Shown one piece after another: positions 1-64,000 of a stretch of 64,000 bases of DNA (within the stretch, counting starts at the first letter, position 1; each line of letters starts with the position of its first letter). The notes under the pieces were generated by a model. The model was not told where the DNA came from, did no database searches, and saw only the letters and a program-made list of their open reading frames with translations. The stretch covers positions 1,984,001 to 2,048,000 of the forward strand of contig NZ_JBEPOC010000001.1 of the NCBI RefSeq assembly GCF_040546585.1, written 5' to 3'. The position numbers and the translations under genes were made by a program. The DNA is from Marmoricola sp. OAE513 (GTDB taxonomy: Bacteria; Actinomycetota; Actinomycetes; Propionibacteriales; Nocardioidaceae).

Positions 1-940
1 CAACCCGCCGTTCGCGGCGCCCGCGAACCCGCCGGTCCTGCTGGCGCACATCGCTGCGAAGACCGAGCGGATCAAGCTCTCCACCTCGACCACGCTGATC
101 ACCACCAACGACCCGGTGCGGCTCGCGCAGGACTACGCCTACCTGCAGCACCTCACCGACGGCCGCATGGACCTCATGCTCGGCCGCGGCAACACCGGCC
201 CGGTCTACCCGTGGTTCGGCAAGGACATCCGCGAGGGCATCAACCTGGCGATCGAGAACTACGCGCTGCTGCACAAGCTGTGGCGCGAGGAGAACGTCGA
301 CTGGCAGGGCAGGTTCCGCACGCCGCTGCAGGCGTTCACCTCGACCCCGCGCCCGCTGGACGGTACCCCGCCGTTCGTCTGGCACGGTTCGATCCGCAGC
401 CCGGAGATCGCCGAGCAGGCGGCGTACTACGGCGACGGGTTCTTCTCCAACCACATCTTCTGGCCGGCCGAGCACACCGCCCGGATGATCGCGCTGTACC
501 GCTCCCGCTTCGAGCACTACGGCCACGGCAAGGCCGAGGACGCGATCGTGGGGCTCGGGGGCCAGGTGTACCTGGCACGCAACAGCCAGGACGCCGTCAA
601 GGAGTTCCGCCCGTACTTCGACAACGCCCCGGTCTACGGCCACGGCCCGTCACTGGAGGAGTTCACCGAGCAGACCCCGCTGACCGTCGGGTCCGTGGAG
701 CAGGCGGTGGAGAAGACGCTCGGGTTCAAGGAGTACGCCGGCAACTACAACCGGCAGCTGTTCCTGGTCGACCACGCCGGCCTGCCGCTGGACGCCGTCC
801 TGCGTCAGCTCGACCTGCTGGGCGAGGTCGTCGCCGAGCTCCGCAAGCACGAGTCGGCCCCGGTGGTCGACGCCGCCCCGGTCGCCGACGCCGCCCCGGT
901 CGTCGAGCTTGCCGAGACGCCCGAAGGGAGCCTCCAGTGA
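1..940 (+). CDS. LLM-class flavin-dependent monooxygenase, CE1758-like (5' end missing)
   Basis: Bacterial luciferase-like TIM-barrel oxidoreductase that would use reduced flavin to oxidise an unknown substrate. The frame is open from base 2 without a start, so the gene begins upstream; about 312 residues are seen and roughly 40-50 are missing at the N terminus. Family signatures are clear: TTLITTNDPVR, GRGNTGPVYPWFG, FVWHGSIRSPEIAEQAAYYG and the FDNAPVYGHGPSLEEF stretch. It overlaps the FMN reductase start by 4 nt (GTGA), as expected for a two-component oxygenase/reductase pair. The C-terminal 25 residues are an Ala/Val/Asp-rich tail with repeated APV(V/A)DA units, and the last part (VVELAET) is encoded by a dispersed palindromic repeat, so the tail is probably not part of the fold. 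Confidence 0.9.
   Translation, partial: NPPFAAPANPPVLLAHIAAKTERIKLSTSTTLITTNDPVRLAQDYAYLQHLTDGRMDLMLGRGNTGPVYPWFGKDIREGINLAIENYALLHKLWREENVDWQGRFRTPLQAFTSTPRPLDGTPPFVWHGSIRSPEIAEQAAYYGDGFFSNHIFWPAEHTARMIALYRSRFEHYGHGKAEDAIVGLGGQVYLARNSQDAVKEFRPYFDNAPVYGHGPSLEEFTEQTPLTVGSVEQAVEKTLGFKEYAGNYNRQLFLVDHAGLPLDAVLRQLDLLGEVVAELRKHESAPVVDAAPVADAAPVVELAETPEGSLQ
898..919 (+). repeat. Dispersed palindromic repeat, family A (in CDS)
   Basis: GGTCGTCGAGCTTGCCGAGACG-type unit at the 3' end of the luciferase-like gene, read as VVELAET. The same unit occurs at several other places in the window, between and inside genes. Confidence 0.75.
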
Positions 941-1545
941 CCCGCCACCTCGTCGTCATCAGCGCCGGGCTGTCCGACCCGTCGAGCACCCGACTCCTGG
1001 CCGACCTCCTCGCCGCCGCGACGGTCGCGGCGTCGAAGGAGGAGGTCACGGTCGAGCACGTCGAGCTGCGCCCGCTCGCGCACGCCCTGACCGACCACCT
1101 CCTCACGGGTTTCGCGACCGGCGAGCTGGCGGCCGCGCAGAAGCTCGTGGTCGAGGCGGACGCGGTGATCGCCGTGACGCCGGTCTTCAGCGCGTCCTAC
1201 AGCGGACTGTTCAAGACGTTCTTCGACGTCCTCGAGACGGGCGCCCTGGACGGCACCCCGGTGCTCGTCGCCGCCACCGCCGGTACGCCGCGGCACAGCC
1301 TCGTGCTCGAGCACGCGCTGCGGCCGTTGTTCAGCTACCTGCACGCGGTCGTCGTCCCGACCGCGGTGTTCGCCGCGACCGACGACTTCGCCGGGGACGG
1401 CGCGGGCCTGCGAGGCCGGGTCGACCGCGCCGCGGCCGAGCTCGCAGCGCTCGTGGCCGCACGCCCGCACGCGAGCAGGCTCGACCAGTTCGACCGCGAC
1501 CTGGCCGCGATGGGCGACTTCGAGAGCCTGCTGAACGGTCAGTAG
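937..1545 (+). CDS. NADPH-dependent FMN reductase (CE1759-like flavodoxin fold)
   Basis: 202-residue flavodoxin-like reductase that would supply reduced FMN to the luciferase-like monooxygenase encoded just upstream. The start is GTG at 937, chosen because it overlaps the upstream stop (GTGA) and gives the normal N terminus with the first beta strand and flavin phosphate loop (HLVVISAGLSDPSSTRLLADLL). Also visible are the AVIAVTPVFSASYSGLFKTFFD segment, typical of NADPH-dependent FMN reductases, and the VLVAATAGTPRHSL strand-loop. Upstream in-frame codons to 211 are shadows of the monooxygenase gene. The monooxygenase/reductase pairing is a known arrangement in actinobacteria; the substrate is unknown. 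Confidence 0.88.
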   Translation: MTRHLVVISAGLSDPSSTRLLADLLAAATVAASKEEVTVEHVELRPLAHALTDHLLTGFATGELAAAQKLVVEADAVIAVTPVFSASYSGLFKTFFDVLETGALDGTPVLVAATAGTPRHSLVLEHALRPLFSYLHAVVVPTAVFAATDDFAGDGAGLRGRVDRAAAELAALVAARPHASRLDQFDRDLAAMGDFESLLNGQ

Positions 1546-1548
1546 ATT
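1543..1548 (+). promoter_or_regulatory. -10 box TAGATT of a leaderless gene
   Basis: TAGATT lies 6 nt before the ATG at 1555, overlapping the stop codon of the FMN reductase gene (TAG). Transcription would start at or next to the start codon, which explains the absence of a ribosome binding site. Confidence 0.55.
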
Positions 1549-1554
1549 GGCGCC

Positions 1555-1935
1555 ATGAGCATCATCAAGATCAACGCCATCACCGTTCCCGCCGACAGCG
1601 GCGACGAGCTCGCCCGCCGGTTCGCAGCGCGTGCCGGTGCGGTCGACGGGCAGGAGGGCTTCGAGGGCTTCGAGCTCCTCAAGCCGACCGACGAGCGCAC
1701 CCAGTGGTTGGTCGTCACGCGGTGGCGTGACGAGGAGTCGTTCCAGGCCTGGCTGACCTCGGCGGCCTTCGGCGAGGGTCACCGCGGTACGGCGGGCGCA
1801 GCCGGTGCGGGCCACGGGCACGGCGACGGTGCGGGCCACGGGCACGGTCACGGGCACGGCGACGGACAGGGTCCCGTCGGTGTCGCCAGCGAGCTGTGGT
1901 CCTACGAGGTCGCCGGCGGCTCGACCGGCGCCTGA
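1555..1935 (+). CDS. ABM-domain (heme-degrading monooxygenase-like) protein with His-rich insertion
   Basis: 126-residue protein with the dimeric alpha/beta-barrel antibiotic-biosynthesis monooxygenase fold: N-terminal IIKINAITVPADSGDELARRF, the GFEGFELLKP strand, and WLVVTRWRDEESFQAWLTS ahead of a conserved His. Relatives include heme-degrading MhuD/HmoA-type enzymes and small quinol monooxygenases. The odd part is a Gly/His/Ala/Asp-rich insertion of about 28 residues (roughly 80-108, nine histidines in GHGHG runs) placed before the last strand (ELWSYEV). The DNA for it is an internally repeated ggccacgggcacgg tract, so it probably arose by slippage. Metal or heme binding by this segment is an inference. 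The ATG start fits the leaderless promoter. Confidence 0.8.
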   Translation: MSIIKINAITVPADSGDELARRFAARAGAVDGQEGFEGFELLKPTDERTQWLVVTRWRDEESFQAWLTSAAFGEGHRGTAGAAGAGHGHGDGAGHGHGHGHGDGQGPVGVASELWSYEVAGGSTGA

Positions 1936-1965
1936 GCGCGCCCACGGCAGGAGCATGATGGAGGT

Positions 1966-2472
1966 ATGGCAAACCTCCAGCAGCCCCGTTCGCAGAAGCT
2001 CCTGAGCCTCGAGTTCCCGCAGTCGCTCGCGGTGTACGACGACTACGCCGCGGCGCAGAAGTCGGTCGACTTCCTGTCGGACAACCAGTTCCCGGTGCAG
2101 AACTGCATGATCGTCGGCACCGACCTCAAGCAGATCGAGCGCATCACCGGTCGGTTGACCAACGGTCGGGTCGCCGGCCTCGGTGCGATGTCCGGTCTGT
2201 GGCTCGGACTCTTCGTCGGGCTGATCCTTTCCTTCTTCGGCGACAACGACAACGTGTTCGCGATGCTCGCCTCGACGGCACTCATGGGTGCGGCGTTCGG
2301 CACGATCTGGTCGCTGCTCGGTTACCTCGCGACGCGGGGTCAGCGCGACTTCTCCTCGGTGACCGCGGTGGTCGCGACCCGGTACGAGGTGCTGGTCGAG
2401 CACAAGCTGCTGGGCCAGGCGCAGGAGCTGCTCGCCAAGCTCCCGGGGGCCACGCCCAACCCGTTCGCCTAG
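1966..2472 (+). CDS. Small membrane protein, general stress protein 17M/YflT-like
   Basis: 168-residue protein. The N-terminal half (residues about 15-60) has the YDDYAAAQKSVDFLSDNQFPVQNCMIVGTDL pattern of the general-stress-protein 17M/YflT domain, in which an alpha/beta segment precedes a Gly-rich hydrophobic region. Two hydrophobic stretches (about residues 68-90 and 97-120, the first containing GLWLGLFVGLILSFF) look membrane-embedded and are followed by a cytoplasmic tail ending in KLPGATPNPFA. A good Shine-Dalgarno (GGAGG) precedes the ATG. Many high-GC actinobacteria carry this family as single genes; the molecular role is unknown. Confidence 0.75.
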   Translation: MANLQQPRSQKLLSLEFPQSLAVYDDYAAAQKSVDFLSDNQFPVQNCMIVGTDLKQIERITGRLTNGRVAGLGAMSGLWLGLFVGLILSFFGDNDNVFAMLASTALMGAAFGTIWSLLGYLATRGQRDFSSVTAVVATRYEVLVEHKLLGQAQELLAKLPGATPNPFA

Positions 2473-2489
2473 CCCGGTCGTCCTAGCCC

Positions 2490-2566
2490 GGTCGTCGAGC
2501 TTGCCGAGACGTGGTGAGGTCTGCGCAGTCGGTGCGACCGGTGGCATCTCGGCAGGCTCGACGACC
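2490..2566. repeat. Family A repeat, inverted pair
   Basis: Units at 2490-2511 (forward) and 2545-2566 (reverse: CATCTCGGCAGGCTCG...) face each other across 33 nt in the gap before recC. The pair could fold into a long hairpin and may act as terminator for the gene ending at 2472. Confidence 0.7.
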
Positions 2567-2606
2567 GGGGCCGTACGTGTCGCCCCCTCCCACTAGGTTG
2601 AACCCG

Positions 2607-2678
2607 TGATCCTCGCTTCGCTCGTCATCGTGCTGTCGCCCACTCGGCCTCGAGCAAGCTCGGGCGCTCGTTAGGCTC
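2607..2678 (+). repeat. Dispersed repeat, family B, copy 1
   Basis: A ~72-nt stretch starting TGATCCTCGCT.CGCTCGTCA and containing CCTCGAGCAAGCTCGGGCG. A second copy lies at 47390-47460. This copy ends in the TAGGCT box that precedes the recC GTG. Confidence 0.65.
2672..2677 (+). promoter_or_regulatory. -10 box TAGGCT of recC (leaderless)
   Basis: TAGGCT ends 6 nt before the GTG at 2684. It supports the GTG as start and indicates a leaderless recCBD transcript. The box is the last part of a family B repeat. Confidence 0.5.
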
Positions 2679-2683
2679 CGCAC

Positions 2684-5600
2684 GTGGCGTTCCTGGTGCA
2701 CCGAGGCGAGCGGTCCGACCTGCTCGTCACAGGTCTGGCCGACCTGCTGCGCACCCCGTTGCCGGACCCGTTCGCCAAGGAGCTCGTCATCGTTCCGGCG
2801 CGCGGTGTCGAGCGCTGGCTCTCCCAGCGGCTGTCCCACCAGCTCGGCCACGGCCCGGCCGGCGAGGACGGTGTGTGCGCCGGTGTCGACTTCCGGTCCC
2901 CGGGGTCGCTGATCGCCGAGGTGCTCGGCACCCGCGACGAGGACCCCTGGTCGACCGACGCCCTGATGTGGCCGCTGCTGCGCGTGATCGACGCCGCGGT
3001 CGGCGAGCCCTGGGCGCGCGTGCTCGGCGATCACCTCGGCCACGGCGTCGCCGGCGAGGAGGGTGACCTGCGCCGCGGGCGCCGCCTCGCCGTCTCCCGC
3101 CGGCTCGCCGGCCTGTTCGCGTCGTACGCCGTGCAGCGCCCCGCGCTCCTGGCCGACTGGGAGGCCGGTGGCACAGGAGACGGCGGTGGCACGACCCTGC
3201 CCGACGACCTCGCCTGGCAGCCGGAGCTCTGGCGTCGCACGGTCGCTGCCGTCGGTGGGCCGAGCCCGGTGGTGCGGCACGCCCGTGTCGTCGCGGACCT
3301 CGAGTCCGGCTCGCTCGCGCTCGACCTGCCTGCGCGCATCTCCCTGTTCGGCCACACCCGGATCGCCGCCACCGAGGCTTCCCTGCTCGCTGCCCTCGGT
3401 CGCGACCGGGACGTCCACCTCTGGTTGCCGCACCCCTCAGCCCCGCTGTGGGAGGAGCTGCGCGGCCGGACGTCCGGTGGCTGGCGCCGTGAGGACCGCA
3501 GCCACGTCGACATCCGGCACCCCCTGCTCGCGGCGATGGGTCGCGACATCCGTGAGACCGAGGCGACCCTGGTCGCGGCCGGGGCGGTGACCGAGCACGT
3601 GCTGGAGTCGCCGGCACGTCCGGCCACGCTCCTCGGGCACGTGCAGTCCGACATCGCGGCCGACCGCGCTCCCGAGCGCCGCGACGTCTCCGACCGGTCG
3701 GTCCAGGTGCACGCCTGCCACGGTCCGGCCCGCCAGGTCGAGGTGCTCCGCGAGGTCCTGCTCGGTCTCCTCGCCGACGACCCGACGCTCGAGCCCCGCG
3801 ACATCCTGGTGATGTGCCCGGACATCGACGAGTACGCACCGCTCATCAGCGGCGCCTTCGGCCTCGGTGATGCGGTCGCGGGCGGACACCCGGGCAACCA
3901 GCTCCGGGTGATGCTCGCAGACCGCTCGGCGCAGCAGACCAACCCGCTGCTCGCCGTGCTGTCCCGCCTGGTCGACCTCGCCGACGGCCGGGCCGAGGCC
4001 AGCCGGGTGCTCGACCTGCTCGCCACCGATCCCGTACGCCGGCGCTTCGGGTTCAGCGAGTCCGACCTGGAGACGATGACGGAGTGGGTCACCCGCTCCG
4101 GTATCCGCTGGGCCTGGAACGCCGAGGACCGCGAGCGCTACGGCCTCGCCGGTTTCTCGCAGAACACCTGGCGCTTCGGGCTCGACCGGATCCTCACCGG
4201 CGTCGCGCTCTCCGACGACTCCGCGATGTGGCTGGGACCGACCCTGCCGCTCGACGACGTCTCGACCACCGACATCAGCCTGGCCGGTCGGTTCGCCGAG
4301 GCGATCGACCGGTTGGCGGCGCTCACCGCCGACCTCACCGGCGAGCACGACGTCGAGCACTGGATGTCCGTGCTCGCCGACGGCGTCGAGCTTCTGGCGG
4401 ACGTGCCGCACGGTGACGAGTGGCAGCTCGCGCAGGTCCGCCGCGAGCTCGCCGGTCTGGCCGTGTCCGCCGAGGCGCAGGCGACCTCGGGCAACCTGAC
4501 CCTGCGGCTCCCCGACGTGCGGTCGCTGCTCGGCTCCCAGCTCGCGGGTCGGCCGACCCGCGCGAACTTCCGCACCGGCACGCTGACGGTCTGCACGATG
4601 ACGCCGATGCGTTCGGTCCCGCACCGGGTGGTGTGCTTGCTCGGTCTGGACGACGGCGTGTTCCCGCGCGGCGGCGCTTCCGACGGCGACGACGTCCTGG
4701 CGCGCCTGCCGCGGGTCGGCGAGCGCGACGCCCGCAGCGAGGACCGGCAGCTGTTCCTCGACGCGGTCATGGCCGCGACCGACACCCTGGTGATCACCTA
4801 CACCGGCTTCAGCGAGTCCTCCGGGCTGGAGAGGCCGCCGTCGATCCCGTTGCGCGAGTTCCTCGACGTCGTCGACCGCACCGGGACCGACACCGTCGTG
4901 CGCAAGCACCGGTCGCAGTCCTTCCACCCCGAGTACCTGGTCGCCGACGGTGGTGCTCCGTTCTCCTTCGACCCCGATGCGGCGCGCGCTGCCCGGGCCG
5001 CGGCGGGCGAGCGGCAGCCGGCCCCGCTGCCGGCCGACCTCGACGCCGGTCCGGCACCGTTGGAGACGATCGAGCTCACCGACCTGATCAGCGTCGTCTC
5101 CAACCCGGTGCGCGGGTTCCTGCGCTTCCGGCTGGGCATCGACCTCCCGCGCGAGGAGGACGAGGTCTCCGACTCGATGCCTGTCGAGCTCGGCGGTCTC
5201 TCCCGCTGGCAGGTGGGTGATCGGATGCTCGCCGAGATGGTCGCCGGCCGTGCCCCCGGTGATGCGATGCAGGCGGAGTGGCGACGGGGCACCATGCCGC
5301 CGGGTCGGTTCGGTTGGCGCCAGACCCACCAGCTCGCCACCGCGGCAGCACCGCTGACCGAGCAGTTCGCCTCCGCCACCCAGTCGGAGAAGGCGCGTGC
5401 GATCGACATCGACCTCGCGCTCCCTGACGGTCGCCGTCTGGTCGGCACCGTCAACGACCTCTACGGGTCCCGCCTGGTCCGCGCGACGTTCTCCCGGCTC
5501 AGCGCGAAGCACCGGCTCGACGCCTGGATCAGCCTGGTCGCCCTGTCGGCTGCCCACAGCGGTCCCTGGGTCGCCCGGGTCATCGGTCGTGCCGAGGAGG

Positions 5601-5947
5601 GCGACGAGCCCGTGCGAGCGACCTACGGGACGCCGGTCGATCCTGGCCAGGCACTCGCCGACCTCGTCGGCTTCTACGACCTCGCGCTGACCCGGGTGCT
5701 GCCGTACGCCGCCGAGACCTCGCGGTCGGCGGCTCGCGCGGCCGGGTCCAGCAAGCCTGCCTGGATGGTCCAGCGCGACCTCGGCGACAAGTGGCGACGG
5801 GAGAACGGCAGCAGCGAGATGCTCGCCGCCTGGGGGCGCAAGCCCTCGCTGGACGAGGTCCTCGCCGAGCAGGGCGAGGTCGGCCCGCTGCTCGACGAGA
5901 TCGCCGTCCGGGCCTGGTCCGCTGCTCTGCAGGCGGAGGTGGAGTGA
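2684..5947 (+). CDS. recC: Exodeoxyribonuclease V gamma subunit RecC
   Basis: 1087-residue subunit of the RecBCD helicase-nuclease that resects double-strand ends and recognises the regulatory recombination signal. It is recognisable by the opening FLVHRGERSDLLVTGLADLL, the IVPARGVERWLSQRLSH motif, the inactive SF1-helicase-like core (CMTPMRSVPHRVVCLLGLDDGVFPR) and the RecC C-terminal domain. Length is in the usual RecC range. The GTG start at 2684 sits 6 nt downstream of a -10 box. It is the first gene of recC-recB-recD; its TGA overlaps the ATG of recB. No unusual feature is seen. Confidence 0.95.
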   Translation: MAFLVHRGERSDLLVTGLADLLRTPLPDPFAKELVIVPARGVERWLSQRLSHQLGHGPAGEDGVCAGVDFRSPGSLIAEVLGTRDEDPWSTDALMWPLLRVIDAAVGEPWARVLGDHLGHGVAGEEGDLRRGRRLAVSRRLAGLFASYAVQRPALLADWEAGGTGDGGGTTLPDDLAWQPELWRRTVAAVGGPSPVVRHARVVADLESGSLALDLPARISLFGHTRIAATEASLLAALGRDRDVHLWLPHPSAPLWEELRGRTSGGWRREDRSHVDIRHPLLAAMGRDIRETEATLVAAGAVTEHVLESPARPATLLGHVQSDIAADRAPERRDVSDRSVQVHACHGPARQVEVLREVLLGLLADDPTLEPRDILVMCPDIDEYAPLISGAFGLGDAVAGGHPGNQLRVMLADRSAQQTNPLLAVLSRLVDLADGRAEASRVLDLLATDPVRRRFGFSESDLETMTEWVTRSGIRWAWNAEDRERYGLAGFSQNTWRFGLDRILTGVALSDDSAMWLGPTLPLDDVSTTDISLAGRFAEAIDRLAALTADLTGEHDVEHWMSVLADGVELLADVPHGDEWQLAQVRRELAGLAVSAEAQATSGNLTLRLPDVRSLLGSQLAGRPTRANFRTGTLTVCTMTPMRSVPHRVVCLLGLDDGVFPRGGASDGDDVLARLPRVGERDARSEDRQLFLDAVMAATDTLVITYTGFSESSGLERPPSIPLREFLDVVDRTGTDTVVRKHRSQSFHPEYLVADGGAPFSFDPDAARAARAAAGERQPAPLPADLDAGPAPLETIELTDLISVVSNPVRGFLRFRLGIDLPREEDEVSDSMPVELGGLSRWQVGDRMLAEMVAGRAPGDAMQAEWRRGTMPPGRFGWRQTHQLATAAAPLTEQFASATQSEKARAIDIDLALPDGRRLVGTVNDLYGSRLVRATFSRLSAKHRLDAWISLVALSAAHSGPWVARVIGRAEEGDEPVRATYGTPVDPGQALADLVGFYDLALTRVLPYAAETSRSAARAAGSSKPAWMVQRDLGDKWRRENGSSEMLAAWGRKPSLDEVLAEQGEVGPLLDEIAVRAWSAALQAEVE

Positions 5948-8900
5948 TGACGTCCGACCAGAGCACCCGCACCTTCGACCTGGCCGGAGAGCTGCCCGGC
6001 ATCGGCACCACCGTGCTCGAGGCGAGCGCGGGTACGGGCAAGACCTACGCGGTCGCGGCGCTGGCGACCCGGTTCGTCGCCGAGGACATCGCGCCGCTCG
6101 ACAAGCTGCTGGTGATCACCTTCAGCCGGGCAGCGACCCAGGAGCTGCGTGACCGGGTCCGCGAACGCTTCGTGCACACCGCCGAGGTGCTCGCCGACCC
6201 CGACGTGGCCCGGGCCGCGGCCGACGACGTCGCGATCCTCACCCGCGCTCCGGACGGGTCGTCGCTGAGCGACGCCGAGATCGCCGAACGCCGCCGACGT
6301 CTGCTCGACGCGATCACGAACTACGACGCGGCGACGATCGCGACCACCCACGAGTTCTGCCACGCCGTCCTCCGCTCGCTCGGTGTGGCCGGGGACTCCG
6401 ACTCCTCGGAGACCTTGCGCGACGACATCACCGACCTGCGCGACGAGGTGGTCGACGACCTGTTCCTGGGCCTGTACGCCGACAGTGCGACCGACCCTCC
6501 GGTCACCTACAAGGCTGCTGGTCATGCCGCTCGTCGCGGGGTCGAGAGCAGCCACTCCGCGCTGCGGCCCGTCGAGGACGCCAGCCCGGAGGCAGCTGCC
6601 CTGGTCGCGTTCGCCGAGGGCGTCCGTGCCGAGATCGAGACCCGCAAGCGTCGCGCGGGCATCTTCACCTTCGACGACATGTTGTCGCGCCTGGCGAAGG
6701 CCCTGGCGCCGACCGAGGAGAACCCGGTGACCGCCGCGGCCCTGCGGATGCGCGCCCGCTGGGACGTCGTCCTGGTCGACGAGTTCCAGGACACCGACCC
6801 GGTCCAGTGGGACGTGCTCCGGCACGCCTTCACGACCAGCACCCGGCTCGTGCTGATCGGTGACCCGAAGCAGGCCATCTACGCGTTCCGCGGGGGTGAC
6901 ACCCCGACGTACCTGCGGGCGGTGCGGGACGCCACGGTGCAGACCCTCGGCACCAACTACCGCAGCGACGCCCCGGTGGTCGAGGCGCTCCAGGTCCTCA
7001 TGAAGGGTGCGCAGCTCGGTGACGAGCGGATCCGGGTGCACGAGGTCGCGGCCGACCGGCAGCGGTCCTCGCTGTCGACCGGGGGAGGCGTGCGCCTGCG
7101 CCAGGTACGCCGCGACGGCTTCACGCTGACCAAGTCCGGCACGATCAACATCGGCAAGGTGCGCGACCGGATCGCAGCCGACCTGGCCGGCGACGTCGCG
7201 CGCCAGCTCGCCGAGGGCGTGCTGCTCGACGGGCGGCCGCTCGACCCCGGTGACATCGCGGTCCTGCTGCACTCGGTGAAGGACGACGCCCCCCGGATCC
7301 AGGCAGAGCTCGCCAAGCGCGGGATCCCGTCGGTGATCAGTGCCGCGGAGAGCGTGATGACCAGTGCCGCGGCGCAGCACTGGCTCCGGCTGCTCGAGGC
7401 GATGGAGAAGCCGCAGCTCTCCGGTCGCATCCGCGCGGCCGCGCTGACCCCCTTCCTCGGCCTGACTCCCGACGAGCTCGTCCTCGCCGACGACGAGCGC
7501 ACCGACCAGCTTGCCGAGCGCGTGCGCAGCTGGCTCGAGCTGCTGCGCTCCCGTGGGGTCGCCGCCGTCTCCGGTGCCGCGCACGCCGCCGGGATGGCGC
7601 CGCGGGTGCTCGCGACCGAGGGCGGCGAGCGCCTGCTGACCGACCTCAACCACGTCGGGCAGCTGCTGCACGCGGCGTCCCAGGAGCAGGGGCTCGGCGT
7701 GACCGGCCTGCTCGGCTGGCTGCGCGACGCGATCGCCGAGGGCAACCGCAACGACGCCCGTCGGCGACGGCTGGACGTCGACGCGAAGGCGGTCCAGTTC
7801 GTGACGATCCACGGCTCGAAGGGGCTGGAGTACCCGGTCGTCTACCTGCCGCAGCTCTTCGACCGCCCGGTGCGCGACTGGCCGACGGTGCACGCGTACC
7901 ACGAAGGGGACCTGCCCTGCCTCGACGTCGCAGACAGCCCACGGGCCAAGGCGCTCGCGCGCGCGGAAGAAGCCCAGGAGGAGCTCCGGCTCGCGTACGT
8001 CGCCCTCACCCGGGCGCGCGCGCAGGTCGTCACCTGGTGGGCGCCGACGTACAACGGACCGAACGGGGCCCTGACCCGCCTGCTCTTCGGGCGAGGCCCC
8101 GAGGACTCCGCCGTCCCCGACCGCGCCGCGTTCGGCACGACCGACGACGAGGCCGACGAGGTGCTCACCCGGTGGGCGGCACTGGGCGCCTTCCGGGTCG
8201 AGGAGAGCAAGATCGACCGGACCCGGGTCAGCCTGGCCGAGGCGCCGACCGAGCTGGCTGCGCGAACGTTCGGGCGCGGGGTGGACACCGAGTGGCGGCG
8301 CACGTCGTACAGCGGCCTGATCCGTGCCGAGGAGCTCGCCGCCCGACCGCTGCAGAGCGAGCCGGAGACCGAGGGCACGACAGACGAGGACGAGCCGGTC
8401 GAGGACACCGTCGCGGTCGTCGAGGCCGACGTCGAGATCGACGAGACGATGATCTCTCCGATGAGTGCGATGGCCGGCAGCGCGACCTTCGGTTCCCTGG
8501 TCCACGCCGTGCTCGAGCACGCCGATCCGAAGGCGGTCGACCTGCGCGCCGAGCTTCTCGCCAAGGTCGAGGACGAGCGCCGGTGGTGGTCGGTCCCGGC
8601 GACGAGCGAGGAGCTCGCGGACGCGCTGCTGCCGATGCAGCACACCTCGTTGGGACCGCTCGTCGACGGGCTGCCGCTCACCGCGATCGGTCGCGAGGAC
8701 CGGCTGTGCGAGCTCGACTTCGAGATCCCGATGGCCCACGGCGACGCGGGCGTCGGCGAGCGCGGACTGCCGCTGAAGGCGTTCGCGGCCGCGCTGCGCA
8801 CCCACCTTCCCGCCGAGGACCCGATGCGCGCGTACGCCGACAAGCTCGAGGCTCCGGGCCTGGGGGACCAGGTCCTGCGCGGCTACCTCAGCGGTTCGAT

Positions 8901-9285
8901 CGACGTCGTGCTGCGGGTGCCCGGTGCGGCGACCCCGCGCTTCGTCGTGGTCGACTACAAGACCAACACGCTCGGTGAGCGCGGCCGGCCGCAGACCGCC
9001 TGGGACTACACCCCGGAGAAGGTCACCGCCTCGATGCTGCACTCGCACTACCCGTTGCAGTCGCTGCTCTACTCGGTCGTCCTGCACCGCTACCTGCGCT
9101 GGCGCCAGCCCGGCTACGACCCGGAGACGCATCTCGGTGGCGTGCTCTACCTCTACGTCCGCGGCATGGTCGGCGCGGCGACGCCGGAGGTCGACGGCGT
9201 CCCGTGCGGAGTGTTCTCGTGGCGACCCCCCGTGGCCCTGGTGATCGCGCTGTCCGACATCCTCGACGGGGAGGCCGCGCGATGA
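5947..9285 (+). CDS. recB: Exodeoxyribonuclease V beta subunit RecB
   Basis: 1112-residue 3'-5' helicase plus nuclease subunit of RecBCD. Walker A is EASAGTGKTY near residues 25-34, Walker B is VLVDEFQDTDP near 273, followed by DPKQAIYAFRGGD near 306 and the NYRSD motif. The C-terminal nuclease domain shows GSIDVVLRV near 983 and the catalytic DYKTN near 1001. The start is ATG at 5947, which overlaps the recC stop (TGATG); in-frame codons upstream lie inside recC. It overlaps recD by 4 nt, so the three subunits are translationally coupled. Confidence 0.95.
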   Translation: MTSDQSTRTFDLAGELPGIGTTVLEASAGTGKTYAVAALATRFVAEDIAPLDKLLVITFSRAATQELRDRVRERFVHTAEVLADPDVARAAADDVAILTRAPDGSSLSDAEIAERRRRLLDAITNYDAATIATTHEFCHAVLRSLGVAGDSDSSETLRDDITDLRDEVVDDLFLGLYADSATDPPVTYKAAGHAARRGVESSHSALRPVEDASPEAAALVAFAEGVRAEIETRKRRAGIFTFDDMLSRLAKALAPTEENPVTAAALRMRARWDVVLVDEFQDTDPVQWDVLRHAFTTSTRLVLIGDPKQAIYAFRGGDTPTYLRAVRDATVQTLGTNYRSDAPVVEALQVLMKGAQLGDERIRVHEVAADRQRSSLSTGGGVRLRQVRRDGFTLTKSGTINIGKVRDRIAADLAGDVARQLAEGVLLDGRPLDPGDIAVLLHSVKDDAPRIQAELAKRGIPSVISAAESVMTSAAAQHWLRLLEAMEKPQLSGRIRAAALTPFLGLTPDELVLADDERTDQLAERVRSWLELLRSRGVAAVSGAAHAAGMAPRVLATEGGERLLTDLNHVGQLLHAASQEQGLGVTGLLGWLRDAIAEGNRNDARRRRLDVDAKAVQFVTIHGSKGLEYPVVYLPQLFDRPVRDWPTVHAYHEGDLPCLDVADSPRAKALARAEEAQEELRLAYVALTRARAQVVTWWAPTYNGPNGALTRLLFGRGPEDSAVPDRAAFGTTDDEADEVLTRWAALGAFRVEESKIDRTRVSLAEAPTELAARTFGRGVDTEWRRTSYSGLIRAEELAARPLQSEPETEGTTDEDEPVEDTVAVVEADVEIDETMISPMSAMAGSATFGSLVHAVLEHADPKAVDLRAELLAKVEDERRWWSVPATSEELADALLPMQHTSLGPLVDGLPLTAIGREDRLCELDFEIPMAHGDAGVGERGLPLKAFAAALRTHLPAEDPMRAYADKLEAPGLGDQVLRGYLSGSIDVVLRVPGAATPRFVVVDYKTNTLGERGRPQTAWDYTPEKVTASMLHSHYPLQSLLYSVVLHRYLRWRQPGYDPETHLGGVLYLYVRGMVGAATPEVDGVPCGVFSWRPPVALVIALSDILDGEAAR

Positions 9286-11189
9286 CCGAGGTCCGGAGCA
9301 CCGAGCCCGCTGGGCTCGTCGCGCGCGGAATCGCGCACCGGGCCACCGGCCTGCTCGCGGTGTTCAACCGCGCGGGCGTCCTGGAGGCGGCCGACGTGCA
9401 CGTCGCCGACCGTCTCGGTGCGCTGGCGGGCGAGGCCGACCAGGACGTCCTGCTCGCGGTAGCGCTCGCCGTCCGTGGCGCCCGCCTCGGCGCGGTCTGC
9501 GTCAACCTCGACACCATCGCCGCGCAGCCGCTCGAGCTCGACGACCCGGTGCCGTGGCCGGAGGTGGGCCCGTGGGTGGCGAAGGTAGCCGGGAGCCCGC
9601 TCGTCGCCGGCATCGCGATCGCCGGTCAGCCCGATCGACCGCCGGGCACGGTGCTGCACCTGGTCGAGGACCCCGACGGTCGCCTGCTCTACCTCGACCG
9701 GCACTGGCGTGAGGAGGACCAGGTCCTCCGCGACCTGCTGCAGCGACTCGGGCAGCGCGCTCCCGAGGTGGACGTGCCGCTGCTCGGCGCATCGCTGGAC
9801 CGGCTCTTCCCCGAGGAGAAGTACGCCGAGCAGAAGGTCGCCTCCCGCAAGGCCGCCGAGCAGTGGACGACGATCCTGACCGGCGGACCCGGTACCGGCA
9901 AGACGGCCTCGGTGGCGCGCATGCTCGTCCTGCTGGCCGAGCAGTTCGCCGCCCGCGATGCACGCGGCAAACCGCGCGCTCCGCGGATCGCGCTGGCCGC
10001 CCCGACCGGCAAGGCGTCGGCTCGCCTGGGGGAGTCGGTCGCGTACGCCGCTCAGCTGCTCGAACCTGCGGACCGTGCTCACCTCGACGGTCTCCGAGCG
10101 ACCACGCTGCACCGCCTGCTCGGCTGGCGCCCGGACAGCGGCACCCGCTTCAAGCACCACCGCACCAACCCGCTGCCGTACGACGTGATCGTCGTCGACG
10201 AGGTCTCGATGGTGTCGCTCTCGCAGATGGCACGACTCTTCGAGGCGGTCCGCGACGACACCCGGCTGATCCTCGTCGGCGACCCCAACCAGCTCGCCTC
10301 GGTCGAGGCCGGCGCGGTGCTCAAGGACCTCGTCGAGGGTTTCGACGAGCTGCCCGCGGAGAAGTCGCCGGTCGCCAAGCTCACGGTCAACCACCGCATC
10401 GCCCAGGACCCCGACGCGGAGGAAGGCGACCTGCACCCGCTCGACGAGCTCGCCCAGTCGTTGCGCGACGGCGACAACGCCGAGTCCGTCGAGCGAGCTG
10501 TTGCCCTGCTGACCGACGGGGCCGTCGCGCAAGTCAGGTTGGTCGACCCGCTGGGTCCGGCGATGGACGACGTCCGTGAAGAGCTGGTGCAGGCCGCGTC
10601 CACCGTCACCGAGCTCGCGCTGGACTACGACGAGGCCACCTCGGGCCCCCGGCTGTTCGCAGCCCTGGACAGGCACCGCCTGCTCTGCGCGCACCGTGTC
10701 GGTCCCTGGGGTGTGGCCGGCTGGAACCAGCAGATCGAGCAGCTGCTGGTCGACCGTGACGAGATCCTCCGGCGCGAGGAGTGGTACGCCGGACGCCAGG
10801 TCCTGGTGACCTCGAACGACCGCGGCCTCGGGATCTCCAACGGCGACATCGGGGTCGTCGTCCAGATGCCCGACCGGCGTCTGCGCGTCGCGCTCCGGGT
10901 CGAGAACGTCGTCCGCCTGTTCGCCCCGACGAGGGTCACCGGACTGGAGACGGTGTTCGCGATGACGGTCCACAAGAGCCAGGGCTCCGAGGCCGAGTCG
11001 GTGACGGTCGTGCTTCCGGCCGACGGTTCCCGGCTGCTCACCCGCGAGCTGCTCTACACCGCGGTGACGCGGGCCAAGGACGAGGTGACGATCATCGGCA
11101 CCGAGGACGCCCTGCGCGCGGCCATCGCGCTCAAGGTGCAACGAGCCTCAGGTCTGCGGAGCCGGCTGGCGACCGCGCTCGGCCGGTAG
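9282..11189 (+). CDS. recD: Exodeoxyribonuclease V alpha subunit RecD
   Basis: 635-residue 5'-3' helicase subunit of RecBCD. Walker A GGPGTGKTASVARM lies near residue 200, Walker B VIVVDEVSMV near 305, VGDPNQLASVEAG near 330, the AMTVHKSQGSE motif near 560, and the YTAVTRAK motif closes the helicase core. The ATG at 9282 overlaps the recB stop (ATGA). Last gene of the operon; it ends one base before the convergent M15 peptidase gene, so no separate terminator is visible between the two. Confidence 0.95.
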   Translation: MTEVRSTEPAGLVARGIAHRATGLLAVFNRAGVLEAADVHVADRLGALAGEADQDVLLAVALAVRGARLGAVCVNLDTIAAQPLELDDPVPWPEVGPWVAKVAGSPLVAGIAIAGQPDRPPGTVLHLVEDPDGRLLYLDRHWREEDQVLRDLLQRLGQRAPEVDVPLLGASLDRLFPEEKYAEQKVASRKAAEQWTTILTGGPGTGKTASVARMLVLLAEQFAARDARGKPRAPRIALAAPTGKASARLGESVAYAAQLLEPADRAHLDGLRATTLHRLLGWRPDSGTRFKHHRTNPLPYDVIVVDEVSMVSLSQMARLFEAVRDDTRLILVGDPNQLASVEAGAVLKDLVEGFDELPAEKSPVAKLTVNHRIAQDPDAEEGDLHPLDELAQSLRDGDNAESVERAVALLTDGAVAQVRLVDPLGPAMDDVREELVQAASTVTELALDYDEATSGPRLFAALDRHRLLCAHRVGPWGVAGWNQQIEQLLVDRDEILRREEWYAGRQVLVTSNDRGLGISNGDIGVVVQMPDRRLRVALRVENVVRLFAPTRVTGLETVFAMTVHKSQGSEAESVTVVLPADGSRLLTRELLYTAVTRAKDEVTIIGTEDALRAAIALKVQRASGLRSRLATALGR

Positions 11190-11190
11190 G

Positions 11191-12111
11191 TCACCCGCCG
11201 TTCGCGCTGAAGTGCTGCAGGTCCTTCAGGGTCCGCCACGTCCCACCCCAGGTCCACCCGATCGAGTCGAAGGCACGCACCACCGGACCTCCCGGCAGGA
11301 CCATCCCGGGCCGCTTCCACGATCGATCCGTGTAGGCGCCTGCAAGCTCCGGAAGGACCAGATCCCCTTTCTCGTAAGGGTTCTGGAACGGGTTCACGTC
11401 GACCGCGAGTCCGTAGGCGTGCTGGCTGTACGTCGTCGCACCCCGCACCGGGCGGCAGTTGAACGACCCGGTGTCGTTGCCGTCGCCCGTGGGCGCGGCG
11501 GTCTGTTCCGCCTTGGTGGTGATCCGCATCTCCTCGATGGGGAACCGGGCCTCGTACAACGAGCGGAAGACGGAGACCAGGTCTTCGGCGGCGTCTGCGT
11601 TCGCCAGCAGCTCGCCGAAGTGCCGCTGGTCGTCGAACCCCCAGAAGGCCAACCGGACCCAGGCGAGATCGGTGGCGGCCACCGGGCACCCCGGCGCCCA
11701 GGTCGAGCGCGCGATCACCGACGCCGGGGCGGGCGAGTCGACGCGGGACACGAATCCCTTGCCAGGAAGAGGATCCGTCGTGTCGGGCAACGTGAAGCGA
11801 CGGTTGCGCAGTGCCTTCGGTGTCGGCTGCTGCACCCCGAACCCGTCGGCGGTCCTCTCCAGGACACGGGTCCCGAGCCACGGCGGCGGGACGGTGCCGA
11901 CCTCGGGTCGCGGAGCCTTCGACGGTGTGCTCGTCGGCGTGCTCGATGGGGCGGCCGGCGTCGTCACGCCCACCGACGGAACGGAGTCTCTCGGCTGCTC
12001 CGCCCTCGAGGAGCCACACCCGGCGACGGCCACGGCGGCAGCAGCGACCAGAACGACAGCGACCGACCTCGATCTCACACCACGACGATACGACCGTGTC
12101 CCACGCCTCAT
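11191..12111 (-). CDS. M15-family peptidase lipoprotein (D-Ala-D-Ala carboxypeptidase-like)
   Basis: 306-residue exported lipoprotein. The signal peptide is VAVVLVAAAAVAVAGC with a lipobox Cys, followed by a Ser/Thr/Pro-rich linker. The C-terminal half has the M15 zinc site: SQHAYGLAVDVNP (H and D ligands) and WTWGGTW...DLQHF (second His), the pattern of the M15C group that cleaves peptidoglycan stem peptides. The start at 12111 gives the twin-Arg-rich n-region RRGTRSYRRGVRSRS directly before the hydrophobic core; longer in-frame extensions are shadows of the acyl-CoA dehydrogenase gene. It is convergent with recD and divergent from that dehydrogenase. The role is most likely cell-wall trimming. 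Confidence 0.85.
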   Translation of the reverse strand: MRRGTRSYRRGVRSRSVAVVLVAAAAVAVAGCGSSRAEQPRDSVPSVGVTTPAAPSSTPTSTPSKAPRPEVGTVPPPWLGTRVLERTADGFGVQQPTPKALRNRRFTLPDTTDPLPGKGFVSRVDSPAPASVIARSTWAPGCPVAATDLAWVRLAFWGFDDQRHFGELLANADAAEDLVSVFRSLYEARFPIEEMRITTKAEQTAAPTGDGNDTGSFNCRPVRGATTYSQHAYGLAVDVNPFQNPYEKGDLVLPELAGAYTDRSWKRPGMVLPGGPVVRAFDSIGWTWGGTWRTLKDLQHFSANGG

Positions 12112-12132
12112 TACCGACGAGTAGATCCCGCC

Positions 12133-12138
12133 TAGGAT
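12133..12138 (+). promoter_or_regulatory. -10 box TAGGAT of the acyl-CoA dehydrogenase (leaderless)
   Basis: TAGGAT ends 6 nt before the ATG at 12145 in the 33-nt divergent gap, matching the leaderless pattern seen at other genes here. Confidence 0.55.
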
Positions 12139-12144
12139 GAGCCC

Positions 12145-13290
12145 ATGGAACGCACCATCTACGAAGACGACCACGAAGCATTCCGGGCCTCCGTCAAGGA
12201 GTTCCTCGACCGCGAGGTGACCCCGCACGTCGAGGAGTACGCCGAGGCGCACGCCCTGCCGCGCGAGTTCTGGCTCGGCGCCGGCAAGCAGGGGTTCCTC
12301 GGCCTGGAGATCCCCGAGGAGTACGGCGGATCGGAGGCCGGCGACTACCGGTTCAACGCGGTGCTCGCCGAGGAGATGGCCAAGGTCAACATGGCGCTCG
12401 CCTCCTGCACCGGCATCCACGCCGACATCGTCGCGCCGTACCTGGTGCACCTGACCAACGACGAGCAGAAGAAGCGCTGGCTCCCGGGCTACGCCGCCGG
12501 CGAGATCCTCGGCGCCATCGGCATGACCGAGCCCAGCGTCGGCTCCGACCTCGCCAACCTGAAGACCACCGCGGTCCGCGACGGCGACGACTGGATCATC
12601 AACGGGTCGAAGACCTTCATCACCAACGGCTTCAGCGCGGACCTCGTCGTGGTCGCGGCCCGCACCAGCCCGGAGAAGAAGGCCAAGGGCATCTCGCTGT
12701 TCGGCGTCGACACCACCAAGGAGGGCTACGCGCTCGGTCGCAAGCTCGACAAGGTCGGCCAGCCCGAGTCCGACACGGCCGAGCTCTCCTTCACCAACGT
12801 GCGGGTCAGCAACGACGACCTGATCGGGCCGCTCGACACCGGCTTCATCTCGATGATGCAGTTCCTACCGCAGGAGCGGCTCAACTGCGCGATCGCCAAC
12901 GTCGCGCACGCGAAGCAGATCCTGCTCGAGACCATCCAGTACGCCCACGACCGCAAGGCGTTCGGGCAGTCGATCGGCAACTTCCAGTGGAACAAGTTCC
13001 TCATCGCGGAGCTCGTCACCAAGATCGAGGTCACCGAGGCGCACCTCGACCAGTGCGTGATGGCGCACACGCAGGGCAAGCTCACGCCGATCGACGCGGC
13101 CAAGGCCAAGTGGTGGACCTCGCAGGTCCAGAACGAGGTGCTCGACCACTGCGTCCAGCTGCACGGCGGCTACGGCTACATGAACGAGTACCGGGTCGCA
13201 CGTGCCTGGCGCGACGCGCGGGTCACCAAGATCTGGGCCGGCTCGAACGAGATCATGAAGGAGCTCATCGGTCGCGACCTCGGCTTCTGA
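12145..13290 (+). CDS. Acyl-CoA dehydrogenase
   Basis: 381-residue FAD enzyme that forms the alpha,beta double bond of an acyl-CoA in fatty- or branched-acyl degradation. Seen are the N-terminal helical part (FRASVKEFLDREVTPH), the AIGMTEPSVGSDLANLKTTA flavin/substrate segment, the KTFITNG motif and the C-terminal FAD-contact LHGGYGYMNEYRVARAWRDAR. The position that holds the catalytic Glu in medium-chain enzymes is IWAGSNEIM here, so that Glu is absent. The LPQERLN motif near residue 251 offers the alternative Glu used by long-chain and isovaleryl-CoA enzymes. That points to long- or branched-chain substrates (inference). Monocistronic, with a strong terminator after it. Confidence 0.9.
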   Translation: MERTIYEDDHEAFRASVKEFLDREVTPHVEEYAEAHALPREFWLGAGKQGFLGLEIPEEYGGSEAGDYRFNAVLAEEMAKVNMALASCTGIHADIVAPYLVHLTNDEQKKRWLPGYAAGEILGAIGMTEPSVGSDLANLKTTAVRDGDDWIINGSKTFITNGFSADLVVVAARTSPEKKAKGISLFGVDTTKEGYALGRKLDKVGQPESDTAELSFTNVRVSNDDLIGPLDTGFISMMQFLPQERLNCAIANVAHAKQILLETIQYAHDRKAFGQSIGNFQWNKFLIAELVTKIEVTEAHLDQCVMAHTQGKLTPIDAAKAKWWTSQVQNEVLDHCVQLHGGYGYMNEYRVARAWRDARVTKIWAGSNEIMKELIGRDLGF

Positions 13291-13313
13291 TCGAGCACCT
13301 GCGCAACTCTTCT

Positions 13314-13349
13314 GAAGACCCCCGCAATCTCCGGATTGCGGGGGTCTTC
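13314..13349. terminator. Perfect 16-bp hairpin terminator
   Basis: GAAGACCCCCGCAATC at 13314-13329 pairs exactly with 13334-13349 across the loop TCCG. It follows the acyl-CoA dehydrogenase stop by 24 nt. No long U-tract follows, as is usual in high-GC actinobacteria. Confidence 0.85.
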
Positions 13350-13675
13350 AGGCTCGTAATCCGGACTAGACCGCGCGTGTCACACTCGTAACCGCAGCAC
13401 CAACAGCGTCGTCAGTCACAAACCGGACAGCAGTGAAATCGGCGCCGACCAGGCGTTTCCCGCGTGGGACAGGGCTTTCTGTCAGTTCCCGGGTCGCGCG
13501 GCCGACCCGGGCAGGCAAGCAGGGGGAAACCCGACCCGAACGACGTCCGAATTGCGCCTCGTAGTCCTGCCGGGTGGTTCTAACGGATTCCGTTGACGCT
13601 CGTCTCCGGGCGGGTGAACTATTCGCTGGCTCCCACCGCTCGGTGGGGGACAGGGGAACCACGGGGGTAACACGC
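13350..13675. other. Gene-free leader region before the giant surface protein
   Basis: 326 nt without a supportable gene. It holds a perfect 9-bp hairpin (CCCGGGTCG at 13488-13496 with 13503-13511) and a 7-bp hairpin (CCCACCG at 13632-13638 with 13641-13647) 28 nt before the ATG. A G-rich run (GGTGGGGGACAGGGG) and GGGGG 10 nt before the ATG include a usable ribosome binding site. No promoter can be picked with confidence; a structured 5' leader is possible. Confidence 0.4.
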
Positions 13676-16600
13676 ATGTCCGAACACTCTGCCGGTACGC
13701 GCCGAGCTCGTCGCTCGCGCCTGCGGCTCGCCATCTTCGTCGGGGTCCTGGTCGGTGCGCTCGGCATCGCCTCCCCGGCTCTCGCGCTCCTCGGCGTCGT
13801 GCTGCCGATCCCGAGCGCGGGCAACCCGACCACGGCAGTGACCGTCCACGTCGAGGACAACACCGGCACCGACGTCACGCCGAACAAGACGGTCGACCTC
13901 GGAGGGACCAACCCCTCGGGCGTCGGAGGCGTGACCAACCTGCTCGGCGGACTGACCCAGGCCGGCACCAGCCTCACCTCGCTGCTCAACGGCCTGAAGG
14001 GCGGAGCGGCCGTCGCTGCTCCTGTCGTCCAGGCGAAGGCCACCGAGGCCTCGATGACGGCGATCAACAACCTGAAGACCCGCGCCGAGAACACGATCGC
14101 TGCCGCCGCGGCGCTCGACCTCGAGGGTGCTCAGGACGAGCTTCTCGCCAACGTCACCGACATCCAGAGCCAGGCCACCGGAGAGGTCGCCGGTCTGCTC
14201 CCGCTGGCACTGACCACCGGCCTGCAGGTCGCGCAGAACATCGTCACCCCCGTCTGCGGTCTGCTCGCGGTGCCGTCGTCGCTGATCCCCGGCGTCGGCG
14301 TGGACACCACGCGCCTGTGGACCGCTGCCGCCCCGGTGATCCAGCAGACCGACCAGAACACCAACAAGCTCCTGCGTGACTCGTACTCGAACCTGTACGA
14401 CCAGACGCTCGCGTCCGTGAACAGCATCCCGACCGCCGGCCCGATCGCCAGCGCTCTCCTGCTGCTGCTCAAGTACAACTGGACGACCAGCTACACCGCG
14501 CCCGGCTCGACGACCCCCATCGTCACCACCACCAAGGCGCTGATGAACGTCCCGACCCCGATCGACGTCGACAACGACGGCCTGTTCGACCTCTGCGGCA
14601 CCACGAGCTTCGCGCTCACCGGTTCCGGCACCTCGATCTCGGGCATCAAGGTCACCCAGTCGATCACCAAGATGCCGCTCGCCAAGCCGGTCCTGCCGGT
14701 GCAGATCAGCGGTGGCCTGCTCAACGTCATCAACTTCGGCTACAACACCACCGAGTCGACCGCGCCGGTCATCTACACCTCGGCCGCGACGATCGACACC
14801 GCCAGCGGTGGTGGCCTGAACATCGACAACACCTACTCGGTGCACCGTGGCAAGAACCTGGTGATCCCGCCGGTCTCGCTGGCCGCGCTGAACCTCACCA
14901 CCGGTGACCTGCCGACGTTCCCGCCGTTGCTGACCGACGCCCCGAAGCCGATCGTCACCAACGAGGTCTGCATCGGTGCCTGCTCGGGCATCGCGATCCG
15001 GGACCGGTTCGAGAACGTCCCGGCGACCACGCACGTCGACGGCCCGATCGCCTCGGCCGGTGTGAAGGTGAATTACTCGGCCCCGACCGAGTCGGACTCC
15101 TACAGCCACGCCTTCGCGCTCGGCACCAGCATCACGCTGGGTGGCTCGGCCGGTCGCGACGCCGCGGCCACCGAGACGCCGAACCTCGGTTCCACCACGG
15201 CGCCCAAGACGTTCAGCACCTGCCTCTCGATCACGGACGGCACCTGCTCGCCGAACTCCGCGTCGACCGACAAGTTCTCGACGTCCTTCACCGCGAGCTC
15301 CAAGACCCTGGCCGAGCAGAACGTGGCCATCGGGGGAGCTGCGGTCAACACCTGCACCGGCGTCGCCGCCCTCGGTGCGACTTCCCACATCCTGGGTACG
15401 TCGTTCAACGGCAGCGCCACCCCGTCGACCGCCACGGTCGGCTCGGGTCGCCTCGCCCTCGACTCCGCCGGTGCGCCGGCCGAGGGCTGCATCGCGGGTG
15501 GCTCGGTCCTGGCCCTGACGGGTCTGCCGAACTACACGCTGCCGACCGGTTTCTCCGCGAACAACCGTCGTGCGACGTACCACAACACGTCGACCTTCGG
15601 TCTGCTCACTGGTACCCCGATCGACTCCAAGACCGGCACCATCACCTGCCCCGCAGGCACGGCCGTCGGCTACAGCTCGCTGTCGCCGCTCGGCACGTAC
15701 AACCTGCAGCCGGTGATCTGCTCGATCCCGCCGGTCAACACGGTCGCCCCCGCGATCACGGGCCAGGCCTACCAGCAGGCCACCCTCACCGCGAACAACG
15801 GCACCTGGACGCCGGCCGCGCCGAACGCTCCGACGTTCACCTACGCGTGGCAGCGCTGCAACGCCGCGGGTGCCAGCTGTGCTCCGATCGCGGGTGAGAC
15901 CGCCTCGACGTACACCCAGGTGGCGGCCGACCTCGGCAAGACCATCCGGGTCGCGGTGACCGGCACGAACCTCGACGGCTCGGCCACGGCCACCTCGGCG
16001 CAGACCGCCGTGGTGACGCTGCCGCCGCCGCCGACGATCGCGACCGCCCCGGTGATCGGTGCGAACCGCAAGGTGGGCGTGGCGACCACGACCACGAACG
16101 GCACGTACAACAACGGTGCGGCGACGTTCGCCTACCAGTGGCAGCGGTGCGACGCGGCCGGAAACAACTGTGCCGACATCGCCGGTGCGACGAACGCGAC
16201 GTACGTGCTCCAGGCAGCGGACAAGGGTCTGCAGATCCGGGTCGGCGTCACCGCCAGCAACATCGGCGGCAGCACTCCGGTCAACTACAGCGCTCCGGTC
16301 TTCATCCCGCCGGCTCCGGTGAACAACACCGCGCCGGGCATCAAGAACGGCCCTGCCAACGCCGTGGGCGCCTCGGTCGCGACGGGTGACAACCTGTCCG
16401 CCACCGCGGGTACCTGGGACTACACGACGAGCCCGTTCACCTACCAGTGGCAGCTCTGCGACGCGGCCGGCGACAACTGTGCCGACATCGCCGGGGCCAC
16501 CGGCGCGACGTACCAGCTCGTGCACCCGACCGACGACGGCGGCACCGTTCGCGTGGTCGTCACCGGTCACGGCCTGAACGGCGACACCGCCAAGGCGAGC

Positions 16601-18899
16601 GGCACCACCGGTGTGGTGCTGTTCAACGACCTGTCCGCGAAGAACGTGACCCAGATCCCCGACGGTGAGGTGAAGGCGACCACCCCGGGCTCCGGCACCA
16701 CGACGTACGTCGGTGGCTCCTTCGACACGGTCGGTGCGCCGACCGGCGGTTCGGGCCTGATCTCCGACAGTGGCACCGGATCGAACGTGAGCCTGGCCTC
16801 GGCCACGGCGGGTGCAGCCAACGGTGGCGTCCTGGCCACCGTGTCGGACGGCGCGGGCGGGTACTTCCTCGGTGGGTCGTTCACCCAGGTCAAGGGGGTC
16901 CAGTGCCCGTCGCTGGCGCACATCTCCTCCGACGGTTCGGTGGACCAGAACTACTGCTACAGCGGCCTGACCGGCACCGTGCGCGCCCTCACCCGGGCGT
17001 CCGGCGCGACGAGCAAGGTCCTCGCAGTGGGCGGTGACTTCAGCTACGGCGGTCACAGCAACCTGATGTTCATCGATCCGGCGAACACGGCCAACCCGGT
17101 CTACCTCGCCGGTGGAGACCCGAACGGCGTCGTGAAGTCGCTCAGCGTGAACGCGTCGAGCACCGTGTACTTCGGCGGTCAGTTCAGTCAGGCCGGCGGC
17201 ACCCAGGCGGCGCTGCTGGGTTCGGCCACGCTGACCTTCAACGGTCCGCAGCTGGCCTCGGCGCCCCGGACCAACTGGAGTGCCGGCGTCTGCATCGGGG
17301 TGCCGTCCGGCACCTCGGCCTGTGCCGACCCGAACGCCACGGTGAACACGGTGGCCTGGCTCTCCTCCGGCTTCGTCGCCGTGGGTGGCCGCTTCGACCG
17401 CAACTTCCGGGTCGTGAACAACGCCAGTCCGACGAACACGGCGACCCGGAACAACGCGCTCCTGGTCGGCGAGTCCGGTGCGTCCCCGACGCTGCTCGGC
17501 TGGGCGCCGAACATCGCCGGTGGCGCGCAGACGGTCAACGCGATCGCCCCGGGAACCGGGAGCGGCATCTCCAACATCTCGATCTACATCGGTGGTGACT
17601 TCACCAGCGTGAACGGGGTGGCGACCAAGAACCTGGCCGAGGTGGCCTGCACGGTTCTGGGTGGCAACACGAGCGCCGGCAACAACAACAACTCCGGCCC
17701 GATGCAGACCTGGTTGCCGAACCCGAACGGTCCGGGTCACCAGCCTGAGCTGGTACGGCAACGCCACGTCCAGCACGCTGCTCGTCGGTGGTGGGTTCAC
17801 CACGATCAACACCGGCGCAGGTGGCGCGACGACCCTGGTCCGGCACCGCCTGGCCAAGATCAACATCGGTGCGCTGACCTCGGCCACGCTGCCGGCGGTC
17901 GACAGCAACTGGGACCCGAACGCCGGCCGCACGGTCCGGTCCGTGTCCCGTGACGCAGCCGGCAACGTGACCGTCGGCGGTGACTTCGTCGTCCTGGGTG
18001 GGAAGACCCGGAACAACCTGGCGGAGTTCGACCCGAACTCGGGCGTGACCAGCTGGAACCCGAGCGCCAACGACACCGTGCGGGCCCTGGCGTTCAACGG
18101 TGGCACCGTCTACGCCGGTGGTGACTTCACCAACGCCGGTGGTGCGGCTCGGAACCGGCTTGCTGCGATCGACGGCAGCACGGGCACCGCCACGTCGTGG
18201 AACCCCGGAGCGGACGCGTCGGTCAACGCCGTCGCGGCCGACGGGTCGAACGTCTACGTGGGCGGGACCTTCGCCAACGCGGGCGGCTCGGCGCGGGCCA
18301 GCCTGGCAGCGATCGACGCCACCTCCGGCAGCGCCACCTCGTGGAACCCGGGCACGGACGGTGCCGTCAAGGCACTGGCCGTCTCCGGAGGCAACGTCTA
18401 CGTCGGTGGCTCGTTCGCCCACGCAGGCGGAGCGACCCGGAACAACGCGGCAGCGATTGACCCCACCGGCAGCGCGACCGGGTTCGACCCGGACGCTGAC
18501 GGTGCGGTCAACGCGATCGCGGTCAACAGCGCCGGTACCTACCTCGGTGGCGCCTTCACCCACGTCGGCTCCGACGCCCGCGACCACGTCGCGATTGTCG
18601 ACTCCGCCACGGGTACGGCCGGTGCCTGGAACCCGGGTGTGGACGGCACGGTCAACGCCGTCTACCTGATCGGGAGCCAGGTGTTCGTCGGCGGTGACTT
18701 CGGCCACGCGGGCGGGGCGTCGCGGTCCAACCTGGCGGCGCTGGATGCCGGCAGCGACTCCGCGCTGAGCTTCAAGCCGGACCCGAACGGGACGGTCTAC
18801 GCGCTCAGCCGGACGAGCGGTGGCTCGATCGTGGTCGGTGGCAAGTTCGCCATCATCGCGGGTCAGGCAGCACCGGCGCTGGGCTTCTTCGGAGGCTGA
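13676..18899 (+). pseudogene. Giant secreted protein with Ig-like and delta-60 repeats, interrupted by a frameshift
   Basis: About 1740 residues if the two frames are joined. Signal peptide LAIFVGVLVGALGIASPALA. Residues ~30-680 are an extracellular region of unknown fold. Residues ~685-980 hold three Ig-like repeats, each with a WQ(R/L)C(N/D)AAG...C motif. From ~990 to the end are many delta-60/beta-propeller-like repeats of the form VYVGGxFxxAGGxxRxxxAAID and SWNPG, typical of very large exported proteins. No LPXTG or C-terminal membrane segment is visible, so it is probably secreted or held non-covalently. The start ATG 13676 follows GGGGG; upstream in-frame codons precede the signal peptide. 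The frame read from 13676 leaves the repeat pattern near 17735 and runs to 17953 as nonsense-like sequence, while the repeats continue in the next frame to 18899. Confidence 0.75.
17729..17745 (+). other. Frameshift point in the giant repeat protein
   Basis: The repeat protein reads ...LPNPNGPG in one frame up to about 17737 and VTSLSWYGN... one base later (from 17736). One base too many in the CCGGGTC stretch explains it. Either a sequence error at GGG, a true inactivating mutation, or much less likely a programmed +1 shift. Confidence 0.7.
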
Positions 18900-18917
18900 G
18901 TCCGCGCAGCATCGAAT

Positions 18918-18951
18918 CGATCGGGACCGCCCTTGTGGGCGGTCCCGATCG
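18918..18951. terminator. Perfect 15-bp hairpin terminator
   Basis: CGATCGGGACCGCCC at 18918-18932 pairs exactly with 18937-18951 over the loop TTGT, 19 nt after the stop of the giant protein gene. Confidence 0.85.
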
Positions 18952-19002
18952 CGTACTGTCGGCTACCTCCCTTGAACCCGGCTGCACCCCGGAGACTCAC
19001 CT

Positions 19003-19773
19003 GTGACGAACGAACCGAACAAGCCCGGGCGGCGTCGCGCCGCACCCCGCCGCGCCGCCCGTCCCGAGCGAGCAGCCTCTCCTGGACGTCGGGCGCGTGG
19101 CAGGGCCACGGGGTCACCGGGCCCGCTGGCCGGCTTCCTGGGCTGGGCCCGAACGACCCCCGGGATGCTCGTGCTCGGGGTGGTCGTGCTCGCCCTCGCA
19201 CTCGCCGCGCGTCTCGCCGTCACCGGCGACGAGGAGAAGCCTGAGACCAAGGCCGACGTGCCCGGGACGGCGAACGCGTCGTACGGCAACGAGTGGAAGA
19301 CGGCGGACGGCTCCCGGTACGAGATCTCGGTCGAGACGCTCACCGACCTGGTCGCCGTCGGTTCACCGGACACCTGCGTCGCCGCTCCGTCGTCGCCCGC
19401 GATGACGAACCTGCACTTCACGATCAAGATCAAGAACAAGGGCAAGAAGGCGGCGCCGGTGCCTGAGGTGCGGTTCGGTACCAACGTGCAGCCCTCAGGA
19501 GCGATCGATCCCACCGGCCTGACCTTCGCCAAGGCGAACAAGGACCTCCAGATCACCCCGCTGGCGAGGGCACAGAGCTGCAAGGAGGGAGCCCGCCTCG
19601 GGCCGGACGACCGGGCGGAGATCGCCGCCGGCCAGACCGAGACCTTCACCGGCACGTTCGGGCCGACCAAGCTGCCGATCACCGATGGCATCACCGTGCT
19701 GGTGCGGTACTACGAGGGATCGGACAAGACGCCGACCGACCTGCTCGCCCCCTTCGGCGACTTCGGCAGCTGA
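19003..19773 (+). CDS. Membrane-anchored extracellular protein of unknown function
   Basis: 256 residues. A very basic cytoplasmic N terminus (RRRAAPRRAARPERAASPGRRARGRA) precedes one transmembrane segment (about residues 50-70, GMLVLGVVVLALALAARLAV) and an external domain. That domain has DTCVAAPS, a beta strand LHFTIKIKNKGKKAAPVPEVRFG and a final GTFGPTKLPITDGITVLVRYYEG, the layout of a DUF4352/telokin-like immunoglobulin-type beta sandwich with two Cys (about 126 and 194) that could pair. Start is GTG at 19003. It lies in the block of surface proteins but has its own terminator upstream. No function can be named. Confidence 0.7.
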   Translation: MTNEPNKPGRRRAAPRRAARPERAASPGRRARGRATGSPGPLAGFLGWARTTPGMLVLGVVVLALALAARLAVTGDEEKPETKADVPGTANASYGNEWKTADGSRYEISVETLTDLVAVGSPDTCVAAPSSPAMTNLHFTIKIKNKGKKAAPVPEVRFGTNVQPSGAIDPTGLTFAKANKDLQITPLARAQSCKEGARLGPDDRAEIAAGQTETFTGTFGPTKLPITDGITVLVRYYEGSDKTPTDLLAPFGDFGS

Positions 19774-19855
19774 CGGACCGAGATCGGCGAGATCGAACCT
19801 AAACTCGTAGTACAAACCCTTGTTATAAAGCGCCAGTACGTGCAGAGTTCTCACC

Positions 19856-20770
19856 ATGAACCTGACCCGGCGTCGCCGCTACTCGCTCGTCCTCTCGATC
19901 CTGCTCGTCCTCGGATTCGTGACGGCGATCGCTGGACTCACGGTCACCCCTGCTGACGCGACCGCCGTCTCGGCGCCGCACCACTGCAAGGCGGACGGGC
20001 TCGACCAGGAGCTGGACCTGAACTTCAGCGTCGAGATCGGAGGCGCGGCGTACGTGTCGGCGGCCAAGGGCCCGAAGCTGACCATCAAGGCGACGATCCC
20101 GTCCAACATCGTCGGCCTCGCGGCGCTCTTCGGAGTGAAGTCGGCGTCGGCGACCGGCAGCTACACGCTGAGCATCGGCGGGGTCTCCAAGGCGGTGCCG
20201 TTCGTGTTCCCACGGACCGACATCCCGCAGACGGCGAAGGCCTTCACCGCGACCATCACCACGTCGCTGCCGGCCGTCACCGGGAGCCTCGGCAAGAAGG
20301 TCACCTACAAGACGCTCGCCAGCACCAGCACGCCTGTCGTGCAGCTGAGCCTCACCGGCTACAACCGCACCAAAGCGCAGGCGCGGGCGGGCGACGACGT
20401 GGGCAGCGTGGACGCGCAGTGCACCACGACCTCGCCGAACCAGACGATCGGAACCGCCACGCTCCAGAAGTCACCGACGAGGGTCGCTGCGAGCATCGCG
20501 CGCAAGGCGTCGACCAAGAAGGTCGTCTCGAACGTGACCCTCAGTGCGACCAGCGGCGTGGTGCCGACGGGCGCTGCCACCGCGACGCTCTACCGAGGTG
20601 CCAAGAAGGTCGCGAGCAAGTCGGTCTCCCTGTCGAAGGGCAGGGCGACCGCAGTCTTCACCGGCGTGAAGAAGCGCGCGAGTGCGGTCACCTGGAAGGT
20701 CGTCTGGACGTACGGCGGCAACGCGGCCGTTCTCGGCTCGACCGGGTCGAGGTCCGTCACCAAGAAGTGA
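19856..20770 (+). CDS. Secreted protein with C-terminal Ig-like domain (paralogue 1)
   Basis: 304 residues. Signal peptide SLVLSILLVLGFVTAIAGLTVTPADA. The middle part (residues ~40-210) begins with a Cys near 44 (HHCKADGLDQELDLNFSVE) and ends in DAQC, so a disulfide may close the domain; it resembles the DUF6801-type exported domain. The C-terminal ~90 residues (PTRVAASIARKASTKKVVSNVTLSATSGVVPTG...) form a bacterial Ig-like 3 repeat with the typical VPTGAATATLYRGAKK pattern. The gene 20865-21725 is a clear paralogue. The leader is unusually AT-rich (TTGTTATAAAG about 35 nt upstream). Probably a cell-surface or matrix protein. Confidence 0.75.
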   Translation: MNLTRRRRYSLVLSILLVLGFVTAIAGLTVTPADATAVSAPHHCKADGLDQELDLNFSVEIGGAAYVSAAKGPKLTIKATIPSNIVGLAALFGVKSASATGSYTLSIGGVSKAVPFVFPRTDIPQTAKAFTATITTSLPAVTGSLGKKVTYKTLASTSTPVVQLSLTGYNRTKAQARAGDDVGSVDAQCTTTSPNQTIGTATLQKSPTRVAASIARKASTKKVVSNVTLSATSGVVPTGAATATLYRGAKKVASKSVSLSKGRATAVFTGVKKRASAVTWKVVWTYGGNAAVLGSTGSRSVTKK

Positions 20771-20864
20771 CGTCACGACACGTCCCGCGAGGTATTGAGC
20801 AGTTGATCAAACGTCGGTAGGTTCCCTCCAACAGCCTGTGGGGGGCCACCGCTAGGAGATCACC

Positions 20865-21725
20865 ATGCGCGTCGTCACGGTCCGTCGTCTTCTCGTCGCA
20901 GCACTCGTCTCCGGAGGGCTGGTCGCTCCCGCGGTGGTGCACGCGGACACGGGATACCTCACCTACTCGTGCGACCTGCCGCTCCCGGTGGGCCCGACCG
21001 CTTTCGAGGTCGGCGCGGGAACCAATGCGCCGTCCACGGTCTACCTCGGCACCGGGTACACCCCCACGCTGAAGACCTTGGCGAAGATCCCGAAGGACCT
21101 GGCCAAGCTGGCGGCGTCGTCCCTCGACGCGGAATGGGTCGAGGGAACGATCGTCTCGAACCTGACGGTGAACGGCGCCCCGATGTCGGTCTCCCAGAAG
21201 ATCGTGAAACGGTCCATGCCGGCTGATCCGTCCGGACCGGTCGAGGTCACCGCCTTGGCGGCCCTCCCGCGCCTGGCGCCGCGTGCCGCCGGTTCCACGA
21301 CCTACCTGCCGGGCGATCTCGAGGTGACCCTGAAGTTCACCAAGGCGAACGGGTCGAGCGCCGGTGCCTTTTCCAACCTCGACTGCCACATGCCGTCGAA
21401 CAGCAAGCAGGTCGACAAGGTCGCGTTCGCCAAGTCGCCGAGCAAGGTGTCACCGTCGGTCAGGTACTCCAAGGCCAAGAAGAAGGTGACGGCCGGCGCG
21501 AAGGTCAGCGCCACGAGCGGTCTGGTCCCGACCGGCAAGGTCACCGCGGCGCTGTTCAAGGGGACCAGGAAGGTCAGGACCGTTACCGCGACGCTCGCCG
21601 GAGGCAAGGCGACCGCAGTCTTCAAGAAGGTGAAGGCGAAGGGCGGTTACAAGGTCGTCTTCGCCTACGCCGGCTCCTCGACGGTCAACGGCTCCGGGGC
21701 GAGCAGGTCCTTCACGGTGCGTTGA
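20865..21725 (+). CDS. Secreted protein with C-terminal Ig-like domain (paralogue 2)
   Basis: 286 residues. Signal peptide LLVAALVSGGLVAPAVVHA, then TGYLTYSCDLPLPVG opening a DUF6801-like domain that closes with NLDCHMPS near residue 175. The two Cys match those in the paralogue at 19856-20770. The C-terminal ~90 residues are an Ig-like domain with SATSGLVPTGKVTAALFKGTRK and end in AYAGSSTVNGSGASRSFTVR. A ribosome binding site (AGGAG) is 7 nt before the ATG. The pair lies downstream of the giant repeat protein in the same direction; shared domain order suggests tandem duplication. Confidence 0.75.
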   Translation: MRVVTVRRLLVAALVSGGLVAPAVVHADTGYLTYSCDLPLPVGPTAFEVGAGTNAPSTVYLGTGYTPTLKTLAKIPKDLAKLAASSLDAEWVEGTIVSNLTVNGAPMSVSQKIVKRSMPADPSGPVEVTALAALPRLAPRAAGSTTYLPGDLEVTLKFTKANGSSAGAFSNLDCHMPSNSKQVDKVAFAKSPSKVSPSVRYSKAKKKVTAGAKVSATSGLVPTGKVTAALFKGTRKVRTVTATLAGGKATAVFKKVKAKGGYKVVFAYAGSSTVNGSGASRSFTVR

Positions 21726-21782
21726 GCGCCCGGACACGCTGCAGCGACTTCGCAGCGACGGTGGCGACCCGGATCGAGGGCG

Positions 21783-23114
21783 TCAGCGCTCGCGGGCGGC
21801 GTACCGGTCGAGGGTGACCTGGCGCTCGACTGCGTGGTCGACGATGGGCCGGGGGTAGTCGCCCTCGTACCCGAGCGGGTGCTTCCACGGTTCGTGCACG
21901 GCGCTGCCCGGGAGGTGCGCGAGCTCGGGGACCCACCGGCGTACGTAGTCGCCGTCGGCGTCGAACTTCTTGCCCTGCGTGATCGGGTTGAAGACCCGGA
22001 AGTACGGCGACGCGTCGGTGCCCGTGCCGGCGACCCACTGCCAGCCGTGGTTGTTCGAGGCCACGTCGCCGTCGATCAGCTGGTCGAGGAAGAAGCGCGC
22101 GCCGGTCGGCCACCACGCGTGCAGGTCCTTGGTCAGGAAGCTCGCCGTGATCATCCGGACCCGGTTGTGCATCCAGCCCTCCGCTGCGAGCTGGCGCATG
22201 CCGGCATCGACGATCGGGAAGCCGGTGGTCCCGGTGCGCCAGGCCTCGAGGTCGTCGGCCGGGTCGTCGTACGGGATCGCCAGCGGGCGCAGGTCCGACC
22301 ACGCGGTCTCCGGACGGTTCCAGAGCACGTCGGCGTAGAAGTCGCGCCACGCGATCTCGGTCGCGTACCGGCTGGTCTTCCCGACGTCGGCGAGCAGCTG
22401 GCGCGGGTGGATCGCGCCGATCTTGAGGTACGGCGAGAGGCGCGAGGTGCCCTCGACGGCGGGCAGGTCGCGTGCGGTGTCGTAGTCCTCGAGCGCATCG
22501 GCGCGGAACCGGTCCCACTGCGTGCGGGCAGCGTGCTCTCCGGCCTCCGGCATCGCCTCCGGGGCATCCCTGATCGCGTCGGTGATGAGCTTCGTCGCCT
22601 CGGCGTCGTTGCGCATCCGGCGCCACTCGACGTTCGGTGCGGGAAGCGGGTCGGGCCACCCGTGATCACGCCAGGCGCGGGAGAACGGCGTGAAGACCTG
22701 GAACGGCCCGCCCTGCTGGGTGCGCACCGTCCCCGGGTCGACGGCGTACGGCGTGCCGCTGGGGTGGCCGGTCGCACCGACCTCGGTCAGCGCCGCTGCG
22801 ACGCGCGCATCGCGCCGACGCCCGTACGGCGTGACCTCGCCGGTGACGTGCACCGTCGTCGCGCCCACCGACTCGACGACCTCCGGGAGGACCACCGCCG
22901 GGTCGCCGACGCGGAGAACGAGTGCTCCGTCAGTGGCATCGGCCAGTGCGCGGATCGACGCCGCCACCCACGCGCGGCGCGCGGGCCCGGAGCGTTCCCA
23001 GAGCACCGGGTCGATGACGAACAGGCCGACGACGTCACCGCTCGCTGCTGCGGCGGTCAGCGCCGGGTGGTCGGCGAGCCGCAGGTCGCGTCGGAACCAG
23101 AGCACGGAGGTCAT
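21783..23114 (-). CDS. phr: Deoxyribodipyrimidine photolyase
   Basis: 443-residue light-dependent DNA repair flavoprotein that splits pyrimidine dimers. The N-terminal photolyase alpha/beta domain starts TSVLWFRRDLRLADHPAL. FAD-binding motifs include TSRLSPYLKIGAIHPRQ, EIAWRDFYADVLWNRP, MRQLAAEGWMHNRVRM and DGDVASNNHGWQWVAGTGTD, in normal order and at normal family length. Start ATG at 23114 lies 6 nt from a TAGGCT -10 box on this strand. It is divergent from a decayed reductase remnant and convergent with the secreted-protein gene. Confidence 0.95.
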   Translation of the reverse strand: MTSVLWFRRDLRLADHPALTAAAASGDVVGLFVIDPVLWERSGPARRAWVAASIRALADATDGALVLRVGDPAVVLPEVVESVGATTVHVTGEVTPYGRRRDARVAAALTEVGATGHPSGTPYAVDPGTVRTQQGGPFQVFTPFSRAWRDHGWPDPLPAPNVEWRRMRNDAEATKLITDAIRDAPEAMPEAGEHAARTQWDRFRADALEDYDTARDLPAVEGTSRLSPYLKIGAIHPRQLLADVGKTSRYATEIAWRDFYADVLWNRPETAWSDLRPLAIPYDDPADDLEAWRTGTTGFPIVDAGMRQLAAEGWMHNRVRMITASFLTKDLHAWWPTGARFFLDQLIDGDVASNNHGWQWVAGTGTDASPYFRVFNPITQGKKFDADGDYVRRWVPELAHLPGSAVHEPWKHPLGYEGDYPRPIVDHAVERQVTLDRYAARER

Positions 23115-23120
23115 CTTCCG

Positions 23121-23130
23121 AGCCTATTGT
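23121..23130. promoter_or_regulatory. Overlapping divergent -10 boxes (phr and reductase remnant)
   Basis: On the minus strand TAGGCT (23121-23126) is 6 nt from the phr start. On the plus strand TATTGT (23125-23130) is 7 nt before the ATG of the remnant at 23138. The boxes share two bases, so only one polymerase could bind at a time. Confidence 0.45.
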
Positions 23131-23137
23131 TCGAGCC

Positions 23138-23354
23138 ATGAGGATCGCCGTCATCGGGACCGGCTCGGCGATCCCGGCGGGGTCTGCACGGTGCCGCGTT
23201 CACCGACTCGTTGCTTGCTGACGCCTCCGCTGGCGCTCCGGCATCACCAACCAACGAGTCGGCTCCATCTGCGAAGCAGATGTGGCTCCCACTCTGGGTG
23301 AGGCTCATGGGCGCCCTGGGGACGGCGGACTTCAACCTCAAGCTGGTGCGCTGA
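23138..23354 (+). pseudogene. Remnant of an NAD(P)-binding / F420-dependent NADP reductase-like gene
   Basis: Two ends of one gene without its middle. The start ATG at 23138 gives MRIAVIGTGSAIPAG, a Rossmann dinucleotide-binding N terminus, and stops after 27 codons. The end (from 23280, other frame) gives MWLPLWVRLMGALGTADFN followed by LKLVR and a stop at 23354, which matches the usual C terminus of NADPH-dependent F420 reductase-like proteins of about 210 residues. Most of the coding length is therefore missing. The middle ~70 nt is an unrelated insert with an inverted repeat (separate entry). A -10 box still stands before the ATG. Family naming rests on these two short ends. Confidence 0.55.
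23203..23262. repeat. Inverted repeat insert inside the reductase remnant
   Basis: CCGACTCGTTG (23203-23213) and its exact complement CAACGAGTCGG (23252-23262) bracket 38 nt. A second small hairpin, ATCTGC-GAA-GCAGAT, follows at 23268-23282. This looks like an inserted palindromic element rather than gene sequence. Confidence 0.55.
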
Positions 23355-23385
23355 GACGGGTAACCCCGCGGAAACGCACGTTGGT

Positions 23386-23391
23386 TAGGGT
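23386..23391 (+). promoter_or_regulatory. -10 box TAGGGT (leaderless ACT-domain gene)
   Basis: TAGGGT ends 6 nt before the ATG at 23398; no ribosome binding site is present. Confidence 0.5.
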
Positions 23392-23397
23392 CGAGAC

Positions 23398-24033
23398 ATG
23401 TCCTACCTGCTCCGTGTCGAGCTCCCCGACGTCCCCGGTTCGCTGGGTCGTCTGGCGAGCGCGATCGGTGCGTCCGGGGCCAACATCGAAGCGATCGAGA
23501 TCGTCGGCAAGGACGACGGCGTCGCCATCGACGACGTCTTCATCACCCCCGACCACGGCGTGATGCCGGACAGCATCGTCTCTGCCTGTACTGCTCTCGA
23601 CGGCGTCCGCGTCCTCTGGATCTCCCGGTACGCCGCGGGCGGCAACCTGTTCCTCGATCTCGAGGCGGTCGAGTCGATGACCCAGGACCCGGCGACCGCC
23701 GTGGAGAAGCTCGTCGATGCCGTGCCCGAGGTGTTTCGCGTCGACTGGGGCATGCACCTGACCCGTGAGGGCGACAGCGGCGTGATCGTGCACGGCACGC
23801 CGTCCGCCCCCACCGTGGTCCCCGGCGGTGTGGTGTGGCCGGAGAACCTCGAGAAGGCCTCCAACATCGACGTTCCCGACGCGTGGTCCGACCTCGTCGT
23901 CGCAGCCTCTCCGGTCACCGCCGACGAGCTGGTCGTCGTGGGCCGTCGCGGCGGCCCAGAGTTCCTCGACTCCGAGATCGCAAGACTGGCTCACCTGGTC
24001 GCGATGGCGGGCAGCCTGCGCCGCAACGCCTAG
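23398..24033 (+). CDS. ACT-domain (amino-acid-binding regulatory) protein
   Basis: 211 residues. The N-terminal ~75 residues form an ACT fold: YLLRVELPDVPGSLGRLASAIGASGANIEAIEIV is the classical first strand-helix-strand with the Gly ligand turn. The rest (residues ~80-210) is a helical/beta region ending in DSEIARLAHLVAMAGSLRRNA that may be a GAF-like or second regulatory module. Proteins like this occur as single genes in actinobacteria and probably sense an amino acid; no catalytic domain is attached. Start ATG at 23398 agrees with the leaderless promoter. Confidence 0.75.
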   Translation: MSYLLRVELPDVPGSLGRLASAIGASGANIEAIEIVGKDDGVAIDDVFITPDHGVMPDSIVSACTALDGVRVLWISRYAAGGNLFLDLEAVESMTQDPATAVEKLVDAVPEVFRVDWGMHLTREGDSGVIVHGTPSAPTVVPGGVVWPENLEKASNIDVPDAWSDLVVAASPVTADELVVVGRRGGPEFLDSEIARLAHLVAMAGSLRRNA

Positions 24034-24070
24034 CAGGGTCGTCGAGCAGCCCCGGTCACCGAGCAGCCCC

Positions 24071-24092
24071 GGTCATCGAGCCTGCCGAGATG
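24071..24092 (+). repeat. Family A repeat, with degenerate partners upstream
   Basis: GGTCATCGAGCCTGCCGAGATG at 24071-24092, preceded by two shortened copies (from 24038 GGTCGTCGAGCAG and from 24054 GGTCACCGAGCAG). They fill the gap between the ACT and DDN-type genes. Confidence 0.65.
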
Positions 24093-24107
24093 CGGTGACC
24101 CAACCGC

Positions 24108-24551
24108 TCAGTCCTTCGGCTCCAGGAGGAAGACCGGGATCTCCCGCTCCGTCTTCTCCTGGTACGACGCGTAGGTCGACCAGGTGTTCACGGCGTGCTC
24201 CCACCAGTCAGCCCGCTCGTCACCTTCGAGGAGGCGGACCGAGTAGGTCTTCTTGACCGGCCCGTCCTGCAGGTCGACCTCGGGGTGGGCGACGAAGTTG
24301 TAGTACCACTCGGGCTGCTCGTCGGCGCCGCCCTTGGAGGCGATCGCGACGTACTTGCCGTCCCGCTCGACCCGCATCACCGGGTTCTTGCGGAGGTTGC
24401 CGGACTTGGCGCCGACCGAGGTGATGACGACGATCGGGTGCGGTCCGCCCTGGAGCGTGTTCGCCTCGGCGCCGTTGGAGGCCTCGAACGCCTCGACCTG
24501 TTCGCGGACCCAGTCAGCCTTGCTGGGGACGTACGTTCCTTGGAGTGTCAT
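24108..24551 (-). CDS. Deazaflavin (F420)-dependent nitroreductase family protein
   Basis: 147-residue split-beta-barrel protein of the DDN/DUF385 family, which uses coenzyme F420H2 to reduce quinones or nitro compounds. Diagnostic pieces are VREQVEAFEASNGAEANTLQG, the IVVITSVGAKSGNLRKNPVM segment with the F420-phosphate-binding KxGxxRxxP pattern, YVAIASKGGADEQPEWYYNF and the W..Y end (WSTYASYQEKT). Start ATG at 24551. The gene is convergent with the ACT-domain gene and divergent from the repeat region before menB. The natural substrate is unknown. Confidence 0.88.
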   Translation of the reverse strand: MTLQGTYVPSKADWVREQVEAFEASNGAEANTLQGGPHPIVVITSVGAKSGNLRKNPVMRVERDGKYVAIASKGGADEQPEWYYNFVAHPEVDLQDGPVKKTYSVRLLEGDERADWWEHAVNTWSTYASYQEKTEREIPVFLLEPKD

Positions 24552-24589
24552 ACCGGGTCAATGCCCTGACCCCTACCCAACATTCCCGA

Positions 24590-24808
24590 CCGGGCACAGA
24601 TGTCTCGCCCAGGTCCACCGAGGTGGCGCACATGTCCCGGGTCGCTTTTCGAGACCTGGGCATCTGCGCCCGCTCGCCGTACGGCGGCGGGACATCCCAG
24701 TCCTCTCGGCGGGTCTAGGTGGGACATCTGCGCCCGCTCGCCGTACGGCGGCGGGACATCCCGGCCCGCTCGGCGGGCCTGGGCGGGACATCTGTGCCCG
24801 CTCGGCGG
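24590..24808. repeat. Intergenic repeat array with a 64-bp tandem unit
   Basis: The gap between the DDN-type gene and menB (24552-24824) is filled with repeats. A unit beginning CATCTGCGCCCGCTCG starts at 24661 and 24725, and again in shortened form (CATCTGTGCCCGCTCG) at 24789, a period of 64 nt. Each full unit holds the palindrome CGCCGTACGGCG and GGCGGGACATCCC. An inverted relative (GGGCACAGATGTCTCG) is at 24594. No gene is supported in this stretch; open frames through it merely follow the period. Confidence 0.75.
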
Positions 24809-24812
24809 CCGA

Positions 24813-24818
24813 TAGCCT
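24813..24818 (+). promoter_or_regulatory. -10 box TAGCCT of menB (leaderless)
   Basis: TAGCCT ends 6 nt before the menB ATG at 24825, directly after the repeat array. Confidence 0.5.
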
Positions 24819-24824
24819 GCCCCC

Positions 24825-25769
24825 ATGAGTGCAATCGACGGCGTCAGCGACATCTTCGACCCGGAGGACTGGGACGCGGTCCCGGGTTTCGAGGACCTGA
24901 CCGACCTCACCTACCACCGGGCGAAGGCGCACGGGACGGTCCGGATCGCGTTCGACCGCCCCGACGTGCTCAACGCTTTTCGGCCGAACACCGTCGACGA
25001 GCTGCTCCGCGTCCTCGACCACGCCCGGATGTCCGCGGACGTCGGATGTGTCCTGCTCACCGGCAACGGACCGAGCGCCAAGAACGGCAAGCACGCGTTC
25101 TGCACCGGAGGCGACCAGCGGATCCGCGGCAAGGCCGGCTACCAGTACGAGGACAAGACCATCACCTCGGGCGAGACCGGTGCCGAGGAGCCGAGCACGA
25201 TCGACAAGGCCAAGCTCGCCCGGCTGCACATCCTCGAGTGCCAGCGGCTGATCCGGTTCATGCCCAAGGTCGTCATCAGTGTCGTCAACGGCTGGGCCGC
25301 CGGTGGCGGTCACTCGCTGCACGTGGTCAGCGACCTCACCCTGGCGAGCCTCGAGCACGGTCGCTTCAAGCAGACCGATGCTGACGTGGGGTCCTTCGAC
25401 GGCGGCTTCGGGTCGGCGTACCTGGCCCGCCAGGTCGGCCAGAAGTTCGCGCGTGAGATCTTCTTCCTGGCCCAGGAGTACAGCGCCGAGGACGGCGTCC
25501 GGATGGGCACCGTCAACAAGGCCGTCCCGCACGCCGAGCTGGAGAAGACCGCGCTGGAGTGGGGTCGCCTGATCAACGGCAAGAGCCCGACCGCGCAGCG
25601 GATGCTCAAGTACTCCTTCAACCTCATCGACGACGGCCTGGTCGGCCAGCAGCTCTTCGCCGGCGAGACCACCCGACTCGCGTACATGACCGACGAGGCG
25701 CAGGAGGGTCGCGACCAGTTCCTGGAGAAGCGCGACCCGGACTGGTCGCCGTACCCCTGGTACTACTGA
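24825..25769 (+). CDS. menB: 1,4-dihydroxy-2-naphthoyl-CoA synthase MenB
   Basis: 314-residue crotonase-fold enzyme closing the second ring of menaquinone from o-succinylbenzoyl-CoA. Evidence is the MenB-specific N-terminal DIFDPEDWDAVPGFEDLTDLTYHRA, FDRPDVLNAFRPNTVDEL, the oxyanion-hole region HAFCTGGDQRIRGKAGY, NGWAAGGGHSLHVVSDLTLAS, DADVGSFDGGFGSAYLARQVG and the C-terminal DPDWSPYPWYY. The length is that of the long actinobacterial form. It stands alone; no other men gene is in the window. Confidence 0.95.
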   Translation: MSAIDGVSDIFDPEDWDAVPGFEDLTDLTYHRAKAHGTVRIAFDRPDVLNAFRPNTVDELLRVLDHARMSADVGCVLLTGNGPSAKNGKHAFCTGGDQRIRGKAGYQYEDKTITSGETGAEEPSTIDKAKLARLHILECQRLIRFMPKVVISVVNGWAAGGGHSLHVVSDLTLASLEHGRFKQTDADVGSFDGGFGSAYLARQVGQKFAREIFFLAQEYSAEDGVRMGTVNKAVPHAELEKTALEWGRLINGKSPTAQRMLKYSFNLIDDGLVGQQLFAGETTRLAYMTDEAQEGRDQFLEKRDPDWSPYPWYY

Positions 25770-25773
25770 GCCA

Positions 25774-27315
25774 CTAGCCCAGCTGCTTAGCGCAGGCCTG
25801 GCTCAGCTCGCGGATCTTCGCGATCACCGTCTTGTCGTTCGCCCCGAACGTCGGGTCGTTCAGGTTCGCCAGCGAGTACCGCTGCACCATCCCCTGCGCG
25901 ACGCACTGAGCACCCTTGGCCGGCACACCGGCCTTCATGATGCCGACGCCGAGGTAGCCCCGGGTGGCGACCAGCTGGAGGGCGTCGGAGGCGGCGTCCT
26001 TGGCGACCTTGACCTTCTTGCCGGGGTCGCAGGACGTGAAGCTCACGCGGTCACCCTTGCCGCCGATGCTTCCGGGCTCTCCGGGGGCGGCCAGGACCCA
26101 GCGCGTGAAGGCCTTGCGCAGGCGCGTGCCCGCCTCGGTGCTGTCGGTTGCGTACTCGACCTCCGCGCAGGCGCCGAGCTCGGTGTCGTAGGCAACGTAG
26201 GCGTCACCGTCCCACCCGTCGGCTGCGGCGAGCGCGTCGCGCAACGGGATCCGCTGGGCCAGGATCAGGTAGGTGATCAGCGCGCCCATCTGGCCGCTGT
26301 CGAACTTCTTGTTGCCACCGGGGACCTTTGGGATCGCGACGGACTGCGCCTTCTGGGTACCGCCGATCGCGGTCAGCGGGTCGAGCAGGACCGAGTCGTC
26401 GGTGGGCGGGTCGCGCAGCAGGTCGTCAACGTCCTTCTTGTCCTCGCTCGCGACCGCCTCGGTGAGTGCCTGGCCCAGCGCGTAGGGAGCGCTGAGCAAC
26501 GTCACGACGACGCCCGGCAGCTTGTCCAGCTTCGACGAGGCGTCCTTCTGGTCGGCGTTCTCGGCCTTCTCCAGGGCAGCACGCTGCTTGCTGCTGAGGG
26601 AGGCCCGGTACAGCTCGGCGGTGCGCTCGGCATCACCCTCGACGATCGCGTCCAGTGCGTCGGCGGCCGTCGTCGGCGTCCCCTTCTCGGCCTTCTTGCG
26701 CAGCGCGGTCAGTCGGTCGCCCACGTCGAAACGCTGGTCCTGCAGGACGTGGGTGAGCTCGTGCACGAGGGTGGCGCGCACAGCGAGGGTCAGCTTCGAG
26801 CCGCGCACCGTCACCGCCTTGTCCTTGAACGAGTAGTACGCCAACGTCCCGGAGCCCTGGGCGTCGTTGAACGCGTCGAACAGGTCGACCGACCCGTCGA
26901 TCAGGCCGAACGCCCGGAAGAGAGCGGTGGTCTGCTCGATCTCCTTCTTCTCGTCCTTGTCGAGGTCCTTCTTGTCCGAGCGGACGGTCTTCTCGAACTC
27001 TTTCGCGCTGAGGAATTTCACCTTCACCGGGTGCTTGAACGTCAGCCCGCGTTCCTTCTCCACGATCTTGACGTAGGGCAGGATCCGCGAGTCCCACTTC
27101 TTCGGGTAGCTGATCTTCGGATCGTCGTCCTTGACCGCGTTGAGGACGACGCTGCCGCCGCCGACCAGGACGAGCAGCAGACCGAGCGTCACTGCCACCG
27201 GGCGCACCCAGGACCTCCTGCGCGCCGCCGGCGCCGGCGCGGCGGGCTCAGGCGCGTCAGGCGCGTCAGGCTGGCTCAGGTCCGGCTGGTCGGGGGGAAT
27301 CCCGGGATCGCTCAT
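25774..27315 (-). CDS. Membrane-anchored protein with HExxH metallopeptidase motif
   Basis: 513 residues. A Pro/Asp/Ala-rich cytoplasmic N terminus (about 40 residues) precedes one transmembrane segment (PVAVTLGLLLVLVGGGSVVLNAV). The external part carries RATLVHELTHVLQDQRFDV near residue 210; HELTH is the zinc-binding HExxH motif of metallopeptidases, followed by Asp/Glu-rich helices (EGDAERTAELYRASL). The rest is not recognised. The position of HELTH after a KLTLAVRA strand resembles gluzincin-like external proteins, so a peptidase is likely but unproven. Start ATG 27315 fits a TATCCT -10 box 7 nt upstream; longer frames only add shadow sequence. The gene is convergent with menB. Confidence 0.7.
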   Translation of the reverse strand: MSDPGIPPDQPDLSQPDAPDAPEPAAPAPAARRRSWVRPVAVTLGLLLVLVGGGSVVLNAVKDDDPKISYPKKWDSRILPYVKIVEKERGLTFKHPVKVKFLSAKEFEKTVRSDKKDLDKDEKKEIEQTTALFRAFGLIDGSVDLFDAFNDAQGSGTLAYYSFKDKAVTVRGSKLTLAVRATLVHELTHVLQDQRFDVGDRLTALRKKAEKGTPTTAADALDAIVEGDAERTAELYRASLSSKQRAALEKAENADQKDASSKLDKLPGVVVTLLSAPYALGQALTEAVASEDKKDVDDLLRDPPTDDSVLLDPLTAIGGTQKAQSVAIPKVPGGNKKFDSGQMGALITYLILAQRIPLRDALAAADGWDGDAYVAYDTELGACAEVEYATDSTEAGTRLRKAFTRWVLAAPGEPGSIGGKGDRVSFTSCDPGKKVKVAKDAASDALQLVATRGYLGVGIMKAGVPAKGAQCVAQGMVQRYSLANLNDPTFGANDKTVIAKIRELSQACAKQLG

Positions 27316-27322
27316 GCCGGGG

Positions 27323-27328
27323 AGGATA
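27323..27328 (-). promoter_or_regulatory. -10 box TATCCT of the HExxH protein gene
   Basis: TATCCT on the minus strand ends 7 nt before the ATG at 27315, deciding that start over the longer frame. Confidence 0.45.
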
Positions 27329-27352
27329 GCCGCCTGGTCCGGACAGCTCCGG

Positions 27353-27664
27353 TCAGCGAGGGGCCGCGACGACCGAGCTGACCACACCCGGCAGGCTCGT
27401 CTCGAGCTCCTCGAGGCGCAGCTTCTGGTGGGTCTGGCCGGCGATCACGACGCGCTCGGTGATGCCCGCCTCGCGCAGGATCTTGAAGTGGTGGCTCGCG
27501 GTGGACTTGCTGATGCCCTCGTAGAGGAGCCCGCAGGCGACGGGTGCGCCCTCGGCTGCCATCCGCCGCACCATCTCCAGACGGACCGGGTCGGCCAGGG
27601 CGGTCAGGACCTGGTGCACGGTGCCGACGGGCAGCACCGCGGGGAGCTCGTACGTCGTCGGCAT
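27353..27664 (-). CDS. ArsR-type winged-helix repressor
   Basis: 103-residue DNA-binding protein. VHQVLTALADPVRLEMVRRMAAEG is the classic start of the ArsR winged helix; ISKSTASHHFKILREAGITERVV is the recognition helix and turn. No arsenic-type Cys pair is present in the usual helix. It is transcribed away from an MFS exporter gene, with an 88-nt shared region holding two palindromes that are probable operators. The start at 27664 (MPTTYELPAV) is preferred because upstream codons read through the operator. It likely represses the exporter gene and itself. Confidence 0.85.
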   Translation of the reverse strand: MPTTYELPAVLPVGTVHQVLTALADPVRLEMVRRMAAEGAPVACGLLYEGISKSTASHHFKILREAGITERVVIAGQTHQKLRLEELETSLPGVVSSVVAAPR

Positions 27665-27680
27665 CAGGACCTCCGGAATA

Positions 27681-27732
27681 GTTTGATCAGGATCGAACTT
27701 ACACCTCCTGTCACGTTCGACGATCATCGAAC
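27681..27732. promoter_or_regulatory. Two palindromic operator candidates between ArsR and MFS genes
   Basis: GTTTGATC-AG-GATCGAAC at 27681-27698 (one mismatch in 8) and the exact GTTCGA-N6-TCGAAC at 27715-27732. Both share the half-site GTTyGA and lie in the divergent promoter region. Confidence 0.6.
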
Positions 27733-27752
27733 TCAGCGGCAGGAGAGTCACC

Positions 27753-28988
27753 ATGAACAACAGCGCGAGCACCCTCACGATTCCGCCGGCCACCGGTCGG
27801 CGCCGGGAGCCGGTGATCAGCTCCTACCCGCTGCTGATCGCGCTGCTCGCCGTCGCGCTCGGGGTCTCCGGCGCGCCCGCCCCGCTCTACGGGATCTACG
27901 CCGAGGAGTGGCACCTCGCTCCGCTGACCACCACGCTCGTGTTCGCGGCGTACGCCGTGGCGGCGCTGGGTTCGGTGCTCGTGGCCGGCAAGGCCTCGGA
28001 CCGCCTGGGGCGCAAGCCGATCCTGATCGCGGCGGCCCTGGCCATGATCGTCGGACTGATCGTCTTCATGACCGCGCACGGCATCGCGGCCCTGTTCGTG
28101 GCGCGGGTGCTGCACGGCGCCGCCGTCGGCGCCACGGTCGTCGTCGGCAGCGCGGCACTGCTCGACCTGCGGCCCGACGACGGCGCCCGGACGGGCCACC
28201 TGACCGGGATCATGTTCAACGTCGGCATCGCGATCACGATCCTGTCGGCCTCGTTGCTCGCGCAGTTCGGTCCGGACCCGATGGTCACGCCGTACGCCGT
28301 GATCGGTCTGGTCGTGCTGCTGCTCCTGCTCAACCTGCTGCTGATGGCTGAGACGCACCTCGCCCCCACGATCGAGCCGATCCGGATCGCGCGCCCGAGC
28401 GTGCCTGCCGAGATCAAGGACGACTTCCGGTTCGCCGTCCTCGGGGTGATGGCGTCGTGGTCGGTGCTCGGTGTCTACCTCTCGCTCTTCCCGTCGTTCG
28501 CCGGCCTGCGCACCGGCATCCACAGCGTCGTCTTCGGTGGCGTAGTGGTGGCGGCGATGGCGGGTGCCGCTGCGGTGAGCCAAGCCTTCGGAGGACGGCT
28601 CGTGCCGCGGACCGCAGCGATCGTCGGTGACTTCGCGACGGCCGCGGCCCTGGTCGCGAGCCTGCTCGCGCTCGACAGCGGCCAGGCCTGGCTGGTCGCG
28701 GCGTCGGCGGTGTTCATGGGGCTGTCGTTCGGCCTCGCCTTCGGCGGTTCCCTGCGACACCTGGGCAGTGTCGTCCCGGCCGGCCAGCGTGGTGAGGTGA
28801 TGTCGGCGTACTACGTACTGGCGTACGGCGCGATGGCGGTGCCGACGATCCTGGCGGGCTGGGCAGCCACGCAGTGGGGCCTGGACGCGATCTTCCCGTG
28901 GTTCACCGCCGCAGTCGCGCTGGCCTGCATCTCGGCCGGTGCGCTCGGTCTGCTCGCCGGACGGAGTCGGCGACCGGTCGCGGGATAA
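27753..28988 (+). CDS. MFS transporter, drug-exporter type
   Basis: 411-residue inner-membrane protein with about twelve hydrophobic segments. Seen are the first-helix pattern YPLLIALLAVALGVSGAPAPLYGIYAEEW, the MFS signature GKASDRLGRKPILIAAAL between helices 2 and 3 (motif A GxxxDRxGR(K/R)), and a second-half pattern GGRLVPR. Putative proton-driven export of a drug or metabolite. AGGAG ribosome site 7 nt before the ATG. It is divergent from an ArsR repressor whose operators overlap its promoter. Confidence 0.85.
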   Translation: MNNSASTLTIPPATGRRREPVISSYPLLIALLAVALGVSGAPAPLYGIYAEEWHLAPLTTTLVFAAYAVAALGSVLVAGKASDRLGRKPILIAAALAMIVGLIVFMTAHGIAALFVARVLHGAAVGATVVVGSAALLDLRPDDGARTGHLTGIMFNVGIAITILSASLLAQFGPDPMVTPYAVIGLVVLLLLLNLLLMAETHLAPTIEPIRIARPSVPAEIKDDFRFAVLGVMASWSVLGVYLSLFPSFAGLRTGIHSVVFGGVVVAAMAGAAAVSQAFGGRLVPRTAAIVGDFATAAALVASLLALDSGQAWLVAASAVFMGLSFGLAFGGSLRHLGSVVPAGQRGEVMSAYYVLAYGAMAVPTILAGWAATQWGLDAIFPWFTAAVALACISAGALGLLAGRSRRPVAG

Positions 28989-29029
28989 CCTTCGGGAGTG
29001 ATCCCCGCGTCGTTCCTCTCCGAGCTCTC

Positions 29030-29731
29030 GTGAAGGTCGTCGTCCTCACGGGAGCCGGTATCTCTGCGGAGAGCGGCGTCCCCACCTTCCGCGGCGAGGA
29101 CGGCTTGTGGGAGGGCCACCGACCCGAGGACGTCGCGACGCCCGAAGCCTTCGATGCTGACCGCGCGTTGGTGCAACGGTTCTACGATGCGCGCCGCGCC
29201 TCGCTCGCACGGGTCCAGCCGAACGCTGCGCACCGGGCGCTGGCCGAGCTCGAGCAGGTGCTCGGCGACGACCTGCTCCTGGTCACCCAGAACATCGACG
29301 ACCTGCACGAGCGCGGCGGCTCGAAGCGGGTCCTGCACATGCACGGCGAGCTGCGCGCGGCCTGGTGCACAGCCTGCGACCAGCGGACTCCGTGGCTCGG
29401 GACCCTGCTCGACGAGCCGCCCTGCCCCGCGTGCGGAGCACACGCGTTGCGACCGGACGTGGTCTGGTTCGGCGAGATGCCGTACGAGATGGACACCATC
29501 CACCTGGCCCTGTTCAGCTGTGACCTCTTCGTCTCGATCGGAACCTCCGGCGTCGTCTACCCGGCCGCCGGGTTCGTCGACTATGCCGCCGCGGGCGGCG
29601 CGGACACCCTCGAGCTCAACCTCGAGCGTGCCGCGAACAGCGACTTCCGCGTCTCCCGGCAGGGCCTGGCCAGCGAGCTCGTGCCGGCGTGGGTCGGGGA
29701 GCTGACGGCCACCCTGCAGGCAGGTGCGTGA
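29030..29731 (+). CDS. NAD-dependent sirtuin deacylase, class III type
   Basis: 233-residue Sir2 enzyme. GAGISAESGVPTFR binds NAD (residues ~8-21), TQNIDDLHERGG follows near 86, and the catalytic His is in VLHMHGEL near 104. The zinc site is CTAC...CPAC. FYDARR near residue 50 provides the Tyr and Arg that in SIRT5 and E. coli CobB hold acidic acyl groups, so desuccinylation or demalonylation is likely besides deacetylation. The GTG start at 29030 gives VKVVVLTGAG. The following lipoprotein gene begins immediately after its stop. Confidence 0.88.
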   Translation: MKVVVLTGAGISAESGVPTFRGEDGLWEGHRPEDVATPEAFDADRALVQRFYDARRASLARVQPNAAHRALAELEQVLGDDLLLVTQNIDDLHERGGSKRVLHMHGELRAAWCTACDQRTPWLGTLLDEPPCPACGAHALRPDVVWFGEMPYEMDTIHLALFSCDLFVSIGTSGVVYPAAGFVDYAAAGGADTLELNLERAANSDFRVSRQGLASELVPAWVGELTATLQAGA

Positions 29732-30322
29732 GTGCGCGCGGCCCTGGTGCTCGTGCTCGCCGTCGTCCTGACGGCGGCCGGGTGCGGCTCGACGGAGGAA
29801 CCGCAGAGCGCCGAGTCCGACGCTCCGAGGATCGACTTCCTCCCGGGCGCGCGCGTCGGCGAGCTCGCCGAGAAGCAGCTCGAGGCCGAGCACGCGGAGA
29901 TGGCGACCGGAGCCGTTGACTGCCCGGACCTGGAGTGGGAGGTGGACGCCTCGGTGCGTTGCGTGAAGACCTCCGAACTCAGCGACGGTCGTCGCGTCCG
30001 GGTGCCGGGGACGGTGACCGTCACCAGCACTGAGGGCTACGGCACGCTGCACGTCGAGCTGGATGACGCAATCGCCGAGTTCGGCGTCGACGGCCGACAC
30101 CTGGCCGACGACGTCACGACCTGGGTGTCCCGTCGTGTCCGCGGTGGGCCGGTGCTTGCGACCTGCTCCTACCTCGTCGGCAAGCCAGGAGCGTCCTCGG
30201 TCTGCAAGGTCGTGGTCGCGGGTGAGCACTGCCGGGTGCGGGTCTCGGTGACCGGCGTGGATGCTGGAGACTTCCGCACCCGCTACCGGATGGACTGGAA
30301 GGTCCGACCGAAGGCGGCGTAG
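29732..30322 (+). CDS. Lipoprotein with DUF4333-like repeats
   Basis: 196-residue exported lipoprotein. Signal peptide ALVLVLAVVLTAAGC with lipobox Cys. The body has two segments of the form ...CPDLEWEVDASVRCVKTSE and ...ATCSYLVGKPGASSVCKVVVAG, each with a Cys pair and alternating strands like DUF4333, a small domain common in actinobacterial lipoproteins. GTG start directly after the sirtuin stop (TGAGTG). The function is unknown; co-transcription with the sirtuin is likely by position only. Confidence 0.65.
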   Translation: MRAALVLVLAVVLTAAGCGSTEEPQSAESDAPRIDFLPGARVGELAEKQLEAEHAEMATGAVDCPDLEWEVDASVRCVKTSELSDGRRVRVPGTVTVTSTEGYGTLHVELDDAIAEFGVDGRHLADDVTTWVSRRVRGGPVLATCSYLVGKPGASSVCKVVVAGEHCRVRVSVTGVDAGDFRTRYRMDWKVRPKAA

Positions 30323-30393
30323 GCAGCCACCCCACGGGTGAGCCAGTACTGCCTTCGTTGCGGGCGCGCACCCGCGCGTGGTTCCTTGACCCG

Positions 30394-31149
30394 GTGACCA
30401 CTGCAGAGACCCCTCCCGGCGAGCTGCCCGCCGACGCGGAGATCGGGCCCCACGACCACGAGCCGCACCACGAGGACACCTCGGCGCTGCTGAACTGGCT
30501 GCGCGCCGCCGTGCTCGGCGCGAACGACGGCATCGTGTCGGTTGCGGGCCTGGTGATGGGTGTCGCGGGCGCGACCACCGACCGGCACACGATCTTCATC
30601 GCCGGATCGGCCGGGCTGGTCGCGGGCGCGCTCAGCATGGCGGCGGGAGAGTACGTCTCGGTCAGCACGCAGCGCGACACCGAGGAGGCGCTTCTCGCCA
30701 AGGAGGCGCAGGAGCTCCTCGACGACCCGGAGGACGAGCTCGCCGAGCTCGCCGGCATCTACCGCGACAAGGGACTCTCGGACGACCTGGCCATCCAGGT
30801 CGCCGAGCAGCTCACCGCCCACGACGCCCTCGCCGCGCACGCGGATGCCGAGCTCAACATCGACCCCGACGAGCTCACCAGCCCGTGGCAGGCGGCGTCC
30901 GCCTCGTTGATCGCCTTCACCCTCGGGGCGGCGCTACCGCTGCTCACGATCATGGTCTTCGGCCCGGCGCTGCGCGCCTGGGCCACCGTCGTCGCCGTAG
31001 CCGTGGCGTTGGCGCTGACCGGGTTCGCCTCGGCGCGGTTCGCCGAGGCCGACGTCCGCCGCGCGATCATCCGCAACGTCGTCGGAGGACTCCTCGCGAT
31101 GCTGGTGACCTACGGCATCGGGTCGCTGGTCGGCGCCAACCCGGGCTGA
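30394..31149 (+). CDS. VIT1/CCC1-family (iron/manganese) transporter
   Basis: 251-residue membrane protein of the vacuolar iron transporter family. LLNWLRAAVLGANDGIVSVAGLVMGVAGA (helix 1) and GLVAGALSMAAGEYVSVSTQRD (helix 2) are diagnostic. An acidic helical cytoplasmic region (residues ~95-160) with Glu/Asp-rich metal-binding helices follows, then three more membrane segments to the C terminus. The N terminus is His-rich (PHDHEPHHED), a possible metal-sensing tail. I chose GTG at 30394; a TTG 36 nt upstream is also open. It would move Fe2+ or Mn2+ out of the cytoplasm. Confidence 0.85.
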   Translation: MTTAETPPGELPADAEIGPHDHEPHHEDTSALLNWLRAAVLGANDGIVSVAGLVMGVAGATTDRHTIFIAGSAGLVAGALSMAAGEYVSVSTQRDTEEALLAKEAQELLDDPEDELAELAGIYRDKGLSDDLAIQVAEQLTAHDALAAHADAELNIDPDELTSPWQAASASLIAFTLGAALPLLTIMVFGPALRAWATVVAVAVALALTGFASARFAEADVRRAIIRNVVGGLLAMLVTYGIGSLVGANPG

Positions 31150-31172
31150 CCGGACCACGCGACCTGCTGCAC

Positions 31173-31178
31173 TACCGT
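31173..31178 (+). promoter_or_regulatory. -10 box TACCGT of pntA (leaderless)
   Basis: TACCGT ends 6 nt before the ATG at 31185. Confidence 0.4.
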
Positions 31179-31184
31179 CCTCGT

Positions 31185-32216
31185 ATGAGGATCGCGGTCG
31201 TCGCTGAGCGCAGCCCGGAGACCCGGGTCGCGGTCGTGCCCGACCTGGTCCTGCGCTACCTCACGCTCGGCTACGACGTCGCTGTCGAGCCGGGTGCGGG
31301 CGTCCTCGCCGGATTCACCGACGAGCGCTACGTCGAGGCCGGTGCCGTCGTCGATGGCGGCGCGGTGGCGTCAGCGGACCTGGTGCTGGGTGTCCAGGCG
31401 TTGCCGCCCGAGATCGTCACCGGGCTCAAGGCCGGTGCTGCGGCGATCACCCTCCGGGCCACCTCCGCTCCGACCGCGTTCGCGCTCGACCAGGTGCCGC
31501 GCCTGTCCCGGGCGCAGCCGATGGACGCGCTCACCTCCCAGTCACTGGTCGCGGGCTACCGCGCTGTCGTGGTCGCGGCCGAGCTGCTACCTCGGTTCTT
31601 CCCGCAGGCGGTCACCGCCGCCGGCACGGTGCCCGCGGCCGAGGTGCTTGTGCTCGGCGCGGGCGTGGCCGGTCTCCAGGCGATCGCGACCGCCCGTCGT
31701 CTCGGCGCGAACGTCAGCGGGTACGACGTCCGAAGCTCCTCGGCGGAGGAGATCGCCTCGCTCGGGGCGACCCCGGTCGACCTCGGGCTGCCCGTGCTCG
31801 AGGGTGCGGCGGGCTACGCCCGCGAGATGACGCCCGAGCGGGCGGCCGAGCAGCAACGGTTGCTGGAGCCGTACGTCGCTGCGGCCGACGTCGTGATCAC
31901 GACCGCCGTGGTCCCGGGCCGGACGGCGCCGGTGCTGGTCACGACCGAGATGGTCGCGGCGATGCGACCCGGCTCGGTCGTCGTCGACATCGCCGGCGGC
32001 AACGTCGCCGGAGCCGAACCGGGTAGCACCTCCAAGATCGCGGGCGTCACCGTGTGGAGCGACGTCGACGTGGCCCGGCAGCTGCCGACCCTCGCCTCCC
32101 AGCTGTACGCCGAGAACGTGGCCAACCTGGTCGCGCTGATGACCTCGCCCGGGGCGGGGTTCGCCCCGGACGCCGCCGACGAGGTCGTCGCGGGCAGCCG
32201 GGTCAGGACGGGTTGA
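31185..32216 (+). CDS. pntA: NAD(P) transhydrogenase alpha subunit, domain I (PntAA-like)
   Basis: 343-residue soluble NAD(H)-binding part of proton-translocating transhydrogenase. MRIAVVAERSPETRVAVVPDLV starts the AlaDH/PNT N-terminal domain. LSRAQPMDALTSQSLVAGYRAV matches the RxQxxDxxSSQ hydride-transfer loop of transhydrogenase domain I and separates it from alanine dehydrogenase. VLVLGAGVAGLQAIATARRLGA is the NAD Rossmann motif. Only domain I is present: the membrane part (PntAB) and the NADP-binding PntB are not next to it; upp follows on the other strand. Either the partners are elsewhere or this is an orphan with another role. Confidence 0.85.
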   Translation: MRIAVVAERSPETRVAVVPDLVLRYLTLGYDVAVEPGAGVLAGFTDERYVEAGAVVDGGAVASADLVLGVQALPPEIVTGLKAGAAAITLRATSAPTAFALDQVPRLSRAQPMDALTSQSLVAGYRAVVVAAELLPRFFPQAVTAAGTVPAAEVLVLGAGVAGLQAIATARRLGANVSGYDVRSSSAEEIASLGATPVDLGLPVLEGAAGYAREMTPERAAEQQRLLEPYVAAADVVITTAVVPGRTAPVLVTTEMVAAMRPGSVVVDIAGGNVAGAEPGSTSKIAGVTVWSDVDVARQLPTLASQLYAENVANLVALMTSPGAGFAPDAADEVVAGSRVRTG

Positions 32217-32221
32217 CGGTC

Positions 32222-32863
32222 TTACTGGGCCAGGCCGTACAGCCGGTCACCAGCGTCACCGAGACCGGGAACGATGTACCCCTTCTCGTTGAGCTTCTCG
32301 TCCAAGGCGGCGGTGACCACGGTGATCGGGATGTCCAGGTGCTCGATGCCCTTCCTGAGGTTCTCCACGCCCTCGGGTGCGGCGAGCAGGCAGATGGCGG
32401 TGATGTGGTCAGCGCCCCGGTCGACGAGGAAGTCGAGTGCGGCGGCCAGGGTGCCCCCGGTGGCCAGCATGGGGTCGAGGACGTAGCACTGACGACCGGT
32501 CAGGTCCTCGGGCAGCCGCTCGGCGTACGTGGAGGCCTCGAGGGTCTCCTCGTTGCGCACCATGCCGAGGAACCCGACCTCGGCGCTCGGCACCAGACGC
32601 ATCATCCCGTCGAGCATGCCGAGTCCGGCGCGCAGGATCGGGACGACCAGTGGACGCGGCCGACTGAGGATCACGCCGTGTGCCGGAGCGACAGGAGTCT
32701 GGACGGTGACGTCCTCGACGCGCACGTCCCGGGTGGCCTCGTAGGCGAGCAGCGTGACCAGCTCGTCGGTCAGGCGGCGGAACTCCGGGGACGCGGTGCG
32801 TTCGTCACGCAGCGTCGTGAGCTTGTGGGAGACCAGGGGGTGATCGACGACGTGCAGGCGCAT
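32222..32863 (-). CDS. upp: Uracil phosphoribosyltransferase
   Basis: 213-residue pyrimidine-salvage enzyme making UMP from uracil and [29 protein letters not shown] is the family N terminus. [27 protein letters not shown], the PRPP loop [16 protein letters not shown] and the C-terminal uracil-binding [15 protein letters not shown] are all intact. The ATG start follows a TAACCT box by 7 nt, a leaderless arrangement. It stands alone, convergent with pntA and divergent from the tadA pair. Confidence 0.96.
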
Positions 32864-32870
32864 GAAAGGA

Positions 32871-32876
32871 AGGTTA
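32871..32876 (-). promoter_or_regulatory. -10 box TAACCT of upp
   Basis: TAACCT on the minus strand ends 7 nt before the upp ATG. Confidence 0.45.
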
Positions 32877-32967
32877 CGCAGTCCGAATCGTCCTCGCCTC
32901 CCGGCTCTGCGTCTGCAACCATCAGTGGTGACCGTGCAGCGCGAGCAGACGAACGGAGGTGGGTGAC

Positions 32968-33456
32968 ATGTCCGACGTGACCGACGCGGAGATCAGTGCG
33001 ATCGACTTCGCCGTCGTCGCCTACCTCGACGACAGCACCTGGAACCTGGCCGAGCTGCCGGTCCACGCCCTCGACGACGTCGACGCCATCGCCCGCGAGC
33101 TCCGGCGCTACCCGGGCGAGAGCGGAGCGCTGGCGCTGATAGCCATCGACGAGGACTTCGTGATCCTGGTCCGTGCGCAGGGCACCCTCGTCCGGGTCCT
33201 GCTCTCCGACGCGACAGCGGCTCCGGACTGGGCACTGGCGCGTTCCGTGGTCGACCACCTCGGCGTGCACGTGGAGGTCGACGAGGAGGAGCAGGCGCCG
33301 GCCGGTGATCTCGCGATCCTCGCGGACCTCGGTCTGTCGGCGGCCGACATGGGCGAGCTGCTCGACGACTTCGACCTCCTCCCTGAGGACGTGCTCGCCG
33401 AGATCGCCGAGGTCGTCGGCTTCGGCGACGAGTTCGACGAGTTCCTCGACGACTGA
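32968..33456 (+). CDS. tRNA adenosine deaminase-associated protein
   Basis: 162-residue acidic protein of the actinobacterial family found directly before tadA. Visible parts are [19 protein letters not shown], the [24 protein letters not shown] strand pair and a highly acidic end ([29 protein letters not shown]). The start is set at ATG 32968 because GGAGGTGGG lies 6-13 nt before it; a GTG 9 nt upstream overlaps that ribosome site. The stop overlaps the tadA ATG, so the two are coupled. Its role in tRNA editing is inferred only from this constant linkage. Confidence 0.85.
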
Positions 33457-33914
33457 TGGTTGCCGGCGACTGGGACGCCGCCATGCGGCAAGCGCTGGAG
33501 CACGCCCGTACGGCGTCCGCCTCCGGTGACGTGCCGATCGGTGCCGTCGTCCTCGATCCCGCAGGCACGATCATCGGCACCGGCGTCAACGTGCGCGAGC
33601 GGGACGCCGACCCGACCGGTCACGCCGAGGTCGTCGCCCTGCGCGAGGCCGCTGCCGCGCGCGGCGAGTGGCGGCTGGAGGGCTGCACGCTCGTGGTCAC
33701 GCTCGAGCCGTGCACGATGTGCGCGGGCGCGATCGTGCTCGCCCGCGTCGACCGCCTGGTCTTCGGTGCGTACGACGACAAGGCCGGTGCGGCCGGGAGT
33801 CTCTGGGACGTCGTCCGGGACCGCCGGCTCAACCACCGCCCCGAGGTGATCGCCGGGGTGCTGGCCGAGGAGTCGACCGCGCTGCTGACAGAGTTCTTCG
33901 CCCAGCACCGCTGA
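33456..33914 (+). CDS. tadA: tRNA-specific adenosine-34 deaminase TadA
   Basis: 152-residue zinc deaminase converting A34 to inosine in tRNA-Arg(ACG). GHAEVVALREAA holds the zinc His and catalytic Glu, and TLEPCTMCAGAI the two zinc Cys; FGAYDDKAGAAGSLWDVVRD and LNHRPEV are TadA-specific. Start ATG overlaps the preceding stop (TGATG). Two palindromic family A repeats follow the stop. Confidence 0.92.
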   Translation: MVAGDWDAAMRQALEHARTASASGDVPIGAVVLDPAGTIIGTGVNVRERDADPTGHAEVVALREAAAARGEWRLEGCTLVVTLEPCTMCAGAIVLARVDRLVFGAYDDKAGAAGSLWDVVRDRRLNHRPEVIAGVLAEESTALLTEFFAQHR

Positions 33915-33917
33915 CCC

Positions 33918-33969
33918 GGTCGTCGAGCCTGTCGAGAGTGGTGGCTCGGTCGTCGAGCCTGCCGAGACG
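33918..33969 (+). repeat. Family A repeats, direct pair
   Basis: Copies at 33918-33939 (GGTCGTCGAGCCTGTCG...) and 33948-33969 (GGTCGTCGAGCCTGCCG...), both forward, in the gap between the convergent tadA and HxlR genes. Confidence 0.7.
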
Positions 33970-33989
33970 GGGTGCCGTGCCCGCCGCCC

Positions 33990-34472
33990 TCACCCCAGCG
34001 CGGGCGTGTTCATCTCCAGCCCCAGCACAGCCAGCCCCGGCCCGACCTCGGGCGTGACGTCGCGCGCGGTCATCGGCTTGTCGCAGTGGTCGCACGCGAG
34101 CTGCACGCGCGCCTCTCCGGAGCAGTCGTGGTGCCGGTAGTGCACCGGCGGACCGTCGGGAGCCATGTAGGCGTCGCCCCAGTCGCGCAACGCCATCAGC
34201 ACGGGGTAGAGGTCCATGCCCTTCTCGGTCAGCCGGTACTCCTCGTGCGCACCGTCCTCGGCCTTCTGCTTCACCAGGATCTCGTGCTCGACGAGCCGGT
34301 CGAGCCTGTTCTGGAGGCGACTGCGCGAGATGCCGAGGGAGGTCTGGAAAGCGTTGAAGCGGCGTACGCCGGCAAAGGCGTGCTTGAGCAGCAGAAGCGT
34401 CCACCGGTCGCCGAGAACCACCAGAGGTCGGGTGATCGAGCAGAACTCGTCGGCGTGCTCCTCGTAGCGCAT
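33990..34472 (-). CDS. HxlR-family winged-helix regulator
   Basis: 160 residues. FCSITRPLVVLGDRWTLLLLKHAFAGVRRFNAFQTSLGISRSRLQNRLDRLVEHEILVK is the HxlR winged helix with its conserved N-terminal Cys, which in redox-sensing members reacts with electrophiles. A C-terminal extension contains HDCSGEARVQLACDHCDKP, a small Cys-rich piece that may bind zinc. Start at 34472 agrees with a TAGGAT box 7 nt upstream. It is divergent from a nitroreductase gene, and the gap holds an inverted repeat likely to be its operator. It probably controls that enzyme. Confidence 0.88.
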   Translation of the reverse strand: MRYEEHADEFCSITRPLVVLGDRWTLLLLKHAFAGVRRFNAFQTSLGISRSRLQNRLDRLVEHEILVKQKAEDGAHEEYRLTEKGMDLYPVLMALRDWGDAYMAPDGPPVHYRHHDCSGEARVQLACDHCDKPMTARDVTPEVGPGLAVLGLEMNTPALG

Positions 34473-34479
34473 GGGCCCG

Positions 34480-34485
34480 ATCCTA
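34480..34485 (-). promoter_or_regulatory. -10 box TAGGAT of the HxlR gene
   Basis: TAGGAT on the minus strand ends 7 nt before the ATG at 34472. Confidence 0.45.
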
Positions 34486-34497
34486 CGGCAGCAGTTC

Positions 34498-34537
34498 CAT
34501 TTTGAAACTCCGTGCTTTAGCCTCAAGTTCTAAAATG
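34498..34537. promoter_or_regulatory. AT-rich inverted repeat, candidate HxlR operator
   Basis: CATTTTGAAACT (34498-34509) faces AGTTCTAAAATG (34526-34537). The arms match in 10 of 12 positions, the gap is 16 nt, and the stretch is far more AT-rich than its surroundings. Confidence 0.55.
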
Positions 34538-34559
34538 AGACCACCTTCGAGGAGCCCCG

Positions 34560-35237
34560 GTGACTGACCCGTTCGACGTCCTGAAGAGCCTGCTCGACGA
34601 CCGCTACACGTGCCGGCAGTTCCTGCCGGACGAGGTGCCGGCTGCCGACATCGTGAGCCTGCTCGAGCTGGCGCAGCGGACGCCGTCGTGGTGCAACACC
34701 CAGCCGTGGCAGGTGGTCGTCACCAGCGGTGAGGCAACAGCCCGGTTCAAGAAGGCGCTCGCCGAGCACCTGCTCGTGCGTCCGCAGGAGCCCGACATCG
34801 CGTTCCCGGCGGCGTACTCCGGCGACTACCAGGCACGTCGGCGCGAGTGCGGCTTCCAGCTCTACGACAGCGTCGGGATCAGCAAGGACGACGGCGAGGC
34901 GCGGCTGAGGCAGATGCTTCGGAACTTCGAGCTCTTCGACGCCCCGCACGTCGCGATCGTCACGACCGAGGTCGATCTCGGGATCTACGGCGCGGTCGAC
35001 TGCGGGCTGTGGGTGAGCAACTTCCTGCTCGGCGCCCAGGCGCTCGGGCTCGCCGCGGCTCCGCAGGCGGCGCTCGCCGGGTACTCTCCGTTCCTGCACG
35101 ACCACTTCGGCATCCCGGGGAACCGGCAGGTCGTCGTCGGCATCTCGTTCGGGTACGCAGACAGCGCGCATCCGATCAACCAGTTCCGCACGTCGCGAGC
35201 ACCGGTGCCCGAGGTGGCGATCCTGCTCGACAAGTAG
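34560..35237 (+). CDS. Nitroreductase-family FMN enzyme
   Basis: 225 residues. RYTCRQFLPDEVPAADIVSLLELAQRTPSWCNTQPWQVVV is the nitroreductase FMN-binding N terminus (R.S.R.F variant and PSxxNxQPW). NFLLGAQALGLAAAPQAALAGYSPFLHDHFGIPGNRQVVVGISFGY is the C-terminal half. These homodimeric NAD(P)H:FMN enzymes reduce quinones, nitro compounds or halogenated phenols. GTG start 23 nt from the operator; GGAG ribosome site before it. It is probably induced through the divergent HxlR regulator. Confidence 0.88.
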   Translation: MTDPFDVLKSLLDDRYTCRQFLPDEVPAADIVSLLELAQRTPSWCNTQPWQVVVTSGEATARFKKALAEHLLVRPQEPDIAFPAAYSGDYQARRRECGFQLYDSVGISKDDGEARLRQMLRNFELFDAPHVAIVTTEVDLGIYGAVDCGLWVSNFLLGAQALGLAAAPQAALAGYSPFLHDHFGIPGNRQVVVGISFGYADSAHPINQFRTSRAPVPEVAILLDK

Positions 35238-35244
35238 TCCGGGT

Positions 35245-35991
35245 TCAGTGCGGGGCGGGAGGCTCGAGCTCGTGGGGCAGGTGCCGGGTCTCGACGAGCT
35301 CGGTCGCGACGTCGCGCAGCTTTCGGTTGCCGTTCTGGCTGTACCGGGCGAGCACCTCGAACCCTCTGTCCGAGGTGAGGTCGAAGCGCTCCATGAGGAT
35401 GCCAACGGCTTCCCCGATCCGCGAGCGGCTGTCGAGGGCGGCCTCGAGGTTTCCGATCTGGGAGGCGCGGGCGAGTGCGACGGCTGCTTGGGCGGCGAAG
35501 GCTCTGCCCAGATCGACGTCGTCGGTGGTGAAGGCGTGGGGCTGGTTGGCGTAGAGGTTGAGGGCGCCGAGGACCTTCTCGTTCGTGAAGAGCCGGAAGC
35601 ACAGCATGCTCCTGGCCCCGGTTTCCACGCTGGTCCTCGGTGCCCAGGAGCCCCACCGGTCGTCGCTGCTGAGGTCGGGCGCCGAGACGATCTCGTGCTC
35701 GTTGAGGGCTGACAGGCAGGGGCCGACGCCGGTCTCGTACTGGAGCCGGTCGGCGTGGGCGCCTCGCTCGCTCGTCGCGGCGGGTGTTTCGATGGACCCG
35801 TCGCGATGACGCAGGCTGATCGAGGAGTCGGCGGCTCCCGGGATGACCTCGACCGCGAGGAGCAGGATCCGCTCCAGGGTCGAGTCGGTGGAGCGCTCGC
35901 TGAGCAGGTCGCGCGCGGTGGCGGCGACGCGGCGGAGCGGAGGGATGTTCGGGCTGCCTTCCGGCGCGCGTCGATTCTGGGTGGGTGACAT
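35245..35991 (-). CDS. GAF-ANTAR domain regulator
   Basis: 248 residues. A GAF domain spans about residues 30-170 (DSSISLRHRDGSIETPAATS, YETGVGPCLSAL, VLGALNLYANQPHAF). An ANTAR RNA-binding domain follows at about 180-240 (IGEAVGILMERFDLTSDRGFEVLARYSQNGNRKLRDVATELVETR). Such proteins sense a signal through GAF and act as antiterminators on nascent RNA. No kinase partner is nearby. It is convergent with the nitroreductase gene. Confidence 0.9.
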   Translation of the reverse strand: MSPTQNRRAPEGSPNIPPLRRVAATARDLLSERSTDSTLERILLLAVEVIPGAADSSISLRHRDGSIETPAATSERGAHADRLQYETGVGPCLSALNEHEIVSAPDLSSDDRWGSWAPRTSVETGARSMLCFRLFTNEKVLGALNLYANQPHAFTTDDVDLGRAFAAQAAVALARASQIGNLEAALDSRSRIGEAVGILMERFDLTSDRGFEVLARYSQNGNRKLRDVATELVETRHLPHELEPPAPH

Positions 35992-36361
35992 GGCGGTGTC
36001 CTCGCGGAGAAGTGGCGCTCGACGCCGTGCAGGGTCGAGCTGTTGTCAGGCGGCGCGGAGGCGGCAGTCCAGACCGCGCAGGTCGCACGTAAGCCCTGTC
36101 GACACGAGTTTCCACGGACCAAAGCAGGCGGGAAGAGAGGACCTCTGATAAGTCTCAGCCAGCATTCCCGCTGGCCCGGTCACCAAACCCGCGAGCCAGC
36201 CGAAGTCGACGAGGTTGCTCGGATCACACCTGCCGGCGGTGACAAAACGCGGCCTCAAATCGCTACCGCTACTCGACTGTTTGGGCGGGCGGGCCAGCGG
36301 GAACAACCGGCGTGCTGATCCACCCACGTCGGCTCGGGCCGCGGCCTACGAAGGAGAAGAC
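35992..36361. other. 370-nt gap without a gene
   Basis: This stretch lies between the divergent GAF-ANTAR and DUF6458 genes and must hold both promoters. Reading frames here show no family and have codon use unlike neighbours. A GTTT (36280) followed after 16 nt by GGGAAC is a weak candidate for a SigB/SigF-type promoter of the DUF6458 gene. GAAGGAG is its ribosome site. Confidence 0.35.
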
Positions 36362-36580
36362 ATGTACATCGGACTTGGAATCGTGCTCCTGGTTCTCGGG
36401 GCCATCCTTGCCTTCGACGTGATCACCGTCGACCTGAACTTCATCAACGACGGCGCGCTGGGCGCCATCCTGATCATTGCCGGTGTCCTGGCCATCGCGC
36501 TCTCCTTCGCGGTGCGCGACCGCTACCGTCGCGAGGTCGTGGTGGAGGACGTGCCCGTCGAGCGGCGGCGAGTGGTGTGA
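36362..36580 (+). CDS. DUF6458 small membrane protein
   Basis: 72 residues with two hydrophobic segments (MYIGLGIVLLVLGAILAFDV and GALGAILIIAGVLAIALSFAV) and a basic tail (RDRYRREVVVEDVPVERRRVV). This is the actinobacterial DUF6458 pattern. GAAGGAG ribosome site 6 nt before the ATG. The stop overlaps the GTG of the next small gene. Function unknown. Confidence 0.8.
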   Translation: MYIGLGIVLLVLGAILAFDVITVDLNFINDGALGAILIIAGVLAIALSFAVRDRYRREVVVEDVPVERRRVV

Positions 36581-36780
36581 CGCTCGCACTCGACGCGACT
36601 TCGCCGGAGGTCGCTCCGCTGCTGACGGAGGTCGCCCCCGGGGCGCGGCACCTGCGGGTCGTCCCGGCGGACGACGCCCACCACCATCACCTGTGGGTCA
36701 TTCGGGACGCGCTTCACCATGAGCTCGGGACCCTCGAACCCCGGTTCGAGTGTCAGGACTGCGGCTCGCCGTACTCCTGA
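36577..36780 (+). CDS. Small hypothetical protein with His run and CxxC
   Basis: 67 residues, coupled to the DUF6458 gene by a GTGA overlap. ADDAHHHHLWVIRDALHHELGTLEPRFECQDCGSPYS has four consecutive His and a C-terminal CQDC, which would suit metal binding. I do not recognise a family. The overlap and GC-rich third positions support it as a real gene, but it could be spurious. Confidence 0.45.
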   Translation: MTLALDATSPEVAPLLTEVAPGARHLRVVPADDAHHHHLWVIRDALHHELGTLEPRFECQDCGSPYS

Positions 36781-36804
36781 CCCGTGCCCGGGCCCAGGCC
36801 CGGG

Positions 36805-37184
36805 TCAGGGGTCGAGTGCTTCGGCTTCCTCGTCGGTGAAGAGCCGTGACCGGATCAGGAAGCGGACGCCCTCGGGTGCCTCGACCGAGAAGCCCGAACC
36901 TCTCCCCGGGACGACATCCACGGTCAGGTGGGTGTGCGACCAGTAGGCGAACTGTGCCCTCGACATCCAGAAGGGGATCGGCGCCTCCGTGCCGACATCG
37001 AGCTCGGCCAGGTGGACGTCGGCCTCACTGGTGATGAAGTCGCCGGCGGGGAAGCACATCGGGGAAGACCCGTCGCAGCAGCCGCCGGACTGGTGGAACA
37101 TGAGCGGGCCGTACTGGCCGACGAGGCGGCGGAGGAGCTCCGCCGCCTCGTCGGTGACCTCCACCCGCTTGGTGGAGATCGACA

Positions 37185-37185
<1 letters not shown>
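36805..37185 (-). CDS. DUF779 protein (aldehyde dehydrogenase partner)
   Basis: 126 residues with the DUF779 hallmark FHQSGGCCDGSSPMCFPAGDF (Cys-rich turn), AELDVGTEAPIPFWMSRAQFAYWSHTHLTVDVVPGRGSGFSVE and the end VRFLIRSRLF. The ATG overlaps the stop of the aldehyde dehydrogenase gene (ATGA), and this gene pair is widespread next to alcohol or aldehyde dehydrogenases in bacteria. The role is unknown; a helper or metal-binding function is inferred from linkage only. Confidence 0.88.
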
Positions 37186-38709
<1,524 letters not shown>

Positions 38710-38792
38710 CGTTGACTCCTGAAGAAGTGAGAAGTGGTGTGGCTCACACCGTAGGAATCACGACGTTGCGGCGACGTTGCGTCCGCTGGGCC

Positions 38793-39158
38793 TCAGTCCA
38801 GGCAGAGGCAGAACGGGTGACCGGCAGGGTCGAGGAAGACCCGGAACCGCTCGCCCGGCTGGTGCTCCGCCTTGGTCGCGCCGAGCCCGAGAACGGCTGC
38901 CTCGCCCTCGTCGAGGTCGTCCACCAGCACGTCGAGGTGGGTCTGCTGGGGCTTGGCCTGACCGGGCCACGCCGGCGGGGTGTAGTCGTCGACCCGCTGG
39001 AACGAGATCACCTGACCGTAGTCGGCGCGAACCTCGGCCCAACCGCCGTCAGCATCGGTCCGGGTCGTCGGCCAGCCGAGCATCGTCCCGTAGAAGTCCG
39101 CGAGCACGGCGGGGTCGGGGCAGTCGATGACGAGCGAGGGGAAGCGTGCGATGGCCAT
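38793..39158 (-). CDS. VOC (glyoxalase/bleomycin-resistance fold) protein
   Basis: 121 residues with the paired beta-alpha-beta-beta-beta VOC fold. FPSLVIDCPDPAVLADFYGTMLGWP is the first module; QTHLDVLVDDLDEGEAAVLGLGAT and FRVFLDPAGHPFCLCLD the second, with metal-ligand-type His and Glu positions partly conserved. Start at 39158 (MAIARFPS) removes an unlikely 11-residue extension. Many such proteins are metal-dependent dioxygenases, epimerases or drug binders; the substrate is unknown. Confidence 0.8.
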   Translation of the reverse strand: MAIARFPSLVIDCPDPAVLADFYGTMLGWPTTRTDADGGWAEVRADYGQVISFQRVDDYTPPAWPGQAKPQQTHLDVLVDDLDEGEAAVLGLGATKAEHQPGERFRVFLDPAGHPFCLCLD

Positions 39159-39213
39159 GGGTCGATCCTCGCCGGGGCCACCGACAACCAAACGCGGCCT
39201 GCGTCACGAGGCG

Positions 39214-40446
39214 TCAGATCAGCTCGCGGTCCAGCCGGGCCAGCTGCCCGTCGATGAGCGCCAGCATCGGTGACCCGGCTCCGACGCAGTCCCGCTGGGC
39301 CTGCCAGATCTCGTAGTCCTCGCTGCCCCAGCTCGACCGGGTCCAGGTGGACATCAGGTCGGCCTGGCCGCTGGTGCGCACGGCCTCGCGCAGGCTCATG
39401 TGCAGCTGCTCGCGCAGCCGCACGACGCCCGGTGCCGTCGACCTCGGCAGGATCGGTCCGCGATAGGCCCGCATCGCCGCCCGGACGTCGCCCGCGACCA
39501 GGTGCGCCTCCAGCGCCAACCAGTCTGCGGTCACCGAACCAGCCAACCGGTACGGGCGGGAGTCCAGCACGTCGTCCCCGAGCAGGCTGCGCAGCCGGTT
39601 GAGCTCGGCGCGCAGCGTCGAGGAGGCCCCGTCGTCCTCGTAGACCAGGACGGCGAGCTCGTCGCCCGACAGGCCGCGGGGAGCCGAGGCGAGCAGCAGC
39701 AGGATCTCGCTGTGCCGCGGCGAGAGTCGCAGCTGGTTGCGGTGCCCGCGGCCGTCGTCGACCGTGAGCAGCGAGTCGTTGCGGCCCAGGGACTCGATGA
39801 CCAGGTGCAGCGCGCCCGGGGCGGTCTCGGCGTACGAGCTGCGGCTGAGCTTCTCCCGGGCGAGCTCGGCCTCGGCCATCCGGGCGGCGGCCCGCACCAT
39901 CGCGAGGGTCTGCGGGACTGCGATGTCGTCGTTGCCGGTGATGTCGAGGACGCCGAGCAGGCTCGTCGAGGTCGGGTCGTGGATCGGCGTCGCCGCGCAG
40001 CTCCAGTTCTGCACCGAACGGCGGAAGTGCTCGGCGCGGCGTACCTGGGCGGGGCGGTCGAGGCGCAGCGCCAGCCCCGGAGCGTTCGTGCCGGCCAGCC
40101 GCTCGTCCCAGTTGCTGCCCTCGACGAAGCCGATCTTCTCCGCCCGGCGCAGGGCGACCGGAGTGCCGCACACCCAGAGCAGCTGCCCCTCGGCGTCGGA
40201 GACCGCCATGATCGCGTCGCAGTCGCGGGCCGCCTGACCGAGCACGTCGTCGAGCAGCGGGAAGACCTGGGCCAGCGGGTGGGCGGCGCGGTGGTCGCGC
40301 AGGGCGTCCTCGGCGAGCGTGATCGGGGCCTCGACCTTGTCCGCGGACACACCGGCAGCAGCAGAGAGGTGCCAGGAGTCCGCGACTTCTGCACGCATCT
40401 GCCCCTGGGGCGAGCGTGTGGTCATGTCCTCAGTAGACATCGTCAT
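39214..40446 (-). CDS. GAF plus winged-helix/BTAD-type regulator next to aldehyde dehydrogenase
   Basis: 410 residues. The N-terminal half (about 60-220) is an AcoR-like GAF sensor (WVCGTPVALRRAEKIGFVEGSNWDERLAGTNAPGLAL..., PIHDPTSTSLLGVLDITGND). The sigma54 AAA+ domain and Fis-type helix of AcoR are absent. Instead the C-terminal half has a winged helix (LRLSPRHSEILLLLASAPRGLSGDELAVLVYEDDGASSTLRAELNRLRSLLG) followed by a BTAD-like helical part. The start is taken at ATG 40446; ATG 40440 is equally possible. By position and sensor type it probably controls the aldehyde dehydrogenase-DUF779 operon. Confidence 0.8.
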   Translation of the reverse strand: MTMSTEDMTTRSPQGQMRAEVADSWHLSAAAGVSADKVEAPITLAEDALRDHRAAHPLAQVFPLLDDVLGQAARDCDAIMAVSDAEGQLLWVCGTPVALRRAEKIGFVEGSNWDERLAGTNAPGLALRLDRPAQVRRAEHFRRSVQNWSCAATPIHDPTSTSLLGVLDITGNDDIAVPQTLAMVRAAARMAEAELAREKLSRSSYAETAPGALHLVIESLGRNDSLLTVDDGRGHRNQLRLSPRHSEILLLLASAPRGLSGDELAVLVYEDDGASSTLRAELNRLRSLLGDDVLDSRPYRLAGSVTADWLALEAHLVAGDVRAAMRAYRGPILPRSTAPGVVRLREQLHMSLREAVRTSGQADLMSTWTRSSWGSEDYEIWQAQRDCVGAGSPMLALIDGQLARLDRELI

Positions 40447-40589
40447 GGGTGAGTTCACCAGGGTCGTAGGTCCCCGCAGGCTTGCCCGAGCGTGCGCCCG
40501 GCAACGTTGCAACCACGTTGCATCGCAGGCTCGACCGGTCGACGAGGGCGATTTCGGCACCGGCGCTCACCTCCGGTAACGTTCTCGGC

Positions 40590-40679
40590 GGTGACGTGTC
40601 CGAGCGGCCTAAGGAGAACGCCTCGAAAGCGTTTGTGGGTGCAAGCCCACCGAGGGTTCAAATCCCTCCGTCACCGCCA
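40590..40679 (+). tRNA. tRNA-Ser(CGA)
   Basis: 90 nt including the encoded CCA. Acceptor stem GGTGACG/CGTCACC, anticodon stem AACGC/GCGTT with loop CTCGAAA, giving anticodon CGA (reads UCG). The long class II variable arm (GTGGGTGCAAGCCCAC) and the T loop GTTCAAATC confirm tRNA-Ser. Confidence 0.97.
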
Positions 40680-40681
40680 GC

Positions 40682-40713
40682 GAAGCCCCGTCCGGGAAAC
40701 CGGGCGGGGCTTC
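40682..40713. terminator. Hairpin terminator after tRNA-Ser
   Basis: GAAGCCCCGTCCGG (40682-40695) pairs with CCGGGCGGGGCTTC (40700-40713), one G-T wobble, loop GAAA, then TTCC. Starts 3 nt after the tRNA CCA. Confidence 0.8.
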
Positions 40714-40796
40714 CGTGCTGGTGCACGGTGATGGCGCCACGCAGGTCGTTGCGGCCGGATTCCTGAGTGAGGTGACAACGGACGAACGCGGTCACG

Positions 40797-41846
40797 CTAC
40801 CGACCGGCGTTCGCGAAGAACCCGACCGTCCGGTCCATCGCGGCATTGAACGCCGACCCGAAGGGGTGCCCGTCGTCGTACCAGGCGAGCTGGGCGTCGA
40901 CCCCGGCGGCGTCCATCGCGCGCTTCGTGGCGCGCGCCCAGCGCGGAGGACAGGTGTCGTCGTTGCGGCCGTGCACGAGCAGCACCGGCTCGGTGATCCG
41001 GTCGAAGAACGGGCGTGCTGAGTTGTCACGCCAGAAGGCGGGGTTCTGCTGCGGGGTGCCGTTGCGGCGTACGACCTGGCCGTTCAGCGCCGCCTGACGG
41101 TTGGTCGGGTTGCGGGTGAAACGGTTCCAGTTCTCCGACTCCAGCGAGGAGACCGACGCCCACAGGGCCGCGCCGCGGAACAGCCCGGGTGCGACCTCGA
41201 GGGCCTTCATGCCGACGCCGCCACCCATTGAGCGGCCGAAGAGGTAGACCCGGTCGGCGTCGACCGGCACGCGCTTCGAGGACGTCAGCGCCTTCGCCGC
41301 GTTGATCACGTCGGCGGTGTAGCCCAAGCGCATGTGCACGTTGAGGTCCGGGTCGTCGCCGGACTCGGCGTGGTTGCGGTAGTCCACGTGCAGGGCGACG
41401 TACCCGCGCGCCGCGAGGTAGCCGCGCTCGCGGGTCATGCCCTGGCCGCGGACGTAGACGGCCGGGTCGATGTAGCCGTGGGCCAGGACGACCGCCGGGA
41501 ACGGACCCGTGCCCTGCGGCACGTTCAGCACTCCCGAGATCCGGAAGGTGTCGCTGGTGCCCGCGGTCGTGGTCGACCGGCTCCGGTAGGTGACGTCGTA
41601 CGACGTGTAGGTCGCCGTGCGCTCGCGGACCTTGCCCAGCTTCAGGTCACTGCCGGTGAGCTGCTGGGTAGCGAGGCCGAGAACGGAGACCTCGCGCGGG
41701 GCGGGGGTGGCGCTCGGCGTGGGGGACGGCGCGGTCGCGGTCGGCGACGGGCTCGGCGGCGGGGCCGAACGCGGCGGGCTGTCGTCGCTGCACCCTGCGA
41801 GCAGCGCCGAAGCAAGCACGAGCGGAACGACGACCCGAGCGCGCAC
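40797..41846 (-). CDS. Alpha/beta-hydrolase lipoprotein (S9/dienelactone hydrolase-like)
   Basis: 349-residue exported lipoprotein. Signal peptide VVVPLVLASALLAGC, then a Pro/Ser/Thr-rich linker. The hydrolase core has VVLAHGYIDPA, the nucleophile elbow FGRSMGGG, VLLVHGRNDDTCPP (catalytic Asp) and WYDDGHPFGS (catalytic His), as in acyl peptidase or dienelactone-type enzymes. Start ATG at 41846. A PASTA-like lipoprotein gene lies 5 nt upstream, so they may share a transcript. Probably an extracytoplasmic esterase or peptidase of unknown substrate. Confidence 0.82.
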   Translation of the reverse strand: MRARVVVPLVLASALLAGCSDDSPPRSAPPPSPSPTATAPSPTPSATPAPREVSVLGLATQQLTGSDLKLGKVRERTATYTSYDVTYRSRSTTTAGTSDTFRISGVLNVPQGTGPFPAVVLAHGYIDPAVYVRGQGMTRERGYLAARGYVALHVDYRNHAESGDDPDLNVHMRLGYTADVINAAKALTSSKRVPVDADRVYLFGRSMGGGVGMKALEVAPGLFRGAALWASVSSLESENWNRFTRNPTNRQAALNGQVVRRNGTPQQNPAFWRDNSARPFFDRITEPVLLVHGRNDDTCPPRWARATKRAMDAAGVDAQLAWYDDGHPFGSAFNAAMDRTVGFFANAGR

Positions 41847-41851
41847 CGGTC

Positions 41852-42685
41852 TCAGCCGCAGATCTGCTTCGGGCAGCCAGGGATGTCGATGCCGCCGCCG
41901 AGCATGCCGCCGCCGGGACCGCCGGAGCCGCCGGATCCACCGCCGGTGTCAATGTCCGGTGTCTCGATGACGGGCACGTCGAAGTCGGGTGTCTCCGGCT
42001 TCTTCGGCTTCGCCGGAGGCTTCTCGACCACCAGCAGCACCAGGAACTGGCCGATCCTCAGCGCCCCGGTCGGCGGGAGAGCCCCGACTGCCACCGTGCC
42101 GCGGGTCGGCGCTACACGCAGGCCGTTGCGCAGGCCGAACTCGGCCACGGGCTCGGCCGAGAGGTCCGGGTGCAGGCCGCGGTCTGGCACGAACGCAGCT
42201 GTGTCCGCCGGATCTGCCTCGGCCTTCTTCGGCGCCTTGCCCGGCTGGTAGCGGACCTTCACCAGGTCAGCCACGGGCTCCAGGAGACCGCCCTTGCCGA
42301 GCAGCTTCGCGGCACTGGCGCCGTTCGGGAGCTTCGGCATCGACGGGTTCTTCCTGAACCAGTCGTACTCGGACTTCTTCAGCGCCCAGGCGTAGACCTT
42401 CTCGAACTTCGGGGTCCGCTTGCCGGCCTCGGGAGAGGTCGCGACGATCACCCAGTCGTTCGCGCTGGCTCGGTTCGCCGGCGACAGGTCGTAGTAGATC
42501 AGCGAGGTGTGCAGGGCGTCGTACGTCTGCGTCTCGGCGTCGCCGATGCTCTTGCCGACCAAGTCGGGCATCGCCAGCCGGGGGACCTTCGTCTCGTCGT
42601 CACCGCAACCGGCGACGAGGGCCGCGGACAGCAGCAGCGCCGCGACGGCGAGCGCGCGGGCGGCTCGGTGCATCGTGCTGGTCAT
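41852..42685 (-). CDS. Lipoprotein with PASTA-like domain
   Basis: 277-residue exported lipoprotein. Signal peptide ALAVAALLLSAALVAGC. The next ~70 residues have the PASTA pattern (RLAMPDLVGKSIGDAETQTYDAL...VIVATSPEAGKRT), a domain that in kinases binds muropeptides. A Lys/Pro-rich linker and a Gly-rich end (GGGSGGSGGPGGGMLGGG) with a terminal Cys pair (GCPKQICG) follow. Start ATG 42685. The next gene on this strand (40797-41846) begins 5 nt after its stop. No catalytic motif is visible; wall binding is the likely role. Confidence 0.7.
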   Translation of the reverse strand: MTSTMHRAARALAVAALLLSAALVAGCGDDETKVPRLAMPDLVGKSIGDAETQTYDALHTSLIYYDLSPANRASANDWVIVATSPEAGKRTPKFEKVYAWALKKSEYDWFRKNPSMPKLPNGASAAKLLGKGGLLEPVADLVKVRYQPGKAPKKAEADPADTAAFVPDRGLHPDLSAEPVAEFGLRNGLRVAPTRGTVAVGALPPTGALRIGQFLVLLVVEKPPAKPKKPETPDFDVPVIETPDIDTGGGSGGSGGPGGGMLGGGIDIPGCPKQICG

Positions 42686-42752
42686 GGAGCTGCTCCTCTC
42701 GGCTGCGTGCGGGTCGTCGGATAACCGTAGGCGGTCGACCCTCGTGCAGCAC

Positions 42753-42758
42753 TAATCT
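42753..42758 (+). promoter_or_regulatory. -10 box TAATCT of the PaiB-like gene
   Basis: TAATCT ends 6 nt before the ATG at 42765; leaderless pattern. Confidence 0.5.
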
Positions 42759-42764
42759 GGCGCG

Positions 42765-43382
42765 ATGTACGTACCCCGCGCCAACGTCGTCGAGCACGAG
42801 GAGGACGTCCGCGCGATGGTCGCCGGCGTCGGCTCCGCCGAGCTCGTGACCGTAGGTGCCGACGGTTACCCGCGCGCCACGCTGCTGCCGGTCCTCTGGG
42901 AAGGCGACACCGTGATCGCCCACATCGCGCGGGCCAACGACCACTGGCGCGAGATCGTCGACGGCGCGCCGGCACTGATGGTGTGCACCGGGGCGCAGGC
43001 CTACGTCACGCCGTCCTGGTACGCCGGCAAGACCGAGCACGGCCGGGTGGTGCCGACCTGGAACTACTCCACCGTGCACCTCCTCGGCCGGGTCCACCTG
43101 CACGACGACCCCGAGTTCGTACGCCGCGCCGTCACCTCGTTGACCGACCGTCACGAACAGGTTCGTCCCGAGCCGTGGACAGTGGCGGACGCCCCCGAGA
43201 AGTTCGTCGACGGACAGCTCCGCGCGATCGTCGGCATCGAGCTGCGCGTCGAGCGGGTCGAGGCCAAGGCCAAGCTCAGCCAGAACCGTTCGGAGGAGGA
43301 CCGGGCCTCCGTCGCTGCCGGCCTCGCGGCCGGGACCCCCGAGGAACGTGTGGTCGCCCAGCAGATGGGCACAGGGGCTTGA
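42765..43382 (+). CDS. PaiB-like FMN-binding protein
   Basis: 205 residues of the PaiB / FMN-binding negative transcriptional regulator family (split beta-barrel). MYVPRANVVEHEEDVRAMVAGVGSAELVTVG, the FMN-contact strand PRATLLPVLWEGDTVIAHIARANDHWRE, SWYAGKTEHGRVVPTWNYSTVHLLGRV and ALRAIVGIELRVERVEAKAKLSQNRSEEDR match the family from end to end. Bacillus PaiB was reported as a repressor, but most members bind FMN or heme and their function is unclear. Confidence 0.85.
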   Translation: MYVPRANVVEHEEDVRAMVAGVGSAELVTVGADGYPRATLLPVLWEGDTVIAHIARANDHWREIVDGAPALMVCTGAQAYVTPSWYAGKTEHGRVVPTWNYSTVHLLGRVHLHDDPEFVRRAVTSLTDRHEQVRPEPWTVADAPEKFVDGQLRAIVGIELRVERVEAKAKLSQNRSEEDRASVAAGLAAGTPEERVVAQQMGTGA

Positions 43383-43426
43383 CGCTGGACCATGTCTGAT
43401 AAAGTCTACTCACTTACTACATTAAG
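43379..43426 (+). promoter_or_regulatory. AT-rich promoter of the amidohydrolase operon
   Basis: TTGACG (43379-43384) and TAAAGT (43400-43405), 15 nt apart, form a plausible sigma70-like pair. The next 20 nt (CTACTCACTTACTACATTAA) are unusually AT-rich with repeated TACT/TTACTAC steps and may be an operator. AGAGGAGG at 43426-43433 is the ribosome site. Confidence 0.5.
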
Positions 43427-43443
43427 AGAGGAGGCTGAGTCAC

Positions 43444-44391
43444 ATGCCCCAGAACAACCACCGCGCGATCGACGTCCACCAACACCTGTGGACCGACGAG
43501 TTCGTCGACCGGTTGCGCGCCCGCACGCAGGTTCCGTACCTGCGCGGCTGGACGTTGTACACCGCCGGCGAAGCGCCGTACGAGATCGACCCAGGAGCAC
43601 ATGACGTCGAGCGGCGCATCGCCGCGGACCACGAATCGGAGGTCGGCACGGCGTGCCTCAGCCTCTCTGCTCCGCTGGGGATCGAGGACCTCCCGCGTCC
43701 CCAGGCCGGCCTGCTGATCGACGCCTGGCACCGCGGGGTCCGCGAGCTCCCGGACCACTTCAAGGCGTGGGCCTCGGTCCCGTCGACCGACCCGGACATC
43801 GGCGCGCTGCACACGCTGCTCGCGGACGACAAGTTCGTCGGTCTCCAGATCCCGGCGACCCTGGTCTCCACGCCCGTCGGTTGGGAGCGGATCGGAGCCC
43901 TGCTGCTCGCGGCCGAGGTCGCCGGCAAGCCGGTGCTGATCCACCCGGGCGCCGAGGCGAGCAAGCCGCGCGAGCCCGTGCCGGGGTGGTGGCGCCCGAC
44001 GGTCGGGTACACCGCGCAGATGAGCGCCGCCTGGTGGGGTTGGCAGGCATTCGGAGGCATCAGTCTCTTCGGCGACCTGCGGTTGGTCTTCGCGGCCGGC
44101 GCCGGTCTGGCGCCGTTGCACCAGGAGCGCCAGATCCAGCGCGGCGGCGTCGACAAGCCGATCGCCCCGAAGGTCTTCGTGGACAGCTCCGGCTACGGTC
44201 CGCGGGCCCTCGACGCCCTCACCCGGGTGCTCGGCATCGACGCCCTGGTCCTCGGCAGCGACCGCCCGTACGGCGACCCGGTCCGGGAGTTCCTCGGCGA
44301 CGCGGCCACTCTCGCGCTTCGGGTCCGCAACCCGCAGCGTCTGCTGGCGCCGACGCCGGCGAGCGACCTGACGTGGGCGGTGGCGTCGTGA
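43444..44391 (+). CDS. Amidohydrolase (metal-dependent TIM barrel)
   Basis: 315 residues of the amidohydrolase-2 type. IDVHQHLW near residue 10 is the HxH metal motif, VLIHPGAE near 165 supplies another His, and VLGSDRPYGDP near 275 the Asp. The fold is that of decarboxylase-type enzymes (ACMSD/gamma-resorcylate group) and related hydrolases. Strong ribosome site AGAGGAGG. The stop overlaps the start of a cysteine dioxygenase-like gene by GTGA, so the two are coupled. Substrate not predictable from the sequence; a sulfur compound is an inference from the partner. Confidence 0.82.
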   Translation: MPQNNHRAIDVHQHLWTDEFVDRLRARTQVPYLRGWTLYTAGEAPYEIDPGAHDVERRIAADHESEVGTACLSLSAPLGIEDLPRPQAGLLIDAWHRGVRELPDHFKAWASVPSTDPDIGALHTLLADDKFVGLQIPATLVSTPVGWERIGALLLAAEVAGKPVLIHPGAEASKPREPVPGWWRPTVGYTAQMSAAWWGWQAFGGISLFGDLRLVFAAGAGLAPLHQERQIQRGGVDKPIAPKVFVDSSGYGPRALDALTRVLGIDALVLGSDRPYGDPVREFLGDAATLALRVRNPQRLLAPTPASDLTWAVAS

Positions 44392-44900
44392 CGGCAACGC
44401 TCGAGCCCTCGGCGCTCCAGGTCCTGCCCGGTGGCAGGGACCTGAGCCGCGAGGAGCTCGAGGAGCTGGTCAGCTCCATCGCTGCGGATCCCGGTTCGTG
44501 GGGACACCTGGTCGCGTTCGACTCGGAGGAACGCGTGTACGTGTCGCTGCACCGCGACGCCCACGTCGACGTCTGGCTGCTGTGCTGGACGCCGGAGAAC
44601 GACACCGGATGGCACGACCACGACGTGTCCCAGGGCGCGGTCGCCGTGGTGGCGGGCGAGCTGGTCGAGAGCAACCTGACCCTGCTGCACGGGGCGCGTG
44701 AGAAGCGGATCCCCGAGGGCGAGGTGTTCTCCTTCGGTGCCGACCACATCCACCGGTTGAGCGGCGCCGTGCACGGCTCGGTCTCCGTGCACGCCTACTC
44801 GCCGCCGCTGTGGCGGATGGGCCAGTACGCCGTGAACGAAGACGGCGTCCTGCGGCGCATCTCCCTGTCGTACGCCGACGAGCTGCGCCCGGTCGACTGA
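44388..44900 (+). CDS. Cysteine dioxygenase-type cupin
   Basis: 170 residues. A cupin with the iron site of thiol dioxygenases: GWHDHDVSQGAVAVVAGELVES (His-x-His motif) and FGADHIHRLSGAVHGSVSVHAYSPPLWRMGQY (third His and the YSPP stretch). These enzymes oxidise cysteine or other thiols to sulfinates with Fe(II) and O2. The GTG at 44388 overlaps the amidohydrolase stop (GTGA); earlier in-frame codons are its shadow. Followed by a strong hairpin terminator. Confidence 0.85.
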   Translation: MTATLEPSALQVLPGGRDLSREELEELVSSIAADPGSWGHLVAFDSEERVYVSLHRDAHVDVWLLCWTPENDTGWHDHDVSQGAVAVVAGELVESNLTLLHGAREKRIPEGEVFSFGADHIHRLSGAVHGSVSVHAYSPPLWRMGQYAVNEDGVLRRISLSYADELRPVD

Positions 44901-44918
44901 CCGGCATCCCCTCCCGTT

Positions 44919-44957
44919 CCGGGCCGTTCGTCACTGGTGAGGTGACGGACGGCCCGG
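44919..44957. terminator. Hairpin terminator after the cysteine dioxygenase gene
   Basis: CCGGGCCGTTCGTCAC (44919-44934) pairs with GTGACGGACGGCCCGG (44942-44957), one mismatch in 16, loop of 7 nt. Confidence 0.8.
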
Positions 44958-45051
44958 AGTGATTTCCTGGCGAGTGCCTGTGCGCTGGTCCTTGACGGCC
45001 ACGCGTTCCTCGGCAACGCTGCCACCACTCAGTGGCACGAACGGGGGACCC

Positions 45052-45264
45052 TTGGAGCCGGATGCCGACCTGACCGCGGTGCTGGGCGCTGCGCCGCCCG
45101 CGTCGGTTGCCGCGCTGCCCCCCGAGGTGCAGCAGCGCCTGGCCGCGCAGGTCGCCGAGGCCAAGCGCCGGCTCGAGTCCGATACCGAGGCGTCGGTGCA
45201 GAAGGCCATCGCCGGCGTGCCCTTCGCGGTGCGCGGCATCGTCAAGAAGGCATTGCTCGGATGA
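45052..45264 (+). CDS. Small helical protein coupled to a repeat protein, unknown function
   Basis: 70 residues from the TTG at 45052, which has GGGGGA 5 nt upstream; a longer frame from 44959 would cross the terminator of the previous gene. The protein is almost wholly helical and charged: LPPEVQQRLAAQVAEAKRRLESDTEASVQKAIAGVPFAVRGIVKKALLG. The stop overlaps the next ATG (ATGA). No family recognised; the size and coupling suggest a subunit or regulator of the larger downstream protein. Confidence 0.6.
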   Translation: MEPDADLTAVLGAAPPASVAALPPEVQQRLAAQVAEAKRRLESDTEASVQKAIAGVPFAVRGIVKKALLG

Positions 45265-46340
45265 CCACCGCGGGCCCCCAGATCGGGCGCATCGCCCGGC
45301 TGCTGCGGGTGGACGCGACGGAGATCGAGGGTCTCGACGACGTCCCGGCCGCCGACCTGCGGATCCTGCACGACCAGATCAGCGGGACGCTCTTCGCCGA
45401 CGGTCAGCGCCAGTTCGCCCGGGTCGCCGGTCTGTCCAAGACGATCCCGGGGCCGGTCGCCGGGGTGCTCGCCGAGAAGTTCCTGCCGCCGGTGATGGCG
45501 GCCCGGGTCTCGGAGATGCTCGACCCCGCCAAGGCCCGCGACCTGATCGGGCGGGTGTCGATCAGGTACCTCGCCGAGATCGCGCTCGCGCTCGACCCGG
45601 TGCGCTCCAAGCCGGTCGTCCAGCAGCTGCCGCCCGAGCCGATCGGCAAGGTGGCCAAGGAGCTCTTCGGTCGCAAGGAGTACGCGACGATGGCAGAGTT
45701 CGTCGGAACCGTCACCGTCGACGCCCTGTTCGCGGCGTTCGAGGTCGCGACACCGCAGGACCTGCTCGCGGTCGTCCCGCTGCTGGAGTGGAACGACAAC
45801 CTGGACCGCGTGATCGCGAACCTGCCGCACCGGAAGGTCACCGAGATCGCCACGTCGTTGAGCGCCGTCGAGCTCGCCGAGCTCGCCCTCGCGCTCGACC
45901 CGAGCCGGATGGGTCCGATCGTCGCCGCAGTGCCCGTGAAGACGGTCGAGGGGATCGCCGACGAGCTCTTCGCGCGCGGCGAGTACGCCGGCATGGCGCG
46001 GTTCGTCGGGGTCGTCACCCCGGACATGCTGCACGCCGCCCTCGGGGTGGCGTCCGCGCACGACCTGCTCGAGATCGTGCCGCTGCTCGAGTGGAGCGAC
46101 GCGATCGACGGAGTCGTCGAGACCCTCCCCGACAAGACCCTCGACGGCCTGTTCGCCGAGGTCGCCGGGACGGCGGACTGGGACCGGGCGCAGGTGGCGT
46201 TCGAGCGGCTCAGCGACACCGCCCAGCAGCGCCTGTTCGCACGCTTCGACCGGCTGTCGAAGGCGAACCAGGCGACGATCCGCGCCGCGGCCGACGCCGG
46301 TGAGCTCGGCGAGGCGGCGAGCAGACTCCTGGCAACCTGA
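45261..46340 (+). CDS. Protein with tandem ~100-residue repeats, unknown function
   Basis: 359-residue soluble, mainly helical protein. Residues ~103-200 and ~204-300 are a clear internal duplication: LAEIALALDPVRSKPVVQQLP..KELFGRKEYATMAEFVG...VVPLLEWNDNLDRVIANLP corresponds to LAELALALDPSRMGPIVAAVP..DELFARGEYAGMARFVG...IVPLLEWSDAIDGVVETLP. Conserved LDP, EYA.MA.FVG and VPLLEW.D motifs look like MgtE_N-type helical repeats without the transporter. No signal peptide, membrane segment or catalytic motif. Coupled to the 70-residue gene upstream; neither family has a function known to me. A palindrome follows the stop. Confidence 0.75.
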   Translation: MTTAGPQIGRIARLLRVDATEIEGLDDVPAADLRILHDQISGTLFADGQRQFARVAGLSKTIPGPVAGVLAEKFLPPVMAARVSEMLDPAKARDLIGRVSIRYLAEIALALDPVRSKPVVQQLPPEPIGKVAKELFGRKEYATMAEFVGTVTVDALFAAFEVATPQDLLAVVPLLEWNDNLDRVIANLPHRKVTEIATSLSAVELAELALALDPSRMGPIVAAVPVKTVEGIADELFARGEYAGMARFVGVVTPDMLHAALGVASAHDLLEIVPLLEWSDAIDGVVETLPDKTLDGLFAEVAGTADWDRAQVAFERLSDTAQQRLFARFDRLSKANQATIRAAADAGELGEAASRLLAT

Positions 46341-46354
46341 CCATTGACCAATGG
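46341..46354. promoter_or_regulatory. Palindrome CCATTG-AC-CAATGG, candidate operator
   Basis: Perfect 6-bp arms 25 nt upstream of the GTG of the hydrolase operon, directly after the previous stop codon. The spacing fits an operator overlapping a promoter. Confidence 0.5.
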
Positions 46355-46378
46355 CACAGTTGGTGGTGTCATCAGGGG

Positions 46379-47392
46379 GTGCAGACTCTCACCCGCTTCA
46401 CCCCGCACCCGCCCTCGGCGCGTGCCCGCCTCGCCCACTGGGCGACCAATCTGACTGTCCGGCCGCTCGAGCACATCGTTCCTGAGGGCGAGCTCGGTGT
46501 CCGGGTCACCCGCCGGGTGCTGGCCGGCTTGATGGCCGGTGCCGCGGTCTCCGCAACCGACGTCACCATGACCGCGGTCGACTCGACCACGCAGGCGTTC
46601 GGCCGGGTCCAGGGGGAGTGGCTCAAGCCCACGACCCCGCGCCCGGGTGCGGTCGTGTTCTACATCCACGGCAGCGGCTACAACCTCTGCTCGACGAAGA
46701 CGCACCGTCCCCTGGTCAGCCGCCTCGCGAGCCAGAGCCGGACGACGGTTTTCAGCGTCGAGTACCGGCTCGCCCCCGAGCACCCCTTCCCGGCGGCGCC
46801 CGAGGACATCGAGAACGCCTACGACTGGCTGCTCGCGCAGGGTTGGACGCCCGACCAGGTCGTCGTCGCCGGCGACTCCGCCGGCGGGCACCTGGCGCTC
46901 GACCTCTGCCTGCGGCTGGTGCGCGAGGGGCGCCAGCTGCCGGCCGGCATGGTGCTGCTCTCGCCGCTGGCCGACGTCACCTGCGACCTCATGGCCGAGC
47001 GCGAGAAGGCGATCCCGGACGCGATGATCTCCGCCGCCGGTGTCCGGAAGCTGCTGGCGCACTACCTGCGCGACACCGACCCGCTGCACCCGCGCCTGAC
47101 GCACGTCGTCGAGGACGGCGAGGTGCTGCCGCCGACGCTCATCCAGGCGGGAGGGGCGGAGTTCCTCGCCGCCGACGCCCACCACATCGCCGACATGCTC
47201 GCCGCGTCCGGCACCGACGTCCGACTCGAGATCTGGCCCGGCCAGATGCACGTGTTTCAGGCCGCGGCCCGGATGGTGCCGGAGGCCGACCAAGCCCTGC
47301 GGCGCGCGGCGCGCTTCGTCGTCGCTGCTCACCAGGCCGCCGAGGACCGCCGCGAGAACGCGGCGCACGCACGAGAAGGAGACACCGCATGA
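46379..47392 (+). CDS. Alpha/beta hydrolase of the hormone-sensitive lipase group
   Basis: 337 residues. FYIHGSGYNLCSTKTHR (oxyanion HGGG-type motif near 97), VEYRLAPEHPFPAAPEDIENAYDWLL, the nucleophile elbow VVAGDSAGGHLALDL near 164 and MHVFQ (catalytic His near 290) identify an HSL/LipR-type carboxylesterase. No signal peptide, so cytoplasmic. GTG start. First gene of a five-gene operon with SDR, diiron, flavin-monooxygenase and MerR genes. A possible LipR counterpart of the mycobacterial mymA operon. The stop overlaps the start of a family B repeat. Confidence 0.85.
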   Translation: MQTLTRFTPHPPSARARLAHWATNLTVRPLEHIVPEGELGVRVTRRVLAGLMAGAAVSATDVTMTAVDSTTQAFGRVQGEWLKPTTPRPGAVVFYIHGSGYNLCSTKTHRPLVSRLASQSRTTVFSVEYRLAPEHPFPAAPEDIENAYDWLLAQGWTPDQVVVAGDSAGGHLALDLCLRLVREGRQLPAGMVLLSPLADVTCDLMAEREKAIPDAMISAAGVRKLLAHYLRDTDPLHPRLTHVVEDGEVLPPTLIQAGGAEFLAADAHHIADMLAASGTDVRLEIWPGQMHVFQAAARMVPEADQALRRAARFVVAAHQAAEDRRENAAHAREGDTA

Positions 47393-47460
47393 TCCTCGCT
47401 ACGCTCGTCAACAGCGCTTCGCCTCCTCAGCCTCGAGCAAGCTCGGGCGTTCGGAGGCTC
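47390..47460 (+). repeat. Dispersed repeat, family B, copy 2
   Basis: About 71 nt resembling 2607-2678: TGATCCTCGCTACGCTCGTCA at the left, CCTCGAGCAAGCTCGGGCG and GGCTC at the right. It ends 5 nt before the GTG of the SDR gene and separates it from the hydrolase gene. Confidence 0.65.
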
Positions 47461-47465
47461 GCGCT

Positions 47466-48362
47466 GTGACGAAGATCAGCCGGAACGCCCGGGCAATCGT
47501 CACCGGAGCCGCCAGCGGCATCGGCCAGGCGTTCGCGGTCGAGCTCGGTCGGCGCGGCGGCCAGGTCGTCGTCAGCGACATCGACATGGTCGGTGCCCAG
47601 CGCACCGTCACCGCCATCGAGGACCAGGGCGGCACCGCGGTCGCCGTCCACTGCGACGTCTCGAAGCTGGACAGCGTCCAGGACCTCGCGGCCGAGGCCT
47701 GCCGCTGGTTCGAGGGCGTGCCCACGCTGGTGATCAACAACGCCGGCGTCGGAGCCGGCGGCAACGTCGTCGGGGACGCCCCCATCGAGGACTGGCACTG
47801 GACCCTCGACATCAACCTCTGGGGTCCCATCCACGGGTGCCACGTGTTCGCCCCGTTGCTGCGGCAACAGGCGTTGGACGGGCAGCGCGGCGGCATCATC
47901 AACGTCGCGTCAGCTGCGAGCTTCGGGGCCGCCCCACGGATGGCGGCGTACAACGTCAGCAAGGCAGGGGTGCTGTCGCTCAGCGAGACCTTGGCGGCGG
48001 AGCTGTCCGGGACCGGGGTGAACGTCACGGTGCTGTGCCCGACGTTCGTGAAGACCAACATCGTCACCTCCGGCCGCATCAACGCCAAGGCGTCCGAGGC
48101 GGCCAGCAAGCTGATGCAGTTCGGGATGTCGCCGGCCAAGGTCGCCCGGGTCTGCCTCGACACCCACGACCGCGGCGGGCTGTACGTGATGCCTCAGATC
48201 GACGCCAAGATCGGCTGGCAGATCAAGCGCACCCTGCCGCAGACCTACACCCGCGTCGCCGGCCTGCTCGAGCGCTTCGGCCCGATCAGCGACGACTCCC
48301 TGCCCGACACCGGCCCGGTCGTCGAGCTGGCCGAGACGCGCACCACCGAGAAGGAGCACTGA
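47466..48362 (+). CDS. Short-chain dehydrogenase/reductase (SDR)
   Basis: 298 residues. VTGAASGIGQAF near residue 12 is the NAD(P) Gly motif, LVINNAGVGAGGN the NNAG motif, SAASFGAAPRMAAYNVSKAG the catalytic Ser and Tyr-x-x-x-Lys (Tyr ~162). Classical SDR that oxidises or reduces an alcohol or ketone. The start GTG 47466 has no clear ribosome site and follows a family B repeat. The C-terminal 15 residues (PVVELAETRTTEKEH) are partly encoded by a family A palindromic repeat. Next gene starts 1 nt after the stop. Confidence 0.88.
   Translation: MTKISRNARAIVTGAASGIGQAFAVELGRRGGQVVVSDIDMVGAQRTVTAIEDQGGTAVAVHCDVSKLDSVQDLAAEACRWFEGVPTLVINNAGVGAGGNVVGDAPIEDWHWTLDINLWGPIHGCHVFAPLLRQQALDGQRGGIINVASAASFGAAPRMAAYNVSKAGVLSLSETLAAELSGTGVNVTVLCPTFVKTNIVTSGRINAKASEAASKLMQFGMSPAKVARVCLDTHDRGGLYVMPQIDAKIGWQIKRTLPQTYTRVAGLLERFGPISDDSLPDTGPVVELAETRTTEKEH
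48317..48338 (+). repeat. Family A repeat in the SDR C terminus
   Basis: GGTCGTCGAGCTGGCCGAGACG-type unit, read in frame as PVVELAETR. Confidence 0.7.
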
Positions 48363-48363
48363 C

Positions 48364-49332
48364 ATGGCCACCACCGTCCAGCCCGCGCTGAACATGGAAG
48401 ACATGCTGCAGAAGATCAAGGACAAGCAGTGGGCCCTCGCCGACATCGACTGGGAGGCACCGGGCGCGGAGACGATCAGCGACGAGTTCCGGCCCAAGCT
48501 GAAGGCGTTCATGGCTGACCTCTGCTGGATCGAGAACGTCGGTGCCCGGGGCTTCGCCGCAATGGCGAAGAAGGCTCCGAACCCGACCATCGCGGAGATC
48601 TACCGGTACTTCCACGCCGAGGAGCAGCGGCACGCGAACGCCGAGCTCGCCCTGCTCAAGCGCTGGGGCATGCTCGAGGACGGCGAGATCCCGGAGCCGA
48701 ACGTCAACATCCGGATGGCGATCGAGTGGCTCGACACGTACGCCGACGACATGCCGCTCTCGGTGCTCGGCACGGTGATCCCGATGCTCGAGGTGGCCCT
48801 CGACGGAGCGCTGCTGAAGTTCCTGCTCGAGGAGGTGCACGACCCGGTGTGCCACCAGGTCTTCGAGAAGATCAACAACGACGAGTCCCGGCACATCGCC
48901 GTCGACTTCGCCGTCCTCGACATGATCGGGCACGCGACGGCACGCAAGCTGGCGATCGACTTCGTGTCAAACGTCGCGACGCCCGCGCTCATCATCGGCG
49001 CCCTGATGTACCTGCCGCTCCTCAACCGGATCCGCAACAACATCATGGACATGGGGCTGCAGCCCGAGAAGCTCTACCGCGCCATGGAGCGGTTCGAGAA
49101 GCTCGGCAACCGCGGCGAGTTCACGCACCGCGTTCCGCTGTTCCAGGTCATCCGCCAGCACGCGAAGATGGTGGTCAACCCCCAGCACCCGTACCACCTG
49201 CTGGCGAACTCGATGGTGACGCTGTCGGAGTACTACCCGAAGGCGCTGTTCCGCCCGATCCCGACCTGGTTCAAGGAGCTGACCTACGAGCCGGTGACGC
49301 GCACGGTGAAGAAGGGGATGAACGCCGCATGA
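48364..49332 (+). CDS. Ferritin-like diiron protein (oxygenase or reductase)
   Basis: 322 residues. Four helices carry a carboxylate-bridged diiron site: Glu57 (DLCWIENVG), Glu87-x-x-His90 (FHAEEQRHANAE), Glu143 (IPMLEVALDG) and Glu174-x-x-His177 (INNDESRHIAVDF). The spacing (E, ExxH, E, ExxH) fits AurF-like and other ferritin-fold oxygenases. The C-terminal ~120 residues are basic with a possible membrane-touching stretch (VATPALIIGALMYLPLLNRI). Coupled to the flavin-monooxygenase gene by overlap, so both probably act on one substrate. No clear ferredoxin reductase is in the operon. Substrate unknown. Confidence 0.8.
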   Translation: MATTVQPALNMEDMLQKIKDKQWALADIDWEAPGAETISDEFRPKLKAFMADLCWIENVGARGFAAMAKKAPNPTIAEIYRYFHAEEQRHANAELALLKRWGMLEDGEIPEPNVNIRMAIEWLDTYADDMPLSVLGTVIPMLEVALDGALLKFLLEEVHDPVCHQVFEKINNDESRHIAVDFAVLDMIGHATARKLAIDFVSNVATPALIIGALMYLPLLNRIRNNIMDMGLQPEKLYRAMERFEKLGNRGEFTHRVPLFQVIRQHAKMVVNPQHPYHLLANSMVTLSEYYPKALFRPIPTWFKELTYEPVTRTVKKGMNAA

Positions 49333-50918
49333 GCACGACCACGGTTTCGACGTCTCGACAGGCTCGACGACCGGTCGTCGAGCCTGTCGAGACGCGACGA
49401 CCCAAGCGCAGTCCCCACGTCCACACCACCGTCATCATCGGTGCGGGCTTCATCGGCCTCGGTACGGCGATCAAGCTGCGCGAGGCGGGCGTCGACGACC
49501 TCGTCATCCTCGAACGCGCGGACCGTGTCGGCGGCACCTGGCGGGACGCGACGTACCCGGGCGCGGCCTGTGACATCCCCTCGCAGCTCTACTCGTTCTC
49601 GTTCGCGAAGAACCCCGGCTGGTCGCGCGCGTACTCGCCGAGCGCGGAGATCCTCGCGCACATCGAGGAGCTCGCCGATCGGTTCGACCTGGTCAAGGAC
49701 ATCCGCTTCAACACCGAGGTGACCAAGCTGGTCTTCGACAAGGCCGAGGCGCGCTGGGAGGTCAGCTGCGGGCGCAAGAAGCTCTACGCCCGCACGGTCG
49801 TGGTCGCCTCGGGCCCGCTCTCGGACGCGAGCCTGCCGAAGATCGCCGGCATCGAGGACTACCAGGGCACCAAGGTGCTCAGCGCGCGGTGGGACCACGA
49901 CTACGACTTCGCGGGCAAGAACATCGCAGTGATCGGCACCGGCGCGAGCGCGGTCCAGATCATCCCCGAGCTGGTGAAGGTGGCCGGCTCGGTGAAGGTC
50001 TTCCAGCGCACACCCGGTTGGGTGATGCCGCGCGTGGACCTGGAGACCCCGGAGCTCGCGAAGGCGGTCTTCGAGAAGCTTCCGCTGGTCCAGCAGGTCA
50101 CGCGCAGCGCGCTCTTCTTCGCCCACGAAGCGGCCGCGACCGGGCTGGTGTGGGACACCCCGGTCACCACGCTGATCCAGCAGGCCGGCAGGCTGCACCT
50201 CCGGATGACCGTGAAGGACAGGTGGCTCCGTCGCCAGTTGACGCCGGACTTCCGGGCCGGCTGCAAGCGGATGCTGATGTCCAGCGACTACTACCCAGCG
50301 CTGCAGCAGGACAACTGCAAGCTGATCACCTGGCCGATCGCCAAGATCACGCCGCGTGGGATCCAGACGGCCGACGCGCTGCAGCACGAGGTCGACGCGA
50401 TCGTCTTCGCGACCGGGTACGACGTGCACCTCGAGGGGCCGCCGTACCCGATCTTCGGGCTGGACGGCCAGTCGCTCCAGGAGGAGTGGTCCGGGCACCC
50501 GGAGGCGTACAAGAGCGCGAGCGCGCACGGGTACCCGAACCTGTTCTTCACCTGCGGCCCGAACTCGGGGCCGGGACACAACTCGCTGCTCGTCTACGCC
50601 CAAGGGCAGATCGAGTACGCCGTGGCCGGCATCCGGGCGGTCGTGGAGCAGGACCTGCGCTGGATCGACGTGAAGAAGGACGTCCAGGACGGCTACAACG
50701 TCTCGATGCAGAAGCGGCTGCGCAGCACGACCTGGATGTCCGGCTGCACGAGCTGGTACCTGACCAAGGACGGCTTCAACGCCTCGATGTATCCAGGGTT
50801 CGCGAGCCAGTATCTTCGTCAGATGCAGGACTTCCGGATCCGCGACTACGACGTCGCCTCGAACGCTGCCCGGAGGCTGTGGAACATCCCCGCGGACCGC
50901 ACGCTGGCGGCCGTCTAG
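49329..50918 (+). CDS. Flavin-containing (Baeyer-Villiger-like) monooxygenase
   Basis: 529 residues. VIIGAGFIGLGTAIKLREAGVDDLVILERADRVGGTW (FAD Rossmann), AACDIPSQLYSFSFAKN, a second Rossmann KNIAVIGTGASAVQIIP near 200 and VFATGYDVHL mark the class B family. The fingerprint FxGxxxHxxxW is weakened: YQGTKVLSARW lacks the His, so Baeyer-Villiger activity is uncertain. The ATG overlaps the diiron stop (ATGA). A perfect 44-bp palindrome of repeat family A is inside codons 8-22 and encodes STSRQARRPVVEPVETR, an extension before the first strand with no homologue function expected. Stop overlaps the MerR start. Confidence 0.85.
   Translation: MSTTTVSTSRQARRPVVEPVETRRPKRSPHVHTTVIIGAGFIGLGTAIKLREAGVDDLVILERADRVGGTWRDATYPGAACDIPSQLYSFSFAKNPGWSRAYSPSAEILAHIEELADRFDLVKDIRFNTEVTKLVFDKAEARWEVSCGRKKLYARTVVVASGPLSDASLPKIAGIEDYQGTKVLSARWDHDYDFAGKNIAVIGTGASAVQIIPELVKVAGSVKVFQRTPGWVMPRVDLETPELAKAVFEKLPLVQQVTRSALFFAHEAAATGLVWDTPVTTLIQQAGRLHLRMTVKDRWLRRQLTPDFRAGCKRMLMSSDYYPALQQDNCKLITWPIAKITPRGIQTADALQHEVDAIVFATGYDVHLEGPPYPIFGLDGQSLQEEWSGHPEAYKSASAHGYPNLFFTCGPNSGPGHNSLLVYAQGQIEYAVAGIRAVVEQDLRWIDVKKDVQDGYNVSMQKRLRSTTWMSGCTSWYLTKDGFNASMYPGFASQYLRQMQDFRIRDYDVASNAARRLWNIPADRTLAAV
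49351..49394. repeat. 44-bp perfect palindrome, family A, inside the FMO gene
   Basis: Left arm CGTCTCGACAGGCTCGACGA.. (49351-49372) is the exact complement of 49373-49394, no loop. Two head-to-head family A units read in frame near the N terminus of the flavin monooxygenase. Confidence 0.85.
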
Positions 50919-51811
50919 TGGCAGCGCCGTCGCTCAACCTGCGCGCCGTCGAGACCGTCCTGGAGTCCTTGCGCCGTGGTCAGCGTCAGCTCGCCCGGGA
51001 CCCCAAGGGAACCGTCGACGCCGCGGTGCGCCAGCTGCTGTCGCTGGGCCGCACCCGGCAGCCGCAGCAGGGGACGACGTACCGGATCGACGACCTGGCG
51101 CAGGCCAGCAACGTCACCGTGCGCAACATCCGGGCTTACCAGGAACGCGGGCTGCTGCACCCGCCGCGGCGGGAGGGCCGGGTGGCGATCTTCGACGACA
51201 GCCACCTGTCCCGGTTGAAGATCATCACCTCGATGCTGGAGCGCGGCTACACCAGCGGGCACATCACCGAGATGCTCACCGCCTGGGAGAGCGGTCGCGA
51301 CCTCGCCGACGTGCTCGGCCTGGAGCGCGCGCTGGTGCCGCCGCGGCTCGAGGACGCTCCGGTGACGATGACGCTGGCCGAGGTCCGCGCGCTCACCGTC
51401 GACAAAAACGCCCTGCAGCGTTACATCGACGTCGGCCTGGTCGAGGTCAAGGGCGCCAAGGCGCTCGTACGCCGCCCCGAGCTGCTGCGCTCCTTCGCGG
51501 AGATGCGCGGCTTCGGGATGCCGGCCGAGGCGCTGGTGAAGCTGCACAGCGAGGTCGCGATGGCCGTCGACGACATCGCCCGCGCACTGGTCAACGAGGC
51601 CGTCCGCCAGGTCGGGGACCGGTTCCTCAACGTCGCCGATCCGAGCGTCGCCGAGATCAGCGAGCTGGTCGCGACGCTCACCCGGTTCCGCGAGCTCGCC
51701 ATGGGTGCGGTGGTCGGCACGCTCTCGGAGTCGATGGAGAAGACCATCGAGGACCTTCTCGCGACCTACCTGTCCGCGGCACTGCCGGCCGAGGGCGAGG
51801 TCGCCGGCTGA
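50918..51811 (+). CDS. MerR-family transcriptional regulator
   Basis: 297 residues. GTTYRIDDLAQASNVTVRNIRAYQERGLLHPPRREGRVAIFDDSHLSRLKIITSMLERGYTSGHITEML is a MerR winged helix-turn-helix. The N-terminal ~45 residues and the ~170-residue C-terminal region (MTLAEVRALTVDKNALQRYIDVGLVEVKGAKALVRRPELLRSFAEMRGFGMPAEALV) are longer than in metal-sensing MerR; no Cys-rich metal site is seen, so an organic effector is likely. The GTG at 50918 overlaps the monooxygenase stop (TAGTG). It is the last gene of the operon and may control it. Confidence 0.82.
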   Translation: MAAPSLNLRAVETVLESLRRGQRQLARDPKGTVDAAVRQLLSLGRTRQPQQGTTYRIDDLAQASNVTVRNIRAYQERGLLHPPRREGRVAIFDDSHLSRLKIITSMLERGYTSGHITEMLTAWESGRDLADVLGLERALVPPRLEDAPVTMTLAEVRALTVDKNALQRYIDVGLVEVKGAKALVRRPELLRSFAEMRGFGMPAEALVKLHSEVAMAVDDIARALVNEAVRQVGDRFLNVADPSVAEISELVATLTRFRELAMGAVVGTLSESMEKTIEDLLATYLSAALPAEGEVAG

Positions 51812-51812
51812 G

Positions 51813-54800
51813 CTAGCCGGCCAGCAGCGCCCGGGTGCGCTCGGCCCAGCCGGTGGCGCCGCTGGACTCGAAGACGTCCGCGGCGGCGACGAGGGCTTCG
51901 GTCCTCTGCTCCAGCTCGCCGCTGACCCGGAGGCAGTCGGCGAGCTCGAGCAGCGTGCGGGCGTGGTCGCCCACCATGCCGAGGCGGGAGTACTCCTCGG
52001 CGGCCACCCGGAGCAGTGCCGAGGCCTCGGCGCTGTCGAGCTCGCCCGCTGCTCGTCCTACCAGGGCCTGGCAGCGAGTCGTGGTGGCGGTGCCCCACGG
52101 GTGCTGCTGGTCGACGCTCAGGGTGGCGAGCCGCGCGAGCACCGCCTCGGCCTCGGTGACCCGGTCGAGGCTGACCAGTGCCGAGACGAGGTCGCCGACC
52201 ACCGGGAAGGTGCCCGGGTCTGCTACGCCCTCGTCCTCGCACCAGGACCACACGGCGCCGAGGTCGCGCGCGGCGTCGTCCAGCCGCCCGGCGAACTGGG
52301 CACCGAGGCCGCGGGCACGCAGGGCTTCGAGGCGGGCCCACCGCACCGACAACCGGTCCGCCTCGACGAGCGCCACCTCGGCCAGCCGCTCGGCCGCCTC
52401 CGGGTCCCCACGAAGCGCCGCGATCAGGGCACGCATCCGCTCGTTGTCGGCGGACTCGTGGACGTTCTCGTTGACCTCTCCCCAGAGGCCCAGCATCGCC
52501 TCGGCGGTCGTGAGGTCGCCGGCGCGCACGTGCACCTCGACCAGGTGCAGCTGGAGCTCGGACGTGTCGAGGCCGCGCCCCTCGCGGTCCGCACCGTTGA
52601 TCTCGCGCACGAGGATCTCGCGGGCCTGGGCGAGCTCGCCGCGCCAGCTGTGCTGCATGGCGCGGGCGCTGCTGATCCCGCTGGCCGTGGCCGTGCGCAG
52701 GGCAGAGACCTCGGAGTCATCGGGTTCGTCGAGGTCGATCGCCGCGCCGGTGACGGCGCGTACCCAGGCGACGCCGGCCGTCGCGGACGGATCGAGCCGG
52801 CGGGCCTCCTCGCCCCAGCGGACTGCCTCCTCCAGGTCGGTCACCCGGGCGGCGGCGGCGTACGAGGCCCGGAGCGAGAGCGCCTGGGCGCGCAGGACCA
52901 TGTCCTCGCCGCTGTCCCGCAACGCCAACGAGGCCAGCTCGTCGACCCGGTCCAGCGTCTCCACGACCCCGCTGGTCAGCATCAGCCAGGCGTGCCCGCG
53001 TGGCCCGACGGGCAGCTCGTCGATCTTCGGGAGCAGGAAGTCGGTGAGGTGCTGCGTCCACCCCGCGACGGCCAGGGCCTGTGCGTGGTTCACGATCCGC
53101 TGCGGCCGATCGGGGGAGTCGCTGGGCGTCTGCTCGAGCGCCAGCCGGGTCAGCTCGACCGCGGTCTCGAACGCGCGCCGGCTCAGCGCCTGGCCGGCGG
53201 CGTGCGCGAGCTCGGCGGCGCGGTCCTCGTCGGGCTGGTCGTGGCCGAGGCCGAGGTGGCGGGCGCGGCTGTCCGGGTTGGTGACCTGGTCGGCCAACCA
53301 CCGGTGCAGCGACCGGCGTTGGGCGGGGGTGCTCCGGTCACGGGCGAGCGCGGCGATGAGGGGGTGTCGGAACCGGACGCGACCGGTGGTCGAGTCCACG
53401 ACGAGGAGGCGGCGCCGTACGGTCGCGGCGACGGTCTCGCGGCTGGTCAGGGTGCTCAGGACGTCCTCGGTGAGGTTCTTCTCCAGCGCGACGGCAAGCG
53501 CTGCGGTGCGCTCGTCGGAGGGGACCTCGTCGACCTGGAGGCCGAGCAGCTCCTCGACATCCGTCGGGACGCCGAGCGGCTGACCCTTCTCCGGCAGGCC
53601 GCGCTCGCGCAGCACCTGGGCGAGCTCGTGGATGAACAGCGCGTTCCCACCGGACTGCTCGTGCACCAGGCGGACCACGCGGGCCGGGGCCTGCACCTCC
53701 AAGGACCGCAGCAGCTGGGCGGTCGCGTCGGCGTCCAGCGGTGCGACCACGACGTCACGCCGTACGGCTGCCGGGAAGGCCTGCTCGAGGGCGGTGCGGT
53801 CGTGCCCGTCGCGGCGGGCCAGCAGGAACCTGACCCGATTGCGGTCGACGCGGCGGGAGGCGAAGGTCAGCGCCTCCGCCGACTCGGCGTCCATCCACTG
53901 CACGTCGTCGACGGCGACGAGCAGGGGAGCCTCGCGCGCGAGCTCGTCGAGCGCGGCGGCGAGACCGAGAGCAATGGCGTGCATGTCGGGCTCGCTCGTC
54001 CCGTCGGTACGCACGAGCGCCCCGCTGAGCGCCTCGCGCTGCCGCTCGGGCAGCTCGGTGAGCCGGTCGAGGTCGACCCCGTCGAGCAGGTCGGCCAGCA
54101 CCGAGAAGGAGTAGCGCACCTCCTCCTCGCCGGGACGGGCCTGCACGACCTGGTCGCGTGGCGCCTGCGCCCGACCCGATTCCCACAGGGCCGTCTTGCC
54201 GATTCCCGGTGGTCCGGTGATCACCAACGCACCGTGCCCCGTTGCGACGAACTCCGTCAGCGCAGCCACCTCGTCGTCGCGACCGAAGAGCAGCGGTACG
54301 TCGGCACCGGCGGTCGCCGCGCCCGTCAGGCCGCGCTCCGGTGCGGTCGCCGGCTCGGTCCAGACGCGACGCACCTCGCCGCCGAGCGCGGGGTCCTGCT
54401 CGAGGATCCGGCGCTGCAGGTCCACGGCGCCCGGTCCGGGGTCGATGCCGAGCTCGTCGCGCAGGGCGGTGCGCAACCGCGTGTAGGTGGAGAGTGCGTC
54501 GGCCTGACGGCCGGCCCGGTACGCGCTCAGCATCACGAGCTCGTAGGGGCGCTCGCGCAGCGGGTCGACGGCGATCAGAGCCTCGGCCCGCTCGTTGGCC
54601 TCGACCCAGCCGGTCGGGTCGGGCAGCGTCAGCAACGACTCGGCGAGACTCTCGACAGCAGTGGCGCGCAGGGCGTCGAGGCGCTGCCGCTCGGCGGTGA
54701 CGAGGTGGTCGCTGACGTCGTCGAAAGCCCGGTCCCCGCGCCAGAGGGCGAGCGCGGTGCGCAGCACCTCGATGCTCTCGGAGGCCTGCGCCGGTTCGAG

Positions 54801-55133
54801 CGCGCGAGCGCTGCGCACCAGGTCGGCGAAGGCGACGGCGTCGACGGCGGTGCCGGGTCGGAGCCGGTAGCCGACCTCGGAGGTCTCGACCTGGTCCTCG
54901 CCGAGGCTGCGTCGCAACCGGGCCACGACGGTGTGGACGACGGCGGGCGCGAGCTCGGCTGCATCGTCTCCCCAGACGCCTTCGAGAAGCACCGAGGCGT
55001 CGACCGCGTTCGGGTGCCGCAGGAGCAGCATCGCCAGGAGGTCCCGTGGCCGCTGCCCGCGCGGGGTCAGCACCGCAGTCCCGTCGGTCACGCGGAGCGC
55101 GCCGAGTACGCCGTACTCCACCCGGCCATGCAA
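51813..55133 (-). CDS. Large SARP/BTAD regulator with AAA ATPase and TPR-like repeats
   Basis: 1106 residues. An OmpR-type winged helix (MHGRVEYGVLGALRVTDGTAVLTPRGQRPRDLLAMLLLRHPNAVDASVLLEGVWGDD..) is at 1-100, a BTAD helical domain at 100-250. An AAA/STAND-type ATPase follows: Walker A VITGPPGIGKTALWES near 315, DDVQWMD near 440 and a LFIHELAQ segment. The last ~450 residues are TPR-like helices. This is the MalT/AfsR-like architecture of actinobacterial activators with ATP- and ligand-dependent assembly. It is convergent with the MerR gene and divergent from the MoxR/VWA operon; targets unknown. Confidence 0.85.
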   Translation of the reverse strand: MHGRVEYGVLGALRVTDGTAVLTPRGQRPRDLLAMLLLRHPNAVDASVLLEGVWGDDAAELAPAVVHTVVARLRRSLGEDQVETSEVGYRLRPGTAVDAVAFADLVRSARALEPAQASESIEVLRTALALWRGDRAFDDVSDHLVTAERQRLDALRATAVESLAESLLTLPDPTGWVEANERAEALIAVDPLRERPYELVMLSAYRAGRQADALSTYTRLRTALRDELGIDPGPGAVDLQRRILEQDPALGGEVRRVWTEPATAPERGLTGAATAGADVPLLFGRDDEVAALTEFVATGHGALVITGPPGIGKTALWESGRAQAPRDQVVQARPGEEEVRYSFSVLADLLDGVDLDRLTELPERQREALSGALVRTDGTSEPDMHAIALGLAAALDELAREAPLLVAVDDVQWMDAESAEALTFASRRVDRNRVRFLLARRDGHDRTALEQAFPAAVRRDVVVAPLDADATAQLLRSLEVQAPARVVRLVHEQSGGNALFIHELAQVLRERGLPEKGQPLGVPTDVEELLGLQVDEVPSDERTAALAVALEKNLTEDVLSTLTSRETVAATVRRRLLVVDSTTGRVRFRHPLIAALARDRSTPAQRRSLHRWLADQVTNPDSRARHLGLGHDQPDEDRAAELAHAAGQALSRRAFETAVELTRLALEQTPSDSPDRPQRIVNHAQALAVAGWTQHLTDFLLPKIDELPVGPRGHAWLMLTSGVVETLDRVDELASLALRDSGEDMVLRAQALSLRASYAAAARVTDLEEAVRWGEEARRLDPSATAGVAWVRAVTGAAIDLDEPDDSEVSALRTATASGISSARAMQHSWRGELAQAREILVREINGADREGRGLDTSELQLHLVEVHVRAGDLTTAEAMLGLWGEVNENVHESADNERMRALIAALRGDPEAAERLAEVALVEADRLSVRWARLEALRARGLGAQFAGRLDDAARDLGAVWSWCEDEGVADPGTFPVVGDLVSALVSLDRVTEAEAVLARLATLSVDQQHPWGTATTTRCQALVGRAAGELDSAEASALLRVAAEEYSRLGMVGDHARTLLELADCLRVSGELEQRTEALVAAADVFESSGATGWAERTRALLAG

Positions 55134-55213
55134 CCACGCACCCGGTGGGACCAGCGAACGAATAGGTGACCCGCGCCACGGACGGGACGGCGACCGCAGG
55201 GCATGATGAGCCG

Positions 55214-56080
55214 GTGACTTGGTTCGACTCCGCGGCGGATGCCGAGAAGCTGCTCGCTGCTGCGGGCTACCTGGCCGACCCGGCGACGGCGACGACGACC
55301 TACCTGGCGGGAGCGCTCGAGAAGCCGCTGCTGGTGGAGGGGCCGGCCGGGGTCGGCAAGACCGAGCTCGCGAAGGCGATCGCCAAGGCGACGGGCTCCG
55401 AGCTGATCCGGCTGCAGTGCTACGAGGGTCTCGACGAGGCCCGCGCGCTGTACGAGTGGAACTACAAGAAGCAGCTGCTGCGCATCCAGGCCGCCAACGG
55501 CGACCAGAGCTGGTCCGAGACGCACGACGACATCTTCGCCGAGGAGTTCCTGCTCTCTCGGCCGCTGCTGACCGCGATCCGCAAGGAGACCTCGACGGTC
55601 CTGCTCATCGACGAGGTCGACAAGACCGACGTCGAGGTCGAGGGACTGCTGCTCGAGGTGCTCAGCGACTTCCAGGTGACGATCCCCGAGCTCGGCACCA
55701 TCTCGGCCGTTCGTCGTCCGATGGTGCTGCTCACCTCGAACGCGACCCGCGAGCTGTCCGAGGCGGTCCGTCGCCGCTGTCTCTACCTGCACATCGACTA
55801 CCCGGACGCCGAGCGCGAGCACGCGATCCTCGTGGGCCAGGTCCCGGGCATCGAGGACAAGCTGGCTCGCCAGATCGTCGACACCGTCACCCGGCTGCGT
55901 GCGCTCGAGCTGCGCAAGGCGCCGTCGATCGCCGAGTCGGTCGACTGGGCGCGCACGCTCGTGGCCCTCGGCACCGGCACGCTCGACCCGGCCACCATCG
56001 ACGCCACGCTCGGCGTGGTGCTCAAGCACACCAGCGACATCGACCGGGCAGTCCGCGAGCTCAAGCTCCGCCTGGCCTGA
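55214..56080 (+). CDS. MoxR-family AAA+ ATPase
   Basis: 288 residues. LVEGPAGVGKTELAKAIAKAT is Walker A (residues ~42-50), LLIDEVDKTD Walker B near 132, PMVLLTSNATRELSEAVRRRCLYLHIDYP holds sensor 1 and the Arg finger of the MoxR group. MoxR ATPases act as chaperones for von Willebrand A partners. The GTG at 55214 is chosen as the start of the recognisable domain; GTG 55166 would add 16 residues and cannot be excluded. The next gene (VWA) begins 2 nt after the stop, so they form one unit. Confidence 0.85.
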   Translation: MTWFDSAADAEKLLAAAGYLADPATATTTYLAGALEKPLLVEGPAGVGKTELAKAIAKATGSELIRLQCYEGLDEARALYEWNYKKQLLRIQAANGDQSWSETHDDIFAEEFLLSRPLLTAIRKETSTVLLIDEVDKTDVEVEGLLLEVLSDFQVTIPELGTISAVRRPMVLLTSNATRELSEAVRRRCLYLHIDYPDAEREHAILVGQVPGIEDKLARQIVDTVTRLRALELRKAPSIAESVDWARTLVALGTGTLDPATIDATLGVVLKHTSDIDRAVRELKLRLA

Positions 56081-56082
56081 GC

Positions 56083-57489
56083 ATGGCGCTGCTCGACCGG
56101 CACATCGCGTTCCTGGAGGCTCTGCGCACGGCAGGTCTCCCGGTCTCGCTGTCCGAAGGCCTCGACGCCGCGGACGCCGTGTTGACCCTCGGCCTCGACG
56201 ACCGCGAGCTGGTCCGCGCCGCGTACGCCGCCACCCTGGTCAAGAAGCAGCCGCACCGAGCCGGCTTCGACCACGTCTTCGACCTCTACTTCCCGGCGCT
56301 GGTCGGTGACCCCACGCGGGTGACGGACGAGTCGGTCGTCGAGCTTGCCGAGACGCCGGAAGACATCTCGGCAAGCTCGATGACCGGAGCCGGCGACGGG
56401 CCCGCCGACCTCGCCGAGTTCCGCGACGCCCTGGTCAACGCCCTCGGCATGGGCGACCCGGACGCGCTGCAGATGCTGGCCCGCGACGCCGTCCAGCGGT
56501 TCGGCCTGATCCGCGGGCGCGGCCCGGGCGAGCAGCGCTGGTCGTCGTACAACGTGATGAACCGGGTGTCTCCGTACGAGCTCGTCGAGCGCGTCCTCCA
56601 GGGACTCATGGCCGACCTCGACACCGACCCGACGATGCGTACGCTGGTGCAGGCGCAGGTCGACGCCTTCGAGGCGATGGTCGACGCGGAGGTACGCCGC
56701 CGCGCGGCCGAGGTCCGCGGCCCCGAGCACGTCGCCAAGTACACCGTGCGCAAGAGCATCGACCAGATCGACTTCACCTCCGCCCGCAAGAGCGACCTCG
56801 AGGCGATGCGCCGCGAGATCGGCCCGCTCGCGCGCCGACTGGCCACCCGGATCAACAAGCACAAGGCGTCGCGGCAACGTGGTCAGCTCGACTTCCGGCG
56901 TACCGTCCGGGCGTCGATCTCCTCGGGGGGCGTGCCGCTGGAGACCCACCACAAGCCGCGCCGACCCAGCCGCACCGACCTGGTCGTGCTCTGCGACGTC
57001 AGCGGGTCGGTGGCGAACTTCGCCAACTTCACCCTGATGCTGGTCTTCGCGCTGCGCGAGCAGTTCAACCGGGTGCGCGCGTTCACGTTCGTCGACGAGA
57101 TCCACGAGGTCAGCGACCGCTTCCACCCCGGCGCCGACCCGATCGAGACGATGGCGTCGCTGGCTGCGAGTGCGCAGTACGCCAGCCTGTGGGGCCGGAC
57201 GAACTACGGCCGCGCGTTCACCCGCTTCCAGGAGCTGCACGGCGACGCGCTCGGTCCGAAGACGAACCTGCTCATCCTCGGCGACGCCCGCTCGAACTAC
57301 TCCGACCTCGCGATGCCGGTGATCAAGGACATGGTCCACGAGGCCCGGAACACCTGGTGGCTCAACCCGGAGTCGCCCCGGCACTGGAACACCGGCGACT
57401 CCGCTGCGCAGGAGTACGCGAAGATCCTGAACATGGTCGAGTGCCGCAACCTCACGCAGCTGGGAGACTTCATCCACGACCTGGCCTGA
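56083..57489 (+). CDS. VWA-domain protein of the CoxE type
   Basis: 468 residues. The N-terminal half is helical (IAFLEALRTAGLPVSLSEGLDAADAV). The C-terminal VWA domain starts with VVLCDVSGSVANFANF (MIDAS DxSxS near 304), GRTNYGRAF supplies the Thr and LILGDARSNY the Asp, so a metal-ion-binding adhesion-type site is intact. Such CoxE-like proteins work with the MoxR ATPase encoded upstream in enzyme maturation. A family A repeat pair is inserted in frame at residues ~84-101 (SVVELAETPEDISASSM). Start ATG 56083, 2 nt after the MoxR stop. Confidence 0.85.
   Translation: MALLDRHIAFLEALRTAGLPVSLSEGLDAADAVLTLGLDDRELVRAAYAATLVKKQPHRAGFDHVFDLYFPALVGDPTRVTDESVVELAETPEDISASSMTGAGDGPADLAEFRDALVNALGMGDPDALQMLARDAVQRFGLIRGRGPGEQRWSSYNVMNRVSPYELVERVLQGLMADLDTDPTMRTLVQAQVDAFEAMVDAEVRRRAAEVRGPEHVAKYTVRKSIDQIDFTSARKSDLEAMRREIGPLARRLATRINKHKASRQRGQLDFRRTVRASISSGGVPLETHHKPRRPSRTDLVVLCDVSGSVANFANFTLMLVFALREQFNRVRAFTFVDEIHEVSDRFHPGADPIETMASLAASAQYASLWGRTNYGRAFTRFQELHGDALGPKTNLLILGDARSNYSDLAMPVIKDMVHEARNTWWLNPESPRHWNTGDSAAQEYAKILNMVECRNLTQLGDFIHDLA
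56334..56385. repeat. Family A inverted pair inside the VWA gene
   Basis: GGTCGTCGAGCTTGCCGAGACG at 56334-56355 faces CATCTCGGCAAGCTCGATGACC at 56364-56385 across 8 nt. The pair keeps the reading frame and encodes about 18 extra residues in the VWA protein. Confidence 0.75.
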
Positions 57490-57575
57490 TGGCTGGATTG
57501 TGGGATCTCCCCCAAACGCGCAACAACTGCCCGGTAGAGTGATCGATCCCCGTTCCGCTCTGACAAGGACCGAAG

Positions 57576-59714
57576 TTGAACGAAGACGTCGCCGCTCGCG
57601 AGATCGCGCGCGAGCAGGAATTCGTCGACACGGTCTACCGCCAGCTGGCGGACTCGGCCCGGTCGGCCGAACAGCTCGCGGCGGAAGGTCGCGCCCGGGG
57701 TCAGCTCGGTCACGAGGGCGGCCTGGTCGAGCGTGACGCCATGCTCTTCCAGGCGGCGAAGAGGATCGCGACGTTGGACGCGGCCCACGAAGGCCTCGTC
57801 TTCGGGCGTCTCGACATGCGTGACGAGGTCGACCCGGAGCCGCGCTACGTCGGCCGGATCGGGTTGCGCGACAACAACCACGACATCCTGCTGATCGACT
57901 GGCGGGCCCCCGCGTCGGCTGTGTTCTACCAAGCAACCCCGGCCGAGCCGAAGGGCGTGATCCGCCGACGGATCCTGCGCAGCCTCGGTGAGACCGTCGT
58001 CGGCGTCGAGGACGACCTGCTCGATCCCGAGGCCGACGCGGAGTCGTCGAAGGACCTGCCGATCGTCGGCGAGGGCGCGCTGATGGCGCAGCTCTCCCGC
58101 GCGCGTGACCGGTCGATGCACTCGATCGTCGCCACCATCCAGGCCGAGCAGGACAAGGCGATCCGCGCTCCGGAGAAGGGCGTCGTGCTCATCACCGGCG
58201 GCCCGGGCACCGGCAAGACAGTCGTCGCGCTGCACCGCGCCGCGTTCCTCCTGTACGGCGATCGGCGACGCTACGAGACCGGCGGCGTCCTGGTGGTCGG
58301 TCCCTCCGGGGTCTTCATGCGCTACATCGAGCGCGTGCTCCCGTCCCTCGGCGAGACCGCGGTGGCGCTGCGCTCGCTCGGTGACGTCGTCGACGGTCTC
58401 AAGGCCACCCGGCGCGACGACCCCCGGGTCGCCGAGGTCAAGGGCGCCGTCGAGATGGCCGAGCTGCTGCGCCGTACCTCGCGCCAGTCCGTGCCCGGCG
58501 GGCCCCGTGAGTTCCGGGTGTTCTACCGCGACGACGTGCTCCACCTCGGGCCGCGCGAGCTCGGGCAGGTGCGACGTCAGCTGCTCTCGATGGGCCCGCG
58601 CAACCGGTCGACCACCAAGGTCGCCTCGACCCTGATCGACCACCTCTGGCGTCAGGTGAAGTCCGAGCGTGCGCGCGAGCGCACCAAGGAGGACTTCGCC
58701 GACGAGATGCGCACCAGCGACGCGTTCCTCGACTTCGCCGCATCCTGGTGGCCGGTGCTCGACGCCGCCACCGTGCTCGGCTGGCTGGGTGACCACGACG
58801 TGCTGACCCGCGTCGCCGAGGGCGTGCTGGACGACGAGGCCGTGCGCCTGCTCGCGAAGTCCTGGGGCGAGGACCTCTCGGTCGACGACATCCCGCTGGT
58901 CGACGAGCTGCGCTACCTGCTCGGCGATCCGCCGCTGGTCAACGACGCCGAGGAGGACCCGCTGGAGCTGGCCGACTCGTCGCTCTCCGAGCTGACCCTG
59001 GCGACCGAGAAGGAGTGGGGCGGCCAGCGCACCTGGAGCCCGCCGACGAACCGGGTCGAGGACGACGGCTACGCCCACGTGCTCATCGACGAGGCCCAGG
59101 ACCTGACGCCGATGCAGTGGCGCATGGTCGGGCGCCGCGGACGCACCGCCACCTGGACGATCGTCGGCGACCCTGCGCAGTCCTCGTGGCCGGTGCCCGC
59201 CGAGGCCACCAAGGCCCGCGCCGAAGCGCTCGGGACGAAGGCGCAGCACGAGTTCCACCTCTCCACGAACTACCGCAACTCCTCGGAGATCTACGCCTTC
59301 GCCGCTCGGTACGCCGAGCGCGTCGGCCTGGACGCCGACCTGCCGAACGCGGTCCGCTCGACCGGCGTCGAGCCGAGCGAGGTCGTCGACGCCGACCTCG
59401 AGGGCGCGACCCGGCGTGCGCTCGCCGATCTGGTCGGCGCGGTCAACGGCACGGTGGGCATCGTCGTCCCGGTGGCGCGCCGGGCCGAGGTCAGCAGGTG
59501 GGTCGCCGGATGGTCCGAGGTCGACGGCATGACCGAGGGCGAGGACGCTCGCGTCGTCGTGCTCACCGGCCTCGACACCAAGGGCCTGGAGTTCGACGGC
59601 ATCGTCGTGGTCGAGCCCGCCGAGATCGAGTCGGAGTCGCCCACCGGTACGGCGACCCTGTACGTCGTCTACACCCGCGCCACCCAGCAGATGGTCACCG
59701 TCTCCTCCTCCTGA
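57576..59714 (+). CDS. HelD/HelR-like superfamily 1 helicase (RNA polymerase recycling)
   Basis: 712 residues. N-terminal coiled-coil-like AAREIAREQEFVDTVYRQLADSARSAEQLAAEGRARGQLG, YVGRIGLRDNNHDILLIDWRAPASAVFYQA, Walker A LITGGPGTGKTVVALHRAAFLL near 207, Walker B HVLIDEAQDLTPMQWRMVG near 503, TIVGDPAQSSW and TGLDTKGLEFDGIVVVEP near 665. The N-terminal helical arm and the RAP motif place it with HelD/HelR rather than UvrD repair helicases; Streptomyces HelR displaces rifamycin from RNA polymerase. Start TTG 57576 with AAGGA upstream. No rifamycin-associated element is seen. Confidence 0.82.
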   Translation: MNEDVAAREIAREQEFVDTVYRQLADSARSAEQLAAEGRARGQLGHEGGLVERDAMLFQAAKRIATLDAAHEGLVFGRLDMRDEVDPEPRYVGRIGLRDNNHDILLIDWRAPASAVFYQATPAEPKGVIRRRILRSLGETVVGVEDDLLDPEADAESSKDLPIVGEGALMAQLSRARDRSMHSIVATIQAEQDKAIRAPEKGVVLITGGPGTGKTVVALHRAAFLLYGDRRRYETGGVLVVGPSGVFMRYIERVLPSLGETAVALRSLGDVVDGLKATRRDDPRVAEVKGAVEMAELLRRTSRQSVPGGPREFRVFYRDDVLHLGPRELGQVRRQLLSMGPRNRSTTKVASTLIDHLWRQVKSERARERTKEDFADEMRTSDAFLDFAASWWPVLDAATVLGWLGDHDVLTRVAEGVLDDEAVRLLAKSWGEDLSVDDIPLVDELRYLLGDPPLVNDAEEDPLELADSSLSELTLATEKEWGGQRTWSPPTNRVEDDGYAHVLIDEAQDLTPMQWRMVGRRGRTATWTIVGDPAQSSWPVPAEATKARAEALGTKAQHEFHLSTNYRNSSEIYAFAARYAERVGLDADLPNAVRSTGVEPSEVVDADLEGATRRALADLVGAVNGTVGIVVPVARRAEVSRWVAGWSEVDGMTEGEDARVVVLTGLDTKGLEFDGIVVVEPAEIESESPTGTATLYVVYTRATQQMVTVSSS

Positions 59715-59889
59715 CCCGGCACCAATGTGCAGGTCTCTCCCGCCGACCCGGCACCAATGTGCAGGTCTCTCCCGCCGACCCGGCATGGATGTGCGGGTGC
59801 ACCTGCACATCCATGCCGGCTCGCCACCCAGCACCTGCACATCCCTGCCGGGTCGGCGCCCAACAGGTGCACATCCTTGCCGGGTCGGC
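59713..59889. repeat. Intergenic array of direct and inverted repeats
   Basis: Between the helicase and zwf. A 32-nt unit (GACCCGGCACCAATGTGC...) occurs twice in direct order at 59713-59744 and 59745-59776, then a variant GACCCGGCATGGATGTGC at 59777. Inverted copies with GCACATCCATGCCGG (from 59805), GCACATCCCTGCCGG (from 59836) and GCACATCCTTGCCGG (from 59869) follow. The centre 59777-59822 is a near-perfect palindrome that may end the helicase transcript. Confidence 0.75.
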
Positions 59890-59916
59890 GTTAACGGGGT
59901 GGCAACAACGTCGGAG

Positions 59917-59922
59917 TAGCCT
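59917..59922 (+). promoter_or_regulatory. -10 box TAGCCT of zwf (leaderless)
   Basis: TAGCCT ends 6 nt before the ATG at 59929, after the repeat array. Confidence 0.5.
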
Positions 59923-59928
59923 CGAGAC

Positions 59929-61377
59929 ATGGACCACCCGCACGTCATCGTCCTGTTCGGGGCCACCGGGGACCTCGCTCGACGCAAGCTCCTGCCCGGC
60001 CTGCTCCGGTTGTTCGAGGCCGGTCTTCTGCGGGACGCGCGCATCATCGGGACCTCGCTGGAGGAGCTCGACACCGAGCGGTTCGTGAAGTTCGCGCGTG
60101 ACGCCTGCGAGGAGTTCGGCAAGGGCGACCTGACCGACGCCCGGTGGGACCGGTTCGCCCCGATGCTCACCTACGTCCCGCAGTCCTCGGGGCCCGAGAC
60201 CCTCGCCGAGACGGTGTCGTGGGCCGAGGCGCAGCTGGCCACGGCGGTCGGCATCATCGCCACCGACATCCGTCGGCTGCACTACCTGAGCGTGCCGCCG
60301 AAGGCCGCGCTCGACGTGATCCGCCAGCTCGACGAGGCCGGCCTGGTCGAGCGCTCGCGGATCATCATGGAGAAGCCGTTCGGTACCGACCTGGTCTCCG
60401 CGAAGCTGCTCAACGACCGGGTGCACCAGGTCTTCGACGAGAGCCAGGTCTTCCGGATCGACCACTTCCTCGGCAAGGAGGCCGCGCAGAACATCCTGGC
60501 GTTCCGGTTCGCCAACGGTCTGTTCGAACCGATCTGGAACCGCAACTTTATCGACCACGTGCAGATCGACGTCCCCGAGATGCTCGGGCTAGAGGGGCGG
60601 ACCGCGTTCTACGAGTCGACCGGTGCGTACCGCGACATGGTCGTCACCCACCTGATGCAGGTGCTGGCGTTCATGGCGATGGAGCCGCCGACCTCGCTCG
60701 CGCCCGGGCCGATCAGCGACGAGAAGAACAAGGTGTTCCGCTCGATGCGCCCGCTGGAGCCGAGCAACGTCGTCCGGGGCCAGTACGCCGGCTACCGCGG
60801 CAAGGAGGCCGTCGCCGACGACTCCGACACCGAGACGTTCATCGCGCTCAAGGTCGAGATCGACAACTGGCGCTGGGCGGGCGTGCCGTTCTTCCTGCGC
60901 ACCGGCAAGAAGATGGCCGAGGGTGCCCGGATCATCTCGATCGCGTTCAAGGAGCCGCCGCTGACGATGTTCCCCGCGGGCTCGAACGCCGGCACCCACG
61001 GTCCCGACCACCTGACCTTCGACCTCGCCGACCAGTCGAAGATGTCGCTCTCCTTCTACGGCAAGCGCCCGGGGCCGGGTATGAAGCTCGAGAAGCTCTC
61101 GATGCAGTTCGCCACGAACGAGACCGACAGCAGCTCCTCGGTCCTCGAGGCCTACGAACGGCTGATCTACGACGCGATGCGGGGCGACCACACGCTGTTC
61201 ACCACGGCGGACGGCGTCGAGACGCTCTGGGAGAAGTCCCAGCCGCTGCTCGACGACCCGCCGCCGGTGCGCACGTACTCGGCCGGTTCCTGGGGGCCGA
61301 ACGCGATCCACCAGCTGATCGCCCCGCACGCGTGGCGGTTGCCGTTCGAGCGCAGCTGGCGGGAGAAGCCGCGTTAG
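59929..61377 (+). CDS. zwf: Glucose-6-phosphate 1-dehydrogenase
   Basis: 482-residue enzyme of the oxidative pentose-phosphate route, making 6-phosphogluconolactone and NADPH. VIVLFGATGDLARRKLLPGLLRL is the nucleotide-binding N terminus; RIDHFLGKEAAQN near 175 the substrate/catalytic motif; FANGLFEPIWNRNFIDHVQI and FFLRTGKKM follow in order. Length fits the family. The ATG start agrees with a leaderless -10 box. No 6-phosphogluconate dehydrogenase or opcA neighbour is present, so this may be an additional zwf copy (inference). A GDPD lipoprotein gene follows 57 nt later. Confidence 0.95.
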   Translation: MDHPHVIVLFGATGDLARRKLLPGLLRLFEAGLLRDARIIGTSLEELDTERFVKFARDACEEFGKGDLTDARWDRFAPMLTYVPQSSGPETLAETVSWAEAQLATAVGIIATDIRRLHYLSVPPKAALDVIRQLDEAGLVERSRIIMEKPFGTDLVSAKLLNDRVHQVFDESQVFRIDHFLGKEAAQNILAFRFANGLFEPIWNRNFIDHVQIDVPEMLGLEGRTAFYESTGAYRDMVVTHLMQVLAFMAMEPPTSLAPGPISDEKNKVFRSMRPLEPSNVVRGQYAGYRGKEAVADDSDTETFIALKVEIDNWRWAGVPFFLRTGKKMAEGARIISIAFKEPPLTMFPAGSNAGTHGPDHLTFDLADQSKMSLSFYGKRPGPGMKLEKLSMQFATNETDSSSSVLEAYERLIYDAMRGDHTLFTTADGVETLWEKSQPLLDDPPPVRTYSAGSWGPNAIHQLIAPHAWRLPFERSWREKPR

Positions 61378-61434
61378 GACGTTCTTAACCCCCTGCGAGC
61401 ACGGTCTTTACCGGGCGTGGGGCAGGCTCGAAGA

Positions 61435-62304
61435 ATGGAGCTGAAGGACTGGTCGGTCAGGATCGCGGGCGTGGTGGTGCTCGCGATCCTCACCGTCGGC
61501 TGCAGCATCGACGTACGGACGTCGACGTCGACGGAGTCCCGGCCGCTGCCACCCCAGATCAAGTCCTGGTTGGAGAAGGACGGCCGCATCGCCCATCGCG
61601 GTGGCTCGGCAGACTTTCCCGAGATGAGCCGCTACGCCTACGACCGAGCGCTCGAGGCCGGCTACCAGGCGCTCGAGATCACGTTGGCGCGCAGCGCGGA
61701 CGGCACCTGGTTCGGCCTGCACGACAGCGACCTCGACCGCACCTCCGGGGTCGGCGACGTCGCTGTCGAGGACAGCACGTGGGCGGAGATCGACGAGCAC
61801 CGTATCCTCGCGGCCGCATCCGACGCCGGGACGCCGGGGCACCAGCGGTACCTGACGCTCGGGGAGTTCCTGGACGCCTACTACGGCAAGGCGATCCTCT
61901 TCCTCGACCCGAAACGCGCCGGCGACCACGTCGACGAGCTGCTCGACATCCTCGACGCGCTGCCCGGTGATGCCACCCGGACGGTCGTGGCGAAGCAGGC
62001 CTGGCGGGCAGGTGCCTCGCCGTGGTTGCCCAAGGCGCGCGAGCGCGGCTACACCACCTGGCGTGCGTTCGGCCAGGACGACGACTTCCTGCACCACCAC
62101 GAGGACGCTGATCTGCTCGGGATGTCCTACCGGGCGAGCCCGCAGGTGTGGAAGAAGATCCGGTCCCTCGGCAAGCCGGTGATCGCGCACGTGGTCCCCG
62201 ACGCGCGGGCGGCGAACGTCGCCCTCGGCAAGGGCGCCGACGGCCTGATGGTCTCCGGGGTGACCGAGGTGCGGCGAGCGGTCACCGCTCAGGCAGCGCG
62301 GTGA
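61435..62304 (+). CDS. Glycerophosphodiester phosphodiesterase-like lipoprotein
   Basis: 289 residues. Signal peptide RIAGVVVLAILTVGC with lipobox. The catalytic TIM barrel shows AHRGGSADFPE (GDPD HRG motif near 54), LEITLARSADGTWFGLHDSDLDRTSG (ELD-like metal ligands and the catalytic HD), LFLDPK near 160 and KPVIAHVVPDARAANVALGKGADGLMVS at the end. Family members hydrolyse deacylated phospholipids to glycerol-3-phosphate. The ELD-type motif reads EIT here, so a metal ligand may differ and activity is uncertain. A CAGGCT box 6 nt before the ATG is a possible -10. Confidence 0.78.
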   Translation: MELKDWSVRIAGVVVLAILTVGCSIDVRTSTSTESRPLPPQIKSWLEKDGRIAHRGGSADFPEMSRYAYDRALEAGYQALEITLARSADGTWFGLHDSDLDRTSGVGDVAVEDSTWAEIDEHRILAAASDAGTPGHQRYLTLGEFLDAYYGKAILFLDPKRAGDHVDELLDILDALPGDATRTVVAKQAWRAGASPWLPKARERGYTTWRAFGQDDDFLHHHEDADLLGMSYRASPQVWKKIRSLGKPVIAHVVPDARAANVALGKGADGLMVSGVTEVRRAVTAQAAR

Positions 62305-62311
62305 AGCGCTC

Positions 62312-62944
62312 TCACGGCGTCCACCCCGCCAGGTAGTCCGGGACCGCGATGTCCTGGCGGAGGTCGTCGGCCGGGACGGGGTCGCCGTACGTCGTGAGGA
62401 TCGGGAGCGTGCCCGCCCAGACCGGGTGGTCGAGGTCCTCGGGCAGGTCCTCGACGTCCTTATCGCTGATCTTCACCGACCACTCGGTCAGCGGCAGCGC
62501 GAGCACCATCGTGCCGGCGAGCTCCTTGGTGGTCGGCTGTCGCAGGCCGGGCCAGCGCCCCGGCATCCACGCCTCCGACATCGCTTCGAGCGCCGCGGTC
62601 TTGTCCTCGGCAGCCACGGTCTCCGGCTTCCCGAAGACCATCGCCGAGCGGTAGTGCATCGAGGACTCCAGCGCCGACCGCGCGAGCACCATGCCGTCGA
62701 GGATGGTCACCGTCGCGCACACCTCGATCCCGGCGGCCAGCGTCCGGAACAGGCGACTGCCGGTGGAGCCGTGCAGCAGCAGCCGGTCCCCGTCGCGCGC
62801 GTACGCCGTCGGGATGTTCAGTGGTCGGCCGTCGGCGACGAAGGCGACGTGCGCGACCCGGGCTGAGTCGAGCACGGCCCACAGGTCCTCGAGCTCGGTG
62901 GCCGCCTTCTCGGGGAGCCGGCGGATCCGGGTGCGGTCGGTCAT
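62312..62944 (-). CDS. PNPOx-like split-barrel flavin/F420-binding protein
   Basis: 210 residues. RVAHVAFVADGRPLNIPTAYARDGDRLLLHGSTGSRLFRTLAAGIEVCATVTILDGMVLARSALESSMHYRSAMVFGKPETV is the pyridoxamine-5'-phosphate oxidase-like barrel of the FMN-binding group (HGSTGSR phosphate contact). It is not pyridoxine oxidase itself, as the substrate-binding residues and C-terminal signature are absent. Start ATG 62944; a CAGAAT box lies 6 nt upstream. Convergent with the GDPD gene and next to the amino-acid dehydrogenase gene on the same strand. Function unknown. Confidence 0.75.
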   Translation of the reverse strand: MTDRTRIRRLPEKAATELEDLWAVLDSARVAHVAFVADGRPLNIPTAYARDGDRLLLHGSTGSRLFRTLAAGIEVCATVTILDGMVLARSALESSMHYRSAMVFGKPETVAAEDKTAALEAMSEAWMPGRWPGLRQPTTKELAGTMVLALPLTEWSVKISDKDVEDLPEDLDHPVWAGTLPILTTYGDPVPADDLRQDIAVPDYLAGWTP

Positions 62945-62986
62945 GGGTTGATTCTGCCCAGGCCCGACCGCCCCCGCGACGGAAAT

Positions 62987-64000
62987 TCAGACCAGCTGGT
63001 CGAGCGCCAGCGTCAGTGCGGTCGCCGCCAGTCCGGTCGGCGCTGCGGACCGCTCGTGGCACTTCTCCAGCGCGACGCGGATCGTGCGCGAGACGTCGCC
63101 GAGGATGACCTCGTCGCTCACCTCGCCGATGCCGCCCATGAGCAGCGTGAACGCCCGGGCCATGCCGCAGTTCGCGATGAAGTCCGGGATCACCGCAACG
63201 TTCTGGTCGGCGTACTCGTAGGTCGGACCGTAGAAGATCTCGGGATCGGCGAACGGCACGTTGGCGCCGGCCGAGATCAGCTCCAGGCCACCGGCGACGA
63301 GCCGCTCTACCTGCTGGTGGCTGACCAGCCGCGAGGCCGCGCACGGCAGGAAGATCTCCGCGCCCAGGTCCCAGACCTGCTCCTCGACGACGTCGAACGG
63401 CAGCAGGTCGGGGGAGACCAAGGTGTTGCCGACCTTGCCGAGGAACAACCCGTGCACCTCCTCGGGCGTGAGGCCCTGGGGCGCGAGCAGGCCACCGTCG
63501 CGATCGATGATCCCGACGACGACGGCCCCGGCCTGGGCCAGGTAGTACGCCGCCGCGGATCCGACGTTGCCCCAGCCCTGGACGACCACGCGCTTGCCCC
63601 GCACGCTCCCCGTCGGCTGGTAGATGCCGTAGTGGTGCACGACCGACTCCGCGACGCCCCACCCGGTGACCAGGTCGGCGATCGTGTACTTCGCCTCCCG
63701 GTCCGGGGTGTAGCGCGGGTCCTCGACCACCTTGGAGACGCCGAGGCGCAGCATCCCGACCCGCTGCACCAGCTCCCGCTCGTCGGCGGCGAAGTGCCCG
63801 TTGACGATGCCCTGCTGCGGGTGCCAGAGGCCGTAGCGCTCGGTCAGCGGGATGACGTCGTGCAGCTCGTCGACGTTGAGGTCGCCGCCGGTGCCGTAGT
63901 ACGCCTTGAGCAGCGGGGTGACCGCCTTGAACCACCGCTCCAGCACGCCGGCGCGACGCGGGTCGGCGGGGTCGAAGTCGATGCCGGACTTGGCGCCGCC
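62987..64000 (-). CDS. Glu/Leu/Phe/Val dehydrogenase (N terminus outside the window)
   Basis: The frame is open to the last base, so the gene continues beyond 64000; 337 residues are seen of the usual ~400-450. The edge begins with GGAKSGIDFDP, the Lys-containing substrate-binding motif of glutamate/amino-acid dehydrogenases. KRVVVQGWGNVGSAAAYYLAQAGAVVVGIIDRDGG is the NAD(P) Rossmann fold, and GGLELISAGANVPFADPE, NVAVIPDFIANCGMARAF are family motifs. It deaminates an amino acid (Glu, Leu, Val or Phe) to a keto acid; the choice cannot be made from this part. A GTG at 63946 is internal, not a start. Confidence 0.88.
   Translation of the reverse strand, partial: GGAKSGIDFDPADPRRAGVLERWFKAVTPLLKAYYGTGGDLNVDELHDVIPLTERYGLWHPQQGIVNGHFAADERELVQRVGMLRLGVSKVVEDPRYTPDREAKYTIADLVTGWGVAESVVHHYGIYQPTGSVRGKRVVVQGWGNVGSAAAYYLAQAGAVVVGIIDRDGGLLAPQGLTPEEVHGLFLGKVGNTLVSPDLLPFDVVEEQVWDLGAEIFLPCAASRLVSHQQVERLVAGGLELISAGANVPFADPEIFYGPTYEYADQNVAVIPDFIANCGMARAFTLLMGGIGEVSDEVILGDVSRTIRVALEKCHERSAAPTGLAATALTLALDQLV

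What the first reader, a model, noticed from the sequence alone, without database searches (positions are those of the whole stretch)
898..56385. Family A palindromic repeat sits both between genes and in frame inside four genes
A ~22-nt unit (GGTCGTCGAGC..GCCGAGACG) appears at 898, 2490, 2545, 24071, 33918, 33948, 48317, 49351 (double) and 56334/56364. Copies at the luciferase-like and SDR C termini, the FMO N terminus and the middle of the VWA gene keep the reading frame and encode VVELAET or its mirror STSRQARR. This resembles the way Rickettsia palindromic elements enter proteins. The unit is often arranged head to head, so it can form hairpins in RNA or cruciforms in DNA.
Basis: partly seen in the sequence, partly recalled or inferred. 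Interest (0 to 1): 0.75.

Follow-up and report, generated by a model that had tools for sequence, protein, structure and literature searches.

The report
Hairpin DNA repeat inserted into proteins
A short hairpin-forming DNA repeat is scattered through this bacterium's genome, mostly just behind genes but also in frame inside some proteins, where it spells linker-like peptides; relatives often lack it at the same places, and the enzyme known to move similar repeats elsewhere was not found.

Summary
The unit occurs at all listed coordinates (12 window matches, 0.09 expected) and 121 times exactly in the 3.89-Mb genome (reversed control 0). It is a REP-like hairpin: arm positions covary (5 with 21, 4 with 22) around a core GAGCYTGYCGA. 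Of 161 units read, 110 lie outside genes, 98 of these facing a gene's 3' end. Of 48 wholly inside genes, 37 use one frame per orientation, spelling PVVE(L/P)AET or VSASSTTG, though no frame of the unit holds a stop. Orthologues often lack it: 18 of 23 at one Mfd site, 5 of 7 at the FMO N terminus, 3 of 7 at the SDR C terminus. So these are gains, as with Rickettsia palindromic elements. The proposed REP transposase is missing: no Y1_Tnp in the own genome; 2 of 120 family genomes have one, both without units. Units also grow by tandem copying of flank plus 5' half. The same core inside other complementary arms occurs in many phyla. Nearest published kind: CGTC-tagged REPs, but several defining features are not met. 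New variant of a known kind; the dispersal mechanism stays open.

The parts
898..919 (+). unit in frame at the C terminus of a luciferase-like monooxygenase (gene 116-940), reads PVVELAET
   Evidence: Pfam PF00296; tail absent in G012 (one relative only)
2473..2489 (+). truncated 5'-half copy just behind the stop codon of gene 1966-2472
   Evidence: read; listed among half units
2490..2511 (+). intergenic unit, left end of a head-to-head pair
2545..2566 (-). intergenic unit, right end of the head-to-head pair
24037..24070 (+). truncated half-unit copies behind the stop codon of gene 23398-24033
   Evidence: read
24071..24092 (+). intergenic unit of the A-T arm type (GGTCATC..GATG)
33918..33939 (+). 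intergenic unit 3 nt behind a stop codon, first of a direct pair
33948..33969 (+). intergenic unit, second of the direct pair
48317..48338 (+). unit in frame at the C terminus of an SDR (gene 47466-48362), reads PVVELAET
   Evidence: absent in G012, G019, G021
49351..49372 (-). unit in frame at the N terminus of an FMO-like protein (gene 49329-50918), reads STSRQARR; left half of a 44-nt perfect palindrome
   Evidence: absent in 5 of 7 relatives read (own included in the 7)
49373..49394 (+). unit in frame at the FMO N terminus, reads PVVEPVET; right half of the palindrome
56334..56355 (+). unit in frame in the linker of a VWA_CoxE protein (gene 56083-57489), reads SVVELAET
   Evidence: linker without it in G004, G017
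56364..56385 (-). reverse unit in the same linker, reads ISASSMTG; head-to-head with 56334

Best explanation
It is a non-autonomous, REP-like interspersed hairpin. An arm (GGT-CRTC), a core GA-GCYTG-YC with a bulged GA, and the matching arm GAYG make a small hairpin; two units in inverted order make a strong one. SHOWN: high copy number, paired arms, head-to-head dimers with two different ends more often than chance, enrichment behind stop codons, gains at permissive protein linkers and termini, and a frame bias in genes. SHOWN AS A PATTERN, PROCESS INFERRED: local growth by tandem duplication of the flank plus the 5' half of the hairpin ending near the loop, most simply by polymerase stalling and slippage at the hairpin, or repair after its cleavage. 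INFERRED: new sites are seeded by copying in trans through a factor that is not a detectable Y1 transposase, or by template switching at hairpins. The copies that persist are mostly tolerable ones: behind genes, where they may also act as hairpins at mRNA 3' ends, or in frame in linkers. Selection on the protein keeps the frames that read PVVE(L/P)AET or VSASSTTG, so the repeat acts as a source of linker peptides.
For: 121 exact copies, control 0. Positions 5/21: G-C 144, A-T 23, other 15 of 182 copies. Head-to-head pairs: 13 of 21 join the two arm types, 4.2 expected. 46 convergent, 52 co-directional, 11 divergent of 161; random placement expects 1.6, 6.8, 3.5; median 24 nt from a stop. In-gene frames by gene: sense 1/3/18, antisense 5/2/12. 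Upstream half units 43 of 161 against 8 downstream; spacer repeats flank at 156 of 210 positions, shuffled mean 97. Gains against orthologues. No Y1_Tnp.
Against: No active movement was seen. Net gains at the Mfd site are 15 nt (own) and 18 nt (G007), not 22, so it is not a clean insertion of one unit. No target-site duplication was found, but relatives are only about 79-82% identical in DNA. Some linkers carry unit-like sequence in several species, so part of it may be old and decaying rather than new. A single unit folds weakly (-2.7 to -8.8 kcal/mol), and RNAfold prefers a slightly different pairing than the covariation supports. A divergent or non-Y1 transposase would not have been seen.
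Confidence: 0.65

Rival explanations
1. A classic REP/REPIN system moved in trans by a REP-associated tyrosine transposase (RAYT) that has been lost or missed.
For: Hairpin units, inverted dimers, intergenic bias and species-specific variants resemble REPINs (PMC3116915, passages).
Against: No Y1_Tnp in own, 0 of 28, 2 of 120 family genomes and those two without units; 18 of 40 cross-phylum genomes with the core lack it, including the two richest. Only 3 of 12 fetched Y1 loci have a core copy anywhere in them. Singles and direct pairs outnumber inverted doublets.
Confidence: 0.1
2. The units are selected RNA or DNA signals (bidirectional terminators, mRNA 3'-end stabilisers, or a protein-binding site) that arise and are kept for that function; in-gene copies are side effects.
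For: 46 of 161 units lie between convergent genes (1.6 expected); median 24 nt behind a stop; first unit behind a stop points along the gene in 53 of 80 (p 0.005); in G012 another hairpin repeat sits behind the same stop codons.
Against: 48 units lie wholly inside genes; copy number runs from 137 to 0 within the genus; intergenic crowding is also what harmless insertion gives; the orientation bias is mild.
Confidence: 0.2
3. Ordinary coding sequence or codon-usage coincidence in a GC-rich genome.
For: GTC, GAG and GCC codons are common; some linkers are of low complexity anyway, and one window match (29854) is probably chance.
Against: 0.09 expected against 12; reversed control 0 against 121; 110 of 161 outside genes; covarying arms; orthologues lack it.
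Confidence: 0.02

Closest known systems
CGTC-tagged REP superfamily (Di Nocera et al. 2013, PMC3733652; read: abstract, part 1 of the text, sections 6, 15, 16, and part 1 of the discussion)
   Same: Short hairpin with a 5-nt loop, present in several phyla, behind genes and in frame in genes, no associated transposase gene.
   Different: Here no unpaired CGTC tag, no A-T start of an 8-9 bp stem, no CCA tail; direct pairs outnumber head-to-head ones. The words actinobacteria and Nocardioides do not occur in its main text. Its consensus figures could not be read.
GTAG REPs / REPINs moved by RAYTs (PMC3116915, passages; PMC3733652)
   Same: Interspersed hairpins, inverted doublets, tandem clusters, species-specific variants.
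   Different: No GTAG tag, no Y1 transposase in the own genome, most clusters are single units (58 of 94).
Rickettsia palindromic elements (PMC10969869, three passages; PMC3733652)
   Same: In-frame gain inside unrelated proteins, at least partly at sites that tolerate it.
   Different: RPEs are described as about 150 bp with a conserved encoded peptide (the short RPE-4/-6 are counted as CGTC REPs); here 22 nt, two linker-like peptides depending on orientation.
MITEs (PMC10969869, passages)
   Same: Small, non-coding, non-autonomous, palindromic.
   Different: Much shorter; no parent transposon or target-site duplication found.

Membership tests
CGTC-tagged REP superfamily | unpaired CGTC (or TGTC/CCTC) at one end | tested here: not met
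   the CGTC of this unit is a paired arm (covariation 5/21, 4/22); the unpaired 5' end is CCC-GGT
CGTC-tagged REP superfamily | 8-9 bp stem beginning with complementary A-T residues | tested here: not met
   paired arm of 4 plus inner 2 bp, beginning C-G
CGTC-tagged REP superfamily | loop of 4-5 nt | tested here: met
   loop GCYTG, 5 nt, under the covariation-supported pairing
CGTC-tagged REP superfamily | CCA-like unpaired tail | tested here: not met
   3' flank most often begins T/C G G (tallies)
CGTC-tagged REP superfamily | head-to-head dimers predominant | tested here: not met
   21 head-to-head, 6 tail-to-tail, 39 direct of 66 close pairs
CGTC-tagged REP superfamily | not associated with transposase genes | tested here: met
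   for Y1_Tnp only; other transposase classes not tested
GTAG REP / REPIN | GTAG tag | tested here: not met
   no GTAG in the consensus unit or its conserved flank
GTAG REP / REPIN | RAYT (Y1_Tnp) in the genome | tested here: not met
GTAG REP / REPIN | inverted doublet is the main unit | tested here: not met
   58 of 94 clusters hold one unit; 21 head-to-head pairs
Rickettsia palindromic element | in-frame presence in unrelated protein genes, absent from orthologues | tested here: met
   48 units in 34 gene calls
Rickettsia palindromic element | about 150-bp element with a conserved ORF | tested here: not met
   22-nt unit
MITE | terminal inverted repeats with target-site duplication | tested here: inconclusive
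   no duplication seen at the sites aligned, but relatives are only about 79-82% identical
MITE | parent transposon in the genome | not tested
   only Y1_Tnp was searched

The most novel reading that the evidence does not exclude
The unit is the actinobacterial branch of a cross-phylum hairpin superfamily defined by the core GAGCYTGTCGA inside freely varying but complementary arms. It spreads without a transposase: copies multiply by hairpin-driven slippage and template switching, and in coding regions the process repeatedly writes flexible linkers (GSTTG or PVVE repeats) into the same permissive sites of housekeeping enzymes in different species.
Probability: 0.3. Interest if true: 0.82.

Novelty: new variant of a known kind. 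Interest (0 to 1): 0.6.

Why it matters
What moves REPs that have no RAYT is left open in PMC3733652. This case offers a complete genome, a genus with copy numbers from 137 to 0, covarying arms, two-ended dimers and half-unit duplications that point to hairpin-driven copying. It also shows a concrete route by which a non-coding repeat becomes protein linker sequence, with an Mfd site and a carboxyltransferase linker comparable across a genus. The cross-phylum core makes the question testable in many organisms.

Tried and rejected
Y1 transposase as the mover: no support. Only PF01797 was searched; other transposase classes were not. Rfam on the whole window at gathering score: only a tRNA at 40590-40676. 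Literal-sequence literature searches: none; one search gave 14 papers, 13 listed, none of whose titles concerns bacterial repeats (listing only). Topic searches brought REP/MITE papers but none describing this unit, judged from listings; most subscription papers are not held, so this is weak evidence of absence. Replication-strand bias: + 35 / - 23 in 1.95-3.0 Mb, + 31 / - 25 in 1.0-1.95 Mb; GC skew was too weak to place origin and terminus, no claim made. Match 29854 was dropped as chance. My first pairing model (outer GGTC/GACC, note) was dropped in favour of the one the covariation supports.

Rows not usable or thin: L034 failed the VWA alignment and L032 is partial; the G005 Mfd fragment was not read; the SDR-ferritin-FMO cluster matched in only 7 of 24 genus genomes; the luciferase tail was compared with G012 alone. 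Own-genome statistics rest on 61 stretches, window included, 735,377 of 3,890,914 bases. Most were chosen around the 100 listed of 121 exact copies; nine 20-kb stretches (L113-L121) chosen without regard to copies hold 5 units. Gene calls are my own codon-usage calls.
Full report
What is there. The window is G000:C1:1984001-2048000 of a one-contig, 3.89-Mb genome, 70% GC. I infer an actinobacterium near Nocardioidaceae from gene content and recall; no call named it. The unit occurs at every coordinate given (12 matches, 0.09 expected; one of the 12, at 29854, I take as chance). Genome-wide there are 121 exact copies of GGTCGTCGAGCNNGYCGAGAC and none of the reversed control. In 735 kb of own sequence there are 182 copies within 3 mismatches and 161 within 2.

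Anatomy. Positions 5 and 21 are G-C in 144, A-T in 23 and other in 15 of 182 copies; with 27 A and 27 T, about 4 A-T pairs are expected if independent (my arithmetic). Positions 4 and 22 change together from C-G to G-C in 5 of 5 such copies. So arms CRTC and GAYG pair around GA-GCYTG-YC, leaving GA as a bulge. RNAfold gives weak single hairpins (-2.7 to -8.8 kcal/mol) and for the own unit prefers a slightly different pairing; the inverted pairs at 2490, 49351 and 56334 give -55, -40 and -42. C precedes the unit at -1 in 152, -2 in 136 and -3 in 111 of 161 copies. Of 66 close pairs 39 are direct, 21 head-to-head and 6 tail-to-tail. Of the 21, 13 join a G-C-type and an A-T-type unit, 4.2 expected (p 3e-5): a dimer with two different ends.

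Half units. At 43 of 161 units a truncated 5'-half copy lies within 30 nt upstream on the same strand, against 8 of 161 downstream and a background of 3.5% per 30-mer. Half and full unit share the arm variant in 38 of 43 (some rows are in tandem arrays and are not independent). Where flank-half-spacer-full can be read, the spacer repeats the flank: 156 of 210 positions at 28 sites, shuffled mean 97, largest 112 in 1000. Other species with other arms show the same: the Mfd linker of G008 holds one unit plus two 18-nt half units, that of G020 a CCCTGAGCCTGCCGAAGGG-type unit plus about six half units (by eye). I read this as local tandem duplication stopping near the hairpin loop; slippage or hairpin repair as cause is inference.

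Where it sits. By my codon-usage gene calls (coding fraction 0.90), 110 of 161 units lie outside genes: 46 convergent, 52 co-directional, 11 divergent, 1 at a stretch edge; random placement expects 1.6, 6.8 and 3.5 for the first three. For the 98 convergent or co-directional units the median distance to the nearest stop codon is 24 nt, 46 of 98 within 20 nt. 53 of 80 first units behind a stop point along the gene (p 0.005); upstream of starts it is 18 of 31.

In genes. 48 units lie wholly inside 34 gene calls, 3 more overlap a gene end. No frame of the unit has a stop, yet by gene the sense units use frames 0/1/2 in 1/3/18 and the antisense units in 5/2/12. The preferred sense frame reads PVVE(L/P)AET, the preferred antisense frame VSASSTTG; half units extend these to PVVEAPVVE or GSTTG repeats. 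By eye, without a family search, the proteins include an Mfd, a NirB, an acyl-CoA carboxylase beta subunit, a CheA, an E2 acyltransferase, an FbiC, a methylmalonyl-CoA mutase and an Lhr-type helicase. The four window genes were identified with Pfam.

Orthologues. SDR C terminus: unit or remnant in G000, G017, G016 and G004, none in G012, G021, G019 (7 read). FMO N terminus: G000 (44-nt palindrome) and G016 (one copy), none in the other 5 of 7. VWA linker: variable in all 20 aligned genomes; the unit in G000, a GGTTGAGCCTGTCGAAACC version in G019, a remnant in G016, perhaps one in G008; shorter and without it in G004 and G017; G012 unclear. Luciferase: the G012 protein ends earlier. Mfd site 1: 18 of 23 genomes have 51-54 nt between the anchors; own 69 and G007 72 with clear units, G001 72 and G016 69 without an intact one, G020 186 with other-arm repeats. 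The G007 copy is that genome's only match. Carboxyltransferase linker: unit-like sequence in own, G016, G021, G001 and G014 of 22 read, and other hairpin-like repeats in G012, G006, G011 and some others (by eye). These look like recurrent landing sites. Against a simple insertion model: net gains at Mfd are 15 and 18 nt, not 22, and no target-site duplication was found.

Relatives and mover. GGTSGTCGAGCNNGYCGAGAC occurs in 22 of 58 genomes, own included (own 137 with 1 control match, G015 79, G004 45, G033 36, many 0). GGTNGAGCYTGYCGANACC occurs in 62 of 120 family genomes with no control match in any row. Y1_Tnp: none in own, 0 of 28, 2 of 120. The two, G026 and G032, have no unit. The draws agree in the handles shown, but 98 rows are not listed.

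Cross-phylum. In the genomes of 40 of those 80 loci, which I picked and which each have a hit, the bare core exceeds its reversed control in 39 of 40 (for example 607 against 41, 174 against 3, 70 against 0) and not in G167 (29 against 33). In 63 core copies other than the query pattern, from 40 loci, arm positions 1-4 are complementary in 56, 56, 53 and 49 of 63; shuffled 47, 35, 26 and 20 (94 copies of the query pattern left out). Y1_Tnp is present in 22 of these 40 genomes and absent in 18, the two richest among them; 3 of 12 fetched Y1 loci hold a core copy. Common descent with the own unit is not shown; the GGTTGAGCCTGTCGAAACC version at the orthologous VWA site of G019 is the best bridge.

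Known kinds. CGTC-tagged REPs (PMC3733652) lack a transposase and enter genes, but tag, stem and tail features were tested and not met. REPINs (PMC3116915) are tied to RAYTs. Rickettsia elements (PMC10969869) match in behaviour. I file this as a REP-like variant, not as a member of those families.

Noticed in passing
window 24586-24817: Another cluster of inverted repeats (GGGACATCTGCGCCCGCTCG type), partly tandem, between genes.
   Followed up: no
window 59713-59890: A second unrelated inverted-repeat cluster (CGCCGACCCGGCA..ATGTGCAGGT type), 60-nt arms 80% complementary, between genes.
   Followed up: no
L046-L049 (G012): Eight copies in 80 kb of a longer hairpin, GGTTGAGGTGCGAGCG..CCTCGAAACC, which shares the outer arms and the bulged GA; copies sit behind the same stop codons as the own units at 2490 and 24071, and one in the carboxyltransferase linker.
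   Followed up: partly
L083, own gene 1561516-1562538: N terminus made of six tandem units (PVVEPAET repeats) ahead of a hydrophobic C-terminal half: a repeat-built protein region.
   Followed up: partly
L277-L297, carboxyltransferase linker: Different species seem to hold different hairpin or tandem repeats in the same linker (G006/G011 CGTCATACG type, G005, G013 others) (by eye).
   Followed up: partly
G141 (genome of L123, Microbacterium mangrovi): In the places listed, head-to-head core pairs mostly join a CTTG-loop and a CCTG-loop copy (by eye about 11 of 12), a two-ended dimer like the own one.
   Followed up: no
window 17962-18745: Five coding repeats of about 141-144 nt spacing, 63-73% identical, in one gene.
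   Followed up: no
window 40590-40676: A tRNA gene, the only Rfam match in the window at gathering score.
   Followed up: no
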